This document shows, piece by piece, positions 1 to 64,000 of a stretch of DNA of 64,000 bases. Source of the DNA: Alkalicoccus sp. (GTDB lineage: Bacteria > Bacillota > Bacilli > Bacillales > Salisediminibacteriaceae); contig REBZ01000152.1 of the NCBI GenBank assembly GCA_007692495.1, forward strand, positions 80,626-144,625, in the 5' to 3' direction. The position numbers and the translations under genes are program-made. Numbering within the stretch: the stretch's first letter is position 1; every line of letters begins with the position of its first letter. The notes beneath the pieces are model-generated. The model did not search any database. It was given only the letters and a program-made list of their open reading frames with translations, and was not told the DNA's origin.

Positions 1-830
1 CCATTTAATAAAAAAACATCGCCTGCGACAGTTTTGTCACTATTCGTAACAGCCTCTGATATAGTGTTGTTCTGAACTTTCAGAGAAACAACTTCTTCTC
101 CGTATATAAACTCCACTCCTGATTCTGCGGCTGCCTTTTTTAAACCATCTGCGATTCTGAAATTGCCCCCTTTTGTGTAGTAAACACCGTCACTCAGTTC
201 CAGGTGCCCGATCAGACTGAATGTAGCTGGAGAATTGAAGGGGGAAGAACCAATATAAGTTGCGTAACGGTTAAATGCAGAAATGATTCTTTCATCTTTA
301 AAAAATCTTCTATGAAAACTATCCATTGTTTCCAGAGGCCGTGAAGAGAGGAGTCCTTTAGCGAGAGGGAGGGAAATAAAATCTTTCCAGCTCCGGAATG
401 TTCTTTTTAAAAAGTGTTTGTCCGCCAGTCTGAAAAGTTTTTCCACTTCTTCCTGGTAGGATTCATACTTATCGGCAGATGCAGGATCCAGCGCGAACAG
501 CTCCTGTTTCATATCTTCTTTGTTAGAAGAAAAGGTAAATGAACTCCCATCTTCAAATGAATTCGTAGTGTGACGGGGAAGCTGGATAAACTCGAAGTAA
601 TCTTCCGGTTTACGACCAGTCTGCTTCAGTACGTCATTAAAAACATGAGGCATTGTAATGGTGTTCGGCCCAAAATCGAAACCGGCGGAGCCGAGATGCA
701 CTTCATGGAGTTTGCCGCCGGGATGGAAGTTTTTTTCGATGACTGTCACTTGAAAACCGTGATGCTGTAGACGTATAGCTGCAGACAGGCCTCCAAGACC
801 CGCCCCGATAATAACTGCTTTTTTAGTCAT
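1..830 (-). CDS. Phytoene/diapophytoene desaturase-like (CrtN/CrtP family) FAD oxidoreductase, partial (C-terminus beyond window start)
   Basis: Reverse strand from the ATG at 830 reads MTKKAVIIGAGLGGLSAAIRLQHHGFQVTVIEKNFHPGGKLHEVHLGSAGFDFGPNTITMPHVF: Rossmann GxGxxG plus GG(K/R) motif of the CrtI/CrtN family. Truncated at the window edge, absent from ORF track. Confidence 0.88.
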   Translation of the reverse strand, partial: MTKKAVIIGAGLGGLSAAIRLQHHGFQVTVIEKNFHPGGKLHEVHLGSAGFDFGPNTITMPHVFNDVLKQTGRKPEDYFEFIQLPRHTTNSFEDGSSFTFSSNKEDMKQELFALDPASADKYESYQEEVEKLFRLADKHFLKRTFRSWKDFISLPLAKGLLSSRPLETMDSFHRRFFKDERIISAFNRYATYIGSSPFNSPATFSLIGHLELSDGVYYTKGGNFRIADGLKKAAAESGVEFIYGEEVVSLKVQNNTISEAVTNSDKTVAGDVFLLN

Positions 831-1945
831 TGATATGTTCTTCCTTTCCACGTAAATCCCTGTTTTGTAATACTGAGGGATATCGAGTAAATTAAAATAA
901 TAAATGCTGCCGTAACGGAAAGAGGAAAGAATAAGGCGAGCCAGAATTTCTGTTTCGTCAGAAGGTCAATTGTCAGCTTAATGCATACTGCCAAGACGAG
1001 AGGAACGAGAAATAGATAATTTCCTGTTACGGCCCCTGCCACAGCTGCAGGAACAGGAACCAGAAATACTACAGTATAAAAGAAGATAAAAAGAAATGCT
1101 GCCGGAAGGCTTCTCCCCAGCCCCGGGAAGAAGTTTTTTGAAAATCCTTCCCAGACTTCTTTAGAAGTATTATACATATGACAGGAAACGCTTCCTGTTA
1201 CGTTTACAAGACGAACTCTCCATCCGGAGGTTTTCAGGACACGTGCGATGTGAATATCCTCCACCAGAGAATTTTTCACTGAAAAATGACCTCCAATACT
1301 TCGGTAGGCAGATGTTCTGAACATCATAAAAGCACCATGGGCTGCTGAAGCTTTAGGCCAGGTAGTCAGGTTGGAAAGAAGAACCGGAAGATGAAAAAAT
1401 ACGAGAAAATGCTGCATTGGTATCAAAAGGTGTCCCAAAATGCTTTTTAATGGAATGTGTGGAAAACCGGTTACCAGACCGGTATTTTTTTTGAAATTAT
1501 ATAAGGCTTCCTGAATCAGGTCCGGGGAGACACGGACATCGGCGTCGAGAAAAAGCAGGAATTCTTCTTCTGCCAGAAGGGAGAGCTGATGGCACGCGTA
1601 TACTTTTCCTACCCAATTTTCCGGGAGAGGACTTCCTTTGTGAATGCTGAGACGGGGGTCTTTTTGAGATGCCTCGGTTAATTTCTTCCAGGTAGAGTCT
1701 GAAGATCCGTCATCCAGTATAATAAAGCGCAGATTTTTATAAGTAAGCTTTTGAAGCGATTGGAGAAGACCCTCCACATTTTTTTCTTCGTTACGCATAG
1801 GTACAAGTATGGCTACAGATGGAGTGATTTCAGAACGTCTGCCGAGCCGCGGCATAGATAAACTGTTGAAGACTGTCCAGCTGAGAAGCAGGAGGTGCAG
1901 AAGAATGTAATAAATCAATTGTCTGCCTCCAATTTCTTCTTCCAT
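827..1945 (-). CDS. Family 2 glycosyltransferase (CrtQ-like, carotenoid-associated)
   Basis: GT-A signatures VPMRNEEKNVEGLL, ILDDGSSDST, FLDADVRV, multiple C-terminal TM segments; 4-bp overlap with the CrtN-like gene. Confidence 0.85.
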   Translation of the reverse strand: MEEEIGGRQLIYYILLHLLLLSWTVFNSLSMPRLGRRSEITPSVAILVPMRNEEKNVEGLLQSLQKLTYKNLRFIILDDGSSDSTWKKLTEASQKDPRLSIHKGSPLPENWVGKVYACHQLSLLAEEEFLLFLDADVRVSPDLIQEALYNFKKNTGLVTGFPHIPLKSILGHLLIPMQHFLVFFHLPVLLSNLTTWPKASAAHGAFMMFRTSAYRSIGGHFSVKNSLVEDIHIARVLKTSGWRVRLVNVTGSVSCHMYNTSKEVWEGFSKNFFPGLGRSLPAAFLFIFFYTVVFLVPVPAAVAGAVTGNYLFLVPLVLAVCIKLTIDLLTKQKFWLALFFPLSVTAAFIILIYSISLSITKQGFTWKGRTYQ

Positions 1946-2631
1946 TTTTCAAATTTGTCTGCTGTACCTTCTCTGCCGTGCATAAGTGGAATAAAAGGCT
2001 GATGTGTCAAAACATTGTTCCGGAGAGAATTCATTTCTTTTTCTAAAGCTTCTTCTGCAGCCTGTGTCCAACGTTTCCTTCCCCACGAGGGAGCTCCATG
2101 TACAGGAGCCCCCGTCTGAACGTACCATTCAGGCATCTGATGATGAAAAAGGCCATGATAAAAGGCTACCGGTACCACAGGTGCTTCCGGCACCAGGAAT
2201 TTCAAATATCCCGTTCCCGGAGAAATTGTCAGAGGACGATGCTCCAGAGGTATCTCCCTCCCCTGTGGAAAAAGAAAAATGTGCCGCCCGTTCCTCAGTT
2301 CTTCAGCGGCATATTTAAGAGACTGCCTGACGGAGGCCGGGGAAGAAGCTTTTACAGAAAAAGCTCCGAGTTTTTTGAAGAAAGGAAACCTGTTTAATCC
2401 TTTTTCGTCCATCATGGCAATGCCGTTAGTCTTCCACTTACTGCTGTTTAAATAAAATAAAATAAGTGGATCCCACCACGAGCTGTGATTCATAATAATA
2501 AGGGATCCTTTTTCAGGCAGGGGGGACGATGCAATTGAGTCGTAAATTCCATGAAATTTCTTTTTCAGAAGATTATTGTTATATAAACTGAACAGCTTTT
2601 CAAAATTTTTGTGGTTCTCCGCTCTCATCAT
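1915..2631 (-). CDS. PlsC-like 1-acyl-glycerol-3-phosphate / carotenoid acyltransferase
   Basis: NHSSWWDP (HX4D) and FPQGRE motifs; overlaps neighbouring genes in the same operon. Confidence 0.85.
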   Translation of the reverse strand: MMRAENHKNFEKLFSLYNNNLLKKKFHGIYDSIASSPLPEKGSLIIMNHSSWWDPLILFYLNSSKWKTNGIAMMDEKGLNRFPFFKKLGAFSVKASSPASVRQSLKYAAEELRNGRHIFLFPQGREIPLEHRPLTISPGTGYLKFLVPEAPVVPVAFYHGLFHHQMPEWYVQTGAPVHGAPSWGRKRWTQAAEEALEKEMNSLRNNVLTHQPFIPLMHGREGTADKFEKWKKKLEADN

Positions 2632-3416
2632 ATAACCTGCACCTCCCGTTTAAGCAGTCGGTAAACAGTGTAATATACGGCCATAGTCAAAATTGACAGG
2701 ACCGGTGCAAGAACAAGCCCATTAACGGCAGAAACTATAATAAACATGCCCGCCATCATTCCATACAAATAAAGCATACGTTTCTGCCAGAAGAAACTGC
2801 GGTTATTCTGCCATTTTCCTTTCCGGTAAAGAAGTACAGATATAAATAGATGAAGAACAAATGATAAAACAAACCATCCGGCAAAATTAGTAAATGGTAT
2901 ATCGTAATACAGACCTCCATCGTGCCAGACCCAATACTGCTTCACTTCATATGCGAAAGGATCCAGAATAAGATCGAGAGAAGTGGCAATTAATGCTCCG
3001 TACAGTGCGTACAGTGTCCTCCCCAGCACATGAAGTTTGTTTAAAAGAGGCGCTGCCAGAACATGCGATGTGGCGATGACCATTATCCACGCAAAGCCGA
3101 TTGTTACGGGGACCCCCGCAAGTTTCGGCCCAAAGTCTGTTTCATAGCTGTAATTCCCAAAAAACAGACCGGTATGTACTCCGAAACTTTCCATGAACAT
3201 AGATACAAAAAAAATAGAAAGTACTATAAATATTCCAATGATTTTAGAAGTACTCCGGTAAAAAAACATTATTGCCAGGAGACCTGAGGTGATAAGAAAA
3301 ACAACGTTGGCCCACTCGAGCCATGGAGGTACGAGATGGAAAGATAAAAGCACTACTCCAATTACATACCATACAATAAAAAATCGATACAAATACAAAT
3401 CAAATGCAGCAGGCAT
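2628..3416 (-). CDS. Carotenoid biosynthesis protein, CruF/DUF422 family membrane protein
   Basis: Polytopic protein with FGNYSYETDFGPKLAGVPVTIGFAWIMVIATSH...LDLILDPFA typical of the family; ATGA overlap with the acyltransferase. Confidence 0.82.
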   Translation of the reverse strand: MPAAFDLYLYRFFIVWYVIGVVLLSFHLVPPWLEWANVVFLITSGLLAIMFFYRSTSKIIGIFIVLSIFFVSMFMESFGVHTGLFFGNYSYETDFGPKLAGVPVTIGFAWIMVIATSHVLAAPLLNKLHVLGRTLYALYGALIATSLDLILDPFAYEVKQYWVWHDGGLYYDIPFTNFAGWFVLSFVLHLFISVLLYRKGKWQNNRSFFWQKRMLYLYGMMAGMFIIVSAVNGLVLAPVLSILTMAVYYTVYRLLKREVQVI

Positions 3417-3664
3417 ATGAACCCTCCCATAAATTCATCCTGCTTGCACAGGATGTGCGTTTCTGACATGATATACAAATAATTACCCTCAATCTTCACT
3501 TCTTATGCAGCAGCAGGTGAAAAAAACTGACTGTGTTAATTAATAATCCAGCTGCATAAAATTATGAAGATAAAAAATGAACTTTAACAAGCTGTTTTAG
3601 AAAAGTATCTTTAATTATGCTGTGTTGTAATTTCCTAAGACATAGTTAAGAAGGAGACCTGTAC

Positions 3665-4549
3665 GTGAAAAAAGAGATAAAAATGATAGCTTCAGATATG
3701 GATGGTACGCTTTTAAATAATGAACGGAAAGTAACTGGAAAAAACGCAGAAATTTTAAAACATGCCCAGGCCCAGGGTATAAAAGTTATCGCAGCTACAG
3801 GACGTGATTATAAAGAAGCTTCCCATCCCCTCAGGGAAGCCGGTCTTTCGATGCCGGTCATTGGAGCAAATGGAGCAGAGTTCCGCAGTGAATCAGGCAG
3901 GCTGATCGACGAAAAAGTAATTCCGGAGGAGCTGTATACGAAAATTTCACATATTCTTGACAAGAAACAGGCCTACTTTGAAATATACACTAATTTTGGT
4001 GCGTATACGAGAAATCGTGAGGAAGCACTGAAACTTGTGCTGGACGTTCTCCATGCAGCAGGTAGTGAAATGTCTAAAGAGGAAGCTCTCGGTCTTGCGG
4101 AACAGCGGTTTGCCGAAGGCGGATTGCGACTTGCCTCAAGCTACGATTCTGTTATCGAAGATGCCGACACCCGTCTGTTGAAAGTACTCGCTTTTTCTGC
4201 TTCTAAGAGTATCCGCGGACAGGTTAGAAATGCTCTTCAAAAACTGCCTGTTGATGTAAGTTCTTCCGGCTTGGAAAATATAGAGATTACTCATAAGGAA
4301 GCCACAAAAGGAAGAGCATTAAAAAGAGCCGCTTCTTTTTACGGAATAAGTCTGGAGGAAACGTTTGTTATCGGGGATAATGAAAATGATCTGTCAATGA
4401 TTGAAGCTGCCGGCTATTCCGCAGCAATGGGAAATGCTGTAGCCAGTGTGAAAGAGGCAGCAGATTTTATTACATCGAATAACGAACATTCCGGTGTAGC
4501 AGAGGCGGTACTTCCGATTTTGAAAAAGGTGCCAATGGCCGGAGAATAG
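3665..4549 (+). CDS. Cof-type HAD-superfamily hydrolase
   Basis: DMDGTLLN, AATGR, and GDNENDLSMIEAAGYSAAMGNA motifs. Confidence 0.92.
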   Translation: MKKEIKMIASDMDGTLLNNERKVTGKNAEILKHAQAQGIKVIAATGRDYKEASHPLREAGLSMPVIGANGAEFRSESGRLIDEKVIPEELYTKISHILDKKQAYFEIYTNFGAYTRNREEALKLVLDVLHAAGSEMSKEEALGLAEQRFAEGGLRLASSYDSVIEDADTRLLKVLAFSASKSIRGQVRNALQKLPVDVSSSGLENIEITHKEATKGRALKRAASFYGISLEETFVIGDNENDLSMIEAAGYSAAMGNAVASVKEAADFITSNNEHSGVAEAVLPILKKVPMAGE

Positions 4550-4693
4550 TTTTAAAGGCGAAGGTACAGGGAAAGAGAAAACAGAATACAATCGGGCGGA
4601 ATTATCTTTTACAGCCAGTGAAGTTCTGTTATAATTCACTGCGGTACCGCCACACTAAAGGATCGCACTTAATTTCAGAAAGGGGTATGAATT

Positions 4694-5224
4694 GTGTTAA
4701 AAAAATTATTTGGACTCGATAAGAAGGAAAAGAAGCAGGAAGTGGAAATGCCTGAGGCAGATGGGAAAGACGTTTTCCACAGTCCGGCAAATGGAGAAGT
4801 AGTTGCACTTTCTGAAGTGCCCGACCCGACATTTGCGGAAAAAATGATGGGGGATGGAGTAGCAGTCAAACCTTCTGACGGCACAATAGTTGCTCCTGTT
4901 CACGGTGAAATTATGCAGCTTTTCCCAACGAAACATGCTGTGGGAATTAAAACAGTCAATGGGATGGAAGTTCTTATCCATATTGGTATTGAAACAGTGA
5001 ATATGCAGGGTGAAGGATTCAAAGCGTTTGTTGAACAAGGAGATAAGGTTGCAGTCGGAGATAAGCTGATTGAATTCGATCCGGACCTTGTAAATGAAAA
5101 AGCAGAAAGCACTATTACACCCGTTATAATCACTAATGGAGATGCCGTGGCATCAATGGATAAGCAGGAAAATCAGACGGTATCAGCTGGAGAAACAGTT
5201 ATTATGACAGTAACATCCAAGTAA
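4694..5224 (+). CDS. PTS glucose-type EIIA component (crr/YpqE-like)
   Basis: SPANGEVVALSEVPDPTFAEKMMGDGVAVKPSDG...HAVGIKTVNGMEVLIHIGIETV is characteristic of EIIA-Glc. Confidence 0.93.
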   Translation: MLKKLFGLDKKEKKQEVEMPEADGKDVFHSPANGEVVALSEVPDPTFAEKMMGDGVAVKPSDGTIVAPVHGEIMQLFPTKHAVGIKTVNGMEVLIHIGIETVNMQGEGFKAFVEQGDKVAVGDKLIEFDPDLVNEKAESTITPVIITNGDAVASMDKQENQTVSAGETVIMTVTSK

Positions 5225-5232
5225 ATCAGTGA

Positions 5233-5279
5233 AACAAAATAAACAGGTGCGGCTTTCTGCCGCACCTGTTTATTTTGTT
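5233..5279. terminator. Bidirectional intrinsic terminator after the EIIA gene
   Basis: Perfect 21-bp stem aacaaaataaacaggtgcggc/gccgcacctgtttattttgtt with short loop. Confidence 0.92.
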
Positions 5280-5449
5280 GATTAAGTTATCGTTCCAGAA
5301 TAGTTATTCCAGTCAGTGTAAACTTCTTCTCTGGCGGAAGCCTGGGTAATAAAGGCCAAGACGAAGATCCGTTTAGGAAGAATTAGCTGAGCACGGCCCG
5401 CCCGAAAAGCGTATGTCTATACACGCAAAACCACTTTATCAACAGCCTG
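5277..5449 (+). repeat. Dispersed non-coding element family A, copy A1
   Basis: Begins gttgattaagttatcgttccagaatagttattccagtcagtgtaaacttcttctctggcgg and ends ccactttatcaacagcctg (inverted terminal match); shares sequence with copies at 7.5, 23.4 and 37.0 kb. Confidence 0.8.
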
Positions 5450-5500
5450 TTTATTTGTTTCAGGAATATTTCTGTTCCTTCAATTAAGTAATTCTCATTC

Positions 5501-6331
5501 TTAAATATCAATGATAGTTGCAGGATCAATATAAAAGAGAACAAAAGCGGCAAGAGCAAAGCAGTAGACAGCAAAATAAATAAGTTTACTCTTCTTAAGA
5601 AAATCAATAAGCCACACTATGCCTATCACCGAAAAGAAAAAGGTCACTATAAAAGATACGATGAGGTTTACCGGTCCGATATAATGCATCATTTCAGGTG
5701 ATACATCATTAATTCCGAGAACTGTCGATCCCAGGATTACCGGTATGGCAAGAAGAAAGGAATACCTGACAGCTGTTTCTCTGTCCAGGCCGCGGAGCAG
5801 CGATACGACGAGTGTCGATCCGGATCGTGATATACCGGGAAGTACTGCAAGCGTCTGGCCGAGACCTATAATAACAGCATCAAGTGAATTCATTGTTTCC
5901 GGAGTTCTGGAGCCTGTTTTATGGAATCTTTCAATAAATATCAGTGCAAATCCCGTCAAGGTCAGAGCGCCGGCAATTATTGCGGGGGATTTCATACCAT
6001 CGCCTATGGCATCAGAAAATACATAACCGAGGCCTCCGGTAATCACTGTAGCAATTAAAATATAAAGCCCAAAGAAAAACATCAGCCTGTCTTCTTTTTT
6101 CCGCTTTAATATAAATCGGAAAAATCCTCCGGTAACGTTCCATACATCCTTCCAGAAATAAAAGACGACAGCAAATACAGAAGCAATGTGAAGAAAAATT
6201 TCGAAGGCGAGTCCTGGAAAAGAATACCCGAAAACGAGCTGGGTAATTACTATATGAGCAGTACTGGAAATAGGGAGAAACTCTGAAAGTCCCTGGACGA
6301 TTCCAAAAATAATTGCTTCAAATAGTGACAT
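5501..6331 (-). CDS. uppP: Undecaprenyl-diphosphatase (BacA/UppP family)
   Basis: MSLFEAIIFGIVQGLSEFLPISSTAHIVI and LPGISRSGSTLVVSLLRG; the ATG at 6331 is preferred over the track start at 6436. Confidence 0.95.
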   Translation of the reverse strand: MSLFEAIIFGIVQGLSEFLPISSTAHIVITQLVFGYSFPGLAFEIFLHIASVFAVVFYFWKDVWNVTGGFFRFILKRKKEDRLMFFFGLYILIATVITGGLGYVFSDAIGDGMKSPAIIAGALTLTGFALIFIERFHKTGSRTPETMNSLDAVIIGLGQTLAVLPGISRSGSTLVVSLLRGLDRETAVRYSFLLAIPVILGSTVLGINDVSPEMMHYIGPVNLIVSFIVTFFFSVIGIVWLIDFLKKSKLIYFAVYCFALAAFVLFYIDPATIIDI

Positions 6332-6469
6332 GATCAACTTCCTTTCTTTAATACAGTCTTTGCAAAAGGTTATTATTGTTATGTAAGGAATTTGCCATGG
6401 CCCCAGTGAATGGAAGGGAGAATACACTCTTTCCACAAAGCTGTGTAGAGGTTTACTGGTTATGACGGA

Positions 6470-6555
6470 ACCAACCCGTCAGGTGGGAAGCCGCAGTCGC
6501 CCTTTTGTATCAACAGAGAGCTTTAACAGAGTCTTATACAATAACAGCAGGCTTT
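6470..6555 (+). repeat. Dispersed non-coding family B, fragment B1
   Basis: gcagtcgcccttttgtatcaacagagagctttaacagag matches gcagatgcccttgtatcaacaaggagctaaaagag at 21.2 kb. Confidence 0.5.
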
Positions 6556-6734
6556 TACAAGGCCATTATGTTAGTACATACGATCAATATTGTACCAGAT
6601 ACACAAAAGAAGCGGTAATTAATTTGAAAAAATTTCCCGTTACTCTTATGGAGATTTTATGAATACTGGGCCAATGTCGTGTATGGAAAGAATATAATGT
6701 CGTATAATAGGATCGAGAAAGGCGGGGGATTTGA

Positions 6735-7382
6735 ATGATTAAACAATTACTATCTTTTATTATACTGGCAGGAGCTGTAGGAATCGGGGCTTTTATTTTT
6801 ATTCAGGATCAGTACAGTGAAGAGGAAGAAGGAAGTGAAGCACTGGAAACGTATCTTGAGCAGGATGGGATTGAACGGGAAGCAGCGGATCCGGAGAACA
6901 CGATCAGCCATGAAAGTATAAACGAAACAGGCACAGAACCAGGAATGAAGGCAGCTGATTTTGAGCTCCCTGAGCTTCATGGTGACAGCCGTCTGGCTCT
7001 GGAAGACCTGCAAGGGAATTATGTGGTAGTGAATATGTGGGCTACGTGGTGCCCTCCGTGCCGGGAAGAAATGCCTGATTTTGTCCGGTTTTATGAAGAC
7101 TATAAAGCCGAAGGAGTAGAGATGGTCGGTATAAATATGACCGATACAGAAAGAAATATCGAAGGTGTTGAACAATTTGTAGAAGAATTTGAAATTCCAT
7201 TTTATACACTTCTGGATGAGGAAGGTATAATGGAAGATAAGTACAGCGTGTATGTCATGCCTTCAACGTATATTATTGATCCGGACGGCCGGATGGCAAT
7301 GAACCGCCCCGGCTACATCAGCTATGAGGCACTGGAAGAAAGTTTCCTGGAAATACGTGAAAATTATGAATCCGGGCTTTAA
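6735..7382 (+). CDS. Membrane-anchored TlpA/ResA-like thiol-disulfide oxidoreductase
   Basis: N-terminal TM segment, WATWCPPCREEMP active site, VMPSTYIIDPDG. Confidence 0.93.
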   Translation: MIKQLLSFIILAGAVGIGAFIFIQDQYSEEEEGSEALETYLEQDGIEREAADPENTISHESINETGTEPGMKAADFELPELHGDSRLALEDLQGNYVVVNMWATWCPPCREEMPDFVRFYEDYKAEGVEMVGINMTDTERNIEGVEQFVEEFEIPFYTLLDEEGIMEDKYSVYVMPSTYIIDPDGRMAMNRPGYISYEALEESFLEIRENYESGL

Positions 7383-7426
7383 AGCGGGGAAGCCGATACT
7401 TACAAATTGTATAATTATCACAAAAC

Positions 7427-7460
7427 AGGGGTACAGGACTTTTCATAGGCCGGTACCCCT
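7427..7460 (+). terminator. Possible terminator hairpin after the TlpA-like gene (weak)
   Basis: aggggtac / gtacccct 8-bp stem, 18-nt loop, poor T-run. Confidence 0.4.
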
Positions 7461-7463
7461 TAG

Positions 7464-7650
7464 CTTGTTGATTAAATGATAGGTGCAGAATCTTTATTCC
7501 ATTCGTTGTATAAGCTCCTTCTCTGGCGGAAGCCTTCCGCCGAGCTGGTCTTCAACTATGTAGCCTGCGCCGTGGGCGGACGGCGCTGAATCCCAAAGGA
7601 AGTTAAGGAGGGTAAGCCATTTCTTTATCGAAGAAAACGGCTTCAATCAG
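7464..7650 (+). repeat. Dispersed non-coding element family A, copy A2
   Basis: cttgttgattaaatgatag...ttattccattcgttgtataagctccttctctggcgg...gcctgcgccgtg...ggagggtaagccatttcttt...aacggcttc aligns along its length with the reverse complements of the 23.4 and 37.0 kb copies. Confidence 0.82.
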
Positions 7651-7714
7651 GGAATTTTTCATGCAAGAAAACTTTTTTAATTTCTTTGCAGCTGCCGCAG
7701 AATCGACGCCGGCT

Positions 7715-8632
7715 TTACTCCCGGTGGGCTTCATAAAAAGCAGCTTTGGATGCATCTTTAACAGCGGAAATAATATCTTCCGATAAAGTATATTCTGAAG
7801 CACGGACATTATCACGGAGCTGCTCCGGTGTTCTGGCCCCCTGAATTGCTGCGGCCGGTGTATGGTGGTCCAAAATGTACCGGAGTGCAAGAGAGCTCAG
7901 AGGCATTCCGGCTTCATCAGAGATTTTTTGAAGTTCCTTTATTAAACGTTCGAGTTCCTGCCTGGAGTAATTTAAATAACCTTCATCCGTCAGTTTATTT
8001 AAATAATTATTCGTCAGAAGACCTTTAGCTACAGGGCCCCGGGCGATGATGGAAACCTGACTCCTGTCCAGAAGCGGCATCCATTCTTCCGGCCTCCGGT
8101 CAAGAATGCTGTACTGCATCATATTGCTGACAATACTGCTTTCTTCTGTGAATTTTTTTATTACGTTGGGACGGATGGAAGAAATGCCGTAATAACGAAT
8201 TAGGCCTTCTTTTGTCAGTTCCTCCATGGCCCCGGTCATTTCTTCGAATGGATCTTCGACGGTCCCGCCGTGGAGCTGATATAAATCTATATAATCTGTC
8301 TGAAGTCTCTTCAATGAATTTTTGCAGGCTTCTTTAATATATTCTTTGGAAGGGTTCCAGCGCCAGCCGTCAATTCCTTCACCCCATTCGTTTCCTCCTT
8401 TTGTAGCAAGAACAACGTGTTCGCGTTTGGTTTTTAAAGCTTTACCTACAGATTCTTCATTAAAACCATATTGATACAAGTCTGCGGTATCAAAATAATT
8501 AATACCAGAATCGACGGCTTCGTGCAGAAGCTTTTCATTCTGCTGTTGGTTATCTGATAAAGACATGCAGCCAAACCCAATTTCAGATACGTAAAGACTG
8601 GAAGAACCGAGCTGATTTTTTTTCATACTCAA
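7715..8632 (-). CDS. Aldo/keto reductase (YqkF-like)
   Basis: GFGCMSLS, DTADLYQYGFNEESVGKAL, YIDLYQLHG motifs; position next to nudF. Confidence 0.93.
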   Translation of the reverse strand: MSMKKNQLGSSSLYVSEIGFGCMSLSDNQQQNEKLLHEAVDSGINYFDTADLYQYGFNEESVGKALKTKREHVVLATKGGNEWGEGIDGWRWNPSKEYIKEACKNSLKRLQTDYIDLYQLHGGTVEDPFEEMTGAMEELTKEGLIRYYGISSIRPNVIKKFTEESSIVSNMMQYSILDRRPEEWMPLLDRSQVSIIARGPVAKGLLTNNYLNKLTDEGYLNYSRQELERLIKELQKISDEAGMPLSSLALRYILDHHTPAAAIQGARTPEQLRDNVRASEYTLSEDIISAVKDASKAAFYEAHRE

Positions 8633-8782
8633 TCTACATCCTTTCTATTTCGTGAGTGTGATTTTACTCTACGTTAAGGATTGCAGAATCGCAAGTAATA
8701 CCCTATCCTTAAGAAGCAGTAATAAACAGCGCGGAACTCTCAGTTTAAATTGCAGAAAATAATTAACTTAAGAGGTGAAAGA

Positions 8783-9340
8783 ATGAGCCGGAAATTGTTT
8801 GAAAGAACGATAAAAATCGACCCTGTTTTCAAAGGGAAGATTATTGATTTGGAAGTCCAGGAAGTTGAGCTCCCCGATGGACAGAAGGGAAAAAGAGAAA
8901 TTGTACATCATCCGGGAGCCGTTGCAGTAATCTGCGTAACAGACTCAGAAAAAATGGTTCTCGTAAAGCAGTATAGAAAAGCTTTGGAAAAAGCTATAGC
9001 TGAAATTCCTGCAGGGAAGCTTGAAAAGGGTGAGGATCCGCTTTTATGTGCTCAGAGAGAACTGGAGGAGGAGACCGGAATCAAGGCTGCCAGCATGAAG
9101 GAAGTGGCATCTTTCTACACGAGTCCCGGCTTTGCAGATGAACTTGTTCACGTATATGAAGCAGCAAATCTCTCGACAGGAGAAGTACATACAGATGAAG
9201 ACGAATTTGTCGAGCGTATGGACGTAACGCTGGAAGAAGCGAAAAATATGATCAAATCCGGCGAAATTCACGATGCTAAAACGATGTATGCAGTACAGTA
9301 CTGGGAAATTCTAAAAGCATTTAATTATAATAATTATTAA
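8783..9340 (+). CDS. nudF: ADP-ribose pyrophosphatase, Nudix family
   Basis: Nudix box GxxxxxEDPLLCAQRELEEETGI; RBS aggtgaaag before ATG at 8783. Confidence 0.93.
   Translation: MSRKLFERTIKIDPVFKGKIIDLEVQEVELPDGQKGKREIVHHPGAVAVICVTDSEKMVLVKQYRKALEKAIAEIPAGKLEKGEDPLLCAQRELEEETGIKAASMKEVASFYTSPGFADELVHVYEAANLSTGEVHTDEDEFVERMDVTLEEAKNMIKSGEIHDAKTMYAVQYWEILKAFNYNNY
9325..9339. promoter_or_regulatory. PerR-box-like palindrome upstream of fur
   Basis: TTATAATAATTATTA matches 14/15 of TTATAATNATTATAA; overlaps the nudF 3' end. Confidence 0.45.
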
Positions 9341-9347
9341 ATTGTTA

Positions 9348-9362
9348 TGATAATCATTATCA
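9348..9362. promoter_or_regulatory. Fur box (7-1-7) upstream of fur
   Basis: TGATAATCATTATCA, an exact 7-1-7 inverted repeat. Confidence 0.75.
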
Positions 9363-9465
9363 TTTGACAGCTATTTTAATGGTTGAGTATAATAATAGAG
9401 GAAAGAACGGCCCTGCTATCGCAGGGAAAGCCTGAAGGCTACGCATCGATTGGGGGAAATGGACT

Positions 9466-9903
9466 ATGGAGCAAAGAATTGACCGGATTAAAAAGCAGCT
9501 GCACTCACAAAGCTATAAACTTACCCCTCAGCGGGAAGCAACGGTGCGTGTTCTCCTCGAACATGAAGATGATCATTTGAGTGCTGAAGAAGTATATATG
9601 CTCGTTAAAGAAAAGTATCCGGAGATCGGACTGGCAACAGTTTATCGTACGCTGGAACTGCTTACAGAATTAAAAGTAGTAGATAAAATAAATTTCGGGG
9701 ATGGAGTTTCCAGATACGATCTGCGTCAGGAAGGGGCGGATCACTTCCATCACCATCTAGTCTGTCTCGAGTGCGGGGCAGTGGATGAGATTCAGGAAGA
9801 CCTTCTTGGAGACGTGGAAAAAGTAGTGGAAAAGAGATGGAATTTTGAAATTAAAGACCATCGGCTCACTTTTCATGGAATATGTTACAGGTGCAGAACC
9901 TGA
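9466..9903 (+). CDS. fur: Ferric uptake regulator, Fur family
   Basis: LTPQREATVRVLLEHEDDHLSAEEVY, GLATVYRTLELL, HFHHHLVCLECGAVDE. Confidence 0.95.
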   Translation: MEQRIDRIKKQLHSQSYKLTPQREATVRVLLEHEDDHLSAEEVYMLVKEKYPEIGLATVYRTLELLTELKVVDKINFGDGVSRYDLRQEGADHFHHHLVCLECGAVDEIQEDLLGDVEKVVEKRWNFEIKDHRLTFHGICYRCRT

Positions 9904-9935
9904 TAACTCAGCGAATCAGTTAATTATAGTTGAAC

Positions 9936-9970
9936 AAAAACCGGTGGAAGCAATTTTCCGCCGGTTTTTA
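9936..9970 (+). terminator. Intrinsic terminator after fur
   Basis: aaaaaccggtggaa gcaatt ttccgccggttttta hairpin. Confidence 0.8.
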
Positions 9971-10180
9971 TGGATTTGCCCCTCCTATTTCAGCTTCTGT
10001 AAGAATTGTGCAGGCATTATAACGTGTATTCGGAATTCAGACGGTATACGCAGAATAGAAGCAGTTAATAGGTGAAACAAGACTTTTTAAATAACATTTT
10101 TTCATCTCCCTGTGCACGTTAGTGCGAAGATATGGTATTCTAAAAGTACAGGAAAGAGTCTGTGGGAGCGGGTGATTTCA

Positions 10181-11068
10181 TTGCATGCGGAAATAGAGGC
10201 TTACATGAATTTTCTTGTTATAGAAAAAGGTCTGGCGGTTAATTCCACCCAGGCGTATGAAAGAGACTTAAAGCGATATGCTGAATATTTAATAAAAATA
10301 GAGAATATCTCTGAGTGGAATGAGGTACGGAAAGCCCATGTTCTCGCTTTTCTGCATCACCTTCATGACCGGGGAGGGGCAGCTTCCTCTGTTTCAAGAA
10401 TGCTTTCTTCAATTCGTTCGTTTCATCAGTATTTAATCCGAGAAAGATTTACAACTGCTGATCCTGTCCTTCATATTGAGCGTCCGAAACTTCAGCAGCA
10501 GCTTCCAAAAGTTTTGTCCACTGCGGAAGTGGAGGCACTGCTCGGCAGTCCGTCGTCCAACTCCCCTCTTGATAAGAGAAACAAGGCGATGCTGGAACTG
10601 CTGTATGCCACCGGCATGAGAGTAACGGAACTCTGCAGTCTGAGAATGAGTGACCTGCATCTTCATATGGGGTTTGTCAGGTGCACGGGCAAAGGAGATA
10701 AAGAGCGGATTATCCCGCTCGGGTCCCATGCGTTAAAAGCGGTGGAAGCTTATTTGCAGGACTCGAGAAGTCAACTGCTTAAACAGCCGCAGGAGGCTGT
10801 TTTTGTAAATCATCATGGCAGACCGCTTTCCCGTCAGGGTTTTTGGAAAGTACTCAAAAAACTTGCGTCAGATGCCAATATCGATAAAGAATTGAGTCCT
10901 CATATGCTTCGCCATTCGTTTGCAACCCATTTACTGGAGAACGGAGCGGATTTGCGTGCGGTTCAGGAAATGCTAGGCCATGCAGACATTTCCACAACGC
11001 AGATATATACTCACGTTACGAAAGTACGTATGAAAGAAGTATATTCCAAACATCATCCACGCGCATAA
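10181..11068 (+). CDS. xerD: Site-specific tyrosine recombinase XerD
   Basis: Core-binding N-terminus, LLYATGMRVTELCSL, HMLRHSFATHLLENGADLRAVQEMLGHADISTTQIYTHV; syntenic between fur and deoB. Start (TTG 10181 or upstream GTG) uncertain. Confidence 0.93.
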   Translation: MHAEIEAYMNFLVIEKGLAVNSTQAYERDLKRYAEYLIKIENISEWNEVRKAHVLAFLHHLHDRGGAASSVSRMLSSIRSFHQYLIRERFTTADPVLHIERPKLQQQLPKVLSTAEVEALLGSPSSNSPLDKRNKAMLELLYATGMRVTELCSLRMSDLHLHMGFVRCTGKGDKERIIPLGSHALKAVEAYLQDSRSQLLKQPQEAVFVNHHGRPLSRQGFWKVLKKLASDANIDKELSPHMLRHSFATHLLENGADLRAVQEMLGHADISTTQIYTHVTKVRMKEVYSKHHPRA

Positions 11069-11089
11069 GAGCATGCGCTCTGTTTAGAG

Positions 11090-11103
11090 GTCTGACTTCA
11101 GAC
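11090..11103. promoter_or_regulatory. Dyad GTCTGA-CT-TCAGAC upstream of deoB (possible operator)
   Basis: 6-2-6 perfect inverted repeat, about 70 bp before deoB. Confidence 0.3.
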
Positions 11104-11175
11104 ATCAAATGGTTGCAGGACGTCACCACCGGGAATAGAGGGCTAAAATAATATTTTTTTCAGGAGTGAATAATT

Positions 11176-12360
11176 ATGAACAACCAGCAATTTAAGCGTA
11201 TTTTTGTAATTGTAATGGACTCTGTAGGAATTGGAGAAGCACCGGATGCTGCAGAGTTTAATGACACAGGTGCAGATACTCTTGGACACATAGCAGAAAA
11301 AATGAAAGGGCTTCATATGCCAAACATGGATAAGCTCGGACTCACGCAGGTCAAAAAGTATGAAGGTTCATCTGAAGTGGAAAGACCCGAAGGATACTAC
11401 GGGAAAATGGAAGAAATATCGGCTGGTAAAGATACGATGACAGGCCACTGGGAAATCATGGGTCTTCACATCGATAAACCGTTCAGAACCTTCCCTGATG
11501 GTTTTCCGGAGAAGCTTATCAACGAACTGGAAACGCGTACTGGAAGGAAAATTATCGGAAACAAACCGGCTTCCGGAACAGAAATACTCGAGGAACTCGG
11601 CAGTCAGCACGTGGAAACAGGGGATCTGATCGTGTATACTTCTGCCGACTCAGTGCTTCAGATTGCTGCACATGAAGAAGTTGTTCCGCCGGAGGAGCTA
11701 TGGAATATCTGTGAAACCGCACGGGAACTGACGCTGGATGAACCGTATATGATAGGCCGCATCATTGCGCGTCCGTTTATAGGTGAACCTGGAAACTGGG
11801 AAAGAACGTCCAACAGGCATGATTACGCACTGAAGCCATTCGGCAGGACGGTAATGAATGAACTGGCAGATGCCGGCTATGATTCAATAGCTATCGGTAA
11901 AATTTCCGACATTTTTGATGGGGAAGGAGTAACCAGCTCCTTGCGTACAGAATCAAATATGGATGGTATGGATAAACTGGAACAGTCAATAGCAATGGAC
12001 TTTAAAGGGATGAGCTTTTTAAATCTTGTGGATTTCGATGCGAAATTCGGACATCGGAGAGATCCGATAGGATACGGCCGCGCGCTGGAAGAATACGATG
12101 CCCGTCTGCCGAAAGTTCTTGAAGAGCTGAAAGAAGATGACCTGCTTATTATTACTGCAGATCACGGAAATGATCCGGTGCATCACGGGACAGATCATAC
12201 GAGAGAGTATGTACCGCTCATTGCCTACAGTAAAAGCCTGAAAAATCCAGGGTCTCTCGGCATCAGAAAAACGTTTGCGGATATCGGAGCGACAGTGGCT
12301 GATAACTTTAACGTGGCATCTCCGGAGATTGGAACCAGCTTTTTAAACGAACTAAAATAA
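11176..12360 (+). CDS. deoB: Phosphopentomutase
   Basis: [46 protein letters not shown]. Confidence 0.97.
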
Positions 12361-12374
12361 AGGAGGCAGCAATT

Positions 12375-13187
12375 ATGACTTCAGTACAGAACGCAAAAAC
12401 ATTTATAGAAGAAAAAATGAAAGGAAAGGTGCCGGAGATTGGATTAATTCTCGGTTCAGGGCTTGGGGTGCTGGCCGAGGAAATAGAATCTCCTGTAGTC
12501 ATCAAATACAATGAGATTCCAGGTTTTCCATCTTCCACAGTAGCCGGCCATAAAGGACAGCTTGTTATCGGAACTCTGGAAGGAAAGCACGTAGTTGCTA
12601 TGCAGGGCAGATTTCATTTTTATGAAGGTTACGATATGGAACTTGTCACCCTCCCTGTTCGTGTCATGAAGGCCATAGGAGTTGAAAAGCTCATCGTAAC
12701 AAACGCCGCCGGCGGGATTAACGAGAATTTTGAACCCGGGGATCTCATGCTGATAGATGATCATATTAATCAGTTCGGTACGAATCCTCTTATCGGTAAA
12801 AATGATGAAACTCAGGGGGTCCGCTTTCCTGATATGTCCCAGGCCTATACCAGATCCCTGCTGGGCCTTGCCCAGGAGGCAGCAGACAGCGAGGGACTGA
12901 AAGTTCAACAAGGAACTTATGTAGGAACTACAGGTCCGTCCTATGAAACACCGGCAGAGGTCCGGATGCTCCGTGTACTCGGAGGAGATGCCGTAGGGAT
13001 GTCCACTGTGCCGGAAGTAATCGCGGCCCGTCACAGCAATATGGACGTTCTGGGAATATCCTGCATTTCAAATATGGCAGCAGGAATCCTTGATCAGCCG
13101 CTTGATCACAGCGAAGTAATTGAAACTACAGAGCGTGTTAAAAAAGACTTCCTTTCTTTAGTTAAAACTGTTGTTGGGAAAATGTAG
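12375..13187 (+). CDS. punA: Purine-nucleoside phosphorylase
   Basis: GLILGSGLGVLAEEIE, GHKGQLVIG, GRFHFYEGY, VTNAAGGIN. Confidence 0.96.
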   Translation: MTSVQNAKTFIEEKMKGKVPEIGLILGSGLGVLAEEIESPVVIKYNEIPGFPSSTVAGHKGQLVIGTLEGKHVVAMQGRFHFYEGYDMELVTLPVRVMKAIGVEKLIVTNAAGGINENFEPGDLMLIDDHINQFGTNPLIGKNDETQGVRFPDMSQAYTRSLLGLAQEAADSEGLKVQQGTYVGTTGPSYETPAEVRMLRVLGGDAVGMSTVPEVIAARHSNMDVLGISCISNMAAGILDQPLDHSEVIETTERVKKDFLSLVKTVVGKM

Positions 13188-13290
13188 AAGATTTAGTAAT
13201 GCAGATCGGGAAGCAGCCCGAATCTTCGCAGTTCATGGATGTTCTTTAATGGAATATCTTCCAGAATGTTAATTAGTCATTGCAGTATTC

Positions 13291-13326
13291 AAGCCGGGGT
13301 GCAGAAAGTATCGCTGCCCCCCGGCT
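13291..13326. terminator. Hairpin between punA and pdp
   Basis: agccggggtgcag / ctgccccccggct with one mismatch; no clear T-run. Confidence 0.45.
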
Positions 13327-13346
13327 TCAACAGGGAGGAATAAACC

Positions 13347-14651
13347 ATGAGAATGGTAGACATAATTGAGAAAAAAAGAAATGGCGGACAGCTTACTGAA
13401 AAAGAAATCCAGTTTTTTGTGGAAGGGTATACAAAAGGAGATATTCCGGACTATCAGGCCTCTTCACTTATGATGGCGGTTTATTTTCAGGGGATGAATC
13501 CGGAGGAAACCGCGCTTCTTACTCAGGCAATGGTGGATTCGGGGGAAACTATTGACTTATCCTCCATAGAAGGCCATAAAGTGGACAAGCATTCTACAGG
13601 AGGGGTCGGGGATAAGATCAGTTTCATTATCGGTCCACTCGTCGCTTCTGTTGGAGTTCCTGTAGCGAAAATGAGCGGCAGAGGCCTGGGTCATACAGGT
13701 GGAACGATCGACAAACTTGAGGCTATAAAAGGATTCAACGTGGAGATTACAAAGGAAGAATTTATTGAAAACGTCAATAAAAACAAGCTGGCTGTTGCCG
13801 GTCAGACAGGCAACCTGGCACCCGCCGACAAAAAATTGTATGCTCTTCGGGATGTAACAGCTACAGTTGATTCCATTCCGTTAATTGCGGGATCCATTAT
13901 GAGTAAAAAACTTGCTTCCGGTGCAGACAGTATCGTTCTCGACGTAAAAACCGGATCCGGGGCCTTTATGAAAAATCTGGAAGATTCAGAAGCCTTGGCC
14001 CGTGAAATGGTTCAAATAGGCAATAACCTCGGAAAGCAGACAGTAGCTGTAATCAGTGATATGAACCAGCCGCTCGGCTTTGAAGTAGGTAATGCCAACG
14101 AAATCAGGGAAGCAGCGGCAGTACTTCAGGGGGAGAAAATATCAGATCTTCGGGAACTTTCACTGGAGATCGGTGCCCACATGACGGTTCTCGCAGGAGT
14201 ATATTCATCTTATGAAACAGCTTACACAGAACTCGAAAAAAACCTCGACAACGGCCGGGCATTTGACGCCTTCCGCACATTTGTCAAAGCACAGGGCGGC
14301 GATACGGAAGTAATTGATAATCTGGACAAACTTCCGAAAGCGCCTTTCGATATTGAAGTCAAGGCTGCGAAAAGTGGTTACATCAACGCTATTGATGCAG
14401 CATCCGTCGGTGTTGCTGCGATGTACCTTGGAGCAGGAAGAGCGACGAAAGATGATCAGATCGATTACGGTGTGGGAATTACTCTTCAGAAAAAGATTGG
14501 CGACTACGCAGAAGCAGGAGAGCCGCTTGTTATCCTCCATGCTAATGAAGAAAACCCTGAAGATTCGGCAGTCAAAATCAAAGAAGCATACAGTATTACT
14601 GATGAGCAGCCGGACAAACTTCCGCTTATTTATAAAGTTATCAAAGAGTAG
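13347..14651 (+). CDS. pdp: Pyrimidine-nucleoside phosphorylase
   Basis: [49 protein letters not shown]. Confidence 0.97.
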
Positions 14652-14716
14652 TCGGACTATTTAGCTTGATATCATCTATTGAATATGCTATCTTGGAAAA
14701 AATAATTGAATAGAAA

Positions 14717-14885
14717 GATAGAGGTGCAGAATGGATCAGTACAGTACGTGAGCTGAAGGACAGCCGGGATCGTATTGAAAAGGCCGTTCTGCCGAAGGTT
14801 TTCTCCTGTCCTTACGGGGAACGACCTGGGGGCCCGTTGAATAAGCGGGTTACTGCCGTGAAGTGCTGCGGAGAGCTATCTTTTT
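14717..14885 (+). ncRNA. Lysine riboswitch (L-box) upstream of lysA
   Basis: Conserved AGAGGTGCAGA, CAGTA, GTTCTGCCGAAGG, CTGGGGGC and terminal GGAGAGCTATC in order. Confidence 0.93.
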
Positions 14886-14902
14886 CAATCCCGTCCGGGT
14901 TT

Positions 14903-14941
14903 GGGAAATGGATAGGTTTCAGCTGTTCATTTCCCTTTTTC
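14903..14941 (+). terminator. Riboswitch expression-platform terminator
   Basis: gggaaatgga...tcatttcccttttt, just before lysA. Confidence 0.8.
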
Positions 14942-14971
14942 TATGGATAAAAGATTGGAGTGTATAAATAG

Positions 14972-16309
14972 ATGAACGTTTATGGAACACAGCGTATTAA
15001 TGAGAACGGACAACTTGAAATTGGTGGAGTAGAGGCAGCGGGTCTCGCTGAAACTTATGGAACCCCTCTGTTTGTCTATGATGTAAAGGATATCCGGAAC
15101 AGAGCGGAAGAATTCCATGAAGCTTTTCGTGCGCAGGGGGTAAATTATCAGATTGCCTATGCGTCCAAAGCTTTCAGCTGTATCGCCATGATGGAACTGG
15201 CCAGAGATCTTGATCTCAGCCTGGACGTTGTTTCAGATGGAGAGCTTCATACAGCGCTGGAGGCTGGGTTTCCGGCAGAAAGAATTCATTTCCACGGTAA
15301 CAATAAAACTCCTGAAGAACTCGAAATGGCTGTGAAAGAAAAAATCGGCTGTATTGTTGTCGATAATTTCACCGAATTAACATGGTTGATGGCTTTGACT
15401 GAGAGTGAAAAAACCGAAATGGAAGTTTTGATCCGCCTTACTCCAGGAGTAGAGGCGCACACTCATGAATATATTTCCACAGGACAGGAGGATTCCAAAT
15501 TCGGTTTCGATTTGAACAGCGGGCAGGCGGACGAAGCAATCCGTCGTCTGCTTGACCATCCTTTTTTAAAGCTTCAGGGAGTGCATTCTCATATTGGTTC
15601 CCAGATTTTCCGGGCGGAAGGCTTTGAGGAAGCCGTAAAAGAAATCTACCGGATGATCCGCAAGTGGAAGGAATCTATGAATTACTACCCGGAAGTACTG
15701 AATGTGGGCGGAGGCTTTGGAATCCGATATGCTGAAAATGATAAACCGCTTCCGCTTCATGTATATATTGACCGTATGGTGGCTGCAGCGAAAGAAGAAG
15801 CTGAGGCGATGAACGAGCCGGTACCAGAGATCTGGATAGAACCTGGAAGGGCTCTCGTTGGTGAAGCTGGTACAACACTCTACAGCATTGGGGCGAGAAA
15901 GGACATTCCGGACGTCCGTACCTACGTTTCGGTTGACGGCGGTATGACGGATAATATCCGGCCCGCCCTTTATCAGGCAGAATATACAGCACTGCTCGCG
16001 AACCGGGCAGCAGAAAAAGTAGAGGAAACAGTATCCATTGCAGGCAAATGCTGTGAGAGCGGGGATATGCTGATCTGGGATCTGGAGCTTCCTGCAGTAA
16101 ATCAGGGCGATATTCTCGCAGTATTTGCTACAGGTGCCTATGGTTATTCAATGGCGAACAACTATAACCGAATTCTTCGTCCGGCAGTTGTTTTTGTCGA
16201 AGAAGGACAGCATGAAATTGTAATTGAACGAGAAACGCTGACCGATTTAACCCACAGAGAAAGAAGGTATTCCAGAGCTGCAGCGGTACAGAAAGAAAAG
16301 CAGGTTTAA
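14972..16309 (+). CDS. lysA: Diaminopimelate decarboxylase
   Basis: YGTPLFVYD, YASKAFSCIAM, HIGSQIF, EPGRALVGEAG, CCESGD. Confidence 0.96.
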   Translation: MNVYGTQRINENGQLEIGGVEAAGLAETYGTPLFVYDVKDIRNRAEEFHEAFRAQGVNYQIAYASKAFSCIAMMELARDLDLSLDVVSDGELHTALEAGFPAERIHFHGNNKTPEELEMAVKEKIGCIVVDNFTELTWLMALTESEKTEMEVLIRLTPGVEAHTHEYISTGQEDSKFGFDLNSGQADEAIRRLLDHPFLKLQGVHSHIGSQIFRAEGFEEAVKEIYRMIRKWKESMNYYPEVLNVGGGFGIRYAENDKPLPLHVYIDRMVAAAKEEAEAMNEPVPEIWIEPGRALVGEAGTTLYSIGARKDIPDVRTYVSVDGGMTDNIRPALYQAEYTALLANRAAEKVEETVSIAGKCCESGDMLIWDLELPAVNQGDILAVFATGAYGYSMANNYNRILRPAVVFVEEGQHEIVIERETLTDLTHRERRYSRAAAVQKEKQV

Positions 16310-16327
16310 GTCAGCGGGGCGCACTTC

Positions 16328-16362
16328 AAAAAAACCGGTGGAGAAAACCACCGGTTTTTTTT
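16328..16362 (+). terminator. Intrinsic terminator after lysA
   Basis: aaaaaaaccggtgg/ccaccggttttttt. Confidence 0.9.
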
Positions 16363-16570
16363 AGTGGGCTGATAAATTGTTTTTCAAGAATAACTGGAGA
16401 AGTACTTGGGAAGAATACGTACATGATAAGGAGTTTTTCCTGTCTTGAACGACTCTTTTTTAATTGTGTAATATACAATATGCAGGGTCAGAAAGTTTTA
16501 TAATGGCGCGTCAGCAGCAGTTCTGGTAAAATGAATGTGCTGGATAATAGAAATTATGGAGGTTGTACAT

Positions 16571-17005
16571 ATGAAAAAAGGCGAAATTAAATTCGAAAAC
16601 GGTGAAGTTATCGAAATAGAATTTTTTCCGGAAGCAGCACCAGGAACAGTTGAAAATTTTGAGAAACTGGCAAATGATGGTTTTTACAACGGATTGACTT
16701 TCCACCGTGTGATCCCGGGATTTGTAGCTCAGGGAGGATGTCCGACAGGTAACGGCACTGGAGGTCCCGGATATACTATTAAGTGCGAAACAAAAGGTAA
16801 TCCGCATAAACATGAAAAAGGAAGTCTTTCTATGGCTCATGCCGGAAAGGATACAGGAGGCAGTCAGTTTTTCCTCGTCCTTGCACCACAGCCTCATTTG
16901 GACGGCGTTCACACAGTATTTGGTAAAATAACATCCGGAATTGATACACTTGACCGGATCCGTCCGAATGATACTATGCAGGAAGTTACTGTTTACGACG
17001 CATAA
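16571..17005 (+). CDS. ppiB: Cyclophilin-type peptidyl-prolyl isomerase
   Basis: [57 protein letters not shown] ggaggttgtacat before ATG. Confidence 0.94.
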
Positions 17006-17093
17006 TTGCTGCTGCTTGCTTCTTACAAAAAGATAGTGGTATAGTTACTTTAACTTTTCACTACAATATGGTGTACCTACAATTCAATAAGTA

Positions 17094-17242
17094 TATTCCT
17101 TCGGGGTCGGGTGCAATTCCCAACCGGCGGTGATAAGACACTGTGTCTTTCAGTCCGTGACCCGTCTGTTTCGGTGAGAGGCAGCGGTGGATTTGGTGCA
17201 ACTCCAAAGCCGACAGTAACAGTCTGGATGGGAGAAGGAAAA
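17094..17242 (+). ncRNA. FMN riboswitch (RFN element)
   Basis: ttcggggtcgggtgcaattcccaaccggcggt ... gtccgtgacccg ... gcagcggtggatttggtgcaactccaaagccgacagt...gtctggatgggagaagg. Confidence 0.97.
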
Positions 17243-17330
17243 ACTTCTGGTGAACGTCATCTGCAAAGGGAGCAGTATATCCTTTTCAGTGAATTTTTGT
17301 TCTCCGGATTTATGCAGAATTCTGCAAGTA

Positions 17331-17368
17331 TGCCCTGAATGGATAATATCTGTTCAGGGCATTTTTTT
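17331..17368 (+). terminator. FMN riboswitch terminator
   Basis: tgccctgaatggataatatctgttcagggcattttttt. Confidence 0.92.
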
Positions 17369-17401
17369 ATAGTAATACATTTTAAAAGGAGAGAAGAGAG
17401 G

Positions 17402-18490
17402 ATGAAAGAAAATTATATGAAGCTGGCCATTGAGATGGCAGCTTCTGCAAAAGGCCAAACCTCTCCTAATCCACTCGTAGGAGCAGTTATTGTAAAGCAG
17501 GGGGAAGTTATCGGGCTTGGCGCCCATTTAAAAGCCGGAGAAAAACATGCAGAAAAACACGCATTGGATATGGCAGGCAGCAGGGCAGAGGGTGCAGATA
17601 TGTATGTGACGCTTGAACCGTGTTCTCATACCGGCCGGACACCTCCCTGCGCCGATGCTGTTATAGATGCCGGTATTAAGCGGGTATTTATCGGATCGGA
17701 TGATCCTGATCCCCGGGTATCGGGCCGGGGAATAAATAAGCTTCGTAAAGCCGGGGTGGAAGTTCATACCGGATTTTTAAAGGAAGAAGCCGATGCCCTC
17801 AACTTTGTATTTTTTCATTTCGCAGTGACGAAGACACCTTACGTGACATTGAAAATGGCTGCAAGTATTGATGGCAAAATTGCCGCTTCCAGCGGAGAAA
17901 GCAAATGGATTACCGGTTCCGCTTCACGGATGGATGGACATTTTCTGCGTCATGAGAACGATGCCATCCTTGCCGGAATTGAAACAATTCTTGCTGACAA
18001 TCCACTGCTTACTACAAGACTTCCACAGGGAGGAAAAAATCCTCTCCGTATCATACTTGACTCCAGACTCCGCATACCCTCAGACGCTAAAGCTCTGAAT
18101 GAGGAAGCACCTTCGTGGATTTTTACGACCGAGCAGGCGGAAGAATCCAGAATAAAGGAACTGCGGGAGGCGGGCGTAACTGTTACAGTGATGTCCGGTT
18201 TTACGATTCAGCTTGACGAAGTAATGGAAAAACTCGGACAGGCGGACGTGTCATCCCTTCTCGTGGAGGGAGGAGGAACCGTTCACGACAGTTTTCTGAG
18301 AGAAAAATTGTTTCAGCAGGTTGTGCTTTACATGGCCCCTTTATTAATAGGGGGGAAAGATGCCCCTTCTTCCGTTTCCGGGTCCGGTATTCACAGACTG
18401 GCGGATGTTCCGCGCCTGAAGCTTCTTTCGGTGGAGCGGCTCGGTGAAGATACTAAACACATTTTTCATAGAGAAAGTAGGAATGACTAA
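17402..18490 (+). CDS. ribD: Bifunctional diaminohydroxyphosphoribosylaminopyrimidine deaminase / reductase
   Basis: TSPNPLVGAVIV, GEKHAEKHAL, VTLEPCSHTGRTPPCADAV; ATG 17402 with GGAG RBS. Confidence 0.96.
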   Translation: MKENYMKLAIEMAASAKGQTSPNPLVGAVIVKQGEVIGLGAHLKAGEKHAEKHALDMAGSRAEGADMYVTLEPCSHTGRTPPCADAVIDAGIKRVFIGSDDPDPRVSGRGINKLRKAGVEVHTGFLKEEADALNFVFFHFAVTKTPYVTLKMAASIDGKIAASSGESKWITGSASRMDGHFLRHENDAILAGIETILADNPLLTTRLPQGGKNPLRIILDSRLRIPSDAKALNEEAPSWIFTTEQAEESRIKELREAGVTVTVMSGFTIQLDEVMEKLGQADVSSLLVEGGGTVHDSFLREKLFQQVVLYMAPLLIGGKDAPSSVSGSGIHRLADVPRLKLLSVERLGEDTKHIFHRESRND

Positions 18491-19143
18491 TGTTTACAGG
18501 AATAATTGAAGAAAAAGGAAAAGTCGAATCCGTGGATCAGCAGGGAGAAGCTATCGTTATGTCAGTGTATGCCCCCACCATACTGAAAGATGTAAAACAA
18601 GGGGACAGTATTTCTGTGAACGGGGTGTGCCTCACAGTTACTTCTTTTACAGATACGGCATTTACGGTTGACATGATGCCGGAAACTGTCAGAGATACGA
18701 GTCTCAGGGATGTTCAGGCAGGTTCAGAAGTAAATCTGGAGCGGGCGATGGCAGCGGGCGGCAGGTTTGGAGGTCACTTCGTAAGCGGGCACGTAGACGG
18801 AACTGGAACAATTATTAATAAAAAAGCAGAAGATAATGCAGTGTATTATGAAATAGAAATTGATCCATCACTAAGGCCTTACCTTTCATTAAAGGGGAGT
18901 GTGGCTGTTGATGGTACAAGCCTGACAATTTTTGGAGTCACACAGTCAACGTTTACTGTATCAATTATTCCACACACGCTGGAGGAAACTATTATCGGAT
19001 CAAAGAAAACCGGCGACCCGGTTAATATTGAATGCGATATGCTGGCCAAATACGTGGATGAACTGCTTAAACACAAATTTCGTATGACGGATAATCCTGC
19101 TCCCGTCACGGAAGATTTTTTAAATAACCATGGTTTCAAGTGA
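18490..19143 (+). CDS. ribE: Riboflavin synthase alpha subunit
   Basis: MFTGIIEEKGKV, two lumazine-binding repeats, SVNGVCLTV, GHFVSGHVDGTG. Confidence 0.96.
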   Translation: MFTGIIEEKGKVESVDQQGEAIVMSVYAPTILKDVKQGDSISVNGVCLTVTSFTDTAFTVDMMPETVRDTSLRDVQAGSEVNLERAMAAGGRFGGHFVSGHVDGTGTIINKKAEDNAVYYEIEIDPSLRPYLSLKGSVAVDGTSLTIFGVTQSTFTVSIIPHTLEETIIGSKKTGDPVNIECDMLAKYVDELLKHKFRMTDNPAPVTEDFLNNHGFK

Positions 19144-19233
19144 TGGATCTGAAGATACGTTTCATTAAGAAGCTGAAAAAAGAAATTTTTGGTGAAATCC
19201 TAATATAGAGTGTTTAAGAAGGAGGCCGGTGTT

Positions 19234-20433
19234 ATGAATTACTTTGATCCAATTGAAGAAGCAATCTACGCCCTGGCACAGGGTGAAGTAGTAATTGTAT
19301 GTGATGATGAGGACAGAGAAAATGAAGGGGATTTTATTTCACTGGCAGAAAAAACGACTCCGGAAGTAATCAACTTCATGATTACACATGGACGGGGGCT
19401 TGTCTGTACACCTGTGACAGAAGAACGTGCTTCCACGTTAAACCTCGTTCCCATGGTGGACAGGAATTCCGATCCTCACGGCACAGCATTTACCGTAAGT
19501 GTGGATCATAAACACACGACGACTGGTATTTCTGCCCAGGAGAGAGCGATGACTGTACAGGCACTGATTGACGAAGATACAAAACCAGCTGATTTTCAAC
19601 GCCCGGGGCATATTTTTCCGCTCATAGCAAAAGACGGGGGCGTACTGAGGAGAGCCGGTCATACAGAAGCAGCAGTCGACCTTGCCCGTATGGCAGGAGG
19701 CAAGCCGGCAGGAGTCATCTGTGAAATTATGAATGCTGATGGTACAATGGCGCGGGTGCCGGAGCTTCGACAAATTGCTGACGAACATGATTTGAAAATG
19801 GTGACTATCAAAGACTTAATTAAATACCGTAACCGCAAAGACAAACTCGTGCAGCGGGAAATAGAAATCAAGCTTCCTACCGATTACGGAGATTTCCGGG
19901 CCATTGGATACTCCAACGTAGTGGATGGAAAGGAACATGTGGCCATCGTAAAGGGTGAAATCGGTGGTAATAAGCCTACGCTCGTGCGTGTGCATTCAGA
20001 ATGTCTCACAGGAGACGTATTCGGCTCAAGAAGGTGCGACTGCGGACCGCAGCTTCACGCAGCTTTAAGCCAGATTGAGGCCAATGGCTCAGGAGTCGTA
20101 CTCTATATGCGGCAGGAGGGCAGAGGCATTGGGCTGTTAAATAAAATGAAAGCATATAAACTCCAGGAAGAAGGCATGGACACGGTGGAAGCCAATGAGA
20201 AGCTCGGTTTCGGACCGGACCTTCGGGATTACGGGATAGGAGCTCAGATTCTGAGGGATTTAGGTATCAGAAAAATGAAGCTGCTGACTAACAACCCGAG
20301 AAAAATTACGGGCCTTCAAGGTTATGATCTTGAAATCGTTGATCGCCTGCCGCTTCAGCTGCCCCACTCAAGAGATAACGAAAAATATTTGAAAACGAAA
20401 AAAGACAAGCTTGGTCATATGCTCCATCTGTAA
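19234..20433 (+). CDS. ribBA: Bifunctional DHBP synthase / GTP cyclohydrolase II
   Basis: [52 protein letters not shown]. Confidence 0.96.
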
Positions 20434-20490
20434 TAACACACTTAATTACTAATATTCAACGCAAATCATCATTAGAGGAGATGACACACT

Positions 20491-20955
20491 ATGGGAAAAG
20501 TATTCGAAGGACACTTATCAGGTCAAGGTTTAAAAATAGCAGTAGTAACTGCGAGGTTTAATGATTTTATAACAGCAAGACTGCTCGAAGGAGCTCAGGC
20601 AGCCTGCCGTCGTCACGGTGTCTCCGAGGACGACGTGGATGTAGCGTGGGTGCCTGGAGCTTATGAACTCCCTTTTATCGCAAAAAAAATGGCTGATACA
20701 GGAAAATACGATGCTGTCGTAACCCTTGGTACAGTTATCCGCGGCGCAACTCCACATTTTGACTATGTATGCAGCGAAGCTGCCAAAGGTGTTTCCCAGG
20801 CAGGAATGGGGAGCGGAGTTCCAGTGATCTTTGGAGTAATTACGACTGACACAATTGAACAGGCAGTCGAACGGGCAGGAACAAAAGCAGGAAATAAAGG
20901 CTGGGACGCGGCTGTTTCAGCTATAGAAATGGCTAATTTAAATAACTCCTTTTAA
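20491..20955 (+). CDS. ribH: 6,7-dimethyl-8-ribityllumazine synthase
   Basis: [41 protein letters not shown]. Confidence 0.96.
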
Positions 20956-21089
20956 GTTTGCTGTACAAAGATATACACCCGGGATATGTAAATCAAAGCG
21001 CAGGCCTTAAAAAGTCTTCGATTGTTTAAGTAGGAAGATTCTAAAAGAGAAAAAGTCTTCAGCAGAATTTGAACCAAGCTATGTTAACG

Positions 21090-21215
21090 TTCGGAGTCAA
21101 CCGGAGGAAACTTCGCTCCGATCCAGCACTCCATCCTGCAGGATCTTCCGGTAAGCCTGCGGAAAAAGAAAGTTTGCTCCGCGGCAGATGCCCTTGTATC
21201 AACAAGGAGCTAAAA
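21090..21215 (+). repeat. Dispersed non-coding family B, copy B2
   Basis: cactccatcctgcaggatcttccgg...cctgcggaaaaagaaagtttgctccgcggcagatgcccttgtatcaacaaggag parallels 26.6-26.9 kb. Confidence 0.6.
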
Positions 21216-21225
21216 GAGCCTTGAA

Positions 21226-21265
21226 CTAAAAAACTCTGAACAGAATCCTGTTCAGAGTTTTTTAG
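21226..21265. terminator. Bidirectional terminator between rib operon and ypuF
   Basis: 18-bp perfect stem ctaaaaaactctgaacag/ctgttcagagttttttag. Confidence 0.93.
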
Positions 21266-21801
21266 TACTGTCGTTTAGTCTGTTTTTCGAGTAAGGAAGT
21301 CTTGCGGGCTTGAATAACCTCTGTTCTGTCACGAAGGCGGTGTCTGAACACAAGCTCTTTATCGGCACTGCGGTCATCTTTATTCCATACAATCTCACGC
21401 TTTTCTGCTGTGTCACGGCATTCAGCAAGAAGCCTTTCATCTGTAACCGGCAGATTCATCGGATAGTAAGGCATCCTGTTTTTTATTAAAAACAGACGCT
21501 CTTCAATCTGATCCTTTAGTTGAGTAACGTCAATACTTAAGCGCTCAAACCTAGCTTTTTCCACCTCAAGGTGTCCGAGTACACGTCTGTAGAGTTTCAC
21601 ACTGCCCGCGTAGTTTTCCTGCCGTTCATGGTAAACTGCAACCGCCAGCTGGATAAGTGCGAGCCATTGAATTTCCCTGTTCTGATCAAGCCAGTATTCC
21701 TCAAGGATTTCATGGCATTCAAAATAGTCTCTTGTACCGTGGAAGTGTATAAGAAATTCTTTATATTCCGATGGGTAGTCATAAATTACATTTGTCCGCA
21801 A
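21262..21801 (-). CDS. DUF309 domain protein (YpuF-like)
   Basis: YKEFLIHFHGTRDYFECHEILEEYWL motif; position between ribH and scpA. Confidence 0.85.
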   Translation of the reverse strand: MRTNVIYDYPSEYKEFLIHFHGTRDYFECHEILEEYWLDQNREIQWLALIQLAVAVYHERQENYAGSVKLYRRVLGHLEVEKARFERLSIDVTQLKDQIEERLFLIKNRMPYYPMNLPVTDERLLAECRDTAEKREIVWNKDDRSADKELVFRHRLRDRTEVIQARKTSLLEKQTKRQY

Positions 21802-21928
21802 AAGGCAACTCTCCTCTGCAAATAATACTCTCTATATCATAAAGCACAGACTGCATTTTGTGAAGAAAAATCAACCGCAGCAGAAGAACCATATGATATA
21901 ATAGCGCTCGTAAAGGGAGGAAGAAACT

Positions 21929-22690
21929 ATGGGATACAGTGTTAAACTGCATGCTTTTGAAGGTCCGCTTGATCTTCTGCTGCACCTGATACAAAAGAAT
22001 GATCTGGATCTTCAGGATATTCCTGTTAAAGAAATAACGGATCAGTATATGACATATATTCATGCGATGCAGGTGCTGGAGCTGAATGTTGCCAGTGAGT
22101 ACCTCGTAATGGCTTCCACACTGCTTCACATGAAAAGCCGGCTTCTTCTTCCGATTGAGGAAAATAACTGGGATGAAGAATTATTAATCGAAGAGGAAGA
22201 AATAACAAAAGACAACCTCCTCGATAAATTGAAAGAATATAAACAGTTTAAAGAAGCAGCCGGTTCGCTTAAGGAAAAAGAAATGGAAAGAAGCGAACTG
22301 TTCACGAAGCCGGTTTCTGATCTGAGTCCTCTTATGGAAGAAGCAAAGGAAAAAGGGGAGACCCACGTCAGAGCTACAGTCTACGATATGCTCAAGGCTT
22401 TCAGCCGGGTAAATAAACGGAAGAAACAGGAACAGCAGTCAAGCCGGGTGTCGAAAGTTGCCAGAGAAGAGATACCTATTGAAAAAAAGATGGAAGAGGT
22501 ACTTCTGCAGCTGCATTCCTTTAAGGGAGAAACACTGTTTTCACGACTTTTCGAAAGACAAGAAAAACAGGAAATGGTTGTTACTTTCCTGGCCCTCCTT
22601 GAATTAATGAAAGCTGATCGGATTGTTTGTATGCAGGACGGGCATTACGAAGATATAAAAATTAAACAGAAAGCGGGCGGAACACCATGA
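21929..22690 (+). CDS. scpA: Segregation and condensation protein A
   Basis: KLHAFEGPLDLLLHLIQKNDLDLQDIPVKEITDQYM. Confidence 0.97.
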   Translation: MGYSVKLHAFEGPLDLLLHLIQKNDLDLQDIPVKEITDQYMTYIHAMQVLELNVASEYLVMASTLLHMKSRLLLPIEENNWDEELLIEEEEITKDNLLDKLKEYKQFKEAAGSLKEKEMERSELFTKPVSDLSPLMEEAKEKGETHVRATVYDMLKAFSRVNKRKKQEQQSSRVSKVAREEIPIEKKMEEVLLQLHSFKGETLFSRLFERQEKQEMVVTFLALLELMKADRIVCMQDGHYEDIKIKQKAGGTP

Positions 22691-23271
22691 CAGCAGTAAA
22701 TAAAAAAGCGGTCCTGGAAGGTCTGCTGTTTGTAGCAGGTGATGAGGGAATTGAAAAAGATCAGCTCATGGAAGTACTGGACCTTGATGCAGAACACCTT
22801 GATCTTTATATAGATGAATTGAAAAAAGAGTACGGGAAAAGCGAGAGAGGAATACAGGTTCAGGAGGTTGCTGGGGGCATGAAATTTACTACAAAAAAAG
22901 AACACGCTGAGTTTTATAAAAAACTTGTACGCTCCCCATCATCTGCCGCACTGTCCCAGGCTGCACTCGAAGCTCTGGCTGTTATTGCCTACAGGCAGCC
23001 GGTTTCCAGAATGGATATTGAGGAAATTAGAGGCGTTAAAACAGAAAGGCCGCTCCGGACGCTGCAGGCTAAAGGGCTCGTAGAACAAAACGGAAGACAG
23101 GAAGGAACGGGAAGAGCAATTCTATATGGGACCACCAATCATTTTCTTGATCAATTTGGTTTATCTTCCCTGGATGATCTGCCGCCGTTTCCGGAACAGG
23201 CAGAAGAAAAAGAAGAAGAATACGATTTGTTTTTTGATAAATTTCAAAAGGCAGTAGCTGAGGATAAGTGA
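22687..23271 (+). CDS. scpB: Segregation and condensation protein B
   Basis: LEGLLFVAGDEGI, SQAALEALAVIAYRQPVSRMDIEEIRGV; overlaps scpA. Confidence 0.97.
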   Translation: MTAVNKKAVLEGLLFVAGDEGIEKDQLMEVLDLDAEHLDLYIDELKKEYGKSERGIQVQEVAGGMKFTTKKEHAEFYKKLVRSPSSAALSQAALEALAVIAYRQPVSRMDIEEIRGVKTERPLRTLQAKGLVEQNGRQEGTGRAILYGTTNHFLDQFGLSSLDDLPPFPEQAEEKEEEYDLFFDKFQKAVAEDK

Positions 23272-23282
23272 TTTGTCAGAGT

Positions 23283-23314
23283 AAAAGCACAGCTGCATCA
23301 GCAGCTGTGCTTTT
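23283..23314 (+). terminator. Intrinsic terminator after scpB
   Basis: aaaagcacagctgc atca gcagctgtgctttt. Confidence 0.92.
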
Positions 23315-23560
23315 CAGGCTGTTGATAAAGTGTTTTTTATGTATAGATAGACGATTCCCCTCATGATAAATCCCCTTGTTTAAGCTGTTTTTTTGATAAA
23401 GAGTTGGCTTTCCCTCCGTAGCGTCCGGTGGGATGGAGCGCCGTCAGATCACGGCGCAGGCCAAACAACTGAAGAGCAGCCCCACGGCAGGCTCGGTAAG
23501 AGAAGGAGCTTATACAACGACTGGAATAACTATTCTGAAACGATAACTTAATCAACAAGT
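23315..23560 (-). repeat. Dispersed non-coding element family A, copy A3
   Basis: caggctgttgataaagtg ... ctggaataactattctgaaacgataacttaatcaacaag; terminal inverted match; reverse orientation to A1/A2. Confidence 0.85.
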
Positions 23561-23678
23561 TTTCTAAAAGAGTTTTGCCGAACAAGTCTTTATTCTGCAG
23601 CTGAGTCCTTGTCTCTGCATGTTTAAAAAGCCTGTGGAGATAAAGGTAAGGCATAAAGACGATAGTACTGACAATTTA

Positions 23679-24479
23679 TTACCTCATGACACTTCCACCG
23701 GATATTTTTAAGGATTCGCCTACAATGTTTCCCGAAGCTCCGGAAAGCAGGTATAAAATAGCTGAAGCTACTTCTTCAGGAGTAGTAATTCTGCCTGAGG
23801 GCAGATCTTTCTTGACTGCTTCAAGCTGTTCATCGTAAGTAATTCCTGCACGAAAAGCTTTTTTATCAAGTATATCTCTGGCCATTTCCGTGTCAACGAA
23901 GCCTGGACAGACTGCATTGACGCGGATTCCATACTCTATAGCTTCGAGAGCGAACGACTGTGTAAATCCAATAAGAGCAAACTTCGAACCGGAATAGGCA
24001 GTATTACCGTAAGTACCACGCAGACCTGAAAGGGAAGAAACGTTAACAATATTACCGCGGCGCTCCTTTTTCATTTCTTTGTAAATAAGCTGCGAAAGCA
24101 TTACCTGTGAGGTGAAATTTGTTTCCAGTACGTGAATGATTTCGTTTTCTTCAATTTTTTCTACGAGATCTCCTCCCGTTATGCCGGCAGCGTTAACGAG
24201 ACCTGTTATTTCACCGAAGTGCGTCCTGGCTTCCTGAACAATCTTTTCTCTATCCTCCGGATTGTTCAAATCACCTGCTACTATATGTATATGGCTTCCT
24301 TCAGCCTGATAGTGCGCAGACTGTTTCAATTTATTCAGTTTTTCCTCATTTCTGCCGCAGGCAGTGACTTTTGCCCCGGTTTTTAAAAGCTCCATGGCCG
24401 TCACGTAGCCAATTCCCCCAGTAGCTCCTGTAACCACAATATGATCATTAGCAAACGTGTTCGCAGCAAATATACTCAT
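23679..24479 (-). CDS. Short-chain dehydrogenase/reductase
   Basis: VTGATGGIGYVTA, NAAGITGG, YSGSKFALIGFTQ motifs. Confidence 0.92.
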   Translation of the reverse strand: MSIFAANTFANDHIVVTGATGGIGYVTAMELLKTGAKVTACGRNEEKLNKLKQSAHYQAEGSHIHIVAGDLNNPEDREKIVQEARTHFGEITGLVNAAGITGGDLVEKIEENEIIHVLETNFTSQVMLSQLIYKEMKKERRGNIVNVSSLSGLRGTYGNTAYSGSKFALIGFTQSFALEAIEYGIRVNAVCPGFVDTEMARDILDKKAFRAGITYDEQLEAVKKDLPSGRITTPEEVASAILYLLSGASGNIVGESLKISGGSVMR

Positions 24480-24948
24480 TCAAAAATCCCCCTTTTAGTT
24501 GTTATGCACTTTATTTCCCTTCTATAAAAAGATAAAACAACAACTGATTTCTGAGAAGGATTGGTACTGCCTGTAATGAAGTTAAATAATCTCAGTACCC
24601 GGATTTCATGAATAATCAGCACTGTAATAAAGGGAGTGTTAAAATAAGTATGAATTACGTAATAAAAAAGGTTGGAAAAAACGAATAATGGACAGGTCTT
24701 CCGTCTCAGACGAACGCTTCCCCTGGAGCTTGTCTTCAGCTGACTTTTGTGAAAGCCTTTCACAGAAGTCGATTTTCACTCTGCGTAAAATCCTCCGAGA
24801 GTCGCCGTCATGCAATTCGGCCCTCTTATGGGACGGACAAAAGTATTCAGATCGTTCATTTATTTGTTTGAAAAAGTTCAATTATTAATTGATTCATTAA
24901 GAAAAATTTTATAAAAACATCCACACGAGCAGCAGAGGAGCAGCCGCT

Positions 24949-26364
24949 ATGAAAATAACGAAAAGCCCAATACGTCTTATTTCAGCTTTAATCCTTTCCG
25001 TCGTTCTGGCGGCAACTTTGTACGGGCTTTTTAAGCCAATCCCTGAAAATACTTCCTATGAAGGAGAGATGCACTCAGCAGATAACGTATCTTTTCTCTA
25101 CAACCGATCGATTAATGATAATGGGGAAAGAATTTTTGAGGAGCATATTTTTTCTTCTATTATTGAGGAGATTGAAGAGGCAGAAGATATGATCGTACTG
25201 GATATCTTTATGTTTAATGAAATGGCTGAAGGTGATTTTCCAGATGTGAGCAGAGAAATAGCCGAAGCACTTATCGATAAAAAAAAGGAAGATCCGGAAA
25301 TGTCAATAACGGTTATCACAGATCCTATTAATACTTCCTACTATTCCCATGAATCAGAGCTGCTGAATGAAATGGAAGAAGAAGACATTCAAATAGTGAT
25401 TACTGATATTACAAAACTTCAGGATTCCAACCCGCTTTATTCCGGAATATGGCGGGCATTCATTCAATGGTTTGGTCAGAGCGGGCGGGGATGGATAGAA
25501 AATCCATTTGATCCGGACGCACCGGAAATGACTGCGAGATCTATACTTAAATTAATGAATGGGCGTGCAAACCACCGTAAAGTGTTTTTTACAGAAAAAA
25601 CCGCACTGATATCCTCCGCAAATATTCACGACGAAAGCTATTACTATACAAATACTGGCTTTCAGGTTTCAGGGAAGGTACTAAAAGATATTTATGAAAC
25701 AGAACAGGCGGTGCTGAATTTTTCCTCCGACGTTAATCTTCCTGATTTTCGTGTGGAAGAGGAGGAAGGAGAATATAATGTTCAGGTTCTGACTGAAGGA
25801 GCCAACTTTCAAAGAGTCCAGAAAATGCTGGATGATGCTGAGTATGGAGACGAGGTGTGGATAGGGGTCTATTTTATTTCTGATCCGGACATAATTGAAT
25901 CAATCGAAGAAGCAGCTTTAAGAAATGTAGAAATAAATATGATACTGGATCCAAACGAAAGTGCTTTCGGTATTGAAGTGTTTGGGATGCCCAACCGTCC
26001 AGTTGCTGAAGATTTAATTGAAAGTACGGGGGAATCTTTAACGGTACGGTGGTACAACACGCTGGATGAGCAGTTTCATCCTAAAATGATGGCTGTTTTT
26101 TCCGAGGACCATGCGAAAATGATCGCCGGCTCCGCTAATTTTTCCAGCAGAAACATGAGAAATAACAATCTGGATACTAATTTATACGTGGAATCCCCGC
26201 CGGATGCAGAAGCAGCAGTTGAAGTGAGGGAGTGGTTTGAGGAGATTTGGTTTAATGAGTCTCATAAATACACAGCCGACTACGAGGAGTATGAAAATCC
26301 CCATTCTGCCTGGCGGCATTGGGTATATCGTCTGCAAAAAATATCCGGTGTGACGACTTATTAA
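24949..26364 (+). CDS. Phospholipase D-like / cardiolipin-synthase-like membrane-anchored protein
   Basis: N-terminal TM, two degenerate HKD-type blocks (NHRKVFFTEKTALISSANIHD; FHPKMMAVFSEDHAKMIAGSANFSSRN). Confidence 0.8.
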   Translation: MKITKSPIRLISALILSVVLAATLYGLFKPIPENTSYEGEMHSADNVSFLYNRSINDNGERIFEEHIFSSIIEEIEEAEDMIVLDIFMFNEMAEGDFPDVSREIAEALIDKKKEDPEMSITVITDPINTSYYSHESELLNEMEEEDIQIVITDITKLQDSNPLYSGIWRAFIQWFGQSGRGWIENPFDPDAPEMTARSILKLMNGRANHRKVFFTEKTALISSANIHDESYYYTNTGFQVSGKVLKDIYETEQAVLNFSSDVNLPDFRVEEEEGEYNVQVLTEGANFQRVQKMLDDAEYGDEVWIGVYFISDPDIIESIEEAALRNVEINMILDPNESAFGIEVFGMPNRPVAEDLIESTGESLTVRWYNTLDEQFHPKMMAVFSEDHAKMIAGSANFSSRNMRNNNLDTNLYVESPPDAEAAVEVREWFEEIWFNESHKYTADYEEYENPHSAWRHWVYRLQKISGVTTY

Positions 26365-26393
26365 CTTAATCAGACACATGGATAACAGGCTTT

Positions 26394-26500
26394 CAGGCTG
26401 TTAATAAACTATTTTTCAGATATACGGCAGCTGAGCGTCGGGAAGACGTATCCATCCCACCGGATAATAATCGTGAAAGCAGAACTTAATCAATAAGTTG
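26394..26500 (-). repeat. Dispersed non-coding element family A, short copy A4
   Basis: caggctgttaataaact ... tccatcccaccgg ... acttaatcaataagttg. Confidence 0.65.
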
Positions 26501-26532
26501 AAAGGAGGCGCCTGAAAGGGAGGCCTCCTTTA
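26501..26532. terminator. Terminator-like hairpin next to A4
   Basis: aaaggaggc/gcctccttt 9-bp stem. Confidence 0.45.
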
Positions 26533-26559
26533 CAAGTAATGGTTCATGGTGTTTATTTG

Positions 26560-26885
26560 TATAGCTGTGATAAAGTTCGCTGTTGATGACTCGTGAAAAA
26601 AACTCTGCTTCTACCCGGCCTGCCGTGGAGCAGATCTCCGACTGGCACTCCGTCCTGCGGGATCTCCCGGCCTCCTTTTTTCACTGGCATCCGCCGGTTT
26701 CCGCTTCGTTTTTCTCTCCGATTATAAGGAGAAGTGCCTGTTTATCATGAATAAGGTTTCTATTCGTAAAACATGCGCCAAGGTGATTTTTCGAGACGCC
26801 TGCGGAAAAAGATAATTGAAAGCTTTCTCCGCGGGAGGTGAAATGAGCGGCAGGCGCCCTTCCATCAACAAGGAGTTTTACTTAG
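26560..26885 (+). repeat. Dispersed non-coding family B, long copy B3
   Basis: gataaagttcgctgttgatgactcgtg ... ctccgactggcactccgtcctgcgggatctcccgg ... gcctgcggaaaaaga...ctccgcgggagg...gcggcaggcgcccttccatcaacaaggag. Confidence 0.7.
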
Positions 26886-26965
26886 CCATTTTGTACATAA
26901 TAAAATTACAGTTAATAATTGTGTTCATTTATACAGGATTTGCTGAAATATTTTTAAAAGCCCTT

Positions 26966-27796
26966 TTAAGACGATTCTATTTCTGAAAGAAAGTTCTTAA
27001 TTTCATCGTGGAAGTCTCTGCTCTGATGCAGGGAGTTATGGCCAAAACCTTCCAGCTCTACTTGGTGTACATCTCCGTTCCAGTTATTAAATGTGACATA
27101 GGAGTGATCCGGGGGGATTACTCTGTCCTCTGAAGCGGTAATGCCGAGCAGAGGGGCTTCCGACTGCTCCGCCATATTGCTCACTTCAAAAGGATGGCGG
27201 ATAAACGCAGATATTGGGAGGTACGGATAACGGTGGGACTGAAGTTCTTCGCGGCTGTCATATGGAGATATAAGTATGACACCAGCCGGATCTCTGTTTC
27301 TGGCTGTATGGGCTGCAGGAGCAGTCCCCATACTTCTCCCCATAACTGCAATCCTGCTTTCTTTAACTTTTTCATGAGAAGAGGCATAATCATACAAAAG
27401 AAGAGCATCCTTGAATAACGTGGATTCTTCCGGCTCACCTGAACTGTTTCCATAGCTGCGGTAATTCATGAAAAGAACAGACCAGTCGTCAGGTATATCA
27501 TATTGTTCAATACCCGCAGAAGCTTCTTCTGCGTTCCCTCCGAAATACATAAGCAGCGGGGCGGGCGTTGTACCGGCATGCTGGATCCAGCCGTGCAGAA
27601 TTTCCCCATCCTCTGTTTCAAGATAGAGCTCTTCCGTATTATTCCATTCCGAATTCACTTCGTCGATTCTATCCTCCGTAATGTCTGCCCCAATAAAAAG
27701 CATATCCTCCTGGCTGCCGAGAACCTGCCAGGCATGAAACAAATATACTGCTGAAGCTCCTGTGATTAAAAGTAGAATAACTTTCATAAACGGCAC
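26966..27796 (-). CDS. Alpha/beta hydrolase (YfhR-like membrane-anchored)
   Basis: N-terminal TM, YFGGNAEE, NYRSYGNSSGEPEES, GRSMGTAPA nucleophile elbow, GHNSLH. Confidence 0.88.
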   Translation of the reverse strand: MPFMKVILLLITGASAVYLFHAWQVLGSQEDMLFIGADITEDRIDEVNSEWNNTEELYLETEDGEILHGWIQHAGTTPAPLLMYFGGNAEEASAGIEQYDIPDDWSVLFMNYRSYGNSSGEPEESTLFKDALLLYDYASSHEKVKESRIAVMGRSMGTAPAAHTARNRDPAGVILISPYDSREELQSHRYPYLPISAFIRHPFEVSNMAEQSEAPLLGITASEDRVIPPDHSYVTFNNWNGDVHQVELEGFGHNSLHQSRDFHDEIKNFLSEIESS

Positions 27797-27957
27797 CCGC
27801 TCCTTTCATAAGTTTATATGTTTTTATTCTTTCCGACTGTCGGGTGGAAGCTGTGGCTTCAGCCTTTCTTTCGTGCGAATTCCGCGGTACAATATATTAC
27901 TGGGGCTGTATATACCCGTAGTCGTTGTCGTGATGATAACATAAAGGAGAGATTGTA

Positions 27958-28677
27958 ATGGAAAGACTTCAAAAAATAATAGCAAATGCCGGTATTACAT
28001 CGAGAAGAAAAGCAGAGACGCTTATTACCGGCGGTAAAGTCAAGGTTAACGGTGAAACAGTCAAAGAACTGGGATTTAAAGCCGACATTCACCAGGATGA
28101 AATTATTGTTAATGGAGTACCGCTTGAAAAAGAAGAGCCGGTATACTTCCTGCTTTATAAACCATCGAACGTTATTTCCAGTGTGAAGGATGAATCCGGC
28201 AGAAAGGTTGTCACGGACTATATTCCTGCAGAGCAGCGGATATATCCAGTAGGGAGGCTTGATTTTGATACTTCAGGCGTCCTGATCATGACGAACGATG
28301 GTGAGTTTGCCAATATGCTTATGCATCCGAAATACAAAGTGGAAAAAATGTACATTGCCAAGGTTGAGGGAATTCCGTCGAAACAGGCTGTACAGAAGCT
28401 GAACAGAGGAGTAAAGCTGGATGATGGCAAGACAGCTCCTGCCTTCGCGAAAGTCCGCAAAACAGATAATAAAAAAGGCACTGCAATTATTGAACTCACG
28501 ATTCATGAGGGCCGGAACCGGCAGGTGCGAAGAATGCTGGAAGCAGTGGGGCATCCTGTAATTAAGCTGAAAAGGGAACGCTACGGGATTCTCGATTTAA
28601 AAGGAATGAATGCCGGCGAATACCGGGAGTTAAAGCCTCATGAAGTAAAAAAGCTGCGTGAACTCTCTGTCACATAA
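27958..28677 (+). CDS. rluB: Ribosomal large subunit pseudouridine synthase B
   Basis: S4 domain MERLQKIIANAGITSRRKAE, GRLDFDTSGVLIMTNDGE, EGRNRQVRRM. Confidence 0.95.
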   Translation: MERLQKIIANAGITSRRKAETLITGGKVKVNGETVKELGFKADIHQDEIIVNGVPLEKEEPVYFLLYKPSNVISSVKDESGRKVVTDYIPAEQRIYPVGRLDFDTSGVLIMTNDGEFANMLMHPKYKVEKMYIAKVEGIPSKQAVQKLNRGVKLDDGKTAPAFAKVRKTDNKKGTAIIELTIHEGRNRQVRRMLEAVGHPVIKLKRERYGILDLKGMNAGEYRELKPHEVKKLRELSVT

Positions 28678-28777
28678 ATTTCAATAAAGTATTATTATTC
28701 ATGCCTGTAGTTTTTGAATACAAATGATAAGATAGATGGGAAACGGTCAAAAAACCTATTTTCTAGGGGGATGCCTT

Positions 28778-29305
28778 ATGAAAAAAAAGCGTCTCTGGAT
28801 GCGGACAACAATACTGCTCGTTATGCTTGCAGCTATAGGATATACATTCTATAACCATTTTTCGGAAGAAAGAGGACTGGTGGATCAGGGGGATGAAGCC
28901 CCGAACTTTGTCCTGGAGGATATGGAGGGTGAACGGGTTGAACTTTCCGATCTGCAGGGGCAGGGGGTTTATATGAACTTCTGGGCAACCTACTGTACCT
29001 ACTGCCGCGATAAAATGCAGGTGCTGAACGATCATTACGAAGAGTACGAAGAAATGGGTGTGAAGGTGCTTAACATCAACGTGGATGAAACTACGCTTCA
29101 GGTAGAACGGCACGAGCAGCGGTATGATCTTGATTTTGATTTGTATATAGACCGGAACATGCTGGTTGGCAATGCCTACGGGGTAGGGGTACTCCCGTCC
29201 GTATATCTTATTGACGATCAGGGAGAGGTAAAAGAGCGTCAAGTTGGAGGGAAAACAGAAGATCAGGTAATTGCTTCTCTTGACAGCCTCGTGCCGGAAA
29301 ATTAA
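28778..29305 (+). CDS. resA: Thiol-disulfide oxidoreductase ResA
   Basis: NFWATYCTYCRDKM redox motif (CxxC = CTYC) and synteny with resBC. Confidence 0.92.
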   Translation: MKKKRLWMRTTILLVMLAAIGYTFYNHFSEERGLVDQGDEAPNFVLEDMEGERVELSDLQGQGVYMNFWATYCTYCRDKMQVLNDHYEEYEEMGVKVLNINVDETTLQVERHEQRYDLDFDLYIDRNMLVGNAYGVGVLPSVYLIDDQGEVKERQVGGKTEDQVIASLDSLVPEN

Positions 29306-29317
29306 TGGGGGATTTGT

Positions 29318-30988
29318 ATGAACAAAGAAACATGTGAATGCGGACATAAAAACCCTTATGGGACGTACTTATGTGAATCGTGCGGGAAACCGCTGAAAGA
29401 AGACGGGCGCCTTGCCAACATGAGGTATGAAGGGGTCGCCAGACGTTCCCAGACGTACAGCCGCTCCGTTATTGATAAGATATGGAATTTCTTTTCCTCG
29501 GTAAAAGTAGGTATTTGGATTATCGTGCTGATTCTTCTCACATCTTCCATCGGGACATTGTTTCCACAGGAGATGTATATTCCACCGGGAGAGGATCCTG
29601 CATTATACTATGCTCAGGAGTACGGCATACTCGGACAGCTCTACTACGATCTGGGATTTCATAACCTGTACAGCTCCTGGTGGTATATGCTGCTCATAGC
29701 TGCCCTGGGAATTTCGCTTGTAATAGCGAGCCTCGACAGATTTGTACCGCTTTACCGGGCATTGAAAAAGCAGCGGGTGACAAGACACGCCGCCTTCATG
29801 AAAAAGCAGAGGGTGTACGGAGAAGGTATTTCTTCAAATGCGGACCTTGAAGGCGTAAAAGATAAGCTGAAGTCCAAAAGGTACAAAGTCCGCGAAGAGA
29901 ATGGAAATCTCCTGGCGGAAAAAGGACGCTTCGCCCGCTGGGGACCTTACGTCAACCACATTGGACTGATTATTTTCCTTATCGGAGGAATGCTCCGCTT
30001 TTTTCCGGGAATGTATCTTGACGATTACGTCTGGATCCGGGAAGGTGAAACAGAAGTAATCAGCGGAACGGATGGGGAATATTTTGTTGAAAATAATGAA
30101 TTTCTCGTCGAATTATATGATGAGCAGGACGAGGATATTTTTCAGGAAGCATTAATGCGGGAAGATGCGCCGGTCGTTTCCAACTATCAGACAAACGCCA
30201 GCCTTTATAAACGTTCGGAAGGCGGCAGCATTGGAAGTGAAACAGAGCTTGAGCATATTAAAGATCATGATATCAGAGTAAATGAGCCGCTCACTTTCGA
30301 AGGTATTTCTCTTTACCAGGTGGATTATAAGATTAACGAACTTTCTAATTTCACTTTTACCCTGGAATCAGAAACAGTGGAGGAAGAACAGCTGGAAGAA
30401 GTAGTTTTCAACGTGGATCTGAATGATCCGCAGATGCATTATGATTTTGATAACGGCTATCAGGTGGAAATTATCGAGTATTTCCCTAATTTTTATGTGA
30501 GTGACGATGGAGAACCGATGACGATGAACCGCGTGCCGGACAATCCTCGAATTATTTTTGAAGTTTTTCCGCCGGATACAGATCCGGAAACAGAAACGGG
30601 AGAAATCAGTATGATCGGTGTGCAGGTCAATGAGGCTTTGAATGAGGGGCACGAGCACCGGATCAGCATGCAGGACGTGGAACTCGTGGATGTTACCGGA
30701 TTGACTGTGCGCAGAGACCATACGCTGCCAATAATCATCGTTGGGGGATCTATTTTCATGGTCGGTCTCATCCAGGGATCCTACTGGCATCACCGGAGAA
30801 TATGGATTCAGCAGAAAGATGGCCGGCTGCTGGTTGCAGGGCACGCCAATAAAAACTGGCATGCATTGAAAAATGATATCGCATTTATCAGTGAAGGAAC
30901 CAATCTGCCTGAAGTTCATGATCAGCTGGATGAAGAAGAGAAAATAGAAGAAGACAAATCGAAGATGAATGAAGGAGGCAGCCGATAA
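29318..30988 (+). CDS. resB: Cytochrome c biogenesis protein ResB/Ccs1
   Basis: VKVGIWIIVLILLTSSIGTLFPQE, multiple TM segments, large extracytoplasmic loop. Confidence 0.95.
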   Translation: MNKETCECGHKNPYGTYLCESCGKPLKEDGRLANMRYEGVARRSQTYSRSVIDKIWNFFSSVKVGIWIIVLILLTSSIGTLFPQEMYIPPGEDPALYYAQEYGILGQLYYDLGFHNLYSSWWYMLLIAALGISLVIASLDRFVPLYRALKKQRVTRHAAFMKKQRVYGEGISSNADLEGVKDKLKSKRYKVREENGNLLAEKGRFARWGPYVNHIGLIIFLIGGMLRFFPGMYLDDYVWIREGETEVISGTDGEYFVENNEFLVELYDEQDEDIFQEALMREDAPVVSNYQTNASLYKRSEGGSIGSETELEHIKDHDIRVNEPLTFEGISLYQVDYKINELSNFTFTLESETVEEEQLEEVVFNVDLNDPQMHYDFDNGYQVEIIEYFPNFYVSDDGEPMTMNRVPDNPRIIFEVFPPDTDPETETGEISMIGVQVNEALNEGHEHRISMQDVELVDVTGLTVRRDHTLPIIIVGGSIFMVGLIQGSYWHHRRIWIQQKDGRLLVAGHANKNWHALKNDIAFISEGTNLPEVHDQLDEEEKIEEDKSKMNEGGSR

Positions 30989-30989
30989 A

Positions 30990-32174
30990 ATGTTTGAGTT
31001 AAGCAGCACGCTTCTGTTTGTCGCATTCGGTCTGTATATGGCCGCAACAATTTTCTTTGCGGTCTCAATTACAGGGAAAAAATTCAAAAACCGCAGGGGA
31101 TTAGAGGCCAATAAATCCGGACTGTTTGGTTATATCAGTGCCGTGGCCGGACTGATCTCCGCTCTGGCTTACTTCGTAGCCAGGTGGCTCGCAGTAGGAT
31201 ACGCTCCGGTGAGTAATATGTTTGAATACACTACAGCTCTCGGAATCGCTATGTCTCTAGCTTTTGTGATAATTTATCCGATTTACAAAAATAATTATCT
31301 CGGCCTCTTTACGATGCCTGTTGTTATGCTTATTATTGCTTATGCTTCCATGTTTCCTGTAGAAGCTCAGCCGCTGATACCGGCGCTTCAGTCCAACTGG
31401 CTGTTTATTCACGTTATTACTACAGCTATTGGTCAGGGAATTCTAGCGATCGGCTTTGCTGCAGGGGTCCTGTACCTCGTTAGAATGATTGATTTTACGA
31501 AAGCTTCCAAGAAAGTAAAAGGCATAGAATTTATTATGTTTACACTTCTTGCAACGGTAGCCTATGTAATGATCGGTATTGGTTTTGGGGCTGCCGATTA
31601 TACCGCAACATTTGAGTACGTCAATGAATTTGGGGAAACGGCGGAAATCGACTATGTGCTGCCTCCTATTGTAGGGCCGAATGAAGGAGAACTCGTGTCC
31701 GAACAAGGTTTTAACCCTGTTATTTCCATGCCGGAATTCATTCGAAGTGACGACGTAAATACTGTTCTTTGGTCCGTCCTGGGCGGGTTACTTCTTTACG
31801 GCGGGCTCCGCTTCGGCTTTAGAAAACCCGTAGCCGGAGCGCTGCAGCCGCTCGTGCGCAATGTAAATCCTCAGACGGTGGATGAAATAAGCTACCGCGC
31901 TATTGCTATTGGTTTCCCGGTGTTTACTCTCGGAGGGCTGATTTTCGCAATGATCTGGGCACAGATTGCCTGGACACGTTTCTGGGGGTGGGACCCAAAG
32001 GAAGTATGGGCTCTTATCACGTTTTTATTTTATGCGGCGTATCTTCATCTTCGCCTTTCGCGTGGCTGGCACGGAGAGAAAAGTGCCTGGCTTTGTGTAA
32101 TTGGTTTTGCTTTGATCATGTTTAACCTGATTTTTGTAAACCTGATAATCGCCGGACTTCACTCTTATGCTTAA
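30990..32174 (+). CDS. resC: Cytochrome c biogenesis protein ResC/CcsB
   Basis: WAQIAWTRFWGWDPKEVWALITFLFYAAYLHLR tryptophan-rich CcsA/ResC motif; ATG 30990. Confidence 0.95.
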   Translation: MFELSSTLLFVAFGLYMAATIFFAVSITGKKFKNRRGLEANKSGLFGYISAVAGLISALAYFVARWLAVGYAPVSNMFEYTTALGIAMSLAFVIIYPIYKNNYLGLFTMPVVMLIIAYASMFPVEAQPLIPALQSNWLFIHVITTAIGQGILAIGFAAGVLYLVRMIDFTKASKKVKGIEFIMFTLLATVAYVMIGIGFGAADYTATFEYVNEFGETAEIDYVLPPIVGPNEGELVSEQGFNPVISMPEFIRSDDVNTVLWSVLGGLLLYGGLRFGFRKPVAGALQPLVRNVNPQTVDEISYRAIAIGFPVFTLGGLIFAMIWAQIAWTRFWGWDPKEVWALITFLFYAAYLHLRLSRGWHGEKSAWLCVIGFALIMFNLIFVNLIIAGLHSYA

Positions 32175-32200
32175 CTTCGATACAATATAAATATGTAATG

Positions 32201-32236
32201 AAAAGGCTGTCCGATAAGTGCATTGGACAGCCTTTT
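32201..32236 (+). terminator. Terminator hairpin between resC and resD
   Basis: aaaaggctgtcc/ggacagcctttt, 12-bp perfect stem ending just before the resD RBS. Confidence 0.85.
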
Positions 32237-32251
32237 GCTGGAGGGATAATA

Positions 32252-32974
32252 ATGAATGAAGAATCAACGAGTATTCTTGTGGTAGATGATGAAGAACGTA
32301 TAAGGCGTCTGCTGAGAATGTACCTTGAAAAAGAGCAGTACACAGTAAACGATGCTGAAAATGGTGAATCAGCACTGGAAATGGCTTTAAACAAAGATTT
32401 TGACCTTATAATTCTCGATTTAATGATGCCGGGAATGGATGGAATTGAAGTCTGTGAAGAAATACGCAAACAAAAAGCGACTCCGATTATTATGCTGACA
32501 GCAAAAGGAGAGGAAGTGAACCGGGTCCAGGGCTTCGAAGCAGGAACCGATGATTACATCGTAAAACCATTCAGTCCGCGGGAAGTAGTGCTGCGTGTCA
32601 AAGCGCTGCTGCGACGGTCCTCTTCCACTAAGTTTCTTCAGACAGAAACAAAAACGAAGGAATTGTTTGAATTTCCTCATCTTACTATCGATAACGAAGC
32701 CCACCGGGTCACTGTGGATGGGAGACTCATTAACTTAACACCAAAAGAGTACGAGCTGCTGCTTTACCTTGCACAGGCACCGGATAAAGTATTTGCGAGG
32801 GAGCAGCTTTTAAAGGACGTATGGAACTATGAATTTTTCGGAGATTTGAGAACCGTGGATACTCATGTCAAAAGACTTCGCGAAAAACTGAGTCACGAAG
32901 AGCCGAAAGCTGCTGAGATGATTAAGACAGTCTGGGGGGTAGGCTATAAGTTCGAGGTTCAGGATCAGGCATGA
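32252..32974 (+). CDS. resD: OmpR-family response regulator ResD
   Basis: SILVVDDEERIRRLLRMYLE, LDLMMPGMDG, winged-helix C-terminus; synteny. Confidence 0.95.
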   Translation: MNEESTSILVVDDEERIRRLLRMYLEKEQYTVNDAENGESALEMALNKDFDLIILDLMMPGMDGIEVCEEIRKQKATPIIMLTAKGEEVNRVQGFEAGTDDYIVKPFSPREVVLRVKALLRRSSSTKFLQTETKTKELFEFPHLTIDNEAHRVTVDGRLINLTPKEYELLLYLAQAPDKVFAREQLLKDVWNYEFFGDLRTVDTHVKRLREKLSHEEPKAAEMIKTVWGVGYKFEVQDQA

Positions 32975-34785
32975 TGTTTTGGAGAAGCGTTGTAGGGAAG
33001 CTGTGGTTTACTATACTTCTTCTTGTTTCAGTAGTCCTTTTAGTCCTGACTGTACTTCTAATGGAGTATTTCGAAAGGTTTCATACTGAGCAGGCAGAAG
33101 GAGAACTGCTGAATCATGCAAATCTTATCGTAACTTTTCTTGAAAACGAATCCACAGAGGATGCCGCAGTCAATGTAAGTCAAATTATTTCGGAATCCTA
33201 TGCGGCCAGGGCACTCGTGATCGGAGAAGATGATTACTGGTATACTTCAGAAGAAGATGAGAAGTCGATACCACTCTCTCTGTTTTATGAAGATGAAAAT
33301 CTTTCTGATGTACTCCATGAGGATGCAACAGTAATTACTCATGGGGACTTTACGGATGCCAGCCGGGAAGGACGCAGCGGCGAAATTATAGTCGTTGGAA
33401 TGCCTGTAAGTTTCGCAGGCGGGGAAGAAGGTTCACTCTTCTTATATCAGTCTCTGGATGTTATTGAAGAAGCCTCTGACCAGACGAAGCAGATTATCTT
33501 TTTTTCTGCAGGAATAGCAATTATTCTGACTACAGTTTTTGCGTTTTTTCTGACTTCCCGGATTACAGCTCCACTGAGGCAGATGCGGGCGGCATCACTT
33601 GAAGTGGCAAAAGGCAACTTTGATACAAAAATCCCTATTCAGACAAAAGACGAAATCGGACTTCTTGCGATGGCGTTTAACCGGATGCGAAGAGCACTTA
33701 ATACAAACCTGCATGCACTTAACCAGGAGAAGGAGCAGCTGTCAAGAATACTGAGTTCCATGGCTGACGGAGTAATGACGTTCGATAAACGTGGGCAGGT
33801 GAAAATTACGAACCCTCCTGCCGGGGAATTTATCGATGCCTGGAGATATGAAGAACAGGTTTCCAGCGGGGAAGAACCATTTCATTTGAAGGAGCTTTTT
33901 GATCAGGTCGTTTCTGACGAAGAAGAAGTTGTTGATGAGATCGTTATTCAGGGAAGAACATGGGTGATATTAATGACGCCGCTCTATGATAATGAAGCAA
34001 TCCGGGGGGCCGTCGCCGTTCTGCGTGATATGACAGAGGAGCGTCAGCATGATAAACTGCGTAAAGACTTTATTGCCAACGTCTCCCATGAACTGCGTAC
34101 GCCGATCTCACTGCTCCAGGGATACAGCGAAGCAATTGTAGATGGTATTGCTGAAACAGAAGAAGAAAAGAAAGAAATGGCCCGCATCATTTACGATGAA
34201 TCGCTTCGGATCGGCAGGCTAGTCAACGAACTGCTTGATTTAGCGAGAATGGAAGCAGGATACTTCAGCCTTTCCAGAGAACAGGTTAACATTCCTTCCT
34301 TTGCAGATAAAATGCTGAGAAAATTTCAGGTGATTGCCCGTGAACAGCATGTGGATCTGCAGGGGGATATCAGTCCGCCGGCTAAAGAGGTATTTGCAGA
34401 TCCGGACCGTCTTGAACAAGTCGTAACTAATTTGATTGATAATGCTATCAGACATACACCAGAGTATGGGAAAGTCATTTTTAAAGTGTATGGAACAGAA
34501 TCAGGTCTGAAAATTGATATAAAAGATACAGGTTCGGGTATACCCGAGGAAGATCTTCCTTTTGTATTTGAAAGGTTTTATAAAGCGGATAAAGCAAGGA
34601 CGAGAGGAAGAGCAGGAACTGGTCTCGGGCTGGCAATTGTTAAAAACATCGTCGATGCCCATAATGGTAAAGTAACTGTTCACAGTAAATTGGAGGAAGG
34701 CACAACGTTTACTGTCATGCTTCCTTTTGCGGAACCGGACAGTTTACAGAAAAACACATTTCAGGATGGACGAATTTCCGACTAA
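32971..34785 (+). CDS. resE: Sensor histidine kinase ResE
   Basis: HAMP, PAS, DFIANVSHELRTPISLLQGY, DNAIRHTP, GTGLGLAIVKNIV. Confidence 0.95.
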   Translation: MMFWRSVVGKLWFTILLLVSVVLLVLTVLLMEYFERFHTEQAEGELLNHANLIVTFLENESTEDAAVNVSQIISESYAARALVIGEDDYWYTSEEDEKSIPLSLFYEDENLSDVLHEDATVITHGDFTDASREGRSGEIIVVGMPVSFAGGEEGSLFLYQSLDVIEEASDQTKQIIFFSAGIAIILTTVFAFFLTSRITAPLRQMRAASLEVAKGNFDTKIPIQTKDEIGLLAMAFNRMRRALNTNLHALNQEKEQLSRILSSMADGVMTFDKRGQVKITNPPAGEFIDAWRYEEQVSSGEEPFHLKELFDQVVSDEEEVVDEIVIQGRTWVILMTPLYDNEAIRGAVAVLRDMTEERQHDKLRKDFIANVSHELRTPISLLQGYSEAIVDGIAETEEEKKEMARIIYDESLRIGRLVNELLDLARMEAGYFSLSREQVNIPSFADKMLRKFQVIAREQHVDLQGDISPPAKEVFADPDRLEQVVTNLIDNAIRHTPEYGKVIFKVYGTESGLKIDIKDTGSGIPEEDLPFVFERFYKADKARTRGRAGTGLGLAIVKNIVDAHNGKVTVHSKLEEGTTFTVMLPFAEPDSLQKNTFQDGRISD

Positions 34786-34804
34786 CAGAAAGAAGGTGCT
34801 TATC

Positions 34805-35362
34805 ATGAAAATTTATACGAAAAAAGGGGACAAAGGAGAAACTCAGCTGATCGGCAGGAGAGTGCGCAAAACGAATTCAAGGGTAGAAGCTTACGGCACT
34901 GTCGATGAATTAAACAGTTTTATCGGAGTGGCTGCCGTGGCGCTAAAATCGGATAAAACAAAAGATATTTACGAGGAGCTGCTTACAATTCAGCACGAGC
35001 TTTTTGATCTCGGAGGAGATCTTGCCAATGTGAGCGGGAAGACAGAATGGGCACTGAATCCTGAATCGGTGGAAAGACTGGAACTGCGTATTGATGCATA
35101 CTGGGATGAATCGCCCCCAATAAACACTTTTATTCTTCCCGGAGGTCATGAAGGAGCTGCCCATCTCCATGTTTGCCGTACGGTCGCTAGAAGGGCGGAA
35201 AGGCTGGCAAGCGGAATAGATGATGACGATCCCCTGCCACCTGCAGCCCTTCCATACTTAAACCGGATCTCTGACTTTTTCTTTGCTGCAGCCCGTGCAG
35301 TGAATGCCCGTACCGGATATGAGGATATACTGTATGCGCGGGGAAAGAACGAATTTAAATAA
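34805..35362 (+). CDS. PduO-type cob(I)alamin adenosyltransferase
   Basis: KIYTKKGDKGETQLIGRRVRKTNSRVEAYGTVDELNSFIGVA; LPGG, CRTVARRAER. Confidence 0.95.
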   Translation: MKIYTKKGDKGETQLIGRRVRKTNSRVEAYGTVDELNSFIGVAAVALKSDKTKDIYEELLTIQHELFDLGGDLANVSGKTEWALNPESVERLELRIDAYWDESPPINTFILPGGHEGAAHLHVCRTVARRAERLASGIDDDDPLPPAALPYLNRISDFFFAAARAVNARTGYEDILYARGKNEFK

Positions 35363-35469
35363 TTATGTTCAAAAAAAGGCTTCACAACCTAATTAAAAAT
35401 CCTTTCCAGATTAATTATTAAGCAGGTTTTATCTGCCTACACGGTGGGGAGAAGAAAATATGTGTCCTG

Positions 35470-35514
35470 ATAACAGAATAATTATTCCATTTTTATAACT
35501 TAATCAATAAGTTG
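35470..35514 (-). repeat. Family A remnant copy A5 (right end only)
   Basis: acagaataattattcca...taacttaatcaataagttg. Confidence 0.4.
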
Positions 35515-35518
35515 AAGA

Positions 35519-35552
35519 AAAGGGTGTCCCCAATGTTTAGGGGACACCCTTT
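35519..35552. terminator. Intrinsic terminator of the SurA-like lipoprotein gene
   Basis: 13-bp perfect stem aaagggtgtcccc/ggggacacccttt. Confidence 0.9.
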
Positions 35553-35562
35553 CTGATTTAAA

Positions 35563-36408
35563 CTACAGCAGTATTTCGACATCGGCGTTATCCCGAAGCT
35601 CTTCTACATACTGATTTTGTCTAAGCTGCTCTTCCAGATCTTCCTGGACATCTTCAAATTCAGAGTCAGCCATTTCCGGATCATTGGCTGCAGCCATTTC
35701 ATAATATTCCCGTACTTCCTCTTCTTCTACTTCATATTCCTCTTCATCAAGGTGTTCCATAGTAAGGAGCTGTTCCACTACCGATACTTGCCGAATTTCC
35801 TCTTCCAGATCTTCTTCTGAATAGCCTTGAGAATCCAGTGCTTCTTCAAACTGCTCTTCCGTTTCGAATTGGGCACGGATTTCTTCAATTTCTGCTTCTA
35901 CTTCTTCCTCATCTGCCTCGAAACCTTCTTCTTCGGCTTCTTGTGCAAGAATTGTCTGGTTAATCAGCTGATCAAGGAACTGCTGCTGGAACTGCATCAT
36001 CATCATTGCCGTTTCTTCTTCTTCCATTTCCTGCTGGGCAAACATAGTTTCGAATTGAGCAAGCTGTCCCTGTAATTCACCGCTTGTTATTTCTTCTCCG
36101 TTAACGACAGCAACAGGTTCTTCAGGATCCTGATCCATAAATTCCATTGCTTCCTCGGGATCACCATCTTCCATTGCTTCATTGTCCATTTCCGTTTCGT
36201 TATTACTTTCCACTTCGTTTACTTCCGTGTTATTTTGTGTTTCAGCATTGTTTTCTTCTGTATTGGCATCGTCATTCCCATTATTTTCATTACCACACGC
36301 TGCAGCAACGAGAAGTGTAGTTAGTGACAATGTAAGGAGACCATGTTTAGACATTTTTTTCATTAGAGTTATCAACCTTTCTATTATATATCCCTGACTG
36401 TTATCCAC
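35563..36408 (-). CDS. Very acidic SurA-N-terminal-domain (PrsA-like) lipoprotein
   Basis: Signal peptide with lipobox LLVAAACG; low-complexity N/E linker; AVVNGEEITSGEL...QLINQTILAQEAEEEGFEADEEEVEAEI chaperone pattern; no parvulin domain seen. The in-frame start MKKMSKH... is preferred over the track start. Confidence 0.82.
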   Translation of the reverse strand: MDNSQGYIIERLITLMKKMSKHGLLTLSLTTLLVAAACGNENNGNDDANTEENNAETQNNTEVNEVESNNETEMDNEAMEDGDPEEAMEFMDQDPEEPVAVVNGEEITSGELQGQLAQFETMFAQQEMEEEETAMMMMQFQQQFLDQLINQTILAQEAEEEGFEADEEEVEAEIEEIRAQFETEEQFEEALDSQGYSEEDLEEEIRQVSVVEQLLTMEHLDEEEYEVEEEEVREYYEMAAANDPEMADSEFEDVQEDLEEQLRQNQYVEELRDNADVEILL

Positions 36409-36767
36409 TCTATCACAAAATGTGTGAAATTATCAATTTTCTAAATCTATAAAACTGTGGAGGATGCCTGTCACGACAGGCATTCTGGCCAGAAGGTTTT
36501 GTATGTATCCCCTGAACTGCTCAAAATATAAAAGAAGTATGAGAAGCTTTTTTAAAAAGCAATCGTTATTATACGTTTAAGTGAACGACGAGCTGTTTTC
36601 GAATTTGGAGAAGACTTTCCAGGGAAGTCCTTGAAAGAGGAAGCTTTTTGTAAGTGGGACGACATGGGAAACAGCGGGAACAGATCAGTTGTCCACCGCG
36701 ACAGCGGGGAGATAGACAGTTAAATGTTAGAATAAAAATACCAGCAGAAAAACGTAATCAAAAAGAG

Positions 36768-37119
36768 CAGGCTGTTGATTAGGTGTTTTTAATGTAAGGC
36801 TTCCTGCTTTCACCTTCCGGGCGGGCTTAAGATGATTACTTCCTAAACGGATTTTCGCCTCGTCCTTGATCGCCCAGGGAATCGTCCCTGCGGGTGCAAC
36901 AGGAAAATAGGAAAAGTCTCCTTTTGTGAAAAATACCTTTATTGAAGCCGTTTTTTAGGTGAAGAGATGGCTTCCCTCCGTAACGGCGGAGATGCCGGTG
37001 GGGTTGAGCGCTGTCAGACCACGGCGCCGCCAAACAGCTGAAGGCCAGCCTCTGCCAGGAGAAGGAGCTTACACACTGCCTGGAATAACTATTCTGAAAC
37101 GATAAACTTAATCAACAAA
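36768..37119 (-). repeat. Dispersed non-coding element family A, longest copy A6
   Basis: caggctgttgattaggtgtttttaatgta ... ggcttccctccgtaacgg...ctgtcagaccacggcgccg...ggagcttacacactgcctggaataactattctgaaacgataaacttaatcaacaaac. Confidence 0.85.
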
Positions 37120-37121
37120 CT

Positions 37122-37153
37122 GAGGCTGTCCCGAAAGAGAATCGGGACAGCCT
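37122..37153 (-). terminator. Terminator downstream of serA
   Basis: aggctgtcccga/tcgggacagcct stem. Confidence 0.85.
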
Positions 37154-37221
37154 GCAGTATACCTTTGAAACTTATTTTGACTTAGGAACAGGCGTTTTTC
37201 AGCCTCATTTTATGCACAAGC

Positions 37222-38835
37222 TTAAAGTTCAATAGCGGAGACGGAATTAATTTCTTCAATTTCAACAAAAGACTGAAGCACTTCTTCGCTGCACTCTTTG
37301 TCTGTTGCAAGCAGCATAATTGCTTCGCCGCCTTCCTGCTTTCGTCCCACCTGCATCGTCGCAATATTTACATCGTGTGTCCCGAGGAGCTGACCGACTT
37401 TACCGATAACTCCGGGGCGGTCATTGTGTCTGACATAAAGTGTATGCAGAGCCGGCTGAAAGTCGAGCTGGAATCCATTAATCTGCACAATTCTCGGTCC
37501 GAATTCTTTGCTGTACGTTCCGTGAATGTGAATAGCACTGTTTTCTCCCTGAACGATAGCCTTAACAAAATTGGCATATCCCTGAGACTCACTTTCATGA
37601 CGTTCCGAAACTTCAACATCACGTTCTTTTGCTACAAGAGAGGCATTTACCTCGTTAACATAATCATCGATGCGGTGTCTGAAAAATCCTGCCAGAAAAC
37701 TTCTGTTGAAAAGTCCTGTTTCCTGATCGGATATTTCTCCTGCGTAACTGATTTCAATCTGCTTAACAGGTTCCCGGAACAGCTGGGAAGCCGTATCCCC
37801 GAGTGTTTTTGTCAGTCGTGTAAAAGGTGAAAACTTTTCAAAAGAGTCCTGATCCAGATAGGGAAGGTTCAGGGCATGGGGAGCAGGACTTCCTGTTAAA
37901 TAATCGAGTACTTCCTGGGAAACGGACTCTGCTACATTCTGCTGGGCCTCAGAAGTGGAGGCAGCAATATGGGGAGTAGTAATTACTTCCGGCAGCTTTG
38001 TAAGCGGGTGATCCACAGCAGGTTCCTCTTCAAATACGTCAATTCCGGCACCCCTGACATGACCGGAAACGATGGCATCGTATAAAGCTTCCTCATCGAT
38101 GATTCCACCGCGGGCACAGTTTAATATAAAAACGCCTTTTTTCGTTTTTTTCAACGTTTCATTGTTCAGAAGACCTTTCGTTTCTTTCGTTAAAGGAGTG
38201 TGAACTGTAATAACATCGCTTTCCTCAAGAATTTCATCAAGTGTTACAGCTTTTACGTGATTTTTTTCAGCCCGGCTCTGTGTTAGGAAAGGATCAAAAG
38301 CAAGTACATTCATTCGGAATGCTCTGGCACGCTGTGCAATTTCTGCGCCAATTCTTCCAAACCCGACTATGCCGAGTGTTTTTCCGCGGAGTTCGGAGCC
38401 CTGGTAAAGCTTCCGGTCCCAGCGTCCTTCCCTCATAGACTGATTAGCCTGAGGAATATTCCGTACGAGGGAAGCGAGCATTGCAAAAGTATGTTCAGCT
38501 GTTGAAATCGTATTTCCGTCAGGAGCGTTAATAACTACGACCCCATGCGCCGTCGCAGCATTCAGGTCAACGTTGTCCACACCGACACCGGCCCGGCCGA
38601 TAATTTTCAGGTTCGGAAGTTTTTTTAGTACTTCCGAATCTACGGTGGTGGCGCTCCGGATCAATAGAGCATCTATTGTTTCCAGGGGAACCTGCGTTTC
38701 GTGGATATTTTCCCGGATGACATGAGTAGCCGAACTTTCGAGAATCGGCTTAAGCCCGTCTTCACTCATGTTATCGGAAACAAGAACCGTATAGGTGCCC
38801 TTTTGCTGCTGAACAGGATTTTCTACTTGTACCAT
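37222..38835 (-). CDS. serA: D-3-phosphoglycerate dehydrogenase
   Basis: IIGRAGVGVDNVDLNAAT, GKTLGIVGFGRIGAEIA, NCARGGIIDEEAL, C-terminal ACT domain. Confidence 0.97.
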   Translation of the reverse strand: MVQVENPVQQQKGTYTVLVSDNMSEDGLKPILESSATHVIRENIHETQVPLETIDALLIRSATTVDSEVLKKLPNLKIIGRAGVGVDNVDLNAATAHGVVVINAPDGNTISTAEHTFAMLASLVRNIPQANQSMREGRWDRKLYQGSELRGKTLGIVGFGRIGAEIAQRARAFRMNVLAFDPFLTQSRAEKNHVKAVTLDEILEESDVITVHTPLTKETKGLLNNETLKKTKKGVFILNCARGGIIDEEALYDAIVSGHVRGAGIDVFEEEPAVDHPLTKLPEVITTPHIAASTSEAQQNVAESVSQEVLDYLTGSPAPHALNLPYLDQDSFEKFSPFTRLTKTLGDTASQLFREPVKQIEISYAGEISDQETGLFNRSFLAGFFRHRIDDYVNEVNASLVAKERDVEVSERHESESQGYANFVKAIVQGENSAIHIHGTYSKEFGPRIVQINGFQLDFQPALHTLYVRHNDRPGVIGKVGQLLGTHDVNIATMQVGRKQEGGEAIMLLATDKECSEEVLQSFVEIEEINSVSAIEL

Positions 38836-39129
38836 GCGATAATCTCCACCTTTTTCATTCTATGATTTACTCATATTAACATGAAATTCAGAAGATTTGC
38901 ACGTACATTGCAAAAAAACATTAGTTTTTGAGGTGAGGACGGAAAAGTCTGACAAATAAAGCGATTTCATTCGTTCAGCAGGATTTCACTATCGGAAATT
39001 TTCCTGCTGATTAATCAGCTCCGGTGGAAGATTAATGTAGATCTGCAACGGTCTGTAAAGATACGGCCGGGGATTTTACACAGCAGGCGCCTTTATTCCA
39101 CCCCGGACTTAAAACGGATCCAAAAAATG

Positions 39130-39162
39130 AAAAAACACCGCGGCTGTCAAAGCCGCAGTGCA
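39130..39162 (-). terminator. Terminator downstream of the ferredoxin gene
   Basis: On the minus strand, cactgcggctt...agccgcggtg then tttttt. Confidence 0.7.
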
Positions 39163-39168
39163 CAGTTT

Positions 39169-39417
<249 letters not shown>

Positions 39418-39762
39418 TTATATAACCTCCCAAGTAATTAAGTGATTCTGCAGAACCGGTACCTTAAGTAAAGCTTAACATAAGTAAAAAATCCAGTCTG
39501 CACGATCGAACAAGTGTAAGTAATCTACGCTTTACAATTGTATAGGTTCTTTCTGTACTTTTCAACAGTAAAACATATATGCTGTGAATAGAAACGTTTG
39601 TAGCTTATAATAGACGCTGCAGAAAAAAGCAGGGTGAGATTTATTCGAAGCATTGAACAAGTAATAAAAAGTTCCGACTGTCTGCCAAAAAGTTTTACGG
39701 TAAAAAACAGCAGTTTCAGCGGCTGTGAAGTAAAGGATTTTTAAAAGAGGGGAGGAGAAAAT

Positions 39763-40815
39763 GTGGAGGTGCTGTTTCTTGAGGTACTAAGTAAAATGAA
39801 TGGATCAAGAACGGTAAGCGGACCGCTGCACCTTTTAAAGGGAAAGCGGTCTTCGCAGACAATACAGGATATTGCCCTTTTCCAATGTGATAAATGGGCA
39901 GCCGCCCTTAAACATGTGCCGTACAGCAGGCTGCGGAAAGTGGAAGAGCAGCTGTATGCACGTAATATGGTACGCACCGAAAACAAATCAGCCTTTTTAA
40001 CAGAAAATGGATTTACTTATTTAAACAAGTACCGGGAAACAATGGATACTCTTTCATTTAACGGCCGAAAATGGGAATGGGATAATGAAGCGGAAATTTT
40101 CTGGCAGAGGTTGTCACTGCTTGTTCAGGCTGTAAGTCACAAACAGTATAAAAGCAGATACTACCTTCCTGTGTATGCTCCGTATGAAGTGAAAACTTAC
40201 GTCAAAAATATAATGCGTCAGAAAAACTCAAAAAATCTGGCTGAAGAACTTTTCCAGTTTATCTACACTCACTTGAAAGAAGCCGGTGAAGAAAGTGCGG
40301 AGCTTTTTACAGCGAGGTTAAGCGGATACAGCTATACAGGCCGTACGTTTTCTCAGATAGAAAATCAAAGTGCACCGGTAGTCCTTACTTATCTGCAATT
40401 CCGGAGTGTTATTCACCATATGCTGGAAGATCTTGAAAGAAGGCCGGAAGAACTGTACGGTCTTTTTCCTTTTAAAGAAGCTGCTTCCCAGGTCACTGCT
40501 TCAGCGGCCAGAACCGGAAAGGCAGTAAAAGAGGGGAGAAACCTTCAGGAAACCGCCCGGTTCAGAAAACTGAAAGAAAGCACGATTGAAGACCACCTCG
40601 TCGAACTGGCCATGCACGACCCGTCGTTTGAATACGAAAGATTTATCAGCTCAAATATTCTCGGTAATATTTTTGAAGCGGTTGAGAAGCTGTCAGGTGA
40701 ACGAAAACTGAAAGATATAAGAGAAGCTTTAGGGAAGGAAGTCAGCTATTTTCATATACGACTGGCGCTGGCGCTTCTGCATAAGAATAAACAGGGGGAA
40801 CGGAATAGTGGATAA
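39763..40815 (+). CDS. YpbB-like helix-turn-helix protein preceding recQ
   Basis: C-terminal RQC/HTH-like segment ([18 protein letters not shown]) and overlap with recQ. Confidence 0.8.
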
Positions 40816-42331
40816 ATTACTAAAAAAGATGGGATATCATTCTTTCCGTCCCGGTCAGCGGGAAATAATTGAAAAGGTACTCGAAGGAGAAAATGTGTTT
40901 GCAATGCTTCCCACAGGGAGTGGAAAAACTTTATGCTATTATCTCCCTTCAAAAATGATGGAAGGGCTCGTTGTAGTTATTTCTCCGCTTGTATCTTTAA
41001 TGAATGATCAGGTGACACAGCTTAAAAGTCAGGGGGAGAAAAGAGCGGCCCAGCTCACAAGTATGCAGTCCTATCAAGAGCGTATGGAAGTGGCAGACAA
41101 ATTTGACCAGTGGAACCTCCTGTATTTATCACCGGAAATGCTCTCCTCCAAATTTGTTCAGAACCTTTTAGCAAAGCGGAGCATTTCTTTATTTGTCGTG
41201 GACGAAGCACACTGTATTTCACAGTGGGGTCATGAATTCCGTCCGGACTACCAGGATCTCGGCAGCTGGGTAAACAAACTTCAATCCCCTCCCGTATTGG
41301 CATTGACGGCGACAGCTACGAAAGAAGTTAAAGATGATATTTTAAAACAGCTTAATATGGAAGATGCGTTTATTGTGGAACAATCGATAGACAGGCCTAA
41401 TATCTTCCTGGAAGTGCGGCACGCCTCATCCCGGGAGGAAAAGCTGGCTATCCTGCTCGAAGAAATTAAACAGCTGCCAAAACCATGTATCGTATACACC
41501 GGAACCCGCTCAGCAGCAGAAATGCTTGCCGGAAAGATAGGTTTTTCAGAATCCGCAGCGTATCACGGCGGCATGACTGCAGAGGAACGAAATTTGATAC
41601 AGACCCAGTTTATAAACAACGAGCTGGACATACTGACAGCTACGAACGCTTTTGGCATGGGTATCAATAAACCGGATGTCCGGGCCGTCATTCATATGCA
41701 GATGCCTGCTTCCATTGAACACTACGTGCAGGAAATAGGCCGGGCAGGGAGAGATGGTGGACCGAGCAAGGCGGTGATTTTTTATTCGGAAGAAGATATG
41801 CATCTTCCTCTTGCCTTTATCGAAGCAGAGTTTCCCGAAGAGGGCTGGCTGGGGAAATTTGTCCTTAACCCGGCAATGCATGGCAGACAGCTGGAGGATA
41901 TACGTTTTTATACCGATGTTTCCGATACAATGTTTCGTATGATTAAAGCCCATCTTGAAAAAGAAGGACTCGTGAACGAAGGGAAAATTGTTTATTCGGA
42001 TAATGCGGAAAAAATATGCAGGAAACTGGAAAAACGGTACGAAAGCCGCCAAAGGGAAAAATACCGTCAACTTACGTCGATGCAGCAGTACGTGCAGTCC
42101 CGCGGCTGTTTAAGAAAAGAAATACTTTCGTTTTTTAAGGAAGATCTTCTTAAAAAGCCCAATCCCTGCTGTTCAGCGTGTGGTAATATGGTTTGGCCAA
42201 ATGAGTACTACCAGACAGGAAGTATAAGAGAAAAATCATGGCAGCATCGGCTGGAGGAGCTGTTTTTTCCAGAAGGGAGAGGGAGAAAGTATGAGCAGAC
42301 AGGCAGAAATAATCCGCAGGCTCTCGGATAA
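40808..42331 (+). CDS. recQ: RecQ-family ATP-dependent DNA helicase
   Basis: [77 protein letters not shown]. Confidence 0.95.
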
Positions 42332-42860
42332 AGAACTTTACGCAAACTTATATCTGACCCAGACGATGATCTTAACCGCAGCGCTGATTCTGGCATTTTT
42401 TCTTCAGGGGAGTGTGTTTGCTCCATTTTTTCTGATCGATATTACGTGGCAGGCGACGCTGATAGGAGCAGGGTTTGCCGCTGCTGTCCTGATGATCGAA
42501 TTTCTATGCTATTACACGCTTCCTAAAAAATGGTTTGATGATGGAGGTGTAAATGAAAGAATTTTTCGTAGAATGCCTCCGCTTCAAATTATTGGGCTGA
42601 GTATGCTGGTGGCTTTATCAGAAGAACTGCTTTTCCGTGGGGTTCTGCAGACAGAATTCGGGATTGTTGCAGCTTCGCTGATATTTGCTTTAATACATAT
42701 CAGATATTTATCCAAGTGGTTTTTATTTTTATTTGTTATAGTTATGAGTTTTTCTCTTGGTCTTCTTTTTATGTGGACTGAAAATTTATGGACCGTTATT
42801 ACGGCCCATTTCCTGATTGATGCTGTCCTGGGACTGTTAATCCGCTATCGTAACAGATAA
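42291..42860 (+). CDS. CPBP-family intramembrane metalloprotease (YpbD-like)
   Basis: [13 protein letters not shown] (EExxxR), [17 protein letters not shown] motifs. Confidence 0.88.
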
Positions 42861-42927
42861 ACTGCTCGGGAGGATATAGCAATAAAAGGGAATTAGTGGT
42901 ATTATATAGAGAGAACAAGGAAGGGAG

Positions 42928-43152
42928 ATGATGCAGTTGATGCCTGAACGCTTGGATCATGAATCTGTTAATGAAGAGAGCATGGCTCCTCTTCCCTCAA
43001 GAAAAAATATGCCCCGAAGAAAAAAAGTGTACCGGAGTCTTCCGAGGAAGAAAAAGAAAAAGCCGGTCCAACTATCTTTTTTTAAAGTTTGGCTTGTTCT
43101 CTTTTTCACACTGGTAACCGCTGTTGCTACATACCCGGTATGGGGAAGCTAG
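42928..43152 (+). CDS. Short basic single-TM protein at the ypbE position (no LysM domain)
   Basis: RBS gggagatg; RKKVYRSLPRKKKKKPVQLSFFKVWLVLFFTLVTAVATYPVW. Confidence 0.6.
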   Translation: MMQLMPERLDHESVNEESMAPLPSRKNMPRRKKVYRSLPRKKKKKPVQLSFFKVWLVLFFTLVTAVATYPVWGS

Positions 43153-43218
43153 CTCTCAGAAAGTAAACAAGGAGTTTGACAGGCTTCTATAAGAAAGCAG
43201 TGGTGTTAATAATACTTT

Positions 43219-43246
43219 TCAGCCGGTGGCCGTGCTGCCGGTTTTT
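43219..43246 (+). terminator. Terminator after the short TM protein
   Basis: agccggtggccgtgctgccggttttttg hairpin with GU pairs and T-run. Confidence 0.75.
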
Positions 43247-43264
43247 TGTCTGCTTTTTATGAAG

Positions 43265-43350
43265 TGGCTTTGTTAAAGTTCGCTGATTATGATCATTATA
43301 GATAACATAACTGCCATGCAGGAGATGCCCTTAAAACCTTATAGAATTTC
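43265..43350 (+). repeat. Family B left-end fragment B4
   Basis: gttaaagttcgctgattatgatc matches gataaagttcgctgttgatgactc of B3. Confidence 0.4.
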
Positions 43351-43656
43351 AACAGAGACACTGATGCAGCATCATTGCACCATGATGGGTGAAAAGGCCC
43401 TTTATCGTAATGGAACCTCCTGCCTGAACAGGAGGAACTCCGGGGCGGTAAAGGCCGGGCGGAAGAAATCAGCTGAAGCCGGCCCGCCCGGAAAGCTTCC
43501 CTATGGAAACGAAGGCGGCCGGTCATTACTTATCTGCTTTATTTTCAAGGCAGCCTTTGAAGAACGTGGTTATTACTCACAACGTAAGCTCGGTGTAAGC
43601 CGCAGGCACCTTTTATTTCAAAACCAGATATTAACGGGACTCATGTATTAAAACAA

Positions 43657-45123
43657 TTATGAATCATCGGTCTCCTTAAACATGTGTATAGCACGTTTTC
43701 TTTCTTCCTTATGATCCACACTCGGTGCAGGATAATCTTTTCCGATAATACACTCTGCTTCTTTCTGTTCCTGATCGTTCATTTTATGTGGTTCATGAAT
43801 ATATTTTTTGTCTGTATTTTTTAATTCAGGGACGTATTTTTTAACAAAAGCACCTTCAGGATCAAACCTGATCCCCTGTCGGACAGGGCTGAAAACACGA
43901 AAGTAGGGAGCGGCATCTGTGCCGACTGAAGAAGCCCACTGCCATCCACCAATGTTTGAAGCGGGATCATGATCAATCAGCTTTTCTCGAAAGTATGCTT
44001 CCCCTTTACGCCAGTCCATCTGGTAATCTTTTGTGAGAAAAGATGCAGTAATCATCCGGAGCCGGTTGTGCATCCAGCCGACTTCATTCAGCTGTCTCAT
44101 TCCGGCATCCACTATAGGAAAACCTGTCCGTCCATCTTTCCATTTCTGAAAAAGATCTTCATCTTCACGCCAGGGCAGGCCTCTGTATTTCTCCTGAAAT
44201 TCCTTTGTTTCCACTTCAGGGAAATGATGAAGAATCATTGTATAAAAATCACGCCAGGCGATTTCCTTAATAAAGGCTTCAGGTCCCTTGGAGGAATGAT
44301 TTTCTCTTGTACTGTCTGCTGCTTTATATACCCGTCTTGCAGAAAGTGCTCCTGTTCTAAGATAAGGAGAGAGACGGCTTGTCCCTGCTTTCTCTGGAAG
44401 ATCCCTTGATTTATGGTAATGAGGGAGCACCTTTTGACAAAAGTATTCAAGCCGGTTTCTACCGGCTTCTTCTCCAAGAAGCTGCCAAGTTCTAGTGCAG
44501 CGCTTCAATACTTCTTTCCATTCTCGTTCGCTTGCTTCATCCAGCGCTTTCAGCCGTGCATACCTTGCTCGAATGTCCTCAGATACGGCAGAGTGAATAT
44601 CTGGTTTTTCTGCCTGCATCCAGCGGCGCGAATAAGGAGTGTAGACCTTGTACGGGCTTCCGTCATTTTTCATAATTTCGTGAGGCTGATGTACATAATT
44701 CCCCGGGGTGCGGACGAGGCAGGCACCATTATCTACGATGATTCTGCGGGCTTCTTCGTCCCGGGAAACTGCAAAAGACGTGTGTTCTTCTGCACAAAAA
44801 ACTGTATGTACACTGCCCGCCTTGTCAAAAAGAAGCTGGAAAGCTTTCTGGACAGATCCGCTTAATACGTGGAGCTTCATCTCTTTTTCTTTACACTGCC
44901 GGGCGAAAGTTTCCACTGTCTGAAAAAAATAATCGCTGCTGAGATCAATATGTGAAGAGAAGTCAGGGTGAAGATGGAAGATAAAGATTAGTTCTCCGTC
45001 AGCCTTTTCCGCTTCACGTAAGGCATGATAAAGAGCGGGGTTGTCATCAAAGCGGAAGTCATTACGAAACCAGACGACGAATTTACTGACAGTCAATTGC
45101 AGCACCTCCATGATTCGATTCAT
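43657..45123 (-). CDS. phr: Deoxyribodipyrimidine photolyase / cryptochrome family
   Basis: VVWFRNDFRFDDNPAL, WRDFYTMILHHFP, GFPIVDAGMRQLNEVGWMHNRLRMITASFLTKDYQMDWRKGEAYF. Confidence 0.95.
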   Translation of the reverse strand: MNRIMEVLQLTVSKFVVWFRNDFRFDDNPALYHALREAEKADGELIFIFHLHPDFSSHIDLSSDYFFQTVETFARQCKEKEMKLHVLSGSVQKAFQLLFDKAGSVHTVFCAEEHTSFAVSRDEEARRIIVDNGACLVRTPGNYVHQPHEIMKNDGSPYKVYTPYSRRWMQAEKPDIHSAVSEDIRARYARLKALDEASEREWKEVLKRCTRTWQLLGEEAGRNRLEYFCQKVLPHYHKSRDLPEKAGTSRLSPYLRTGALSARRVYKAADSTRENHSSKGPEAFIKEIAWRDFYTMILHHFPEVETKEFQEKYRGLPWREDEDLFQKWKDGRTGFPIVDAGMRQLNEVGWMHNRLRMITASFLTKDYQMDWRKGEAYFREKLIDHDPASNIGGWQWASSVGTDAAPYFRVFSPVRQGIRFDPEGAFVKKYVPELKNTDKKYIHEPHKMNDQEQKEAECIIGKDYPAPSVDHKEERKRAIHMFKETDDS

Positions 45124-45348
45124 ACCCGTACGAAACGGACATGCTCTATTAACATTACCTTAATTACCGGGCTGAAAACCTTACACGGGAACGAGCTTTT
45201 AAAAAACGGCAGTAAAATTTAAATGAATCTGACGGTATTTTCCCGCATTTCCTCAAAAGCTTAGGCGTGAATTTTGGCCGATCTAAAAATGAGTTTACTT
45301 TTGAAGTGCGGGAAGGTTCCGGCACAGGCGGATCAACTGTCCGCACAC

Positions 45349-45366
45349 ATAAAGTATATACTTTAT
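45349..45366. promoter_or_regulatory. 18-bp perfect palindrome in the phr-fhs divergent intergenic region
   Basis: ATAAAGTATATACTTTAT. Confidence 0.4.
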
Positions 45367-45569
45367 TTATACAAACAGCTGAATTTATTTTCGTGTAAAA
45401 GAATTATTTTCTATATTTTTCATCCATAATAACTACTTCTTCCGTACCATAAAAATTTCACCGGCCTTTGAACAACCCTTTAAGAAAACGTTTACATGCT
45501 GTCTTGCAGAGATTTCCTGAATTGTTTATGATAGATACAGAAAGAATAAAACATAGAGGAGCGTTATGT

Positions 45570-47243
45570 ATGAAAGTACCTTCCGATATTGAAATAGCTC
45601 AGCAGGCAGAGATGATGAGGATAACAGAAATAGCTGAAAAGCTCGGAATACAAGAAAATGAAGTAGAGCCGTATGGTCATTATAAAGGGAAGCTCTCTCT
45701 GGACATACTACATAGGAAAAAAGAAGATGAAGACGGAAAGGTAATACTCGTAACAGCTGTCAACCCGACACCAGCAGGTGAAGGGAAATCGACTGTGACG
45801 GTGGGGCTCGGCCAGGCGCTGAATAAAGTCGGAAAAAAAGCAGTGGTTGCTCTGAGGGAACCTTCACTCGGACCTACAATGGGGATGAAGGGAGGAGCCT
45901 GCGGTGGAGGTTATTCTCAGGTAGTACCTATGGAAGATATAAATCTCCATTTCACAGGCGATATTCACGCTATCACGACAGCTCATAATGCTCTCACCGC
46001 TCTTGTGGATAATCACATTCACCGTGGTAACGAACTCGGGCTCGATGTTCGAAAACTTACCTGGAAAAGAGTAATGGATATGAATGACCGCTCCCTGCGT
46101 CAAGTTGTAGCCGGTCTTGGAGGACCTCTGCAGGGGGTACCGCATGAAACCGGTTTTGATATTACAGTGGCTTCAGAATTAATGGCTGTTTTATGTCTTG
46201 CTGACAGTATTAAAGATCTCAGGAACAGAATCAGAAAAATAGTAATTGGCTACACCTATGAAGATGAACCGGTTACCGTAGCCGATCTCGGGGTGGAAGG
46301 AGCCCTCACACTTTTATTAAAAGATGCTTTGAAACCAAATCTAGTTCAGACGCTGGAAAACACACCTGCTCTCATTCACGGGGGACCGTTTGCGAATATC
46401 GCCCACGGCTGCAACAGTGTGCTTGCTACTAAAATGGCTTCAAAACTGGGAGATTACGTAGTTACAGAAGCCGGGTTCGGTGCTGATCTCGGGGCGGAAA
46501 AATTTCTTAATATCAAAACGAGGGCTGGTAACATTGAGCCGGCTCTTGTGGTTGTCGTAGCTACTATCCGTGCGCTGAAAATGCACGGGGGTGTTCCGAA
46601 AGACAATTTGAAAGAAGAAAACACGAATGCGCTGCAGAAAGGTCTTGCCAACCTGGAAAAGCATATTGAATCCATCCATTCTTTTGGTCTCCCACACGTT
46701 GTCGCTATTAACCGTTTTTCACATGATACACCAGCAGAAATAGAAATTCTCCAGGAGTTCTGCTATTCACGTAATATTCAGGTGGAACTGGCGGACGTAT
46801 GGGAAAATGGAGGAGAGGGAGGAAAAAAACTGGCAGAGAAAGTATTGGAAGAGATACAGAAACCTTCGAATTTTTCACCTCTTTATTCACTTGACCTGCC
46901 GGTCGAACAAAAAATCAACAATATAGCAACCGCCGTTTACGGAGCCGATGGAGTAAACTTTTCTTCCAAAGCGGCCGGTCAGCTGAAGAAAATAAAAGAG
47001 CACGGCTGGGATAACCTTCCTGTATGTATGGCCAAAACCCAGTACTCTCTTTCTGACGACCCGGCTCAATTCGGGCGTCCGCAGAATTTCCGTATCACGG
47101 TAAGGGAGCTGCGTGTTTCCGCCGGAGCTGGATTTATCGTTGCTTTAACCGGGAACGTCATGACAATGCCTGGACTCCCAAAGCGCCCCGGTGCGCTTGA
47201 TATGGATGTAAATGATGAAGGAGGAGCCGTAGGGCTGTTTTAG
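45570..47243 (+). CDS. fhs: Formate-tetrahydrofolate ligase
   Basis: [63 protein letters not shown] 45570 with gaggag RBS. Confidence 0.96.
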
Positions 47244-47453
47244 CAGCCGCCGGCAGCAGCTTAAACAGTGCCTGAAGGCTGGCAGTATTTAAGAAAACAA
47301 GATGCTTTCCTGAAGGATGGTACGATTTTTCACGAAAATAAGAACCGGATTTTAACATGGCTCTGCCAGGATAAAATCGAAAGAGTCTCAGCTGTCTTCT
47401 TAACCCGGCGCTGTGGTACGATAAAAGTACTTACAGGTCAGTTGGAGGAGAAG

Positions 47454-48203
47454 ATGCTGAGACTTTTTATTATTGCAGGTGCAGCAGGAGCGGCTCTTAT
47501 TGCTTTTATGTTTATCCGGGCAGGCAGAACAAATATATGCAGGCATGAATTTGCTGTTCTTAAGGAAGGGTGCAGTCAGAATTTACTTTTTATTTCTGAT
47601 ATTCACAACAGAGCTGTAAAGGAAAAAGATCTGCTCACAGGCGAAGAAATCGATGCTGTACTGATAGGGGGAGATCTTACGGAATCGGGAACCCGCACCG
47701 GTGTCATTGATCGCAATCTGGCTCGGCTGGCATCTGTTGGACCATTATACTTCGTATGGGGAAACAATGATTATCAGAGAAGAAAAGTACTGCAGAGGCT
47801 GTTCCAAAAATACTCCGTTACAGAGCTGAACAATTCCAGTGTTCCTATGGGAGGCGGATGCTGGACACTTGCAGGTATAGAATACCGCAGTCTTCAGCTG
47901 GACAGCCTTACTAAAGCGCTCGAAAAAGCCGCCAGTCCCGTTGTATTAATGAGCCACGGTCCGGATATTAAAGAGGAGCTGGACAGTGCTGATAATATTA
48001 AGCTTGTACTGGCAGGTCATACGCATGGCGGTCAAATAAGGCTAGGATTTTATGCGCCGGCCCCTCTCGGAGGAATTACTGTGGAGAAAGGCGTGTCCAT
48101 TCTTATTTCCAACGGCTACGGAACTACAAAACTGCCACTTCGTCTTGGAGCACCGCCTCAGCTGCATTTTATCAGGCTGACAGAGAAAAAGGGCGCTGCT
48201 TGA
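47454..48203 (+). CDS. Metallophosphoesterase (YpbG-like)
   Basis: LFISDIHN, IGGDLTESG, WGNNDY, LAGHTHGGQIRLG. Confidence 0.92.
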   Translation: MLRLFIIAGAAGAALIAFMFIRAGRTNICRHEFAVLKEGCSQNLLFISDIHNRAVKEKDLLTGEEIDAVLIGGDLTESGTRTGVIDRNLARLASVGPLYFVWGNNDYQRRKVLQRLFQKYSVTELNNSSVPMGGGCWTLAGIEYRSLQLDSLTKALEKAASPVVLMSHGPDIKEELDSADNIKLVLAGHTHGGQIRLGFYAPAPLGGITVEKGVSILISNGYGTTKLPLRLGAPPQLHFIRLTEKKGAA

Positions 48204-48278
48204 AGTATTACCAGCTTTCCTATATCCTTGGTTAAATGTGAAACTTTATAAATATATGAGAAGCAGGTGACTTGTGCG

Positions 48279-49178
48279 ATGAGCGAGCCGCAGGGAAAAT
48301 ACAATATAAAAGCAGTATCAAACCTGCTTGGAATACATTCCGGAACGCTCCGGGCCTGGGAGCGCCGGTATAAGATTATAGAGCCGGTCAGAAATGAGGC
48401 CGGTCACAGGCTGTACAGCGAAGATCATATCAGGATTCTTAAGTGGATAGTAAATAAAGTTAACAGCGGGTTTACTATTGGACAGGCAGTCGATCTTCTT
48501 AATAATAAAGACGAACCGGCATTTATAGAACCCGACCCGAGAATGACGGATCAAATGGACATTATGAAAGAAAAACTTCTGCATGAACTTCTGCAGTTTA
48601 ACGAAAGCGGATCAAATGAGTTAATCGACAGGGCCTTCGGGCTTTTCTCGACTGACAAAGTGCTTATAAGAATACTTGGGAGTATTTTGGCAGAAGTGGG
48701 AAACCGGTGGGAAAAAGGGATGATTACAACAGCTCATGAGCATTTCGTTACGTCGCTTATCCGTACGAGAATCGGTATGGTGTTTCACACACTTCCGGTC
48801 AACAGTTTTCTTCCAAAAGCTGTATGTGTCTGTGGTCCCGACGAGAATCATGAAATTGGGCTTCTGATCTTTACGTACTTTCTAAAAAAGCGGGGATATG
48901 AAACGATTTATCTCGGTGCAGGCATCCCCGAAACGGATTTCTATAAAGTAGTCGCAGATGTGGGAGCAGGGTTCGCTATCGTATCTACTACTCTCGCAGA
49001 GAACCTTCCGAAGACTCTCGCGATGGCCGAATCGCTGGCTGACCGTAATAAAAGTGTCAAGATAGGGCTTGGAGGAAAAGCGTTGAATTACATGAAAGAA
49101 GCTGATAAAAAAAAGTTCAGTGAAATGCTCATCGGGGAAACGGAGAAAGACTGGACAACATGGTTAAAAGAGCAGTGA
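48279..49178 (+). CDS. CarH/LitR-type MerR regulator with cobalamin-binding photoreceptor domain
   Basis: MerR HTH (YNIKAVSNLLGIHSGTLRAWERRYKIIEPVRNEAGHRLYSEDHI), W-X9-E-H (WEKGMITTAHEH), E-x-H-x2-G (ENHEIG), STTL, GLGGKAL. Confidence 0.93.
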   Translation: MSEPQGKYNIKAVSNLLGIHSGTLRAWERRYKIIEPVRNEAGHRLYSEDHIRILKWIVNKVNSGFTIGQAVDLLNNKDEPAFIEPDPRMTDQMDIMKEKLLHELLQFNESGSNELIDRAFGLFSTDKVLIRILGSILAEVGNRWEKGMITTAHEHFVTSLIRTRIGMVFHTLPVNSFLPKAVCVCGPDENHEIGLLIFTYFLKKRGYETIYLGAGIPETDFYKVVADVGAGFAIVSTTLAENLPKTLAMAESLADRNKSVKIGLGGKALNYMKEADKKKFSEMLIGETEKDWTTWLKEQ

Positions 49179-49337
49179 AAACTGCTCTTTTTTTATAAAT
49201 CAGGCCTGATTGTTAAGAAGGAGTTATGAATTAGCAAAAGACAGTGGAAAAAAGCCGGAGACTTCTTTATAGTTAGAGGTGAGAGAAATATATAACTCGG
49301 AAGTAAATACCGAATCAACACGTAGAGGTGAATTTTA

Positions 49338-50630
49338 ATGGCAGAGAAATCTGGACACGCAAAAGAAGCTGAGCATGCTGAGCATCATGAAAAAGAAATT
49401 AATGTGCTTGAAGCCACGCAGACAGTGATTCATAAAGCACTTGGAAAGCTTGGTTTTTCGGAGGAAGTATACGAGCTTATGAAAGAGCCTATGCGGATGC
49501 TTACTGTGCGTATTCCTGTCAGAATGGATGATGGGTCTACAAAAATTTTCACTGGTTTCCGGGCACAGCATAACGACGCGGTTGGACCGACAAAGGGTGG
49601 AGTACGTTTTCATCCGGATGTAACCGAAACAGAAGTGAAAGCGCTTTCTATATGGATGAGCCTTAAAGCAGGTATTGTTGATCTGCCGTACGGTGGCGGA
49701 AAAGGAGGCATCATCTGTGATCCGCGGAACATGTCTTTTCCGGAAGTAGAACGCCTCAGCCGGGGATACGTCCGCGCAATCAGTCAAATAGTAGGACCTA
49801 CGAAAGATATTCCGGCGCCCGACGTACTGACGAACTCGCAGATTATGGCGTGGATGATGGACGAATACAGCAGAATAAAGGAATTTGATTCTCCTGGATT
49901 TATTACTGGTAAACCAATCGTTCTCGGCGGATCCCACGGAAGAGAATCCGCAACGGCAAAAGGCGTGACGATCTGTATCAGAGAAGCGGCTAAACGAAGG
50001 GGTATCGAGCTTCAGGGAGCGCGTATAGTGATTCAAGGATTCGGTAACGCCGGAAGTTTTCTGGCGAAATTCATGCACGATGCCGGGGCCCTGGTGGTAG
50101 GGATCTCTGATGTTCAGGGGGCTCTCTACGATCCCGAGGGACTTGATATAGATTACCTGCTGGACAGAAGAGACAGCTTCGGGACGGTTTCCAACTTATT
50201 CAAAAACACTATAAGCAACAAGGAACTTTTGGAGATGGACTGTGATATCCTTGTACCGGCAGCGATTGAAAACCAGATTACGGAGGATAATGCTGATAGA
50301 ATTAAAGCAAGTATCATCGTAGAGGCAGCCAACGGCCCGACTACGATGAAAGCTACGGAAATGCTCTATAATAGAGGTATTCTGCTCGTGCCGGATGTTC
50401 TCGCCAGTTCCGGCGGAGTGACAGTATCCTATTTCGAATGGGTGCAGAATAACCAAGGGTATTACTGGACCGAAGAAGAAGTGGGAACCCGGCTGGAAAA
50501 AGTTATGATTTCCGGTTTTGAAAATGTTTACCGAGTGGCCCAGATGCGTAACGTTGATATGAGACTCGCCGCCTATATGGTCGGTGTCCGGAAGATGGCG
50601 GAAGCGAGCCGGTTCCGGGGATGGATTTAA
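49338..50630 (+). CDS. gudB: NAD-specific glutamate dehydrogenase
   Basis: GPTKGGVRFHPDVTETEVKALSIWMSLKAGIVDLPYGGGKGGI, synteny before ypdA. Confidence 0.95.
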   Translation: MAEKSGHAKEAEHAEHHEKEINVLEATQTVIHKALGKLGFSEEVYELMKEPMRMLTVRIPVRMDDGSTKIFTGFRAQHNDAVGPTKGGVRFHPDVTETEVKALSIWMSLKAGIVDLPYGGGKGGIICDPRNMSFPEVERLSRGYVRAISQIVGPTKDIPAPDVLTNSQIMAWMMDEYSRIKEFDSPGFITGKPIVLGGSHGRESATAKGVTICIREAAKRRGIELQGARIVIQGFGNAGSFLAKFMHDAGALVVGISDVQGALYDPEGLDIDYLLDRRDSFGTVSNLFKNTISNKELLEMDCDILVPAAIENQITEDNADRIKASIIVEAANGPTTMKATEMLYNRGILLVPDVLASSGGVTVSYFEWVQNNQGYYWTEEEVGTRLEKVMISGFENVYRVAQMRNVDMRLAAYMVGVRKMAEASRFRGWI

Positions 50631-50830
50631 AATAAAATATTCGTTATACTATAAGCAGCTGTCCCCGGTCACATCGGGACAGCTCTTTTCTGTTTTTATT
50701 CTGCCTCCAGGGTGATTAATATAGAATAGCTGTTCAACACTGAAGAATGTGCTGGATGAAAGTAAAGAAATAAATCGTTACACGGGAAGACTCGATTTTA
50801 AGAGGAATGACGCTTATCACAGAAAGGAGT

Positions 50831-51835
50831 ATGAGTGTGCAGCAGGAAAAAGCAATTATAATTGGAGCAGGACCATGCGGATTATCTGCAGCAATTGAAA
50901 TGCAGGAAAAAGGAATCGAGACTCTCGTTATTGATAAAGGGAATCTGGTAAACGCTATTTACAACTATCCGACTCATCAGCAGTTTTTCAGCACGAGTGA
51001 AAAACTTTCCATCGGAGGGATTCCCTTTTACAGTACGGAACGTAAACCTAAAAGGAATGAGGCGCTCGTATATTACCGTAAAGTTGCAGAAGAAAAAAAG
51101 ATCCGTATTAATTCTTATGAAGAAGTGACATCAGTCGTTGACAGAGATGACGGAACGTTTGAACTGAGTACTATTAAAAAAGGAACAGAAAAAAAATACG
51201 CAGCAGAATTCATTGTCGTAGCAACAGGTTACTACGATTCACCTAATTATATGAGGATTCCCGGGGAAAATCTTCCTCACGTACAACATTATTTTCACGA
51301 GGCCCATCCCTTTTTTAACCAGAAAACAGCAGTTATAGGCGGTAAAAACTCAGCTGTCGACGCAGCACTGGAACTCGAAAAAGCAGGGGCGGAAGTGACT
51401 GTTTATTATAGAGGCAGTGATTACTCCAAAAGTGTAAAGCCATGGATCCTTCCAGAATTCGATTCTTTAGTGAGGAACGGAAATATAAAAATGCATTTTA
51501 ACACGGAAGTCATTGAAATTACTTCCGAAAAAGTGATTTATAATGAAAATGGGAAAGAACATCATAATAGAGCCGATTTTGTTTTCGCAATGACAGGCTA
51601 CCATCCTGATCACAGCTTTATAAGGGGGATGGGAGTTCAAGTGGATGACCTGACCGGAAGACCTCATTTCAATCCAAAAACAATGGAAACAAATATAAAG
51701 GGTATTTTTATCGCCGGGGTCATAGCCGCAGGGAACAACGCCAACGAAATATTTATTGAAAACGGCCGCTGGCACGGAAAGTATATTGCAGAAGCCTGCC
51801 TCTCGAAAGAAAAATCAGACTCTGCTTCAAGGTAG
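50831..51835 (+). CDS. ypdA: YpdA-family putative bacillithiol disulfide reductase
   Basis: AIIIGAGPCGLSAAIEMQEKGIETLVIDKGNLVNAIYNYPTHQQFFSTSEKLSIGGIPF. Confidence 0.93.
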   Translation: MSVQQEKAIIIGAGPCGLSAAIEMQEKGIETLVIDKGNLVNAIYNYPTHQQFFSTSEKLSIGGIPFYSTERKPKRNEALVYYRKVAEEKKIRINSYEEVTSVVDRDDGTFELSTIKKGTEKKYAAEFIVVATGYYDSPNYMRIPGENLPHVQHYFHEAHPFFNQKTAVIGGKNSAVDAALELEKAGAEVTVYYRGSDYSKSVKPWILPEFDSLVRNGNIKMHFNTEVIEITSEKVIYNENGKEHHNRADFVFAMTGYHPDHSFIRGMGVQVDDLTGRPHFNPKTMETNIKGIFIAGVIAAGNNANEIFIENGRWHGKYIAEACLSKEKSDSASR

Positions 51836-51855
51836 TGTAAACGTATTGAAACTGT

Positions 51856-51883
51856 CGTTATTCCCGCTGCAGCGGGAATAACG
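51856..51883. terminator. Perfect 28-nt palindrome between ypdA and ansA (terminator-like)
   Basis: CGTTATTCCCGCTGCAGCGGGAATAACG followed by cagaattttta. Confidence 0.6.
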
Positions 51884-51922
51884 CAGAATTTTTACAGCTG
51901 ATCTGTTACGAGGAGGATTGAA

Positions 51923-52882
51923 ATGAAAAAAGTATTAATAATTTCCACCGGAGGCACTATTGCCAGCATAGAAAACAAAGAAGGAAAACTTGAAGCGGGA
52001 AAGTATTCCGGGGAACAGCTTGCAGAAAAACTTGGAATACCCGGGGGAATGGAAGTTAAAATAATTTCCGCACTTCAAAAACCAAGTGTACATATTACGT
52101 TTGCAGATCTTGAAAAAATAAAGGAAACAGCCGATCAATTCCTTCCGTCCTATGACGGCCTGGTGATCACTCATGGAACAGATACTCTTGAAGAGTCCGC
52201 TTATTATTTTGATTTAATTACTAATTACGAAAAACCCGTAGTGTTCACTGGATCACAGCGTTCACCGGATGCTCTAGGAAGTGATGCATTCATTAATCTT
52301 CGCCATGCTATTTATGCAGCGGGAAGCAGCAGCCTTCATGGAACCGGGGTTACAGTCGTATTTAACGAACGTATTTTTTCAGCCAAATATGTAAAAAAAG
52401 AGCATGCTTCCAATATACAGGGTTTTAATGCTTTCGGTTTTGGATATCTTGGAATAATAGATAATGACGAAATACACCTCTATCAGCGGCCGATTCACCG
52501 GGAATATTATCCTGCTGCCGGGGAAAAAGATGTAAGAGTCGAAATTATTAAATGCTTTATGAATGGAACAGATGTGCTTGTAAAGGCCTGCACAGCTGAG
52601 AAAGTCGATGGTATTGTTCTTGAAGGACTTGGAAGAGGGCAGATCCATCCGGCTATGGTGGATGCGGTTACTGCAGCAGTGAACAAAGGTATAAAAGTAA
52701 TTATCACGACGGCTTCGGAGGAAGGTCATGTTTATACTACCTATGAGTACAGGGGCAGTGCGTATGATCTGTATAAAAGAGGAGTAATTTTAGGCAGGGA
52801 TTACGACAGTAAAAAGGCCAGAATTAAACTTATAGCCTGTCTGAAATCCGGCCAGCCGGCTGAACGGGCCTTTGGAAGATAA
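51923..52882 (+). CDS. ansA: L-asparaginase
   Basis: STGGTIAS, HGTDTLEESAYYFDL, TGSQRSPDALGSDAFINL. Confidence 0.94.
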   Translation: MKKVLIISTGGTIASIENKEGKLEAGKYSGEQLAEKLGIPGGMEVKIISALQKPSVHITFADLEKIKETADQFLPSYDGLVITHGTDTLEESAYYFDLITNYEKPVVFTGSQRSPDALGSDAFINLRHAIYAAGSSSLHGTGVTVVFNERIFSAKYVKKEHASNIQGFNAFGFGYLGIIDNDEIHLYQRPIHREYYPAAGEKDVRVEIIKCFMNGTDVLVKACTAEKVDGIVLEGLGRGQIHPAMVDAVTAAVNKGIKVIITTASEEGHVYTTYEYRGSAYDLYKRGVILGRDYDSKKARIKLIACLKSGQPAERAFGR

Positions 52883-52927
52883 AACTGCTTTGAGAGGTCT
52901 TACCTCTGCTGTGGAAAGGACTATTAT

Positions 52928-53602
52928 ATGGTAGGCATATTTACAGCAGCTTTTGCGCCTGCGGCAGCTCTACTGCTCTTTTTTTACTTAAAGGATGAGT
53001 TTGGACAGGAACCGGTTTACATGGTGATCCGTTCCTTTGTATTCGGGGCACTGCTTGTATTCCCTGTGATTTTTATTCAGTTTGTAATAACCGAGGAAAC
53101 AGGCGCAGCATCTATGCTGTTTCAAGTAATAGTTCAAACGGCTCTTCTCGAGGAATTTTTAAAATGGTTTGTTGTGCTGCTCACTGTCTTTTTTCATGTC
53201 CATTTTAACCAGAGGTACGATGGCATAGTATATGCGTGCGCGGTAGGTCTGGGATTTGCAGCGATGGAAAACGTCTTCTACCTTCTGGCTGACGGGCTTG
53301 ATACAGCCTTCCTTCGTGCTGTCTTTCCCACGACAAGTCATGCGTTGTTCGGAGTTGTAATGGGGTATTATCTCGGGGCAGCGAAGTTTTCCTCGAGAAA
53401 AAAACTTTTTTTAGCTGCAGCGCTGGTAGTGCCTGTTTTGCTGCACAGTGCATATAATTTTATTCTTCTTTATTTCAGCAGCTGGTCCTATTTGATTATT
53501 CCTTTTATGGTATTTTTATGGATTTTTGCAATGAGAAAAGTTAAAGCAGCAAATATCGCTCAAAAAGAGGCTGAAAATAATGTGAAATGGCAGTTTTCTT
53601 GA
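52928..53602 (+). CDS. prsW: PrsW-family intramembrane protease
   Basis: LLEEFLKWFVVL (EExxK), RYDGIVYACAVGLGFAAMENVFYLL, TTSHALFGVVMGYYLG. Confidence 0.93.
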   Translation: MVGIFTAAFAPAAALLLFFYLKDEFGQEPVYMVIRSFVFGALLVFPVIFIQFVITEETGAASMLFQVIVQTALLEEFLKWFVVLLTVFFHVHFNQRYDGIVYACAVGLGFAAMENVFYLLADGLDTAFLRAVFPTTSHALFGVVMGYYLGAAKFSSRKKLFLAAALVVPVLLHSAYNFILLYFSSWSYLIIPFMVFLWIFAMRKVKAANIAQKEAENNVKWQFS

Positions 53603-53681
53603 ATGAGGGACCCTGTTTCTTGTATAGTAAATTTAAAGATCTCTAAGTATAAGAACTTAATGAGGAAGGGAAGTGGGTTTT

Positions 53682-53849
53682 TTGCCTGAAACAAAACAGC
53701 GCTATAAAGTTACGATCAGGTGCCGGGAATGCGGCGAAAAATACATCCTTCGGGGCCGTCCGAATGAAGACGGTGGGTTTGATACCGGATTTAAACGTTG
53801 TGTATGTGGTAATGAAACAGCATTTGATCTGGACGTAACACCGGAATAA
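53682..53849 (+). CDS. 55-aa zinc-ribbon-like small protein (TTG start; not in ORF track)
   Basis: Translation (M)PETKQRYKVTIRCRECGEKYILRGRPNEDGGFDTGFKRCVCGNETAFDLDVTPE with CxxC and CxC, GA-rich RBS region before TTG, terminator directly after. Confidence 0.65.
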   Translation: MPETKQRYKVTIRCRECGEKYILRGRPNEDGGFDTGFKRCVCGNETAFDLDVTPE

Positions 53850-53865
53850 TTTAATTTCTGCATAT

Positions 53866-53898
53866 AAAAAATACGGCAGTTGCTGCCGTGTTTTTTTA
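53866..53898. terminator. Intrinsic terminator after the zinc-ribbon ORF
   Basis: aaaaaatacggcagttgctgccgtgttttttta. Confidence 0.9.
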
Positions 53899-53990
53899 GG
53901 GTGATTCTAATATCCGGGGACATTAGACCTGAATTTGCCCTTGTGTTAAGATGAAAAAGTATTTAATTAAAGTATAGTGAAGAGGTTGAC

Positions 53991-54677
53991 GTGATGCATG
54001 AAAAAATAAATGTAGCAATTGACGGGCCGGCAGGCGCAGGAAAGAGCACAGTGGCAAGGGAACTGGCTTCCCGCCTCGGATATGTTTATATTGACACCGG
54101 AGCGATGTATAGAGCACTGACATGGAAAGCTCTGGAAAGCGGAGCAGGGTGTGAAGATGAATCTTCCCTTGCTGAAATCCTTCAGAAAATGGAACTTGAG
54201 CTGCTTAATAATAACGGTGTGCCTGAAATTATCGTTGACGGCAGGAATGTCACGGATGAAGTCCGGCTTCCGGAAATTACGAATAATGTTTCGTACACTG
54301 CCAGACACCCGCACATCAGAGAATACATGGTACAGAAACAGCAGGAACTTGCAGCGGAGGGAGGGACAGTCATGGACGGCAGGGATATCGGTACTGCAGT
54401 ACTCCCTGGTGCAGAAGTGAAATTTTTTCTAAATGCGACTGTTGACGAAAGGGCAGCAAGAAGACATGAAGAACAGCTCAGCAAAGGAATGGATTCTGAT
54501 CTTGAACTATTGAAATCCGAAATCTCACGCCGGGACATGCTGGACTCCGAAAGAGAAACAGCTCCTCTTAAAAAAGCAGATGATGCGGAGGAAGTGGATA
54601 CAACACAAATGAATGTTAATGAAGTAGTGGATTATCTGTACAGCCGGATACAGAGAAAGCTGGCAGCTTATGAATAA
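53991..54677 (+). CDS. cmk: Cytidylate kinase
   Basis: NVAIDGPAGAGKSTVARELASRLGYVYIDTGAMYRALTW, DGRDIGTAVLP. Confidence 0.97.
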   Translation: MMHEKINVAIDGPAGAGKSTVARELASRLGYVYIDTGAMYRALTWKALESGAGCEDESSLAEILQKMELELLNNNGVPEIIVDGRNVTDEVRLPEITNNVSYTARHPHIREYMVQKQQELAAEGGTVMDGRDIGTAVLPGAEVKFFLNATVDERAARRHEEQLSKGMDSDLELLKSEISRRDMLDSERETAPLKKADDAEEVDTTQMNVNEVVDYLYSRIQRKLAAYE

Positions 54678-55260
54678 TAAAATGTACTGGACAGGACAAT
54701 TTTTATTCCGTACGTTTTTCCGGCTGTTTTTCCGGGTAAAAATAATAGGTAAGGAGAACATCCCTGCTGACAAAGGAGTACTTCTCTGCAGTAATCACAT
54801 TAACAACCTTGATCCTCCGCTTTTAGGAGCCTTTTTGAAAAGAAAAACAAGATACATGGCTAAAGCGGAACTTTTCCAACTGCCCATACTGAAATTTCTC
54901 CTGCCGAAAGTAGGGGCCTTTCCTATCAAAAGAGGTTCCAGTGACCGACAGGCGATGCGCGCCGGCCTGAAGCTCCTTAAGGAGAATGAAATCGTCGGTG
55001 TATTCCCGGAAGGCACGAGAAGCAGGGACGGAAATCTCGGCAAAGGCTTGGCAGGAGTAGGCTTTTTCGCCCTCAGGTCACCAGCAGATGTTGTGCCATG
55101 CGCCATTATGAGCACATATAAGCCCTTTTCCAAAATTCTTCTTGTGTACGGGGAGCCTATAGATATGCAGAAGCTGCGGGACAGGAAAGCATCACCGGAA
55201 GAAGCATCGGAGGAAATTATGGCCTCCATCAAACAACTTTTGGATAAATATAAAAAGTAG
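54670..55260 (+). CDS. plsC: 1-acyl-sn-glycerol-3-phosphate acyltransferase
   Basis: SNHINNLDPPLLG (HX4D), FPEGTRSRDG. Confidence 0.93.
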   Translation: MNNKMYWTGQFLFRTFFRLFFRVKIIGKENIPADKGVLLCSNHINNLDPPLLGAFLKRKTRYMAKAELFQLPILKFLLPKVGAFPIKRGSSDRQAMRAGLKLLKENEIVGVFPEGTRSRDGNLGKGLAGVGFFALRSPADVVPCAIMSTYKPFSKILLVYGEPIDMQKLRDRKASPEEASEEIMASIKQLLDKYKK

Positions 55261-55347
55261 GCAGGAATTCTCTCATTTTATGGAGAATAGCTTATACTGA
55301 AGGAGTATAGGCCCGCAAATTGACGGGATATAGGGAGGTAATGGTCT

Positions 55348-56502
55348 ATGACAGAAGAAATGAACAATGAAATGACGGACTTCCGCTCACTATCAGTGGG
55401 AGATCTTGTCAAAGGAACTGTAGCAAAAGTGGAGGACAAGCAGGCATATGTAAATGTCGGCTATAAAATTGATGGTGTGGTACCTATCAGTGAACTTAAA
55501 AGCCTCCATGTCGAAAAGGTAAGTGATGAGCTTCAGGAAGGGGAGGAGCATGAGTTTAAAGTTACAAAAGTAACGGAAGAAGAACTCGTACTCTCCAAAA
55601 AAGCAGTAGCCGCTGAAAAAGCCTGGGAAGAGATGGAGAAGAAACTGGAAAGCGGCGAAATATTTGAAGCGGAAGTTGCAGATGTTGTTAAAGGAGGGCT
55701 GGTAGTTGACGTGGGAGTCCGTGGTTTTATTCCGGCTTCTCTTGTAGAACGTCACTACGTTGAAGATTTCTCCTCTTATAAAGGAAAAACACTTCGTCTG
55801 AAAGCTGTGGAAATGGACCGTGAAAGAAACAAGCTGATTCTTTCACAGCGTGCTGTACTCGATGCAGAAGCAGGCGAGCGGAAAAAAGAAACTCTTCAGC
55901 AGATTAAGGAAGGGGACATTATTGCCGGCACCGTTCAGCGTCTGACGGACTTTGGAGCTTTCGTAGATGTAGGCGGAGTTGATGGACTTGTTCACATTTC
56001 CCAGATGGCCCATCAGCACGTCGAAAAACCGTCTGATGTTGTGTCGGAGGGAGATCAGGTCAATGTAAAAGTACTTTCTGTTGACCCTGAGAACGAGAGA
56101 ATTTCCCTCTCTATTAAAGACACACTCCCGGGACCGTGGGAATCCGTTGCCCAGCAGATTAAGCAGGATGATACGGTGGAAGGAACTGTGAAACGACTAG
56201 TATCTTTCGGAGCGTTTGTAGAAGTTGCTCCGGGAGTGGAAGGGCTCGTTCACATCTCCCAGATTGCTAACCGACATATTGCTACACCTGGGGAAGTGCT
56301 CACCGAAGGCGATAAAGTTCAGGCAAAAGTACTTGATGTTAACATCGGGGAAAAGCGTATCTCGCTGAGCATGCGTGTTCTTGAAGAAGAGAAGGTTGAA
56401 AAAGAAGAGTCCCAGGCGAAGCAGGAATACAAGAAAGAAGATGACGGTGGATTTTCGCTTGGGGATATGATCGGCGATCAGCTGAAAAAATACAAAAACT
56501 AG
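55348..56502 (+). CDS. Ribosomal protein S1 homologue (YpfD-like, four S1 repeats)
   Basis: Repeated G.V..I..FGAFVDVG..GLVHISQ blocks. Confidence 0.95.
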   Translation: MTEEMNNEMTDFRSLSVGDLVKGTVAKVEDKQAYVNVGYKIDGVVPISELKSLHVEKVSDELQEGEEHEFKVTKVTEEELVLSKKAVAAEKAWEEMEKKLESGEIFEAEVADVVKGGLVVDVGVRGFIPASLVERHYVEDFSSYKGKTLRLKAVEMDRERNKLILSQRAVLDAEAGERKKETLQQIKEGDIIAGTVQRLTDFGAFVDVGGVDGLVHISQMAHQHVEKPSDVVSEGDQVNVKVLSVDPENERISLSIKDTLPGPWESVAQQIKQDDTVEGTVKRLVSFGAFVEVAPGVEGLVHISQIANRHIATPGEVLTEGDKVQAKVLDVNIGEKRISLSMRVLEEEKVEKEESQAKQEYKKEDDGGFSLGDMIGDQLKKYKN

Positions 56503-56519
56503 ATATACTGTTGAAAATG

Positions 56520-56564
56520 AAGGACCGGAATGCCCGGAAGCAAAGGGGGCTTTCCGGTCCTTTT
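56520..56564 (+). terminator. Terminator after the S1 homologue
   Basis: aaggaccgga...tccggtcctttt. Confidence 0.85.
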
Positions 56565-56775
56565 CTATATTTCCCCGTCCTCACGCTGAAACCGTATGAA
56601 AATTATTGAATCTTCATAAAGTTTTACGAATAGGAAAAATGAAGAAATATTTCTGAAATAACTTTTTTTCTTTTATGTCTGGTGCTAGTATGAAGTTACA
56701 TGTATTCAACTCAGTTTATGCTATAATGAACGTTGGTTTTATATGAATTTTGATTAGTGAAAGCGGGGAAGTAAT

Positions 56776-58092
56776 GTGGCTAAGCCGGTACTAGCAATTG
56801 TAGGAAGACCGAACGTAGGAAAGTCTACAATTTTCAACAGGTTGATTGGGGAAAGGTTAGCAATTGTAGAAGACAAGCCAGGGGTTACAAGAGACCGGAT
56901 TTACAGTTCCGGCGAATGGCTTAACCACGAGTTTTTTATTATCGATACAGGCGGCATTGAAATGTCGGAGGAGCCGTTAATAGAACAGATGAGGATGCAG
57001 GCAGAACTTGCCATTGATGAAGCGGATGTGATCTGTTTTGTCGTCAACGGCAGAGATGGCATGACAGGGGCAGACGAAGAAGTTGCCAGGCTGCTGCAGC
57101 GCTCCAAGAAACCGGTAGTAATTGCTGTGAATAAGATGGATGATCCTTCTATGCATGAAAAAATATATGAATTTTATTCACTCGGAGTAGGGGAGCCTTT
57201 TGCTGTATCCGGTTCTCATGGACTTGGACTGGGAGATATGCTCGATGCTGCCTGCGAGAATTTTCCGGCAGATGCAGGTGATGATTACAGTGAAGATACG
57301 ATAAGGCTTAGTTTGATCGGCCGTCCGAATGTCGGAAAATCTTCGCTCGTGAATGCCATTCTTGGTGAAGAGAGGGTAATTGTCAGCAGTATACCCGGAA
57401 CCACCCGAGATGCAGTCGATACGCCTTTTCGCAGAGATGACCAGGACTATGTTGTAATAGATACAGCAGGTATGAGAAAACGCGGAAAGGTATACGAATC
57501 AACAGAGAAATACAGCGTGCTTCGTGCTCTGAAAGCGATCGACAGATCTGACGTAGTACTCGTTGTGCTCGATGGAGAAGAAGGAATTATCGAACAGGAT
57601 AAAAAGATAGCCGGTTATGCTCATGAAGCTGGAAGGGCAGTCGTTATTGTCGTAAATAAATGGGATGCTGTGGAAAAAGATGATAAAACGATGCATCAAT
57701 TTGAAGAAAAAATCCGCGATCAGTTCCAGTTCATGGATTATGCTCCTGTTGTATTTTTATCTGCTTTAACAAAGCAGAAGCTTCATCAGCTGCTTCCTGT
57801 TGTGAATGAAGTAAGTGAATCGCATAATCTGCGGATAAAAACAAACGTTCTTAACGATGTAATTGTAGATGCTGTTACGACAAATCCTACTCCGACGGAT
57901 CATGGGGGTAAACGTCTGCGGATTAATTACGCCACCCAGGTGGCGGTGGGACCTCCTACGTTTGTTTTATTTGTAAATGACCCCGATCTGCTTCATTTCT
58001 CCTACCATAGATACTTGGAAAACAATATTCGCAGGGCGTTCGGATTCATAGGTACTCCAATCAGGATTATTGCACGTAAAAAAAGTGACTGA
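56776..58092 (+). CDS. der: Ribosome biogenesis GTPase Der (EngA)
   Basis: Two G domains: [14 protein letters not shown] and [14 protein letters not shown], each with NKxD. Confidence 0.97.
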
Positions 58093-58127
58093 TTTATATC
58101 ACTGTATCAGATGAGGGGGTCGGTTCA

Positions 58128-58751
58128 TTGGGAATCGCAGCTGTTATAGTTTCTTATTTAATCGGGGCGGTCAGTTTCAGCTATTTAATTGGCCAGCTGC
58201 TAAAAAAACTGGATATCAGGGATCATGGAAGCGGTAACGCCGGAGCTACAAATACACTGCGTGTGCTTGGAATCGGGCCGGCGGTAGCTGTGCTCCTTCT
58301 TGACTGTGCGAAAGGAATTGCGGCTGTGTGGATTGGCTTTATAGCAGGAGGAGGAGATCCAGTACTAGCAGCTCTGTGTGGTTCAGCGGCAGTTATAGGC
58401 CATAACTGGCCTGTGTTTTATGGGTTTCGGGGAGGCAAAGGCGTGGCGACTACCATTGGTGTACTGGCAACGCTCGTTTTTTGGACGGCGCTGGCAGCGG
58501 GAATCATAGCGATTCTAACAATAGCGGTGACAAGATACGTTTCCTTAGGATCACTGCTGTTTATGGTGGGAACAACTATATTAACGGCGGTTCTTCATCC
58601 GGTGTTTAATTACCCGTTCGTTTATGTTTATTTTTTAGCGGCTTTAACAATTCTTTCGTTATGGAGACATAGTTCGAATATTAAAAAGCTTATGAATGGT
58701 ACAGAAAGTAAGCTCGGAGAAAAAGTTAAAACTAAAGAAGCGGGGGGATGA
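58128..58751 (+). CDS. plsY: Glycerol-3-phosphate acyltransferase PlsY (TTG start)
   Basis: IGQLLKKLDIRDHGSGNAGATNTLRVLG, GHNWPVFYGFRGGKGVATTIG. Confidence 0.96.
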   Translation: MGIAAVIVSYLIGAVSFSYLIGQLLKKLDIRDHGSGNAGATNTLRVLGIGPAVAVLLLDCAKGIAAVWIGFIAGGGDPVLAALCGSAAVIGHNWPVFYGFRGGKGVATTIGVLATLVFWTALAAGIIAILTIAVTRYVSLGSLLFMVGTTILTAVLHPVFNYPFVYVYFLAALTILSLWRHSSNIKKLMNGTESKLGEKVKTKEAGG

Positions 58752-58755
58752 TGAC

Positions 58756-59811
58756 ATGAAGGAAGTTGCTGTAATAGGAGCTGGCAGCTGGGGGACGGCA
58801 TTATCTATTGTTCTGGCTGATAACGGCCATAATGTCAGACTCTGGACGAGAACGGAAAAGCAGGCAGATACGATTAACGAAACGCATAAAAATACGCGAT
58901 ACCTTTCTGGAGTGACTCTCCCTTCCTCGATAAAAGCTTTTTCATCTATGGAAGAGGCAGTAACGGGGACCTCCTTTGTCGTACTCGTAGTGCCGACTAA
59001 GGCGATGAGAGAAGTTCTTCCCGCTATAAAGCCTTACCTTGAGAAAGATACAGTACTCATTCATGCAAGTAAGGGCATTGAGCCGGAAACTCATATGAGA
59101 ATTTCTGAAATTATCGCAGAAGAACTGGATAATAAACCGGTAGTCTGCCTGAGTGGGCCGAGTCATGCCGAAGAAGTATGTAAACAGCAGCCGACAACTG
59201 TAACATGTTCATCGCTTCATATGAACCTTGCAGAAGAAGCTCAGGATTTATTTATGAATCAGGCTTTTCGTGTCTACACTAACCCTGACCTTATTGGAGT
59301 GGAAATTGGAGGAGCACTGAAAAATATTATTGCTATCGGCTCCGGCATGACGAGCGGTCTCGGCTTTGGAGATAACGCCAGAGCTGCATTAATGACAAGA
59401 GGGCTGGCCGAAATTTCCAGGCTGGGGGTTAAAATGGGGGCCAATCCCCTTACTTTTTCCGGGCTTTCCGGGCTCGGGGATCTGATAGTAACGTGTACGT
59501 CCTTTCACAGCCGAAACTGGCGTGCCGGGAATATGATCGGAAAAGGCATGTCAGTAAAACAGACTGAAGAAGAGATGGGCATGGTAGTGGAAGGCATTCG
59601 TACAACCAAGGCTGCCTATCAGCTTGCAGGAAAACTGAATGTTGATATGCCTATTACGAAAGAGCTTTACGCTGTCCTGTTTGAAGAGAAGGACGTGGAA
59701 GAAGCGGTTGAAGCTTTAATGGGCAGAGTAAAGAAGAAAGAAGTAGAGGAGCTTATGACCGGTTCTATTCAAAAAGAAGGCCGGGATCCTCTTGATCACA
59801 TGGAACCGTAG
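58756..59811 (+). CDS. gpsA: Glycerol-3-phosphate dehydrogenase [NAD(P)+]
   Basis: VAVIGAGSWGTALSIVLADNGHNVRLW, IGVEIGGALKNIIAIGSGM. Confidence 0.97.
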   Translation: MKEVAVIGAGSWGTALSIVLADNGHNVRLWTRTEKQADTINETHKNTRYLSGVTLPSSIKAFSSMEEAVTGTSFVVLVVPTKAMREVLPAIKPYLEKDTVLIHASKGIEPETHMRISEIIAEELDNKPVVCLSGPSHAEEVCKQQPTTVTCSSLHMNLAEEAQDLFMNQAFRVYTNPDLIGVEIGGALKNIIAIGSGMTSGLGFGDNARAALMTRGLAEISRLGVKMGANPLTFSGLSGLGDLIVTCTSFHSRNWRAGNMIGKGMSVKQTEEEMGMVVEGIRTTKAAYQLAGKLNVDMPITKELYAVLFEEKDVEEAVEALMGRVKKKEVEELMTGSIQKEGRDPLDHMEP

Positions 59812-59813
59812 AG

Positions 59814-59848
59814 CAATTCCCCCCGGGAAAATTTCCCGGGGGGAATTG
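59814..59848. terminator. Perfect 17-bp stem, minimal-spacer inverted repeat after gpsA
   Basis: caattccccccgggaaa-a-tttcccggggggaattg. Confidence 0.7.
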
Positions 59849-59986
59849 TATGTGTAGAGGCTGAATATGTGACAATTTATCGACGTTTGGAATACCGCCC
59901 GGCATGCATAGTTTACGTTTATGCATCTGGATAAATAGTGTGCTATAATGATGCAGAATTGAAAGCTGAGAGGGGAGGAAAAGCGT

Positions 59987-60190
59987 ATGTTCGATGATCC
60001 TTTATTGAAGATGTGGGTGTCTTTTATAGCCATGGCCCTCATGTTTCTCTCCGTAGTGATAACTATTTTTACAAAAGAAAAGCTGACAGGGGTGCTTCGT
60101 TACTCACTATTGACGATGAGCTTTGTGTGCATCGTAGTGTCCGGACTGATTGTTTTAGTAATAACTTTCAGCGGTCCTGTACCGGAGTAA
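59987..60190 (+). CDS. DUF2768 small membrane protein (YphE-like)
   Basis: Two predicted TM segments, synteny between gpsA and yphF. Confidence 0.75.
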   Translation: MFDDPLLKMWVSFIAMALMFLSVVITIFTKEKLTGVLRYSLLTMSFVCIVVSGLIVLVITFSGPVPE

Positions 60191-60220
60191 GACAGAATAT
60201 TACGTAAGGCGGGAGTAATA

Positions 60221-60946
60221 ATGAAAACAACCCAATTGATTTTTCTTGCGCTTACAGTCATTCTTTTAAGCGGCTGTTTATACCCCCAGGAAGAAAGAAG
60301 CAGACAGCATGGGCCAAATCAGGAGCAGGTGGACAGGGTACAGAATGCGGTAACTCAGTTTCAGGAAAGCACTGGCGTTCTGCCTATTGCCACCCGGGAA
60401 GCAGACACTCCTACGTTTCGCAGATACCCTGTGCAGTTCACACAGCTGATTCCTTCTTATATCAGTGAACCTCCTGGCAATGCATTTGAAAATGGCGGAA
60501 ATTATCAGTACGTTCTCGTGAATGTAGAGGAATTTCCGACTGTAAAATTGATTGACCTCACCACTACTAGAACAATTCAGGAGGTCGAAACGCGTATATT
60601 CTCCTACCGCAGTTCTAACGATTACGCGCCGGTGGAGGAAGTCGTAGGAGATGAACTTCTCAGGCTTGATTACGAAGCGCTCGGCTACGATGAGGAGCCT
60701 GTAGTGGACAGCCCGTTTCACCCTGATCACCGGCTGCCGCTGCTATTTACTACGAAGGGGGAAGTAGTAATCGACTTTTCACTTGATATTCAATATTATA
60801 TTGATGAATACGGGATGGAAGATTATGAAGAAGGTGACGATTTACGCTGGCTTCTTGTTGATCATTCTCCATTTGTCCCTGCTTACTCTGTACCACAGAC
60901 TCTGGAGGACGGAGAAATAGTTTTTACTGAAGGGGACCAGGGGTAG
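60221..60946 (+). CDS. YphF-like lipoprotein
   Basis: Lipobox LLSGC; synteny. Confidence 0.8.
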   Translation: MKTTQLIFLALTVILLSGCLYPQEERSRQHGPNQEQVDRVQNAVTQFQESTGVLPIATREADTPTFRRYPVQFTQLIPSYISEPPGNAFENGGNYQYVLVNVEEFPTVKLIDLTTTRTIQEVETRIFSYRSSNDYAPVEEVVGDELLRLDYEALGYDEEPVVDSPFHPDHRLPLLFTTKGEVVIDFSLDIQYYIDEYGMEDYEEGDDLRWLLVDHSPFVPAYSVPQTLEDGEIVFTEGDQG

Positions 60947-60952
60947 TCACTA

Positions 60953-60985
60953 GGCGGGTTTTTTTCATAAATCCCGCCTTTTATT
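60953..60985 (+). terminator. Terminator after yphF
   Basis: aggcgggtttttttcataaatcccgccttttatt. Confidence 0.85.
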
Positions 60986-61159
60986 GTATAAATTATCCAT
61001 ATTAGCCAGAAAAAATATAAAAAATCGATGAAATACATAAAAAATGTTGAATTTACGGGCTTTTTCGTATAACATAAGCCTTGTTATCCCGTCATATCAA
61101 GGGTTAACGCTTTTAGAACTAAAAGTGACGTTACTACATCTTGCAGGGAGGTGAACAGA

Positions 61160-61432
61160 TTGAATAAAACAGAACTAATCAATGCAGTTGCAGAAAAGAC
61201 TGACCTTTCTAAAAAGGATGCAACAGGTGCTGTAGACGCAGTTTTTGATATTATCACTGATGCGCTTCAGAAGCAGGAAAAAGTTCAGCTGATTGGCTTC
61301 GGTAACTTTGAAGTCCGCGAGCGTGCTGCCCGTAAAGGCCGTAACCCGCAGACTGGCGAAGAAATCGAAATTCCGGCGAGCAACGTACCTGCATTCAAGC
61401 CTGGTAAAGCCCTTAAAGATGCAGTAAAGTAA
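61160..61432 (+). CDS. hbs: HU family DNA-binding protein HBsu
   Basis: [93 protein letters not shown] start. Confidence 0.97.
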
Positions 61433-61461
61433 TACAATTACATAAGCAGGCTTATGTAATA

Positions 61462-61500
61462 AAGAAACCCGTTAAGCATCTGCTTACCGGGCTTTCTTTT
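61462..61500 (+). terminator. Terminator after hbs
   Basis: agaaacccgttaagcatctgcttaccgggctttctttttg. Confidence 0.8.
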
Positions 61501-61575
61501 TGCACAGGCTCGTAACGGCTGCCGATTTTATTTCCGGGAGCCTGCCTTGAAAATAGCTCGTTTATGAGATGGGCA

Positions 61576-61710
61576 TAACGCTGCTGCACTCTCGGCGGGG
61601 CTTACCCGAGGGCTTGTTCCCGGCTGATTTTGGCGGGAGAAGAGTCCGCCAAAATGGATTCCCGAACGGCGCTGATCCTCTGATGTCCCCGCCTTCACCG
61701 CACAGCGTTA
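61576..61710. repeat. Nested inverted-repeat structure between hbs and folE
   Basis: taacgctg(61576)...cagcgtta(61710); ggcgggg(61594)...ccccgcc(61693); attttggcgg(61627)...ccgccaaaat(61655), concentric. Confidence 0.7.
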
Positions 61711-61860
61711 AATATTTTCCTTTTTCATGGTGTCGTTTTTAACGGCAGCAATGTCTCTGTTAAATCTAAAGGGGAAGAAACCTTCTTTCTCTAACGCAGC
61801 AGGAAAAGAGCAAATTCAGTCATCAGCAGAAAAGAAGGGTGTCTTTCCCTCTTTAACCTG

Positions 61861-61909
61861 AGGTGCTTACGTGAACATAGCAGGTACAGCAGAGCACCTT
61901 TCTTGTTTT
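61861..61909 (+). terminator. Terminator/attenuator-like hairpin in the folE leader
   Basis: aggtgct...agcacctttcttgtttt. Confidence 0.4.
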
Positions 61910-61981
61910 ACAAATAAACGCTGTGCTATTATCTATACAATGAATGCAGACAGTAGATTCGGAACGGAGGAAGAGCAGCAT

Positions 61982-62545
61982 ATGACACATATAAACCACC
62001 AAAAAATCGAAGAAGCCGTTACAATGATTCTGGAAGCAGTAGGTGAAGATCCGGACCGGGAAGGTCTTCAGGATACACCGAAACGTGTAGCCCGCATGTA
62101 TGAAGAAGTTTTTCAGGGACTTCACCAGGACCCAAAGGAACATTTTAAAACAATTTTCGGAGAGGACCATGAAGAACTGGTTCTTGTAAAAGATATCCCT
62201 TTTTATTCGATGTGTGAGCACCATCTTGTTCCTTTTTTTGGGAAGGCGCATATTGGATATCTTCCGCAGGGAGGGAAAGTTACAGGGCTCAGCAAACTGG
62301 CACGGGCCGTGGAAGCAGTAACAAAACGTCCTCAGCTTCAGGAAAGAATTACTTCTACTATTGCGGATTCGCTCGTAGAAACTCTCGATCCCCAGGGAGT
62401 TATGGTCATTATTGAAGCTGAGCATATGTGTATGACGATGAGAGGCGTAAAAAAGCCCGGATCCTCGACTATAACTTCAGCAGTAAGGGGAGTATTCAAA
62501 AGGGATGAGGCAGCGAGAGCGGAAGTGCTTTCTTTAATTAAATAA
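61982..62545 (+). CDS. folE: GTP cyclohydrolase I
   Basis: [43 protein letters not shown]. Confidence 0.97.
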
Positions 62546-62659
62546 AAATATATGAAGAGCAATCGCTCAGGTAACCGGATCTTTTGAGCAGCTTCCATCA
62601 ATTAAGACCTTTAACTGTATAATGCGAATACATCCTTATTAAATAAAAGAGGTGAGAAA

Positions 62660-62878
62660 ATGGCACAGTCAAATGATTATATTGTCATTAAAGCGAATCA
62701 GGACGGCGTAAACGTTATTGGGCTGACAAGAGGCACGGATACCCGGTTCCATCATTCGGAAAAACTTGATAAAAACGAAATGATGATTGCCCAGTTCACC
62801 GAGCATACGTCAGCTATTAAAATCCGCGGAGACGCTACGGTTCAGACGGCACATGGAGAAATGTCCAGCAACGATTGA
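62660..62878 (+). CDS. mtrB: trp RNA-binding attenuation protein (TRAP)
   Basis: [54 protein letters not shown]. Confidence 0.97.
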
Positions 62879-63048
62879 CAGGGCAGGCTATTCGGACTCC
62901 TGCCAGCTCTGTTTCAGACGGCACCTGGATCTGCTGATAAAACTTCGCTGTGTACCTTCCTCGTCGGAAATTAATTATGATATACTATACTAGCTGGCTT
63001 GAAAGCCTTTTAAACAAAGGCGCCACAGGTAGTTTGGAGGAAATAAGG

Positions 63049-63777
63049 ATGACCGCGACTTACGACAACGTACACATTATACATAAATTAACAACGGAGT
63101 TTTATCAGCGGGTGAGGGAGCCGTATGTGCAGCGTTTTATACCTGAGCCTGTAATGAATCCGACTCAGGCGGGAATTATTTTGACCATGCTTGACAGATC
63201 CGGAACAGCGATCAGTGACAGGCATTCCGTGGCACTCTCAGCACTGCTGGTGCAGGCTGCAATGGACACACACGATAGAATTGGGGTCCTGGAAACCACA
63301 AATGAGAGTGAAAGAAAACAACGTCAGCTGACTGTCCTTGCCGGAGATTATTTCAGCAGCCTGTACTACAGGCTGCTGGCTGAATGTGGCGAAGGGAAAT
63401 TCATCAAGGTGTTTTCAAGAGCGATCCAGGAAATCAACGAAGCTAAAATGAGAGTGACGGAAGCAGACTCTGAAAGAGAAGCGATGGAACATTTTATGGT
63501 TGTACGCAGTGCGCTTACAACTCACTTGGCCGCGTTTCTTGGTTTTGCTTCATCCATACCTTCCATCCGCCGGCTTTATTTGCTGCAGTGTCTGACCGGC
63601 AGAGAAGAAAATTTTATGCTGAATACAGCTGTAAGTCAGTCGGACAGCAGCCGGAAGCGGCTGGCTCAACAGGCTTACAGGCTGATTCAGGAGGAGGGGC
63701 AGGAAGATTTTCCTCTCTATCACATCATTCAGCAGGAAGCTGATATGCTGATGGCATCTATGAGGACAGGAGAATAA
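63049..63777 (+). CDS. hepS: Heptaprenyl diphosphate synthase component I
   Basis: Synteny mtrB-hepS-menG and [33 protein letters not shown]. Confidence 0.88.
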
Positions 63778-63781
63778 ACCA

Positions 63782-64000
63782 ATGCGACAATCCAAAGAGC
63801 AGCGCGTACACGATATATTTGAATCTATTTCCGGCCAGTACGACCGAATGAATGCAATAATCAGTTTTCAGCGCCATGTTGCGTGGAGAAAAGATACGAT
63901 GAAAAAAATGAATGTTAAACAAGGGGAGAAGGCCCTGGATGTATGCTGCGGCACAGCTGACTGGACGATTCAGCTTGCGGAGGCATGCGGTGAAGATGGA
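63782..64000 (+). CDS. menG: Demethylmenaquinone methyltransferase MenG/UbiE, partial (runs off window)
   Basis: [67 protein letters not shown]; truncated so absent from ORF track. Confidence 0.92.

Follow-up and report, generated by a model that had tools for sequence, protein, structure and literature searches.

The bacterium from which this stretch of DNA derives, a haloalkaliphile, descends from endospore formers. All tested genes for engulfment, forespore, mother-cell, spore-core and germination functions have been cleanly excised in place, and the phosphorelay Spo0F-Spo0B-Spo0A has been kept together with its catalytic motifs. The explanation that best covers all the observations, and that we regard as highly probable, is a clean loss of spore genes in which the phosphorelay and a Spo0A-to-AbrB switch were kept, with an independent occurrence in Salisediminibacterium. 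The main pattern, Spo0A present and spore genes gone, is already described for a relative, Bacillus selenitireducens MLS10, which has Spo0A and lacks sigE/F/G/K, spmA, spmB, spoIIM, spoIIE, spoIVA, spoIVB and all SASPs (PMC3533761, Table 5). Exiguobacterium and Macrococcus caseolyticus are further Spo0A-containing non-spore-formers with the same missing set (PMC3533761); they stand outside the Alkalicoccus family and are likened to it from the published listing alone.

Genomes compared

The window is the whole stretch analysed, 64,000 nucleotides long (G000:C211:80626-144625), and belongs to a metagenome-assembled genome (G000) of 2.74 Mb in 220 contigs, 80.8% complete. Its source is an Alkalicoccus adjoining A. 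saliphilus: the protein encoded by pdp is 96% identical to that of Alkalicoccus saliphilus 6AG and 97% identical to that of the metagenome-assembled genome Bacillus sp. CSSed10_241R1. The family set comprised 35 genomes, namely eight of Alkalicoccus (g1), three of a Salisediminibacterium-like genus (g6) and 24 others. Six of the eight Alkalicoccus genomes are about 99% complete, and G003 is a complete single-contig chromosome. One g6 genome, G012, was taken as that of Bacillus (Salisediminibacterium) selenitireducens, its 3,592,487 bp agreeing with the published 3592 kb. A spore-gene-bearing relative, G008, served as the reference for the junctions, and genes in the window were identified with NCBIfam and Pfam.

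Five empty junctions

A sequence-only reading of the window had pointed to five places where housekeeping genes flank a gap that holds spore genes in related spore formers, and all five are as it described. The features are as follows.

8750..9340, + strand: nudF, flank of junction 1
9341..9465, + strand: junction 1, nudF/fur, without spoIIM and without the TIGR00375-family gene seen there in G008
9466..9903, + strand: fur, flank of junction 1 (NF051892 above cut-off)
13347..14651, + strand: pdp, flank of junction 2
14652..14971, + strand: junction 2, pdp/lysA, without the dacF-spoIIAA-spoIIAB-sigF-spoVA block
14711-14886: lysine riboswitch inside junction 2
14972..16309, + strand: lysA, flank of junction 2
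22687..23271, + strand: scpB, flank of junction 3
23272..27957, + strand: junction 3, scpB/rluB, without dacB-spmA-spmB
23283-23314: hairpin, 14-bp perfect, terminator-like, after scpB in junction 3
23679-24479, - strand: SDR gene in junction 3
24949-26364, + strand: PLD-domain gene in junction 3
26966-27796, - strand: alpha/beta hydrolase gene in junction 3
27958..28677, + strand: rluB-family pseudouridine synthase gene, flank of junction 3
52928..53602, + strand: prsW, flank of junction 4
53603..53990, + strand: junction 4, prsW/cmk, without sleB-ypeB and without ypfA
53673-53849: 58-aa ORF inside junction 4
53991..54677, + strand: cmk, flank of junction 4
60221..60946, + strand: yphF-like gene, named from position only, flank of junction 5
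60947..61150, + strand: junction 5, yphF/hbs, without spoIVA
61151..61432, + strand: hbs (HU protein), flank of junction 5

Two details of the earlier description have to be corrected: the "repeat" after scpB is the terminator-like hairpin, and the ORF between prsW and cmk is 58 rather than 55 amino acids long. This ORF was considered as a leftover of the lost spore genes and rejected, because its conservation in G008, G003 and G012 amounts to 75-90%, and spore-gene-bearing relatives have one too; it has no Pfam match.

The backbone of the window genome is colinear, gene by gene, with that of G008, which carries extra genes exactly at the five named points, as the reading had held for spore-forming relatives. 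At junction 1 these are the TIGR00375 gene and spoIIM. Junction 2 holds dacF, spoIIAA, spoIIAB, sigF, SpoVAA/SpoVAB/SpoVABEA-type genes and a GerA-type gene; junction 3, ahead of rluB, has dacB and two Gate-domain proteins, equated with spmA/spmB by position and size. Junction 4 contains sleB, ypeB and ypfA, the last encoding a PilZ protein, and junction 5 contains spoIVA. In seven Alkalicoccus and Salisediminibacterium genomes without spore genes, pdp and lysA are 323-540 bp apart; in 14 relatives the distance is 4.6-10.8 kb. Upstream of the window on the same contig, the spoIIIA operon is absent from the efp-accB junction and spoIVB from the recN-spo0A junction. The junctions are clean: a low-stringency tblastn search with 18 proteins of the spore-gene bearer gave no credible remnant or pseudogene of a spore gene in the regions from G000, G003 and G012, its only credible match being ypfA in G012. 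The proposal that spore genes were shed individually from a preserved backbone fits the kept gene order and the seven dispersed losses with intact flanks, whatever the order and number of the deletions.

Several other differences were observed in the window. The gene for YpfA, a PilZ-type c-di-GMP receptor (53603-53990), and a DUF3907 gene that follows scpB (23272) are lost in Alkalicoccus and kept in G012. A second purine nucleoside phosphorylase gene lies beside punA in G003, G008 and G012, and the window (12375-13347) is without it. Alkalicoccus pdp (13347-14651) shows 60-63% identity to other family members and 73-76% to Domibacillus, Priestia koreensis and Terrihalobacillus, suggesting that it may have been replaced in place by horizontal transfer. 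A photolyase gene is found close to a gene for a B12-binding MerR/CarH-like regulator (43657-49178), and the two are possibly a light-response pair.

Spore genes across the family

By gene content, the whole genus is asporogenous, as had been proposed for the lineage. sigF (at its curated cut-off), SpoIVA, SpoIIM, SpoIIE (above cut-off), and SASP together with GPR are each absent from the same 11 of the 35 family genomes, the eight of Alkalicoccus and the three of g6, and present in the other 24. The window genome therefore has none of sigF, SpoIVA and SpoIIE, by whose presence an endospore former was to be recognized, and neither SASP nor the GPR protease. It is also without the essential stage II-IV genes, judged genome-wide for sigF, spoIIE, spoIIM and spoIVA and at syntenic sites only for spoIIIA and spoIVB. 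SpoIIID was likewise not found in it. The absence of spmA/spmB and sleB/ypeB was judged at syntenic positions only. Matches to the SigF model in Alkalicoccus, at about 184 bits, were rejected as sigF, being under the 321-bit cut-off and adjoined by a PP2C gene; they are read as the SigB operon.

The spore genes of G013 score low (SpoIIM 126 bits vs 202-233; GPR 352 vs mostly 405-425; one SASP) and are perhaps a set under relaxed selection. G046 has sigF and SpoIVA and no Spo0A_C match, and in G082 the Spo0A_C match is divided between two frames; either case may be an assembly error or a real loss.

The retained phosphorelay

Among the genes that the sequence-only reading proposed to seek genome-wide, sigF, spoIIE, spoIVA and gpr are indeed absent, but spo0A is present and intact. 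Since spo0F and spo0B are present and intact as well, the initiation machinery has not been lost. The C-terminal domain of Spo0A is intact in 11/11 genomes without spore genes; in G000 it lies at C211:48091-48402 (E 6e-45), and the phosphorylation region and recognition helix are intact. Full-length reading of Spo0A in ten genomes shows a conserved phosphorylation region (LDIIMPH) and recognition helix and a varying C-terminal tail. In G012 and G018, residues that follow the recognition helix, in a segment contacting sigma-A, are changed; in Alkalicoccus they are mostly intact. Spo0F, with 50-61% identity to that of B. subtilis, and Spo0B also occur in 11/11; Spo0B was counted only from SPOB_a matches of about 170-230 aa, as larger sensor kinases also match SPOB_a. 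The phosphoacceptor motifs are kept in the Spo0F and Spo0B copies that were read (LLDMKIPG and RHDYLN, respectively, in G000).

Upstream regions of spo0A and abrB

The promoters and 0A boxes described here are predicted, as motif matches. In B. subtilis the spo0A promoter region is laid out as Pv, 0A boxes and Ps (PMC12090719). The spore-gene bearers of the family share this layout of a sigma-A-like -10, a 0A box and a sigma-H-like promoter with a further 0A box overlapping it: 0A boxes occur at about -200 and about -65 in 9/9, the latter overlapping the sigma-H-like promoter in most, and an extended -10 is found at -212 to -233 upstream of spo0A in 7/9. Alkalicoccus and Salisediminibacterium differ from B. 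subtilis in this respect. Upstream of spo0A in ten asporogenous genomes there is no exact 0A box and no sigma-H-like promoter; G021 was left out of this count because its upstream region is unplaceable. A sigma-A-like extended -10 is present at -71 to -93 from spo0A in nine of the ten, G005 being without it. The distance from the end of recN to the Spo0A start region is about 100-340 nt. It looks as if spoIVB was deleted together with Ps and the 0A boxes and the vegetative promoter was kept; we infer that the extended -10 of the asporogenous genomes is the ancestral Pv.

At abrB, a 0A box (TGTCGAA) is found at about -75 in 9/9 asporogenous loci, with a chance expectation of 0.003 per locus, in a leader that is otherwise diverged. 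In a wider survey, abrB was the only downstream gene with an extended 0A box common to G000, G003 and G012; within Alkalicoccus alone, two further genes share such a box among genomes, one pfkA-like and one sensor-like. Extended 0A boxes number 19-28 in the asporogenous genomes vs 48 in G013, a difference that is only suggestive, as base composition differs.

These motifs, and their conservation, suggest as the likely mechanism that autoamplification of Spo0A to the sporulation level is gone. Spo0A would instead be expressed vegetatively at a low level, repress abrB and in this way control stationary-phase functions.

Origin of the pattern

Did sporulation disappear once or twice? Alkalicoccus and Salisediminibacterium have the same loss set, a kept phosphorelay and a shortened spo0A upstream region, as would be expected from a single loss in their common ancestor. 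However, in a tree built from 12 proteins whose genes are linked within a single chromosomal region (FastTree and quick trees), the sister of Alkalicoccus is G013 (SH-aLRT 100), which has sigF in its ancestral position between pdp and lysA and also encodes SpoIVA, SpoIIE, SASP and GPR. Forcing Alkalicoccus and Salisediminibacterium into one clade costs 96 log-likelihood units and is rejected (AU p = 9e-8), and a single loss would require regain of genes at many scattered loci. A single loss is thus improbable. Because G013 is the sister and the joint clade is rejected, Salisediminibacterium, under the 12-protein tree, reached its state of Spo0A without spore genes independently of Alkalicoccus. 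B. selenitireducens resembles Alkalicoccus in its empty junctions and shortened spo0A promoter but belongs to another lineage, which lost its spore genes separately; its Spo0A has also diverged further.

That assembly incompleteness produced the gaps, or that the genes moved elsewhere, is scarcely credible, even though the window genome is incomplete. The five junctions lie within one 148.8-kb contig, and the same searches that detect sigF, SpoIVA, SpoIIM, SpoIIE, SASP and GPR in spore-gene-bearing relatives find none in the six nearly complete members of the genus. As the genes are missing in 8/8 Alkalicoccus genomes, neither relocation nor incompleteness accounts for the gaps; sigF, spoIVA and spoIIM, whose presence elsewhere would have spoken against the earlier reading, are not found even in the complete chromosome. 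Alternatively, Spo0A, Spo0F and Spo0B might be functionless leftovers of a recent loss that have yet to decay. Relative to spore-gene bearers, the Spo0A DNA-binding domain does change 2-3 times faster in Alkalicoccus, and in Salisediminibacterium the rate is much higher, so that part of Spo0A function may be decaying, and Spo0F of G018 has the lowest identity of all, 50%. Yet all three proteins are intact in every one of the 11 genomes, in lineages that hold no trace of a spore gene, the abrB 0A box is kept in 9/9 loci, and Spo0A dN/dS is about 0.05, indicating purifying selection, although dS is saturated. We regard functionless leftovers as unlikely. Most likely, both lineages independently reduced sporulation to a vegetative Spo0A-to-AbrB switch, whose function we infer. 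The chances are about even that they converged on the same small circuit, composed of the phosphorelay, a feedback-free Spo0A expressed from a vegetative promoter only, and AbrB as the sole conserved target.

Meaning for Spo0A in non-spore-formers

The persistence of Spo0A in non-sporulating bacteria has been ascribed to recent loss of sporulation or to an alternate role (PMC6136694). Together with G013, the sister that bears spore genes, Alkalicoccus and Salisediminibacterium provide a natural replicate. This case favours an alternate role, because no trace of the spore genes is left whereas phosphorelay and abrB 0A box are both still there; abrB is the likely target of that role. The findings suggest a function for Spo0A outside spore formation. 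If the two lineages did converge on the same small circuit, such a reduced Spo0A module, no longer tied to sporulation, would account for the presence of Spo0A in non-spore-formers.
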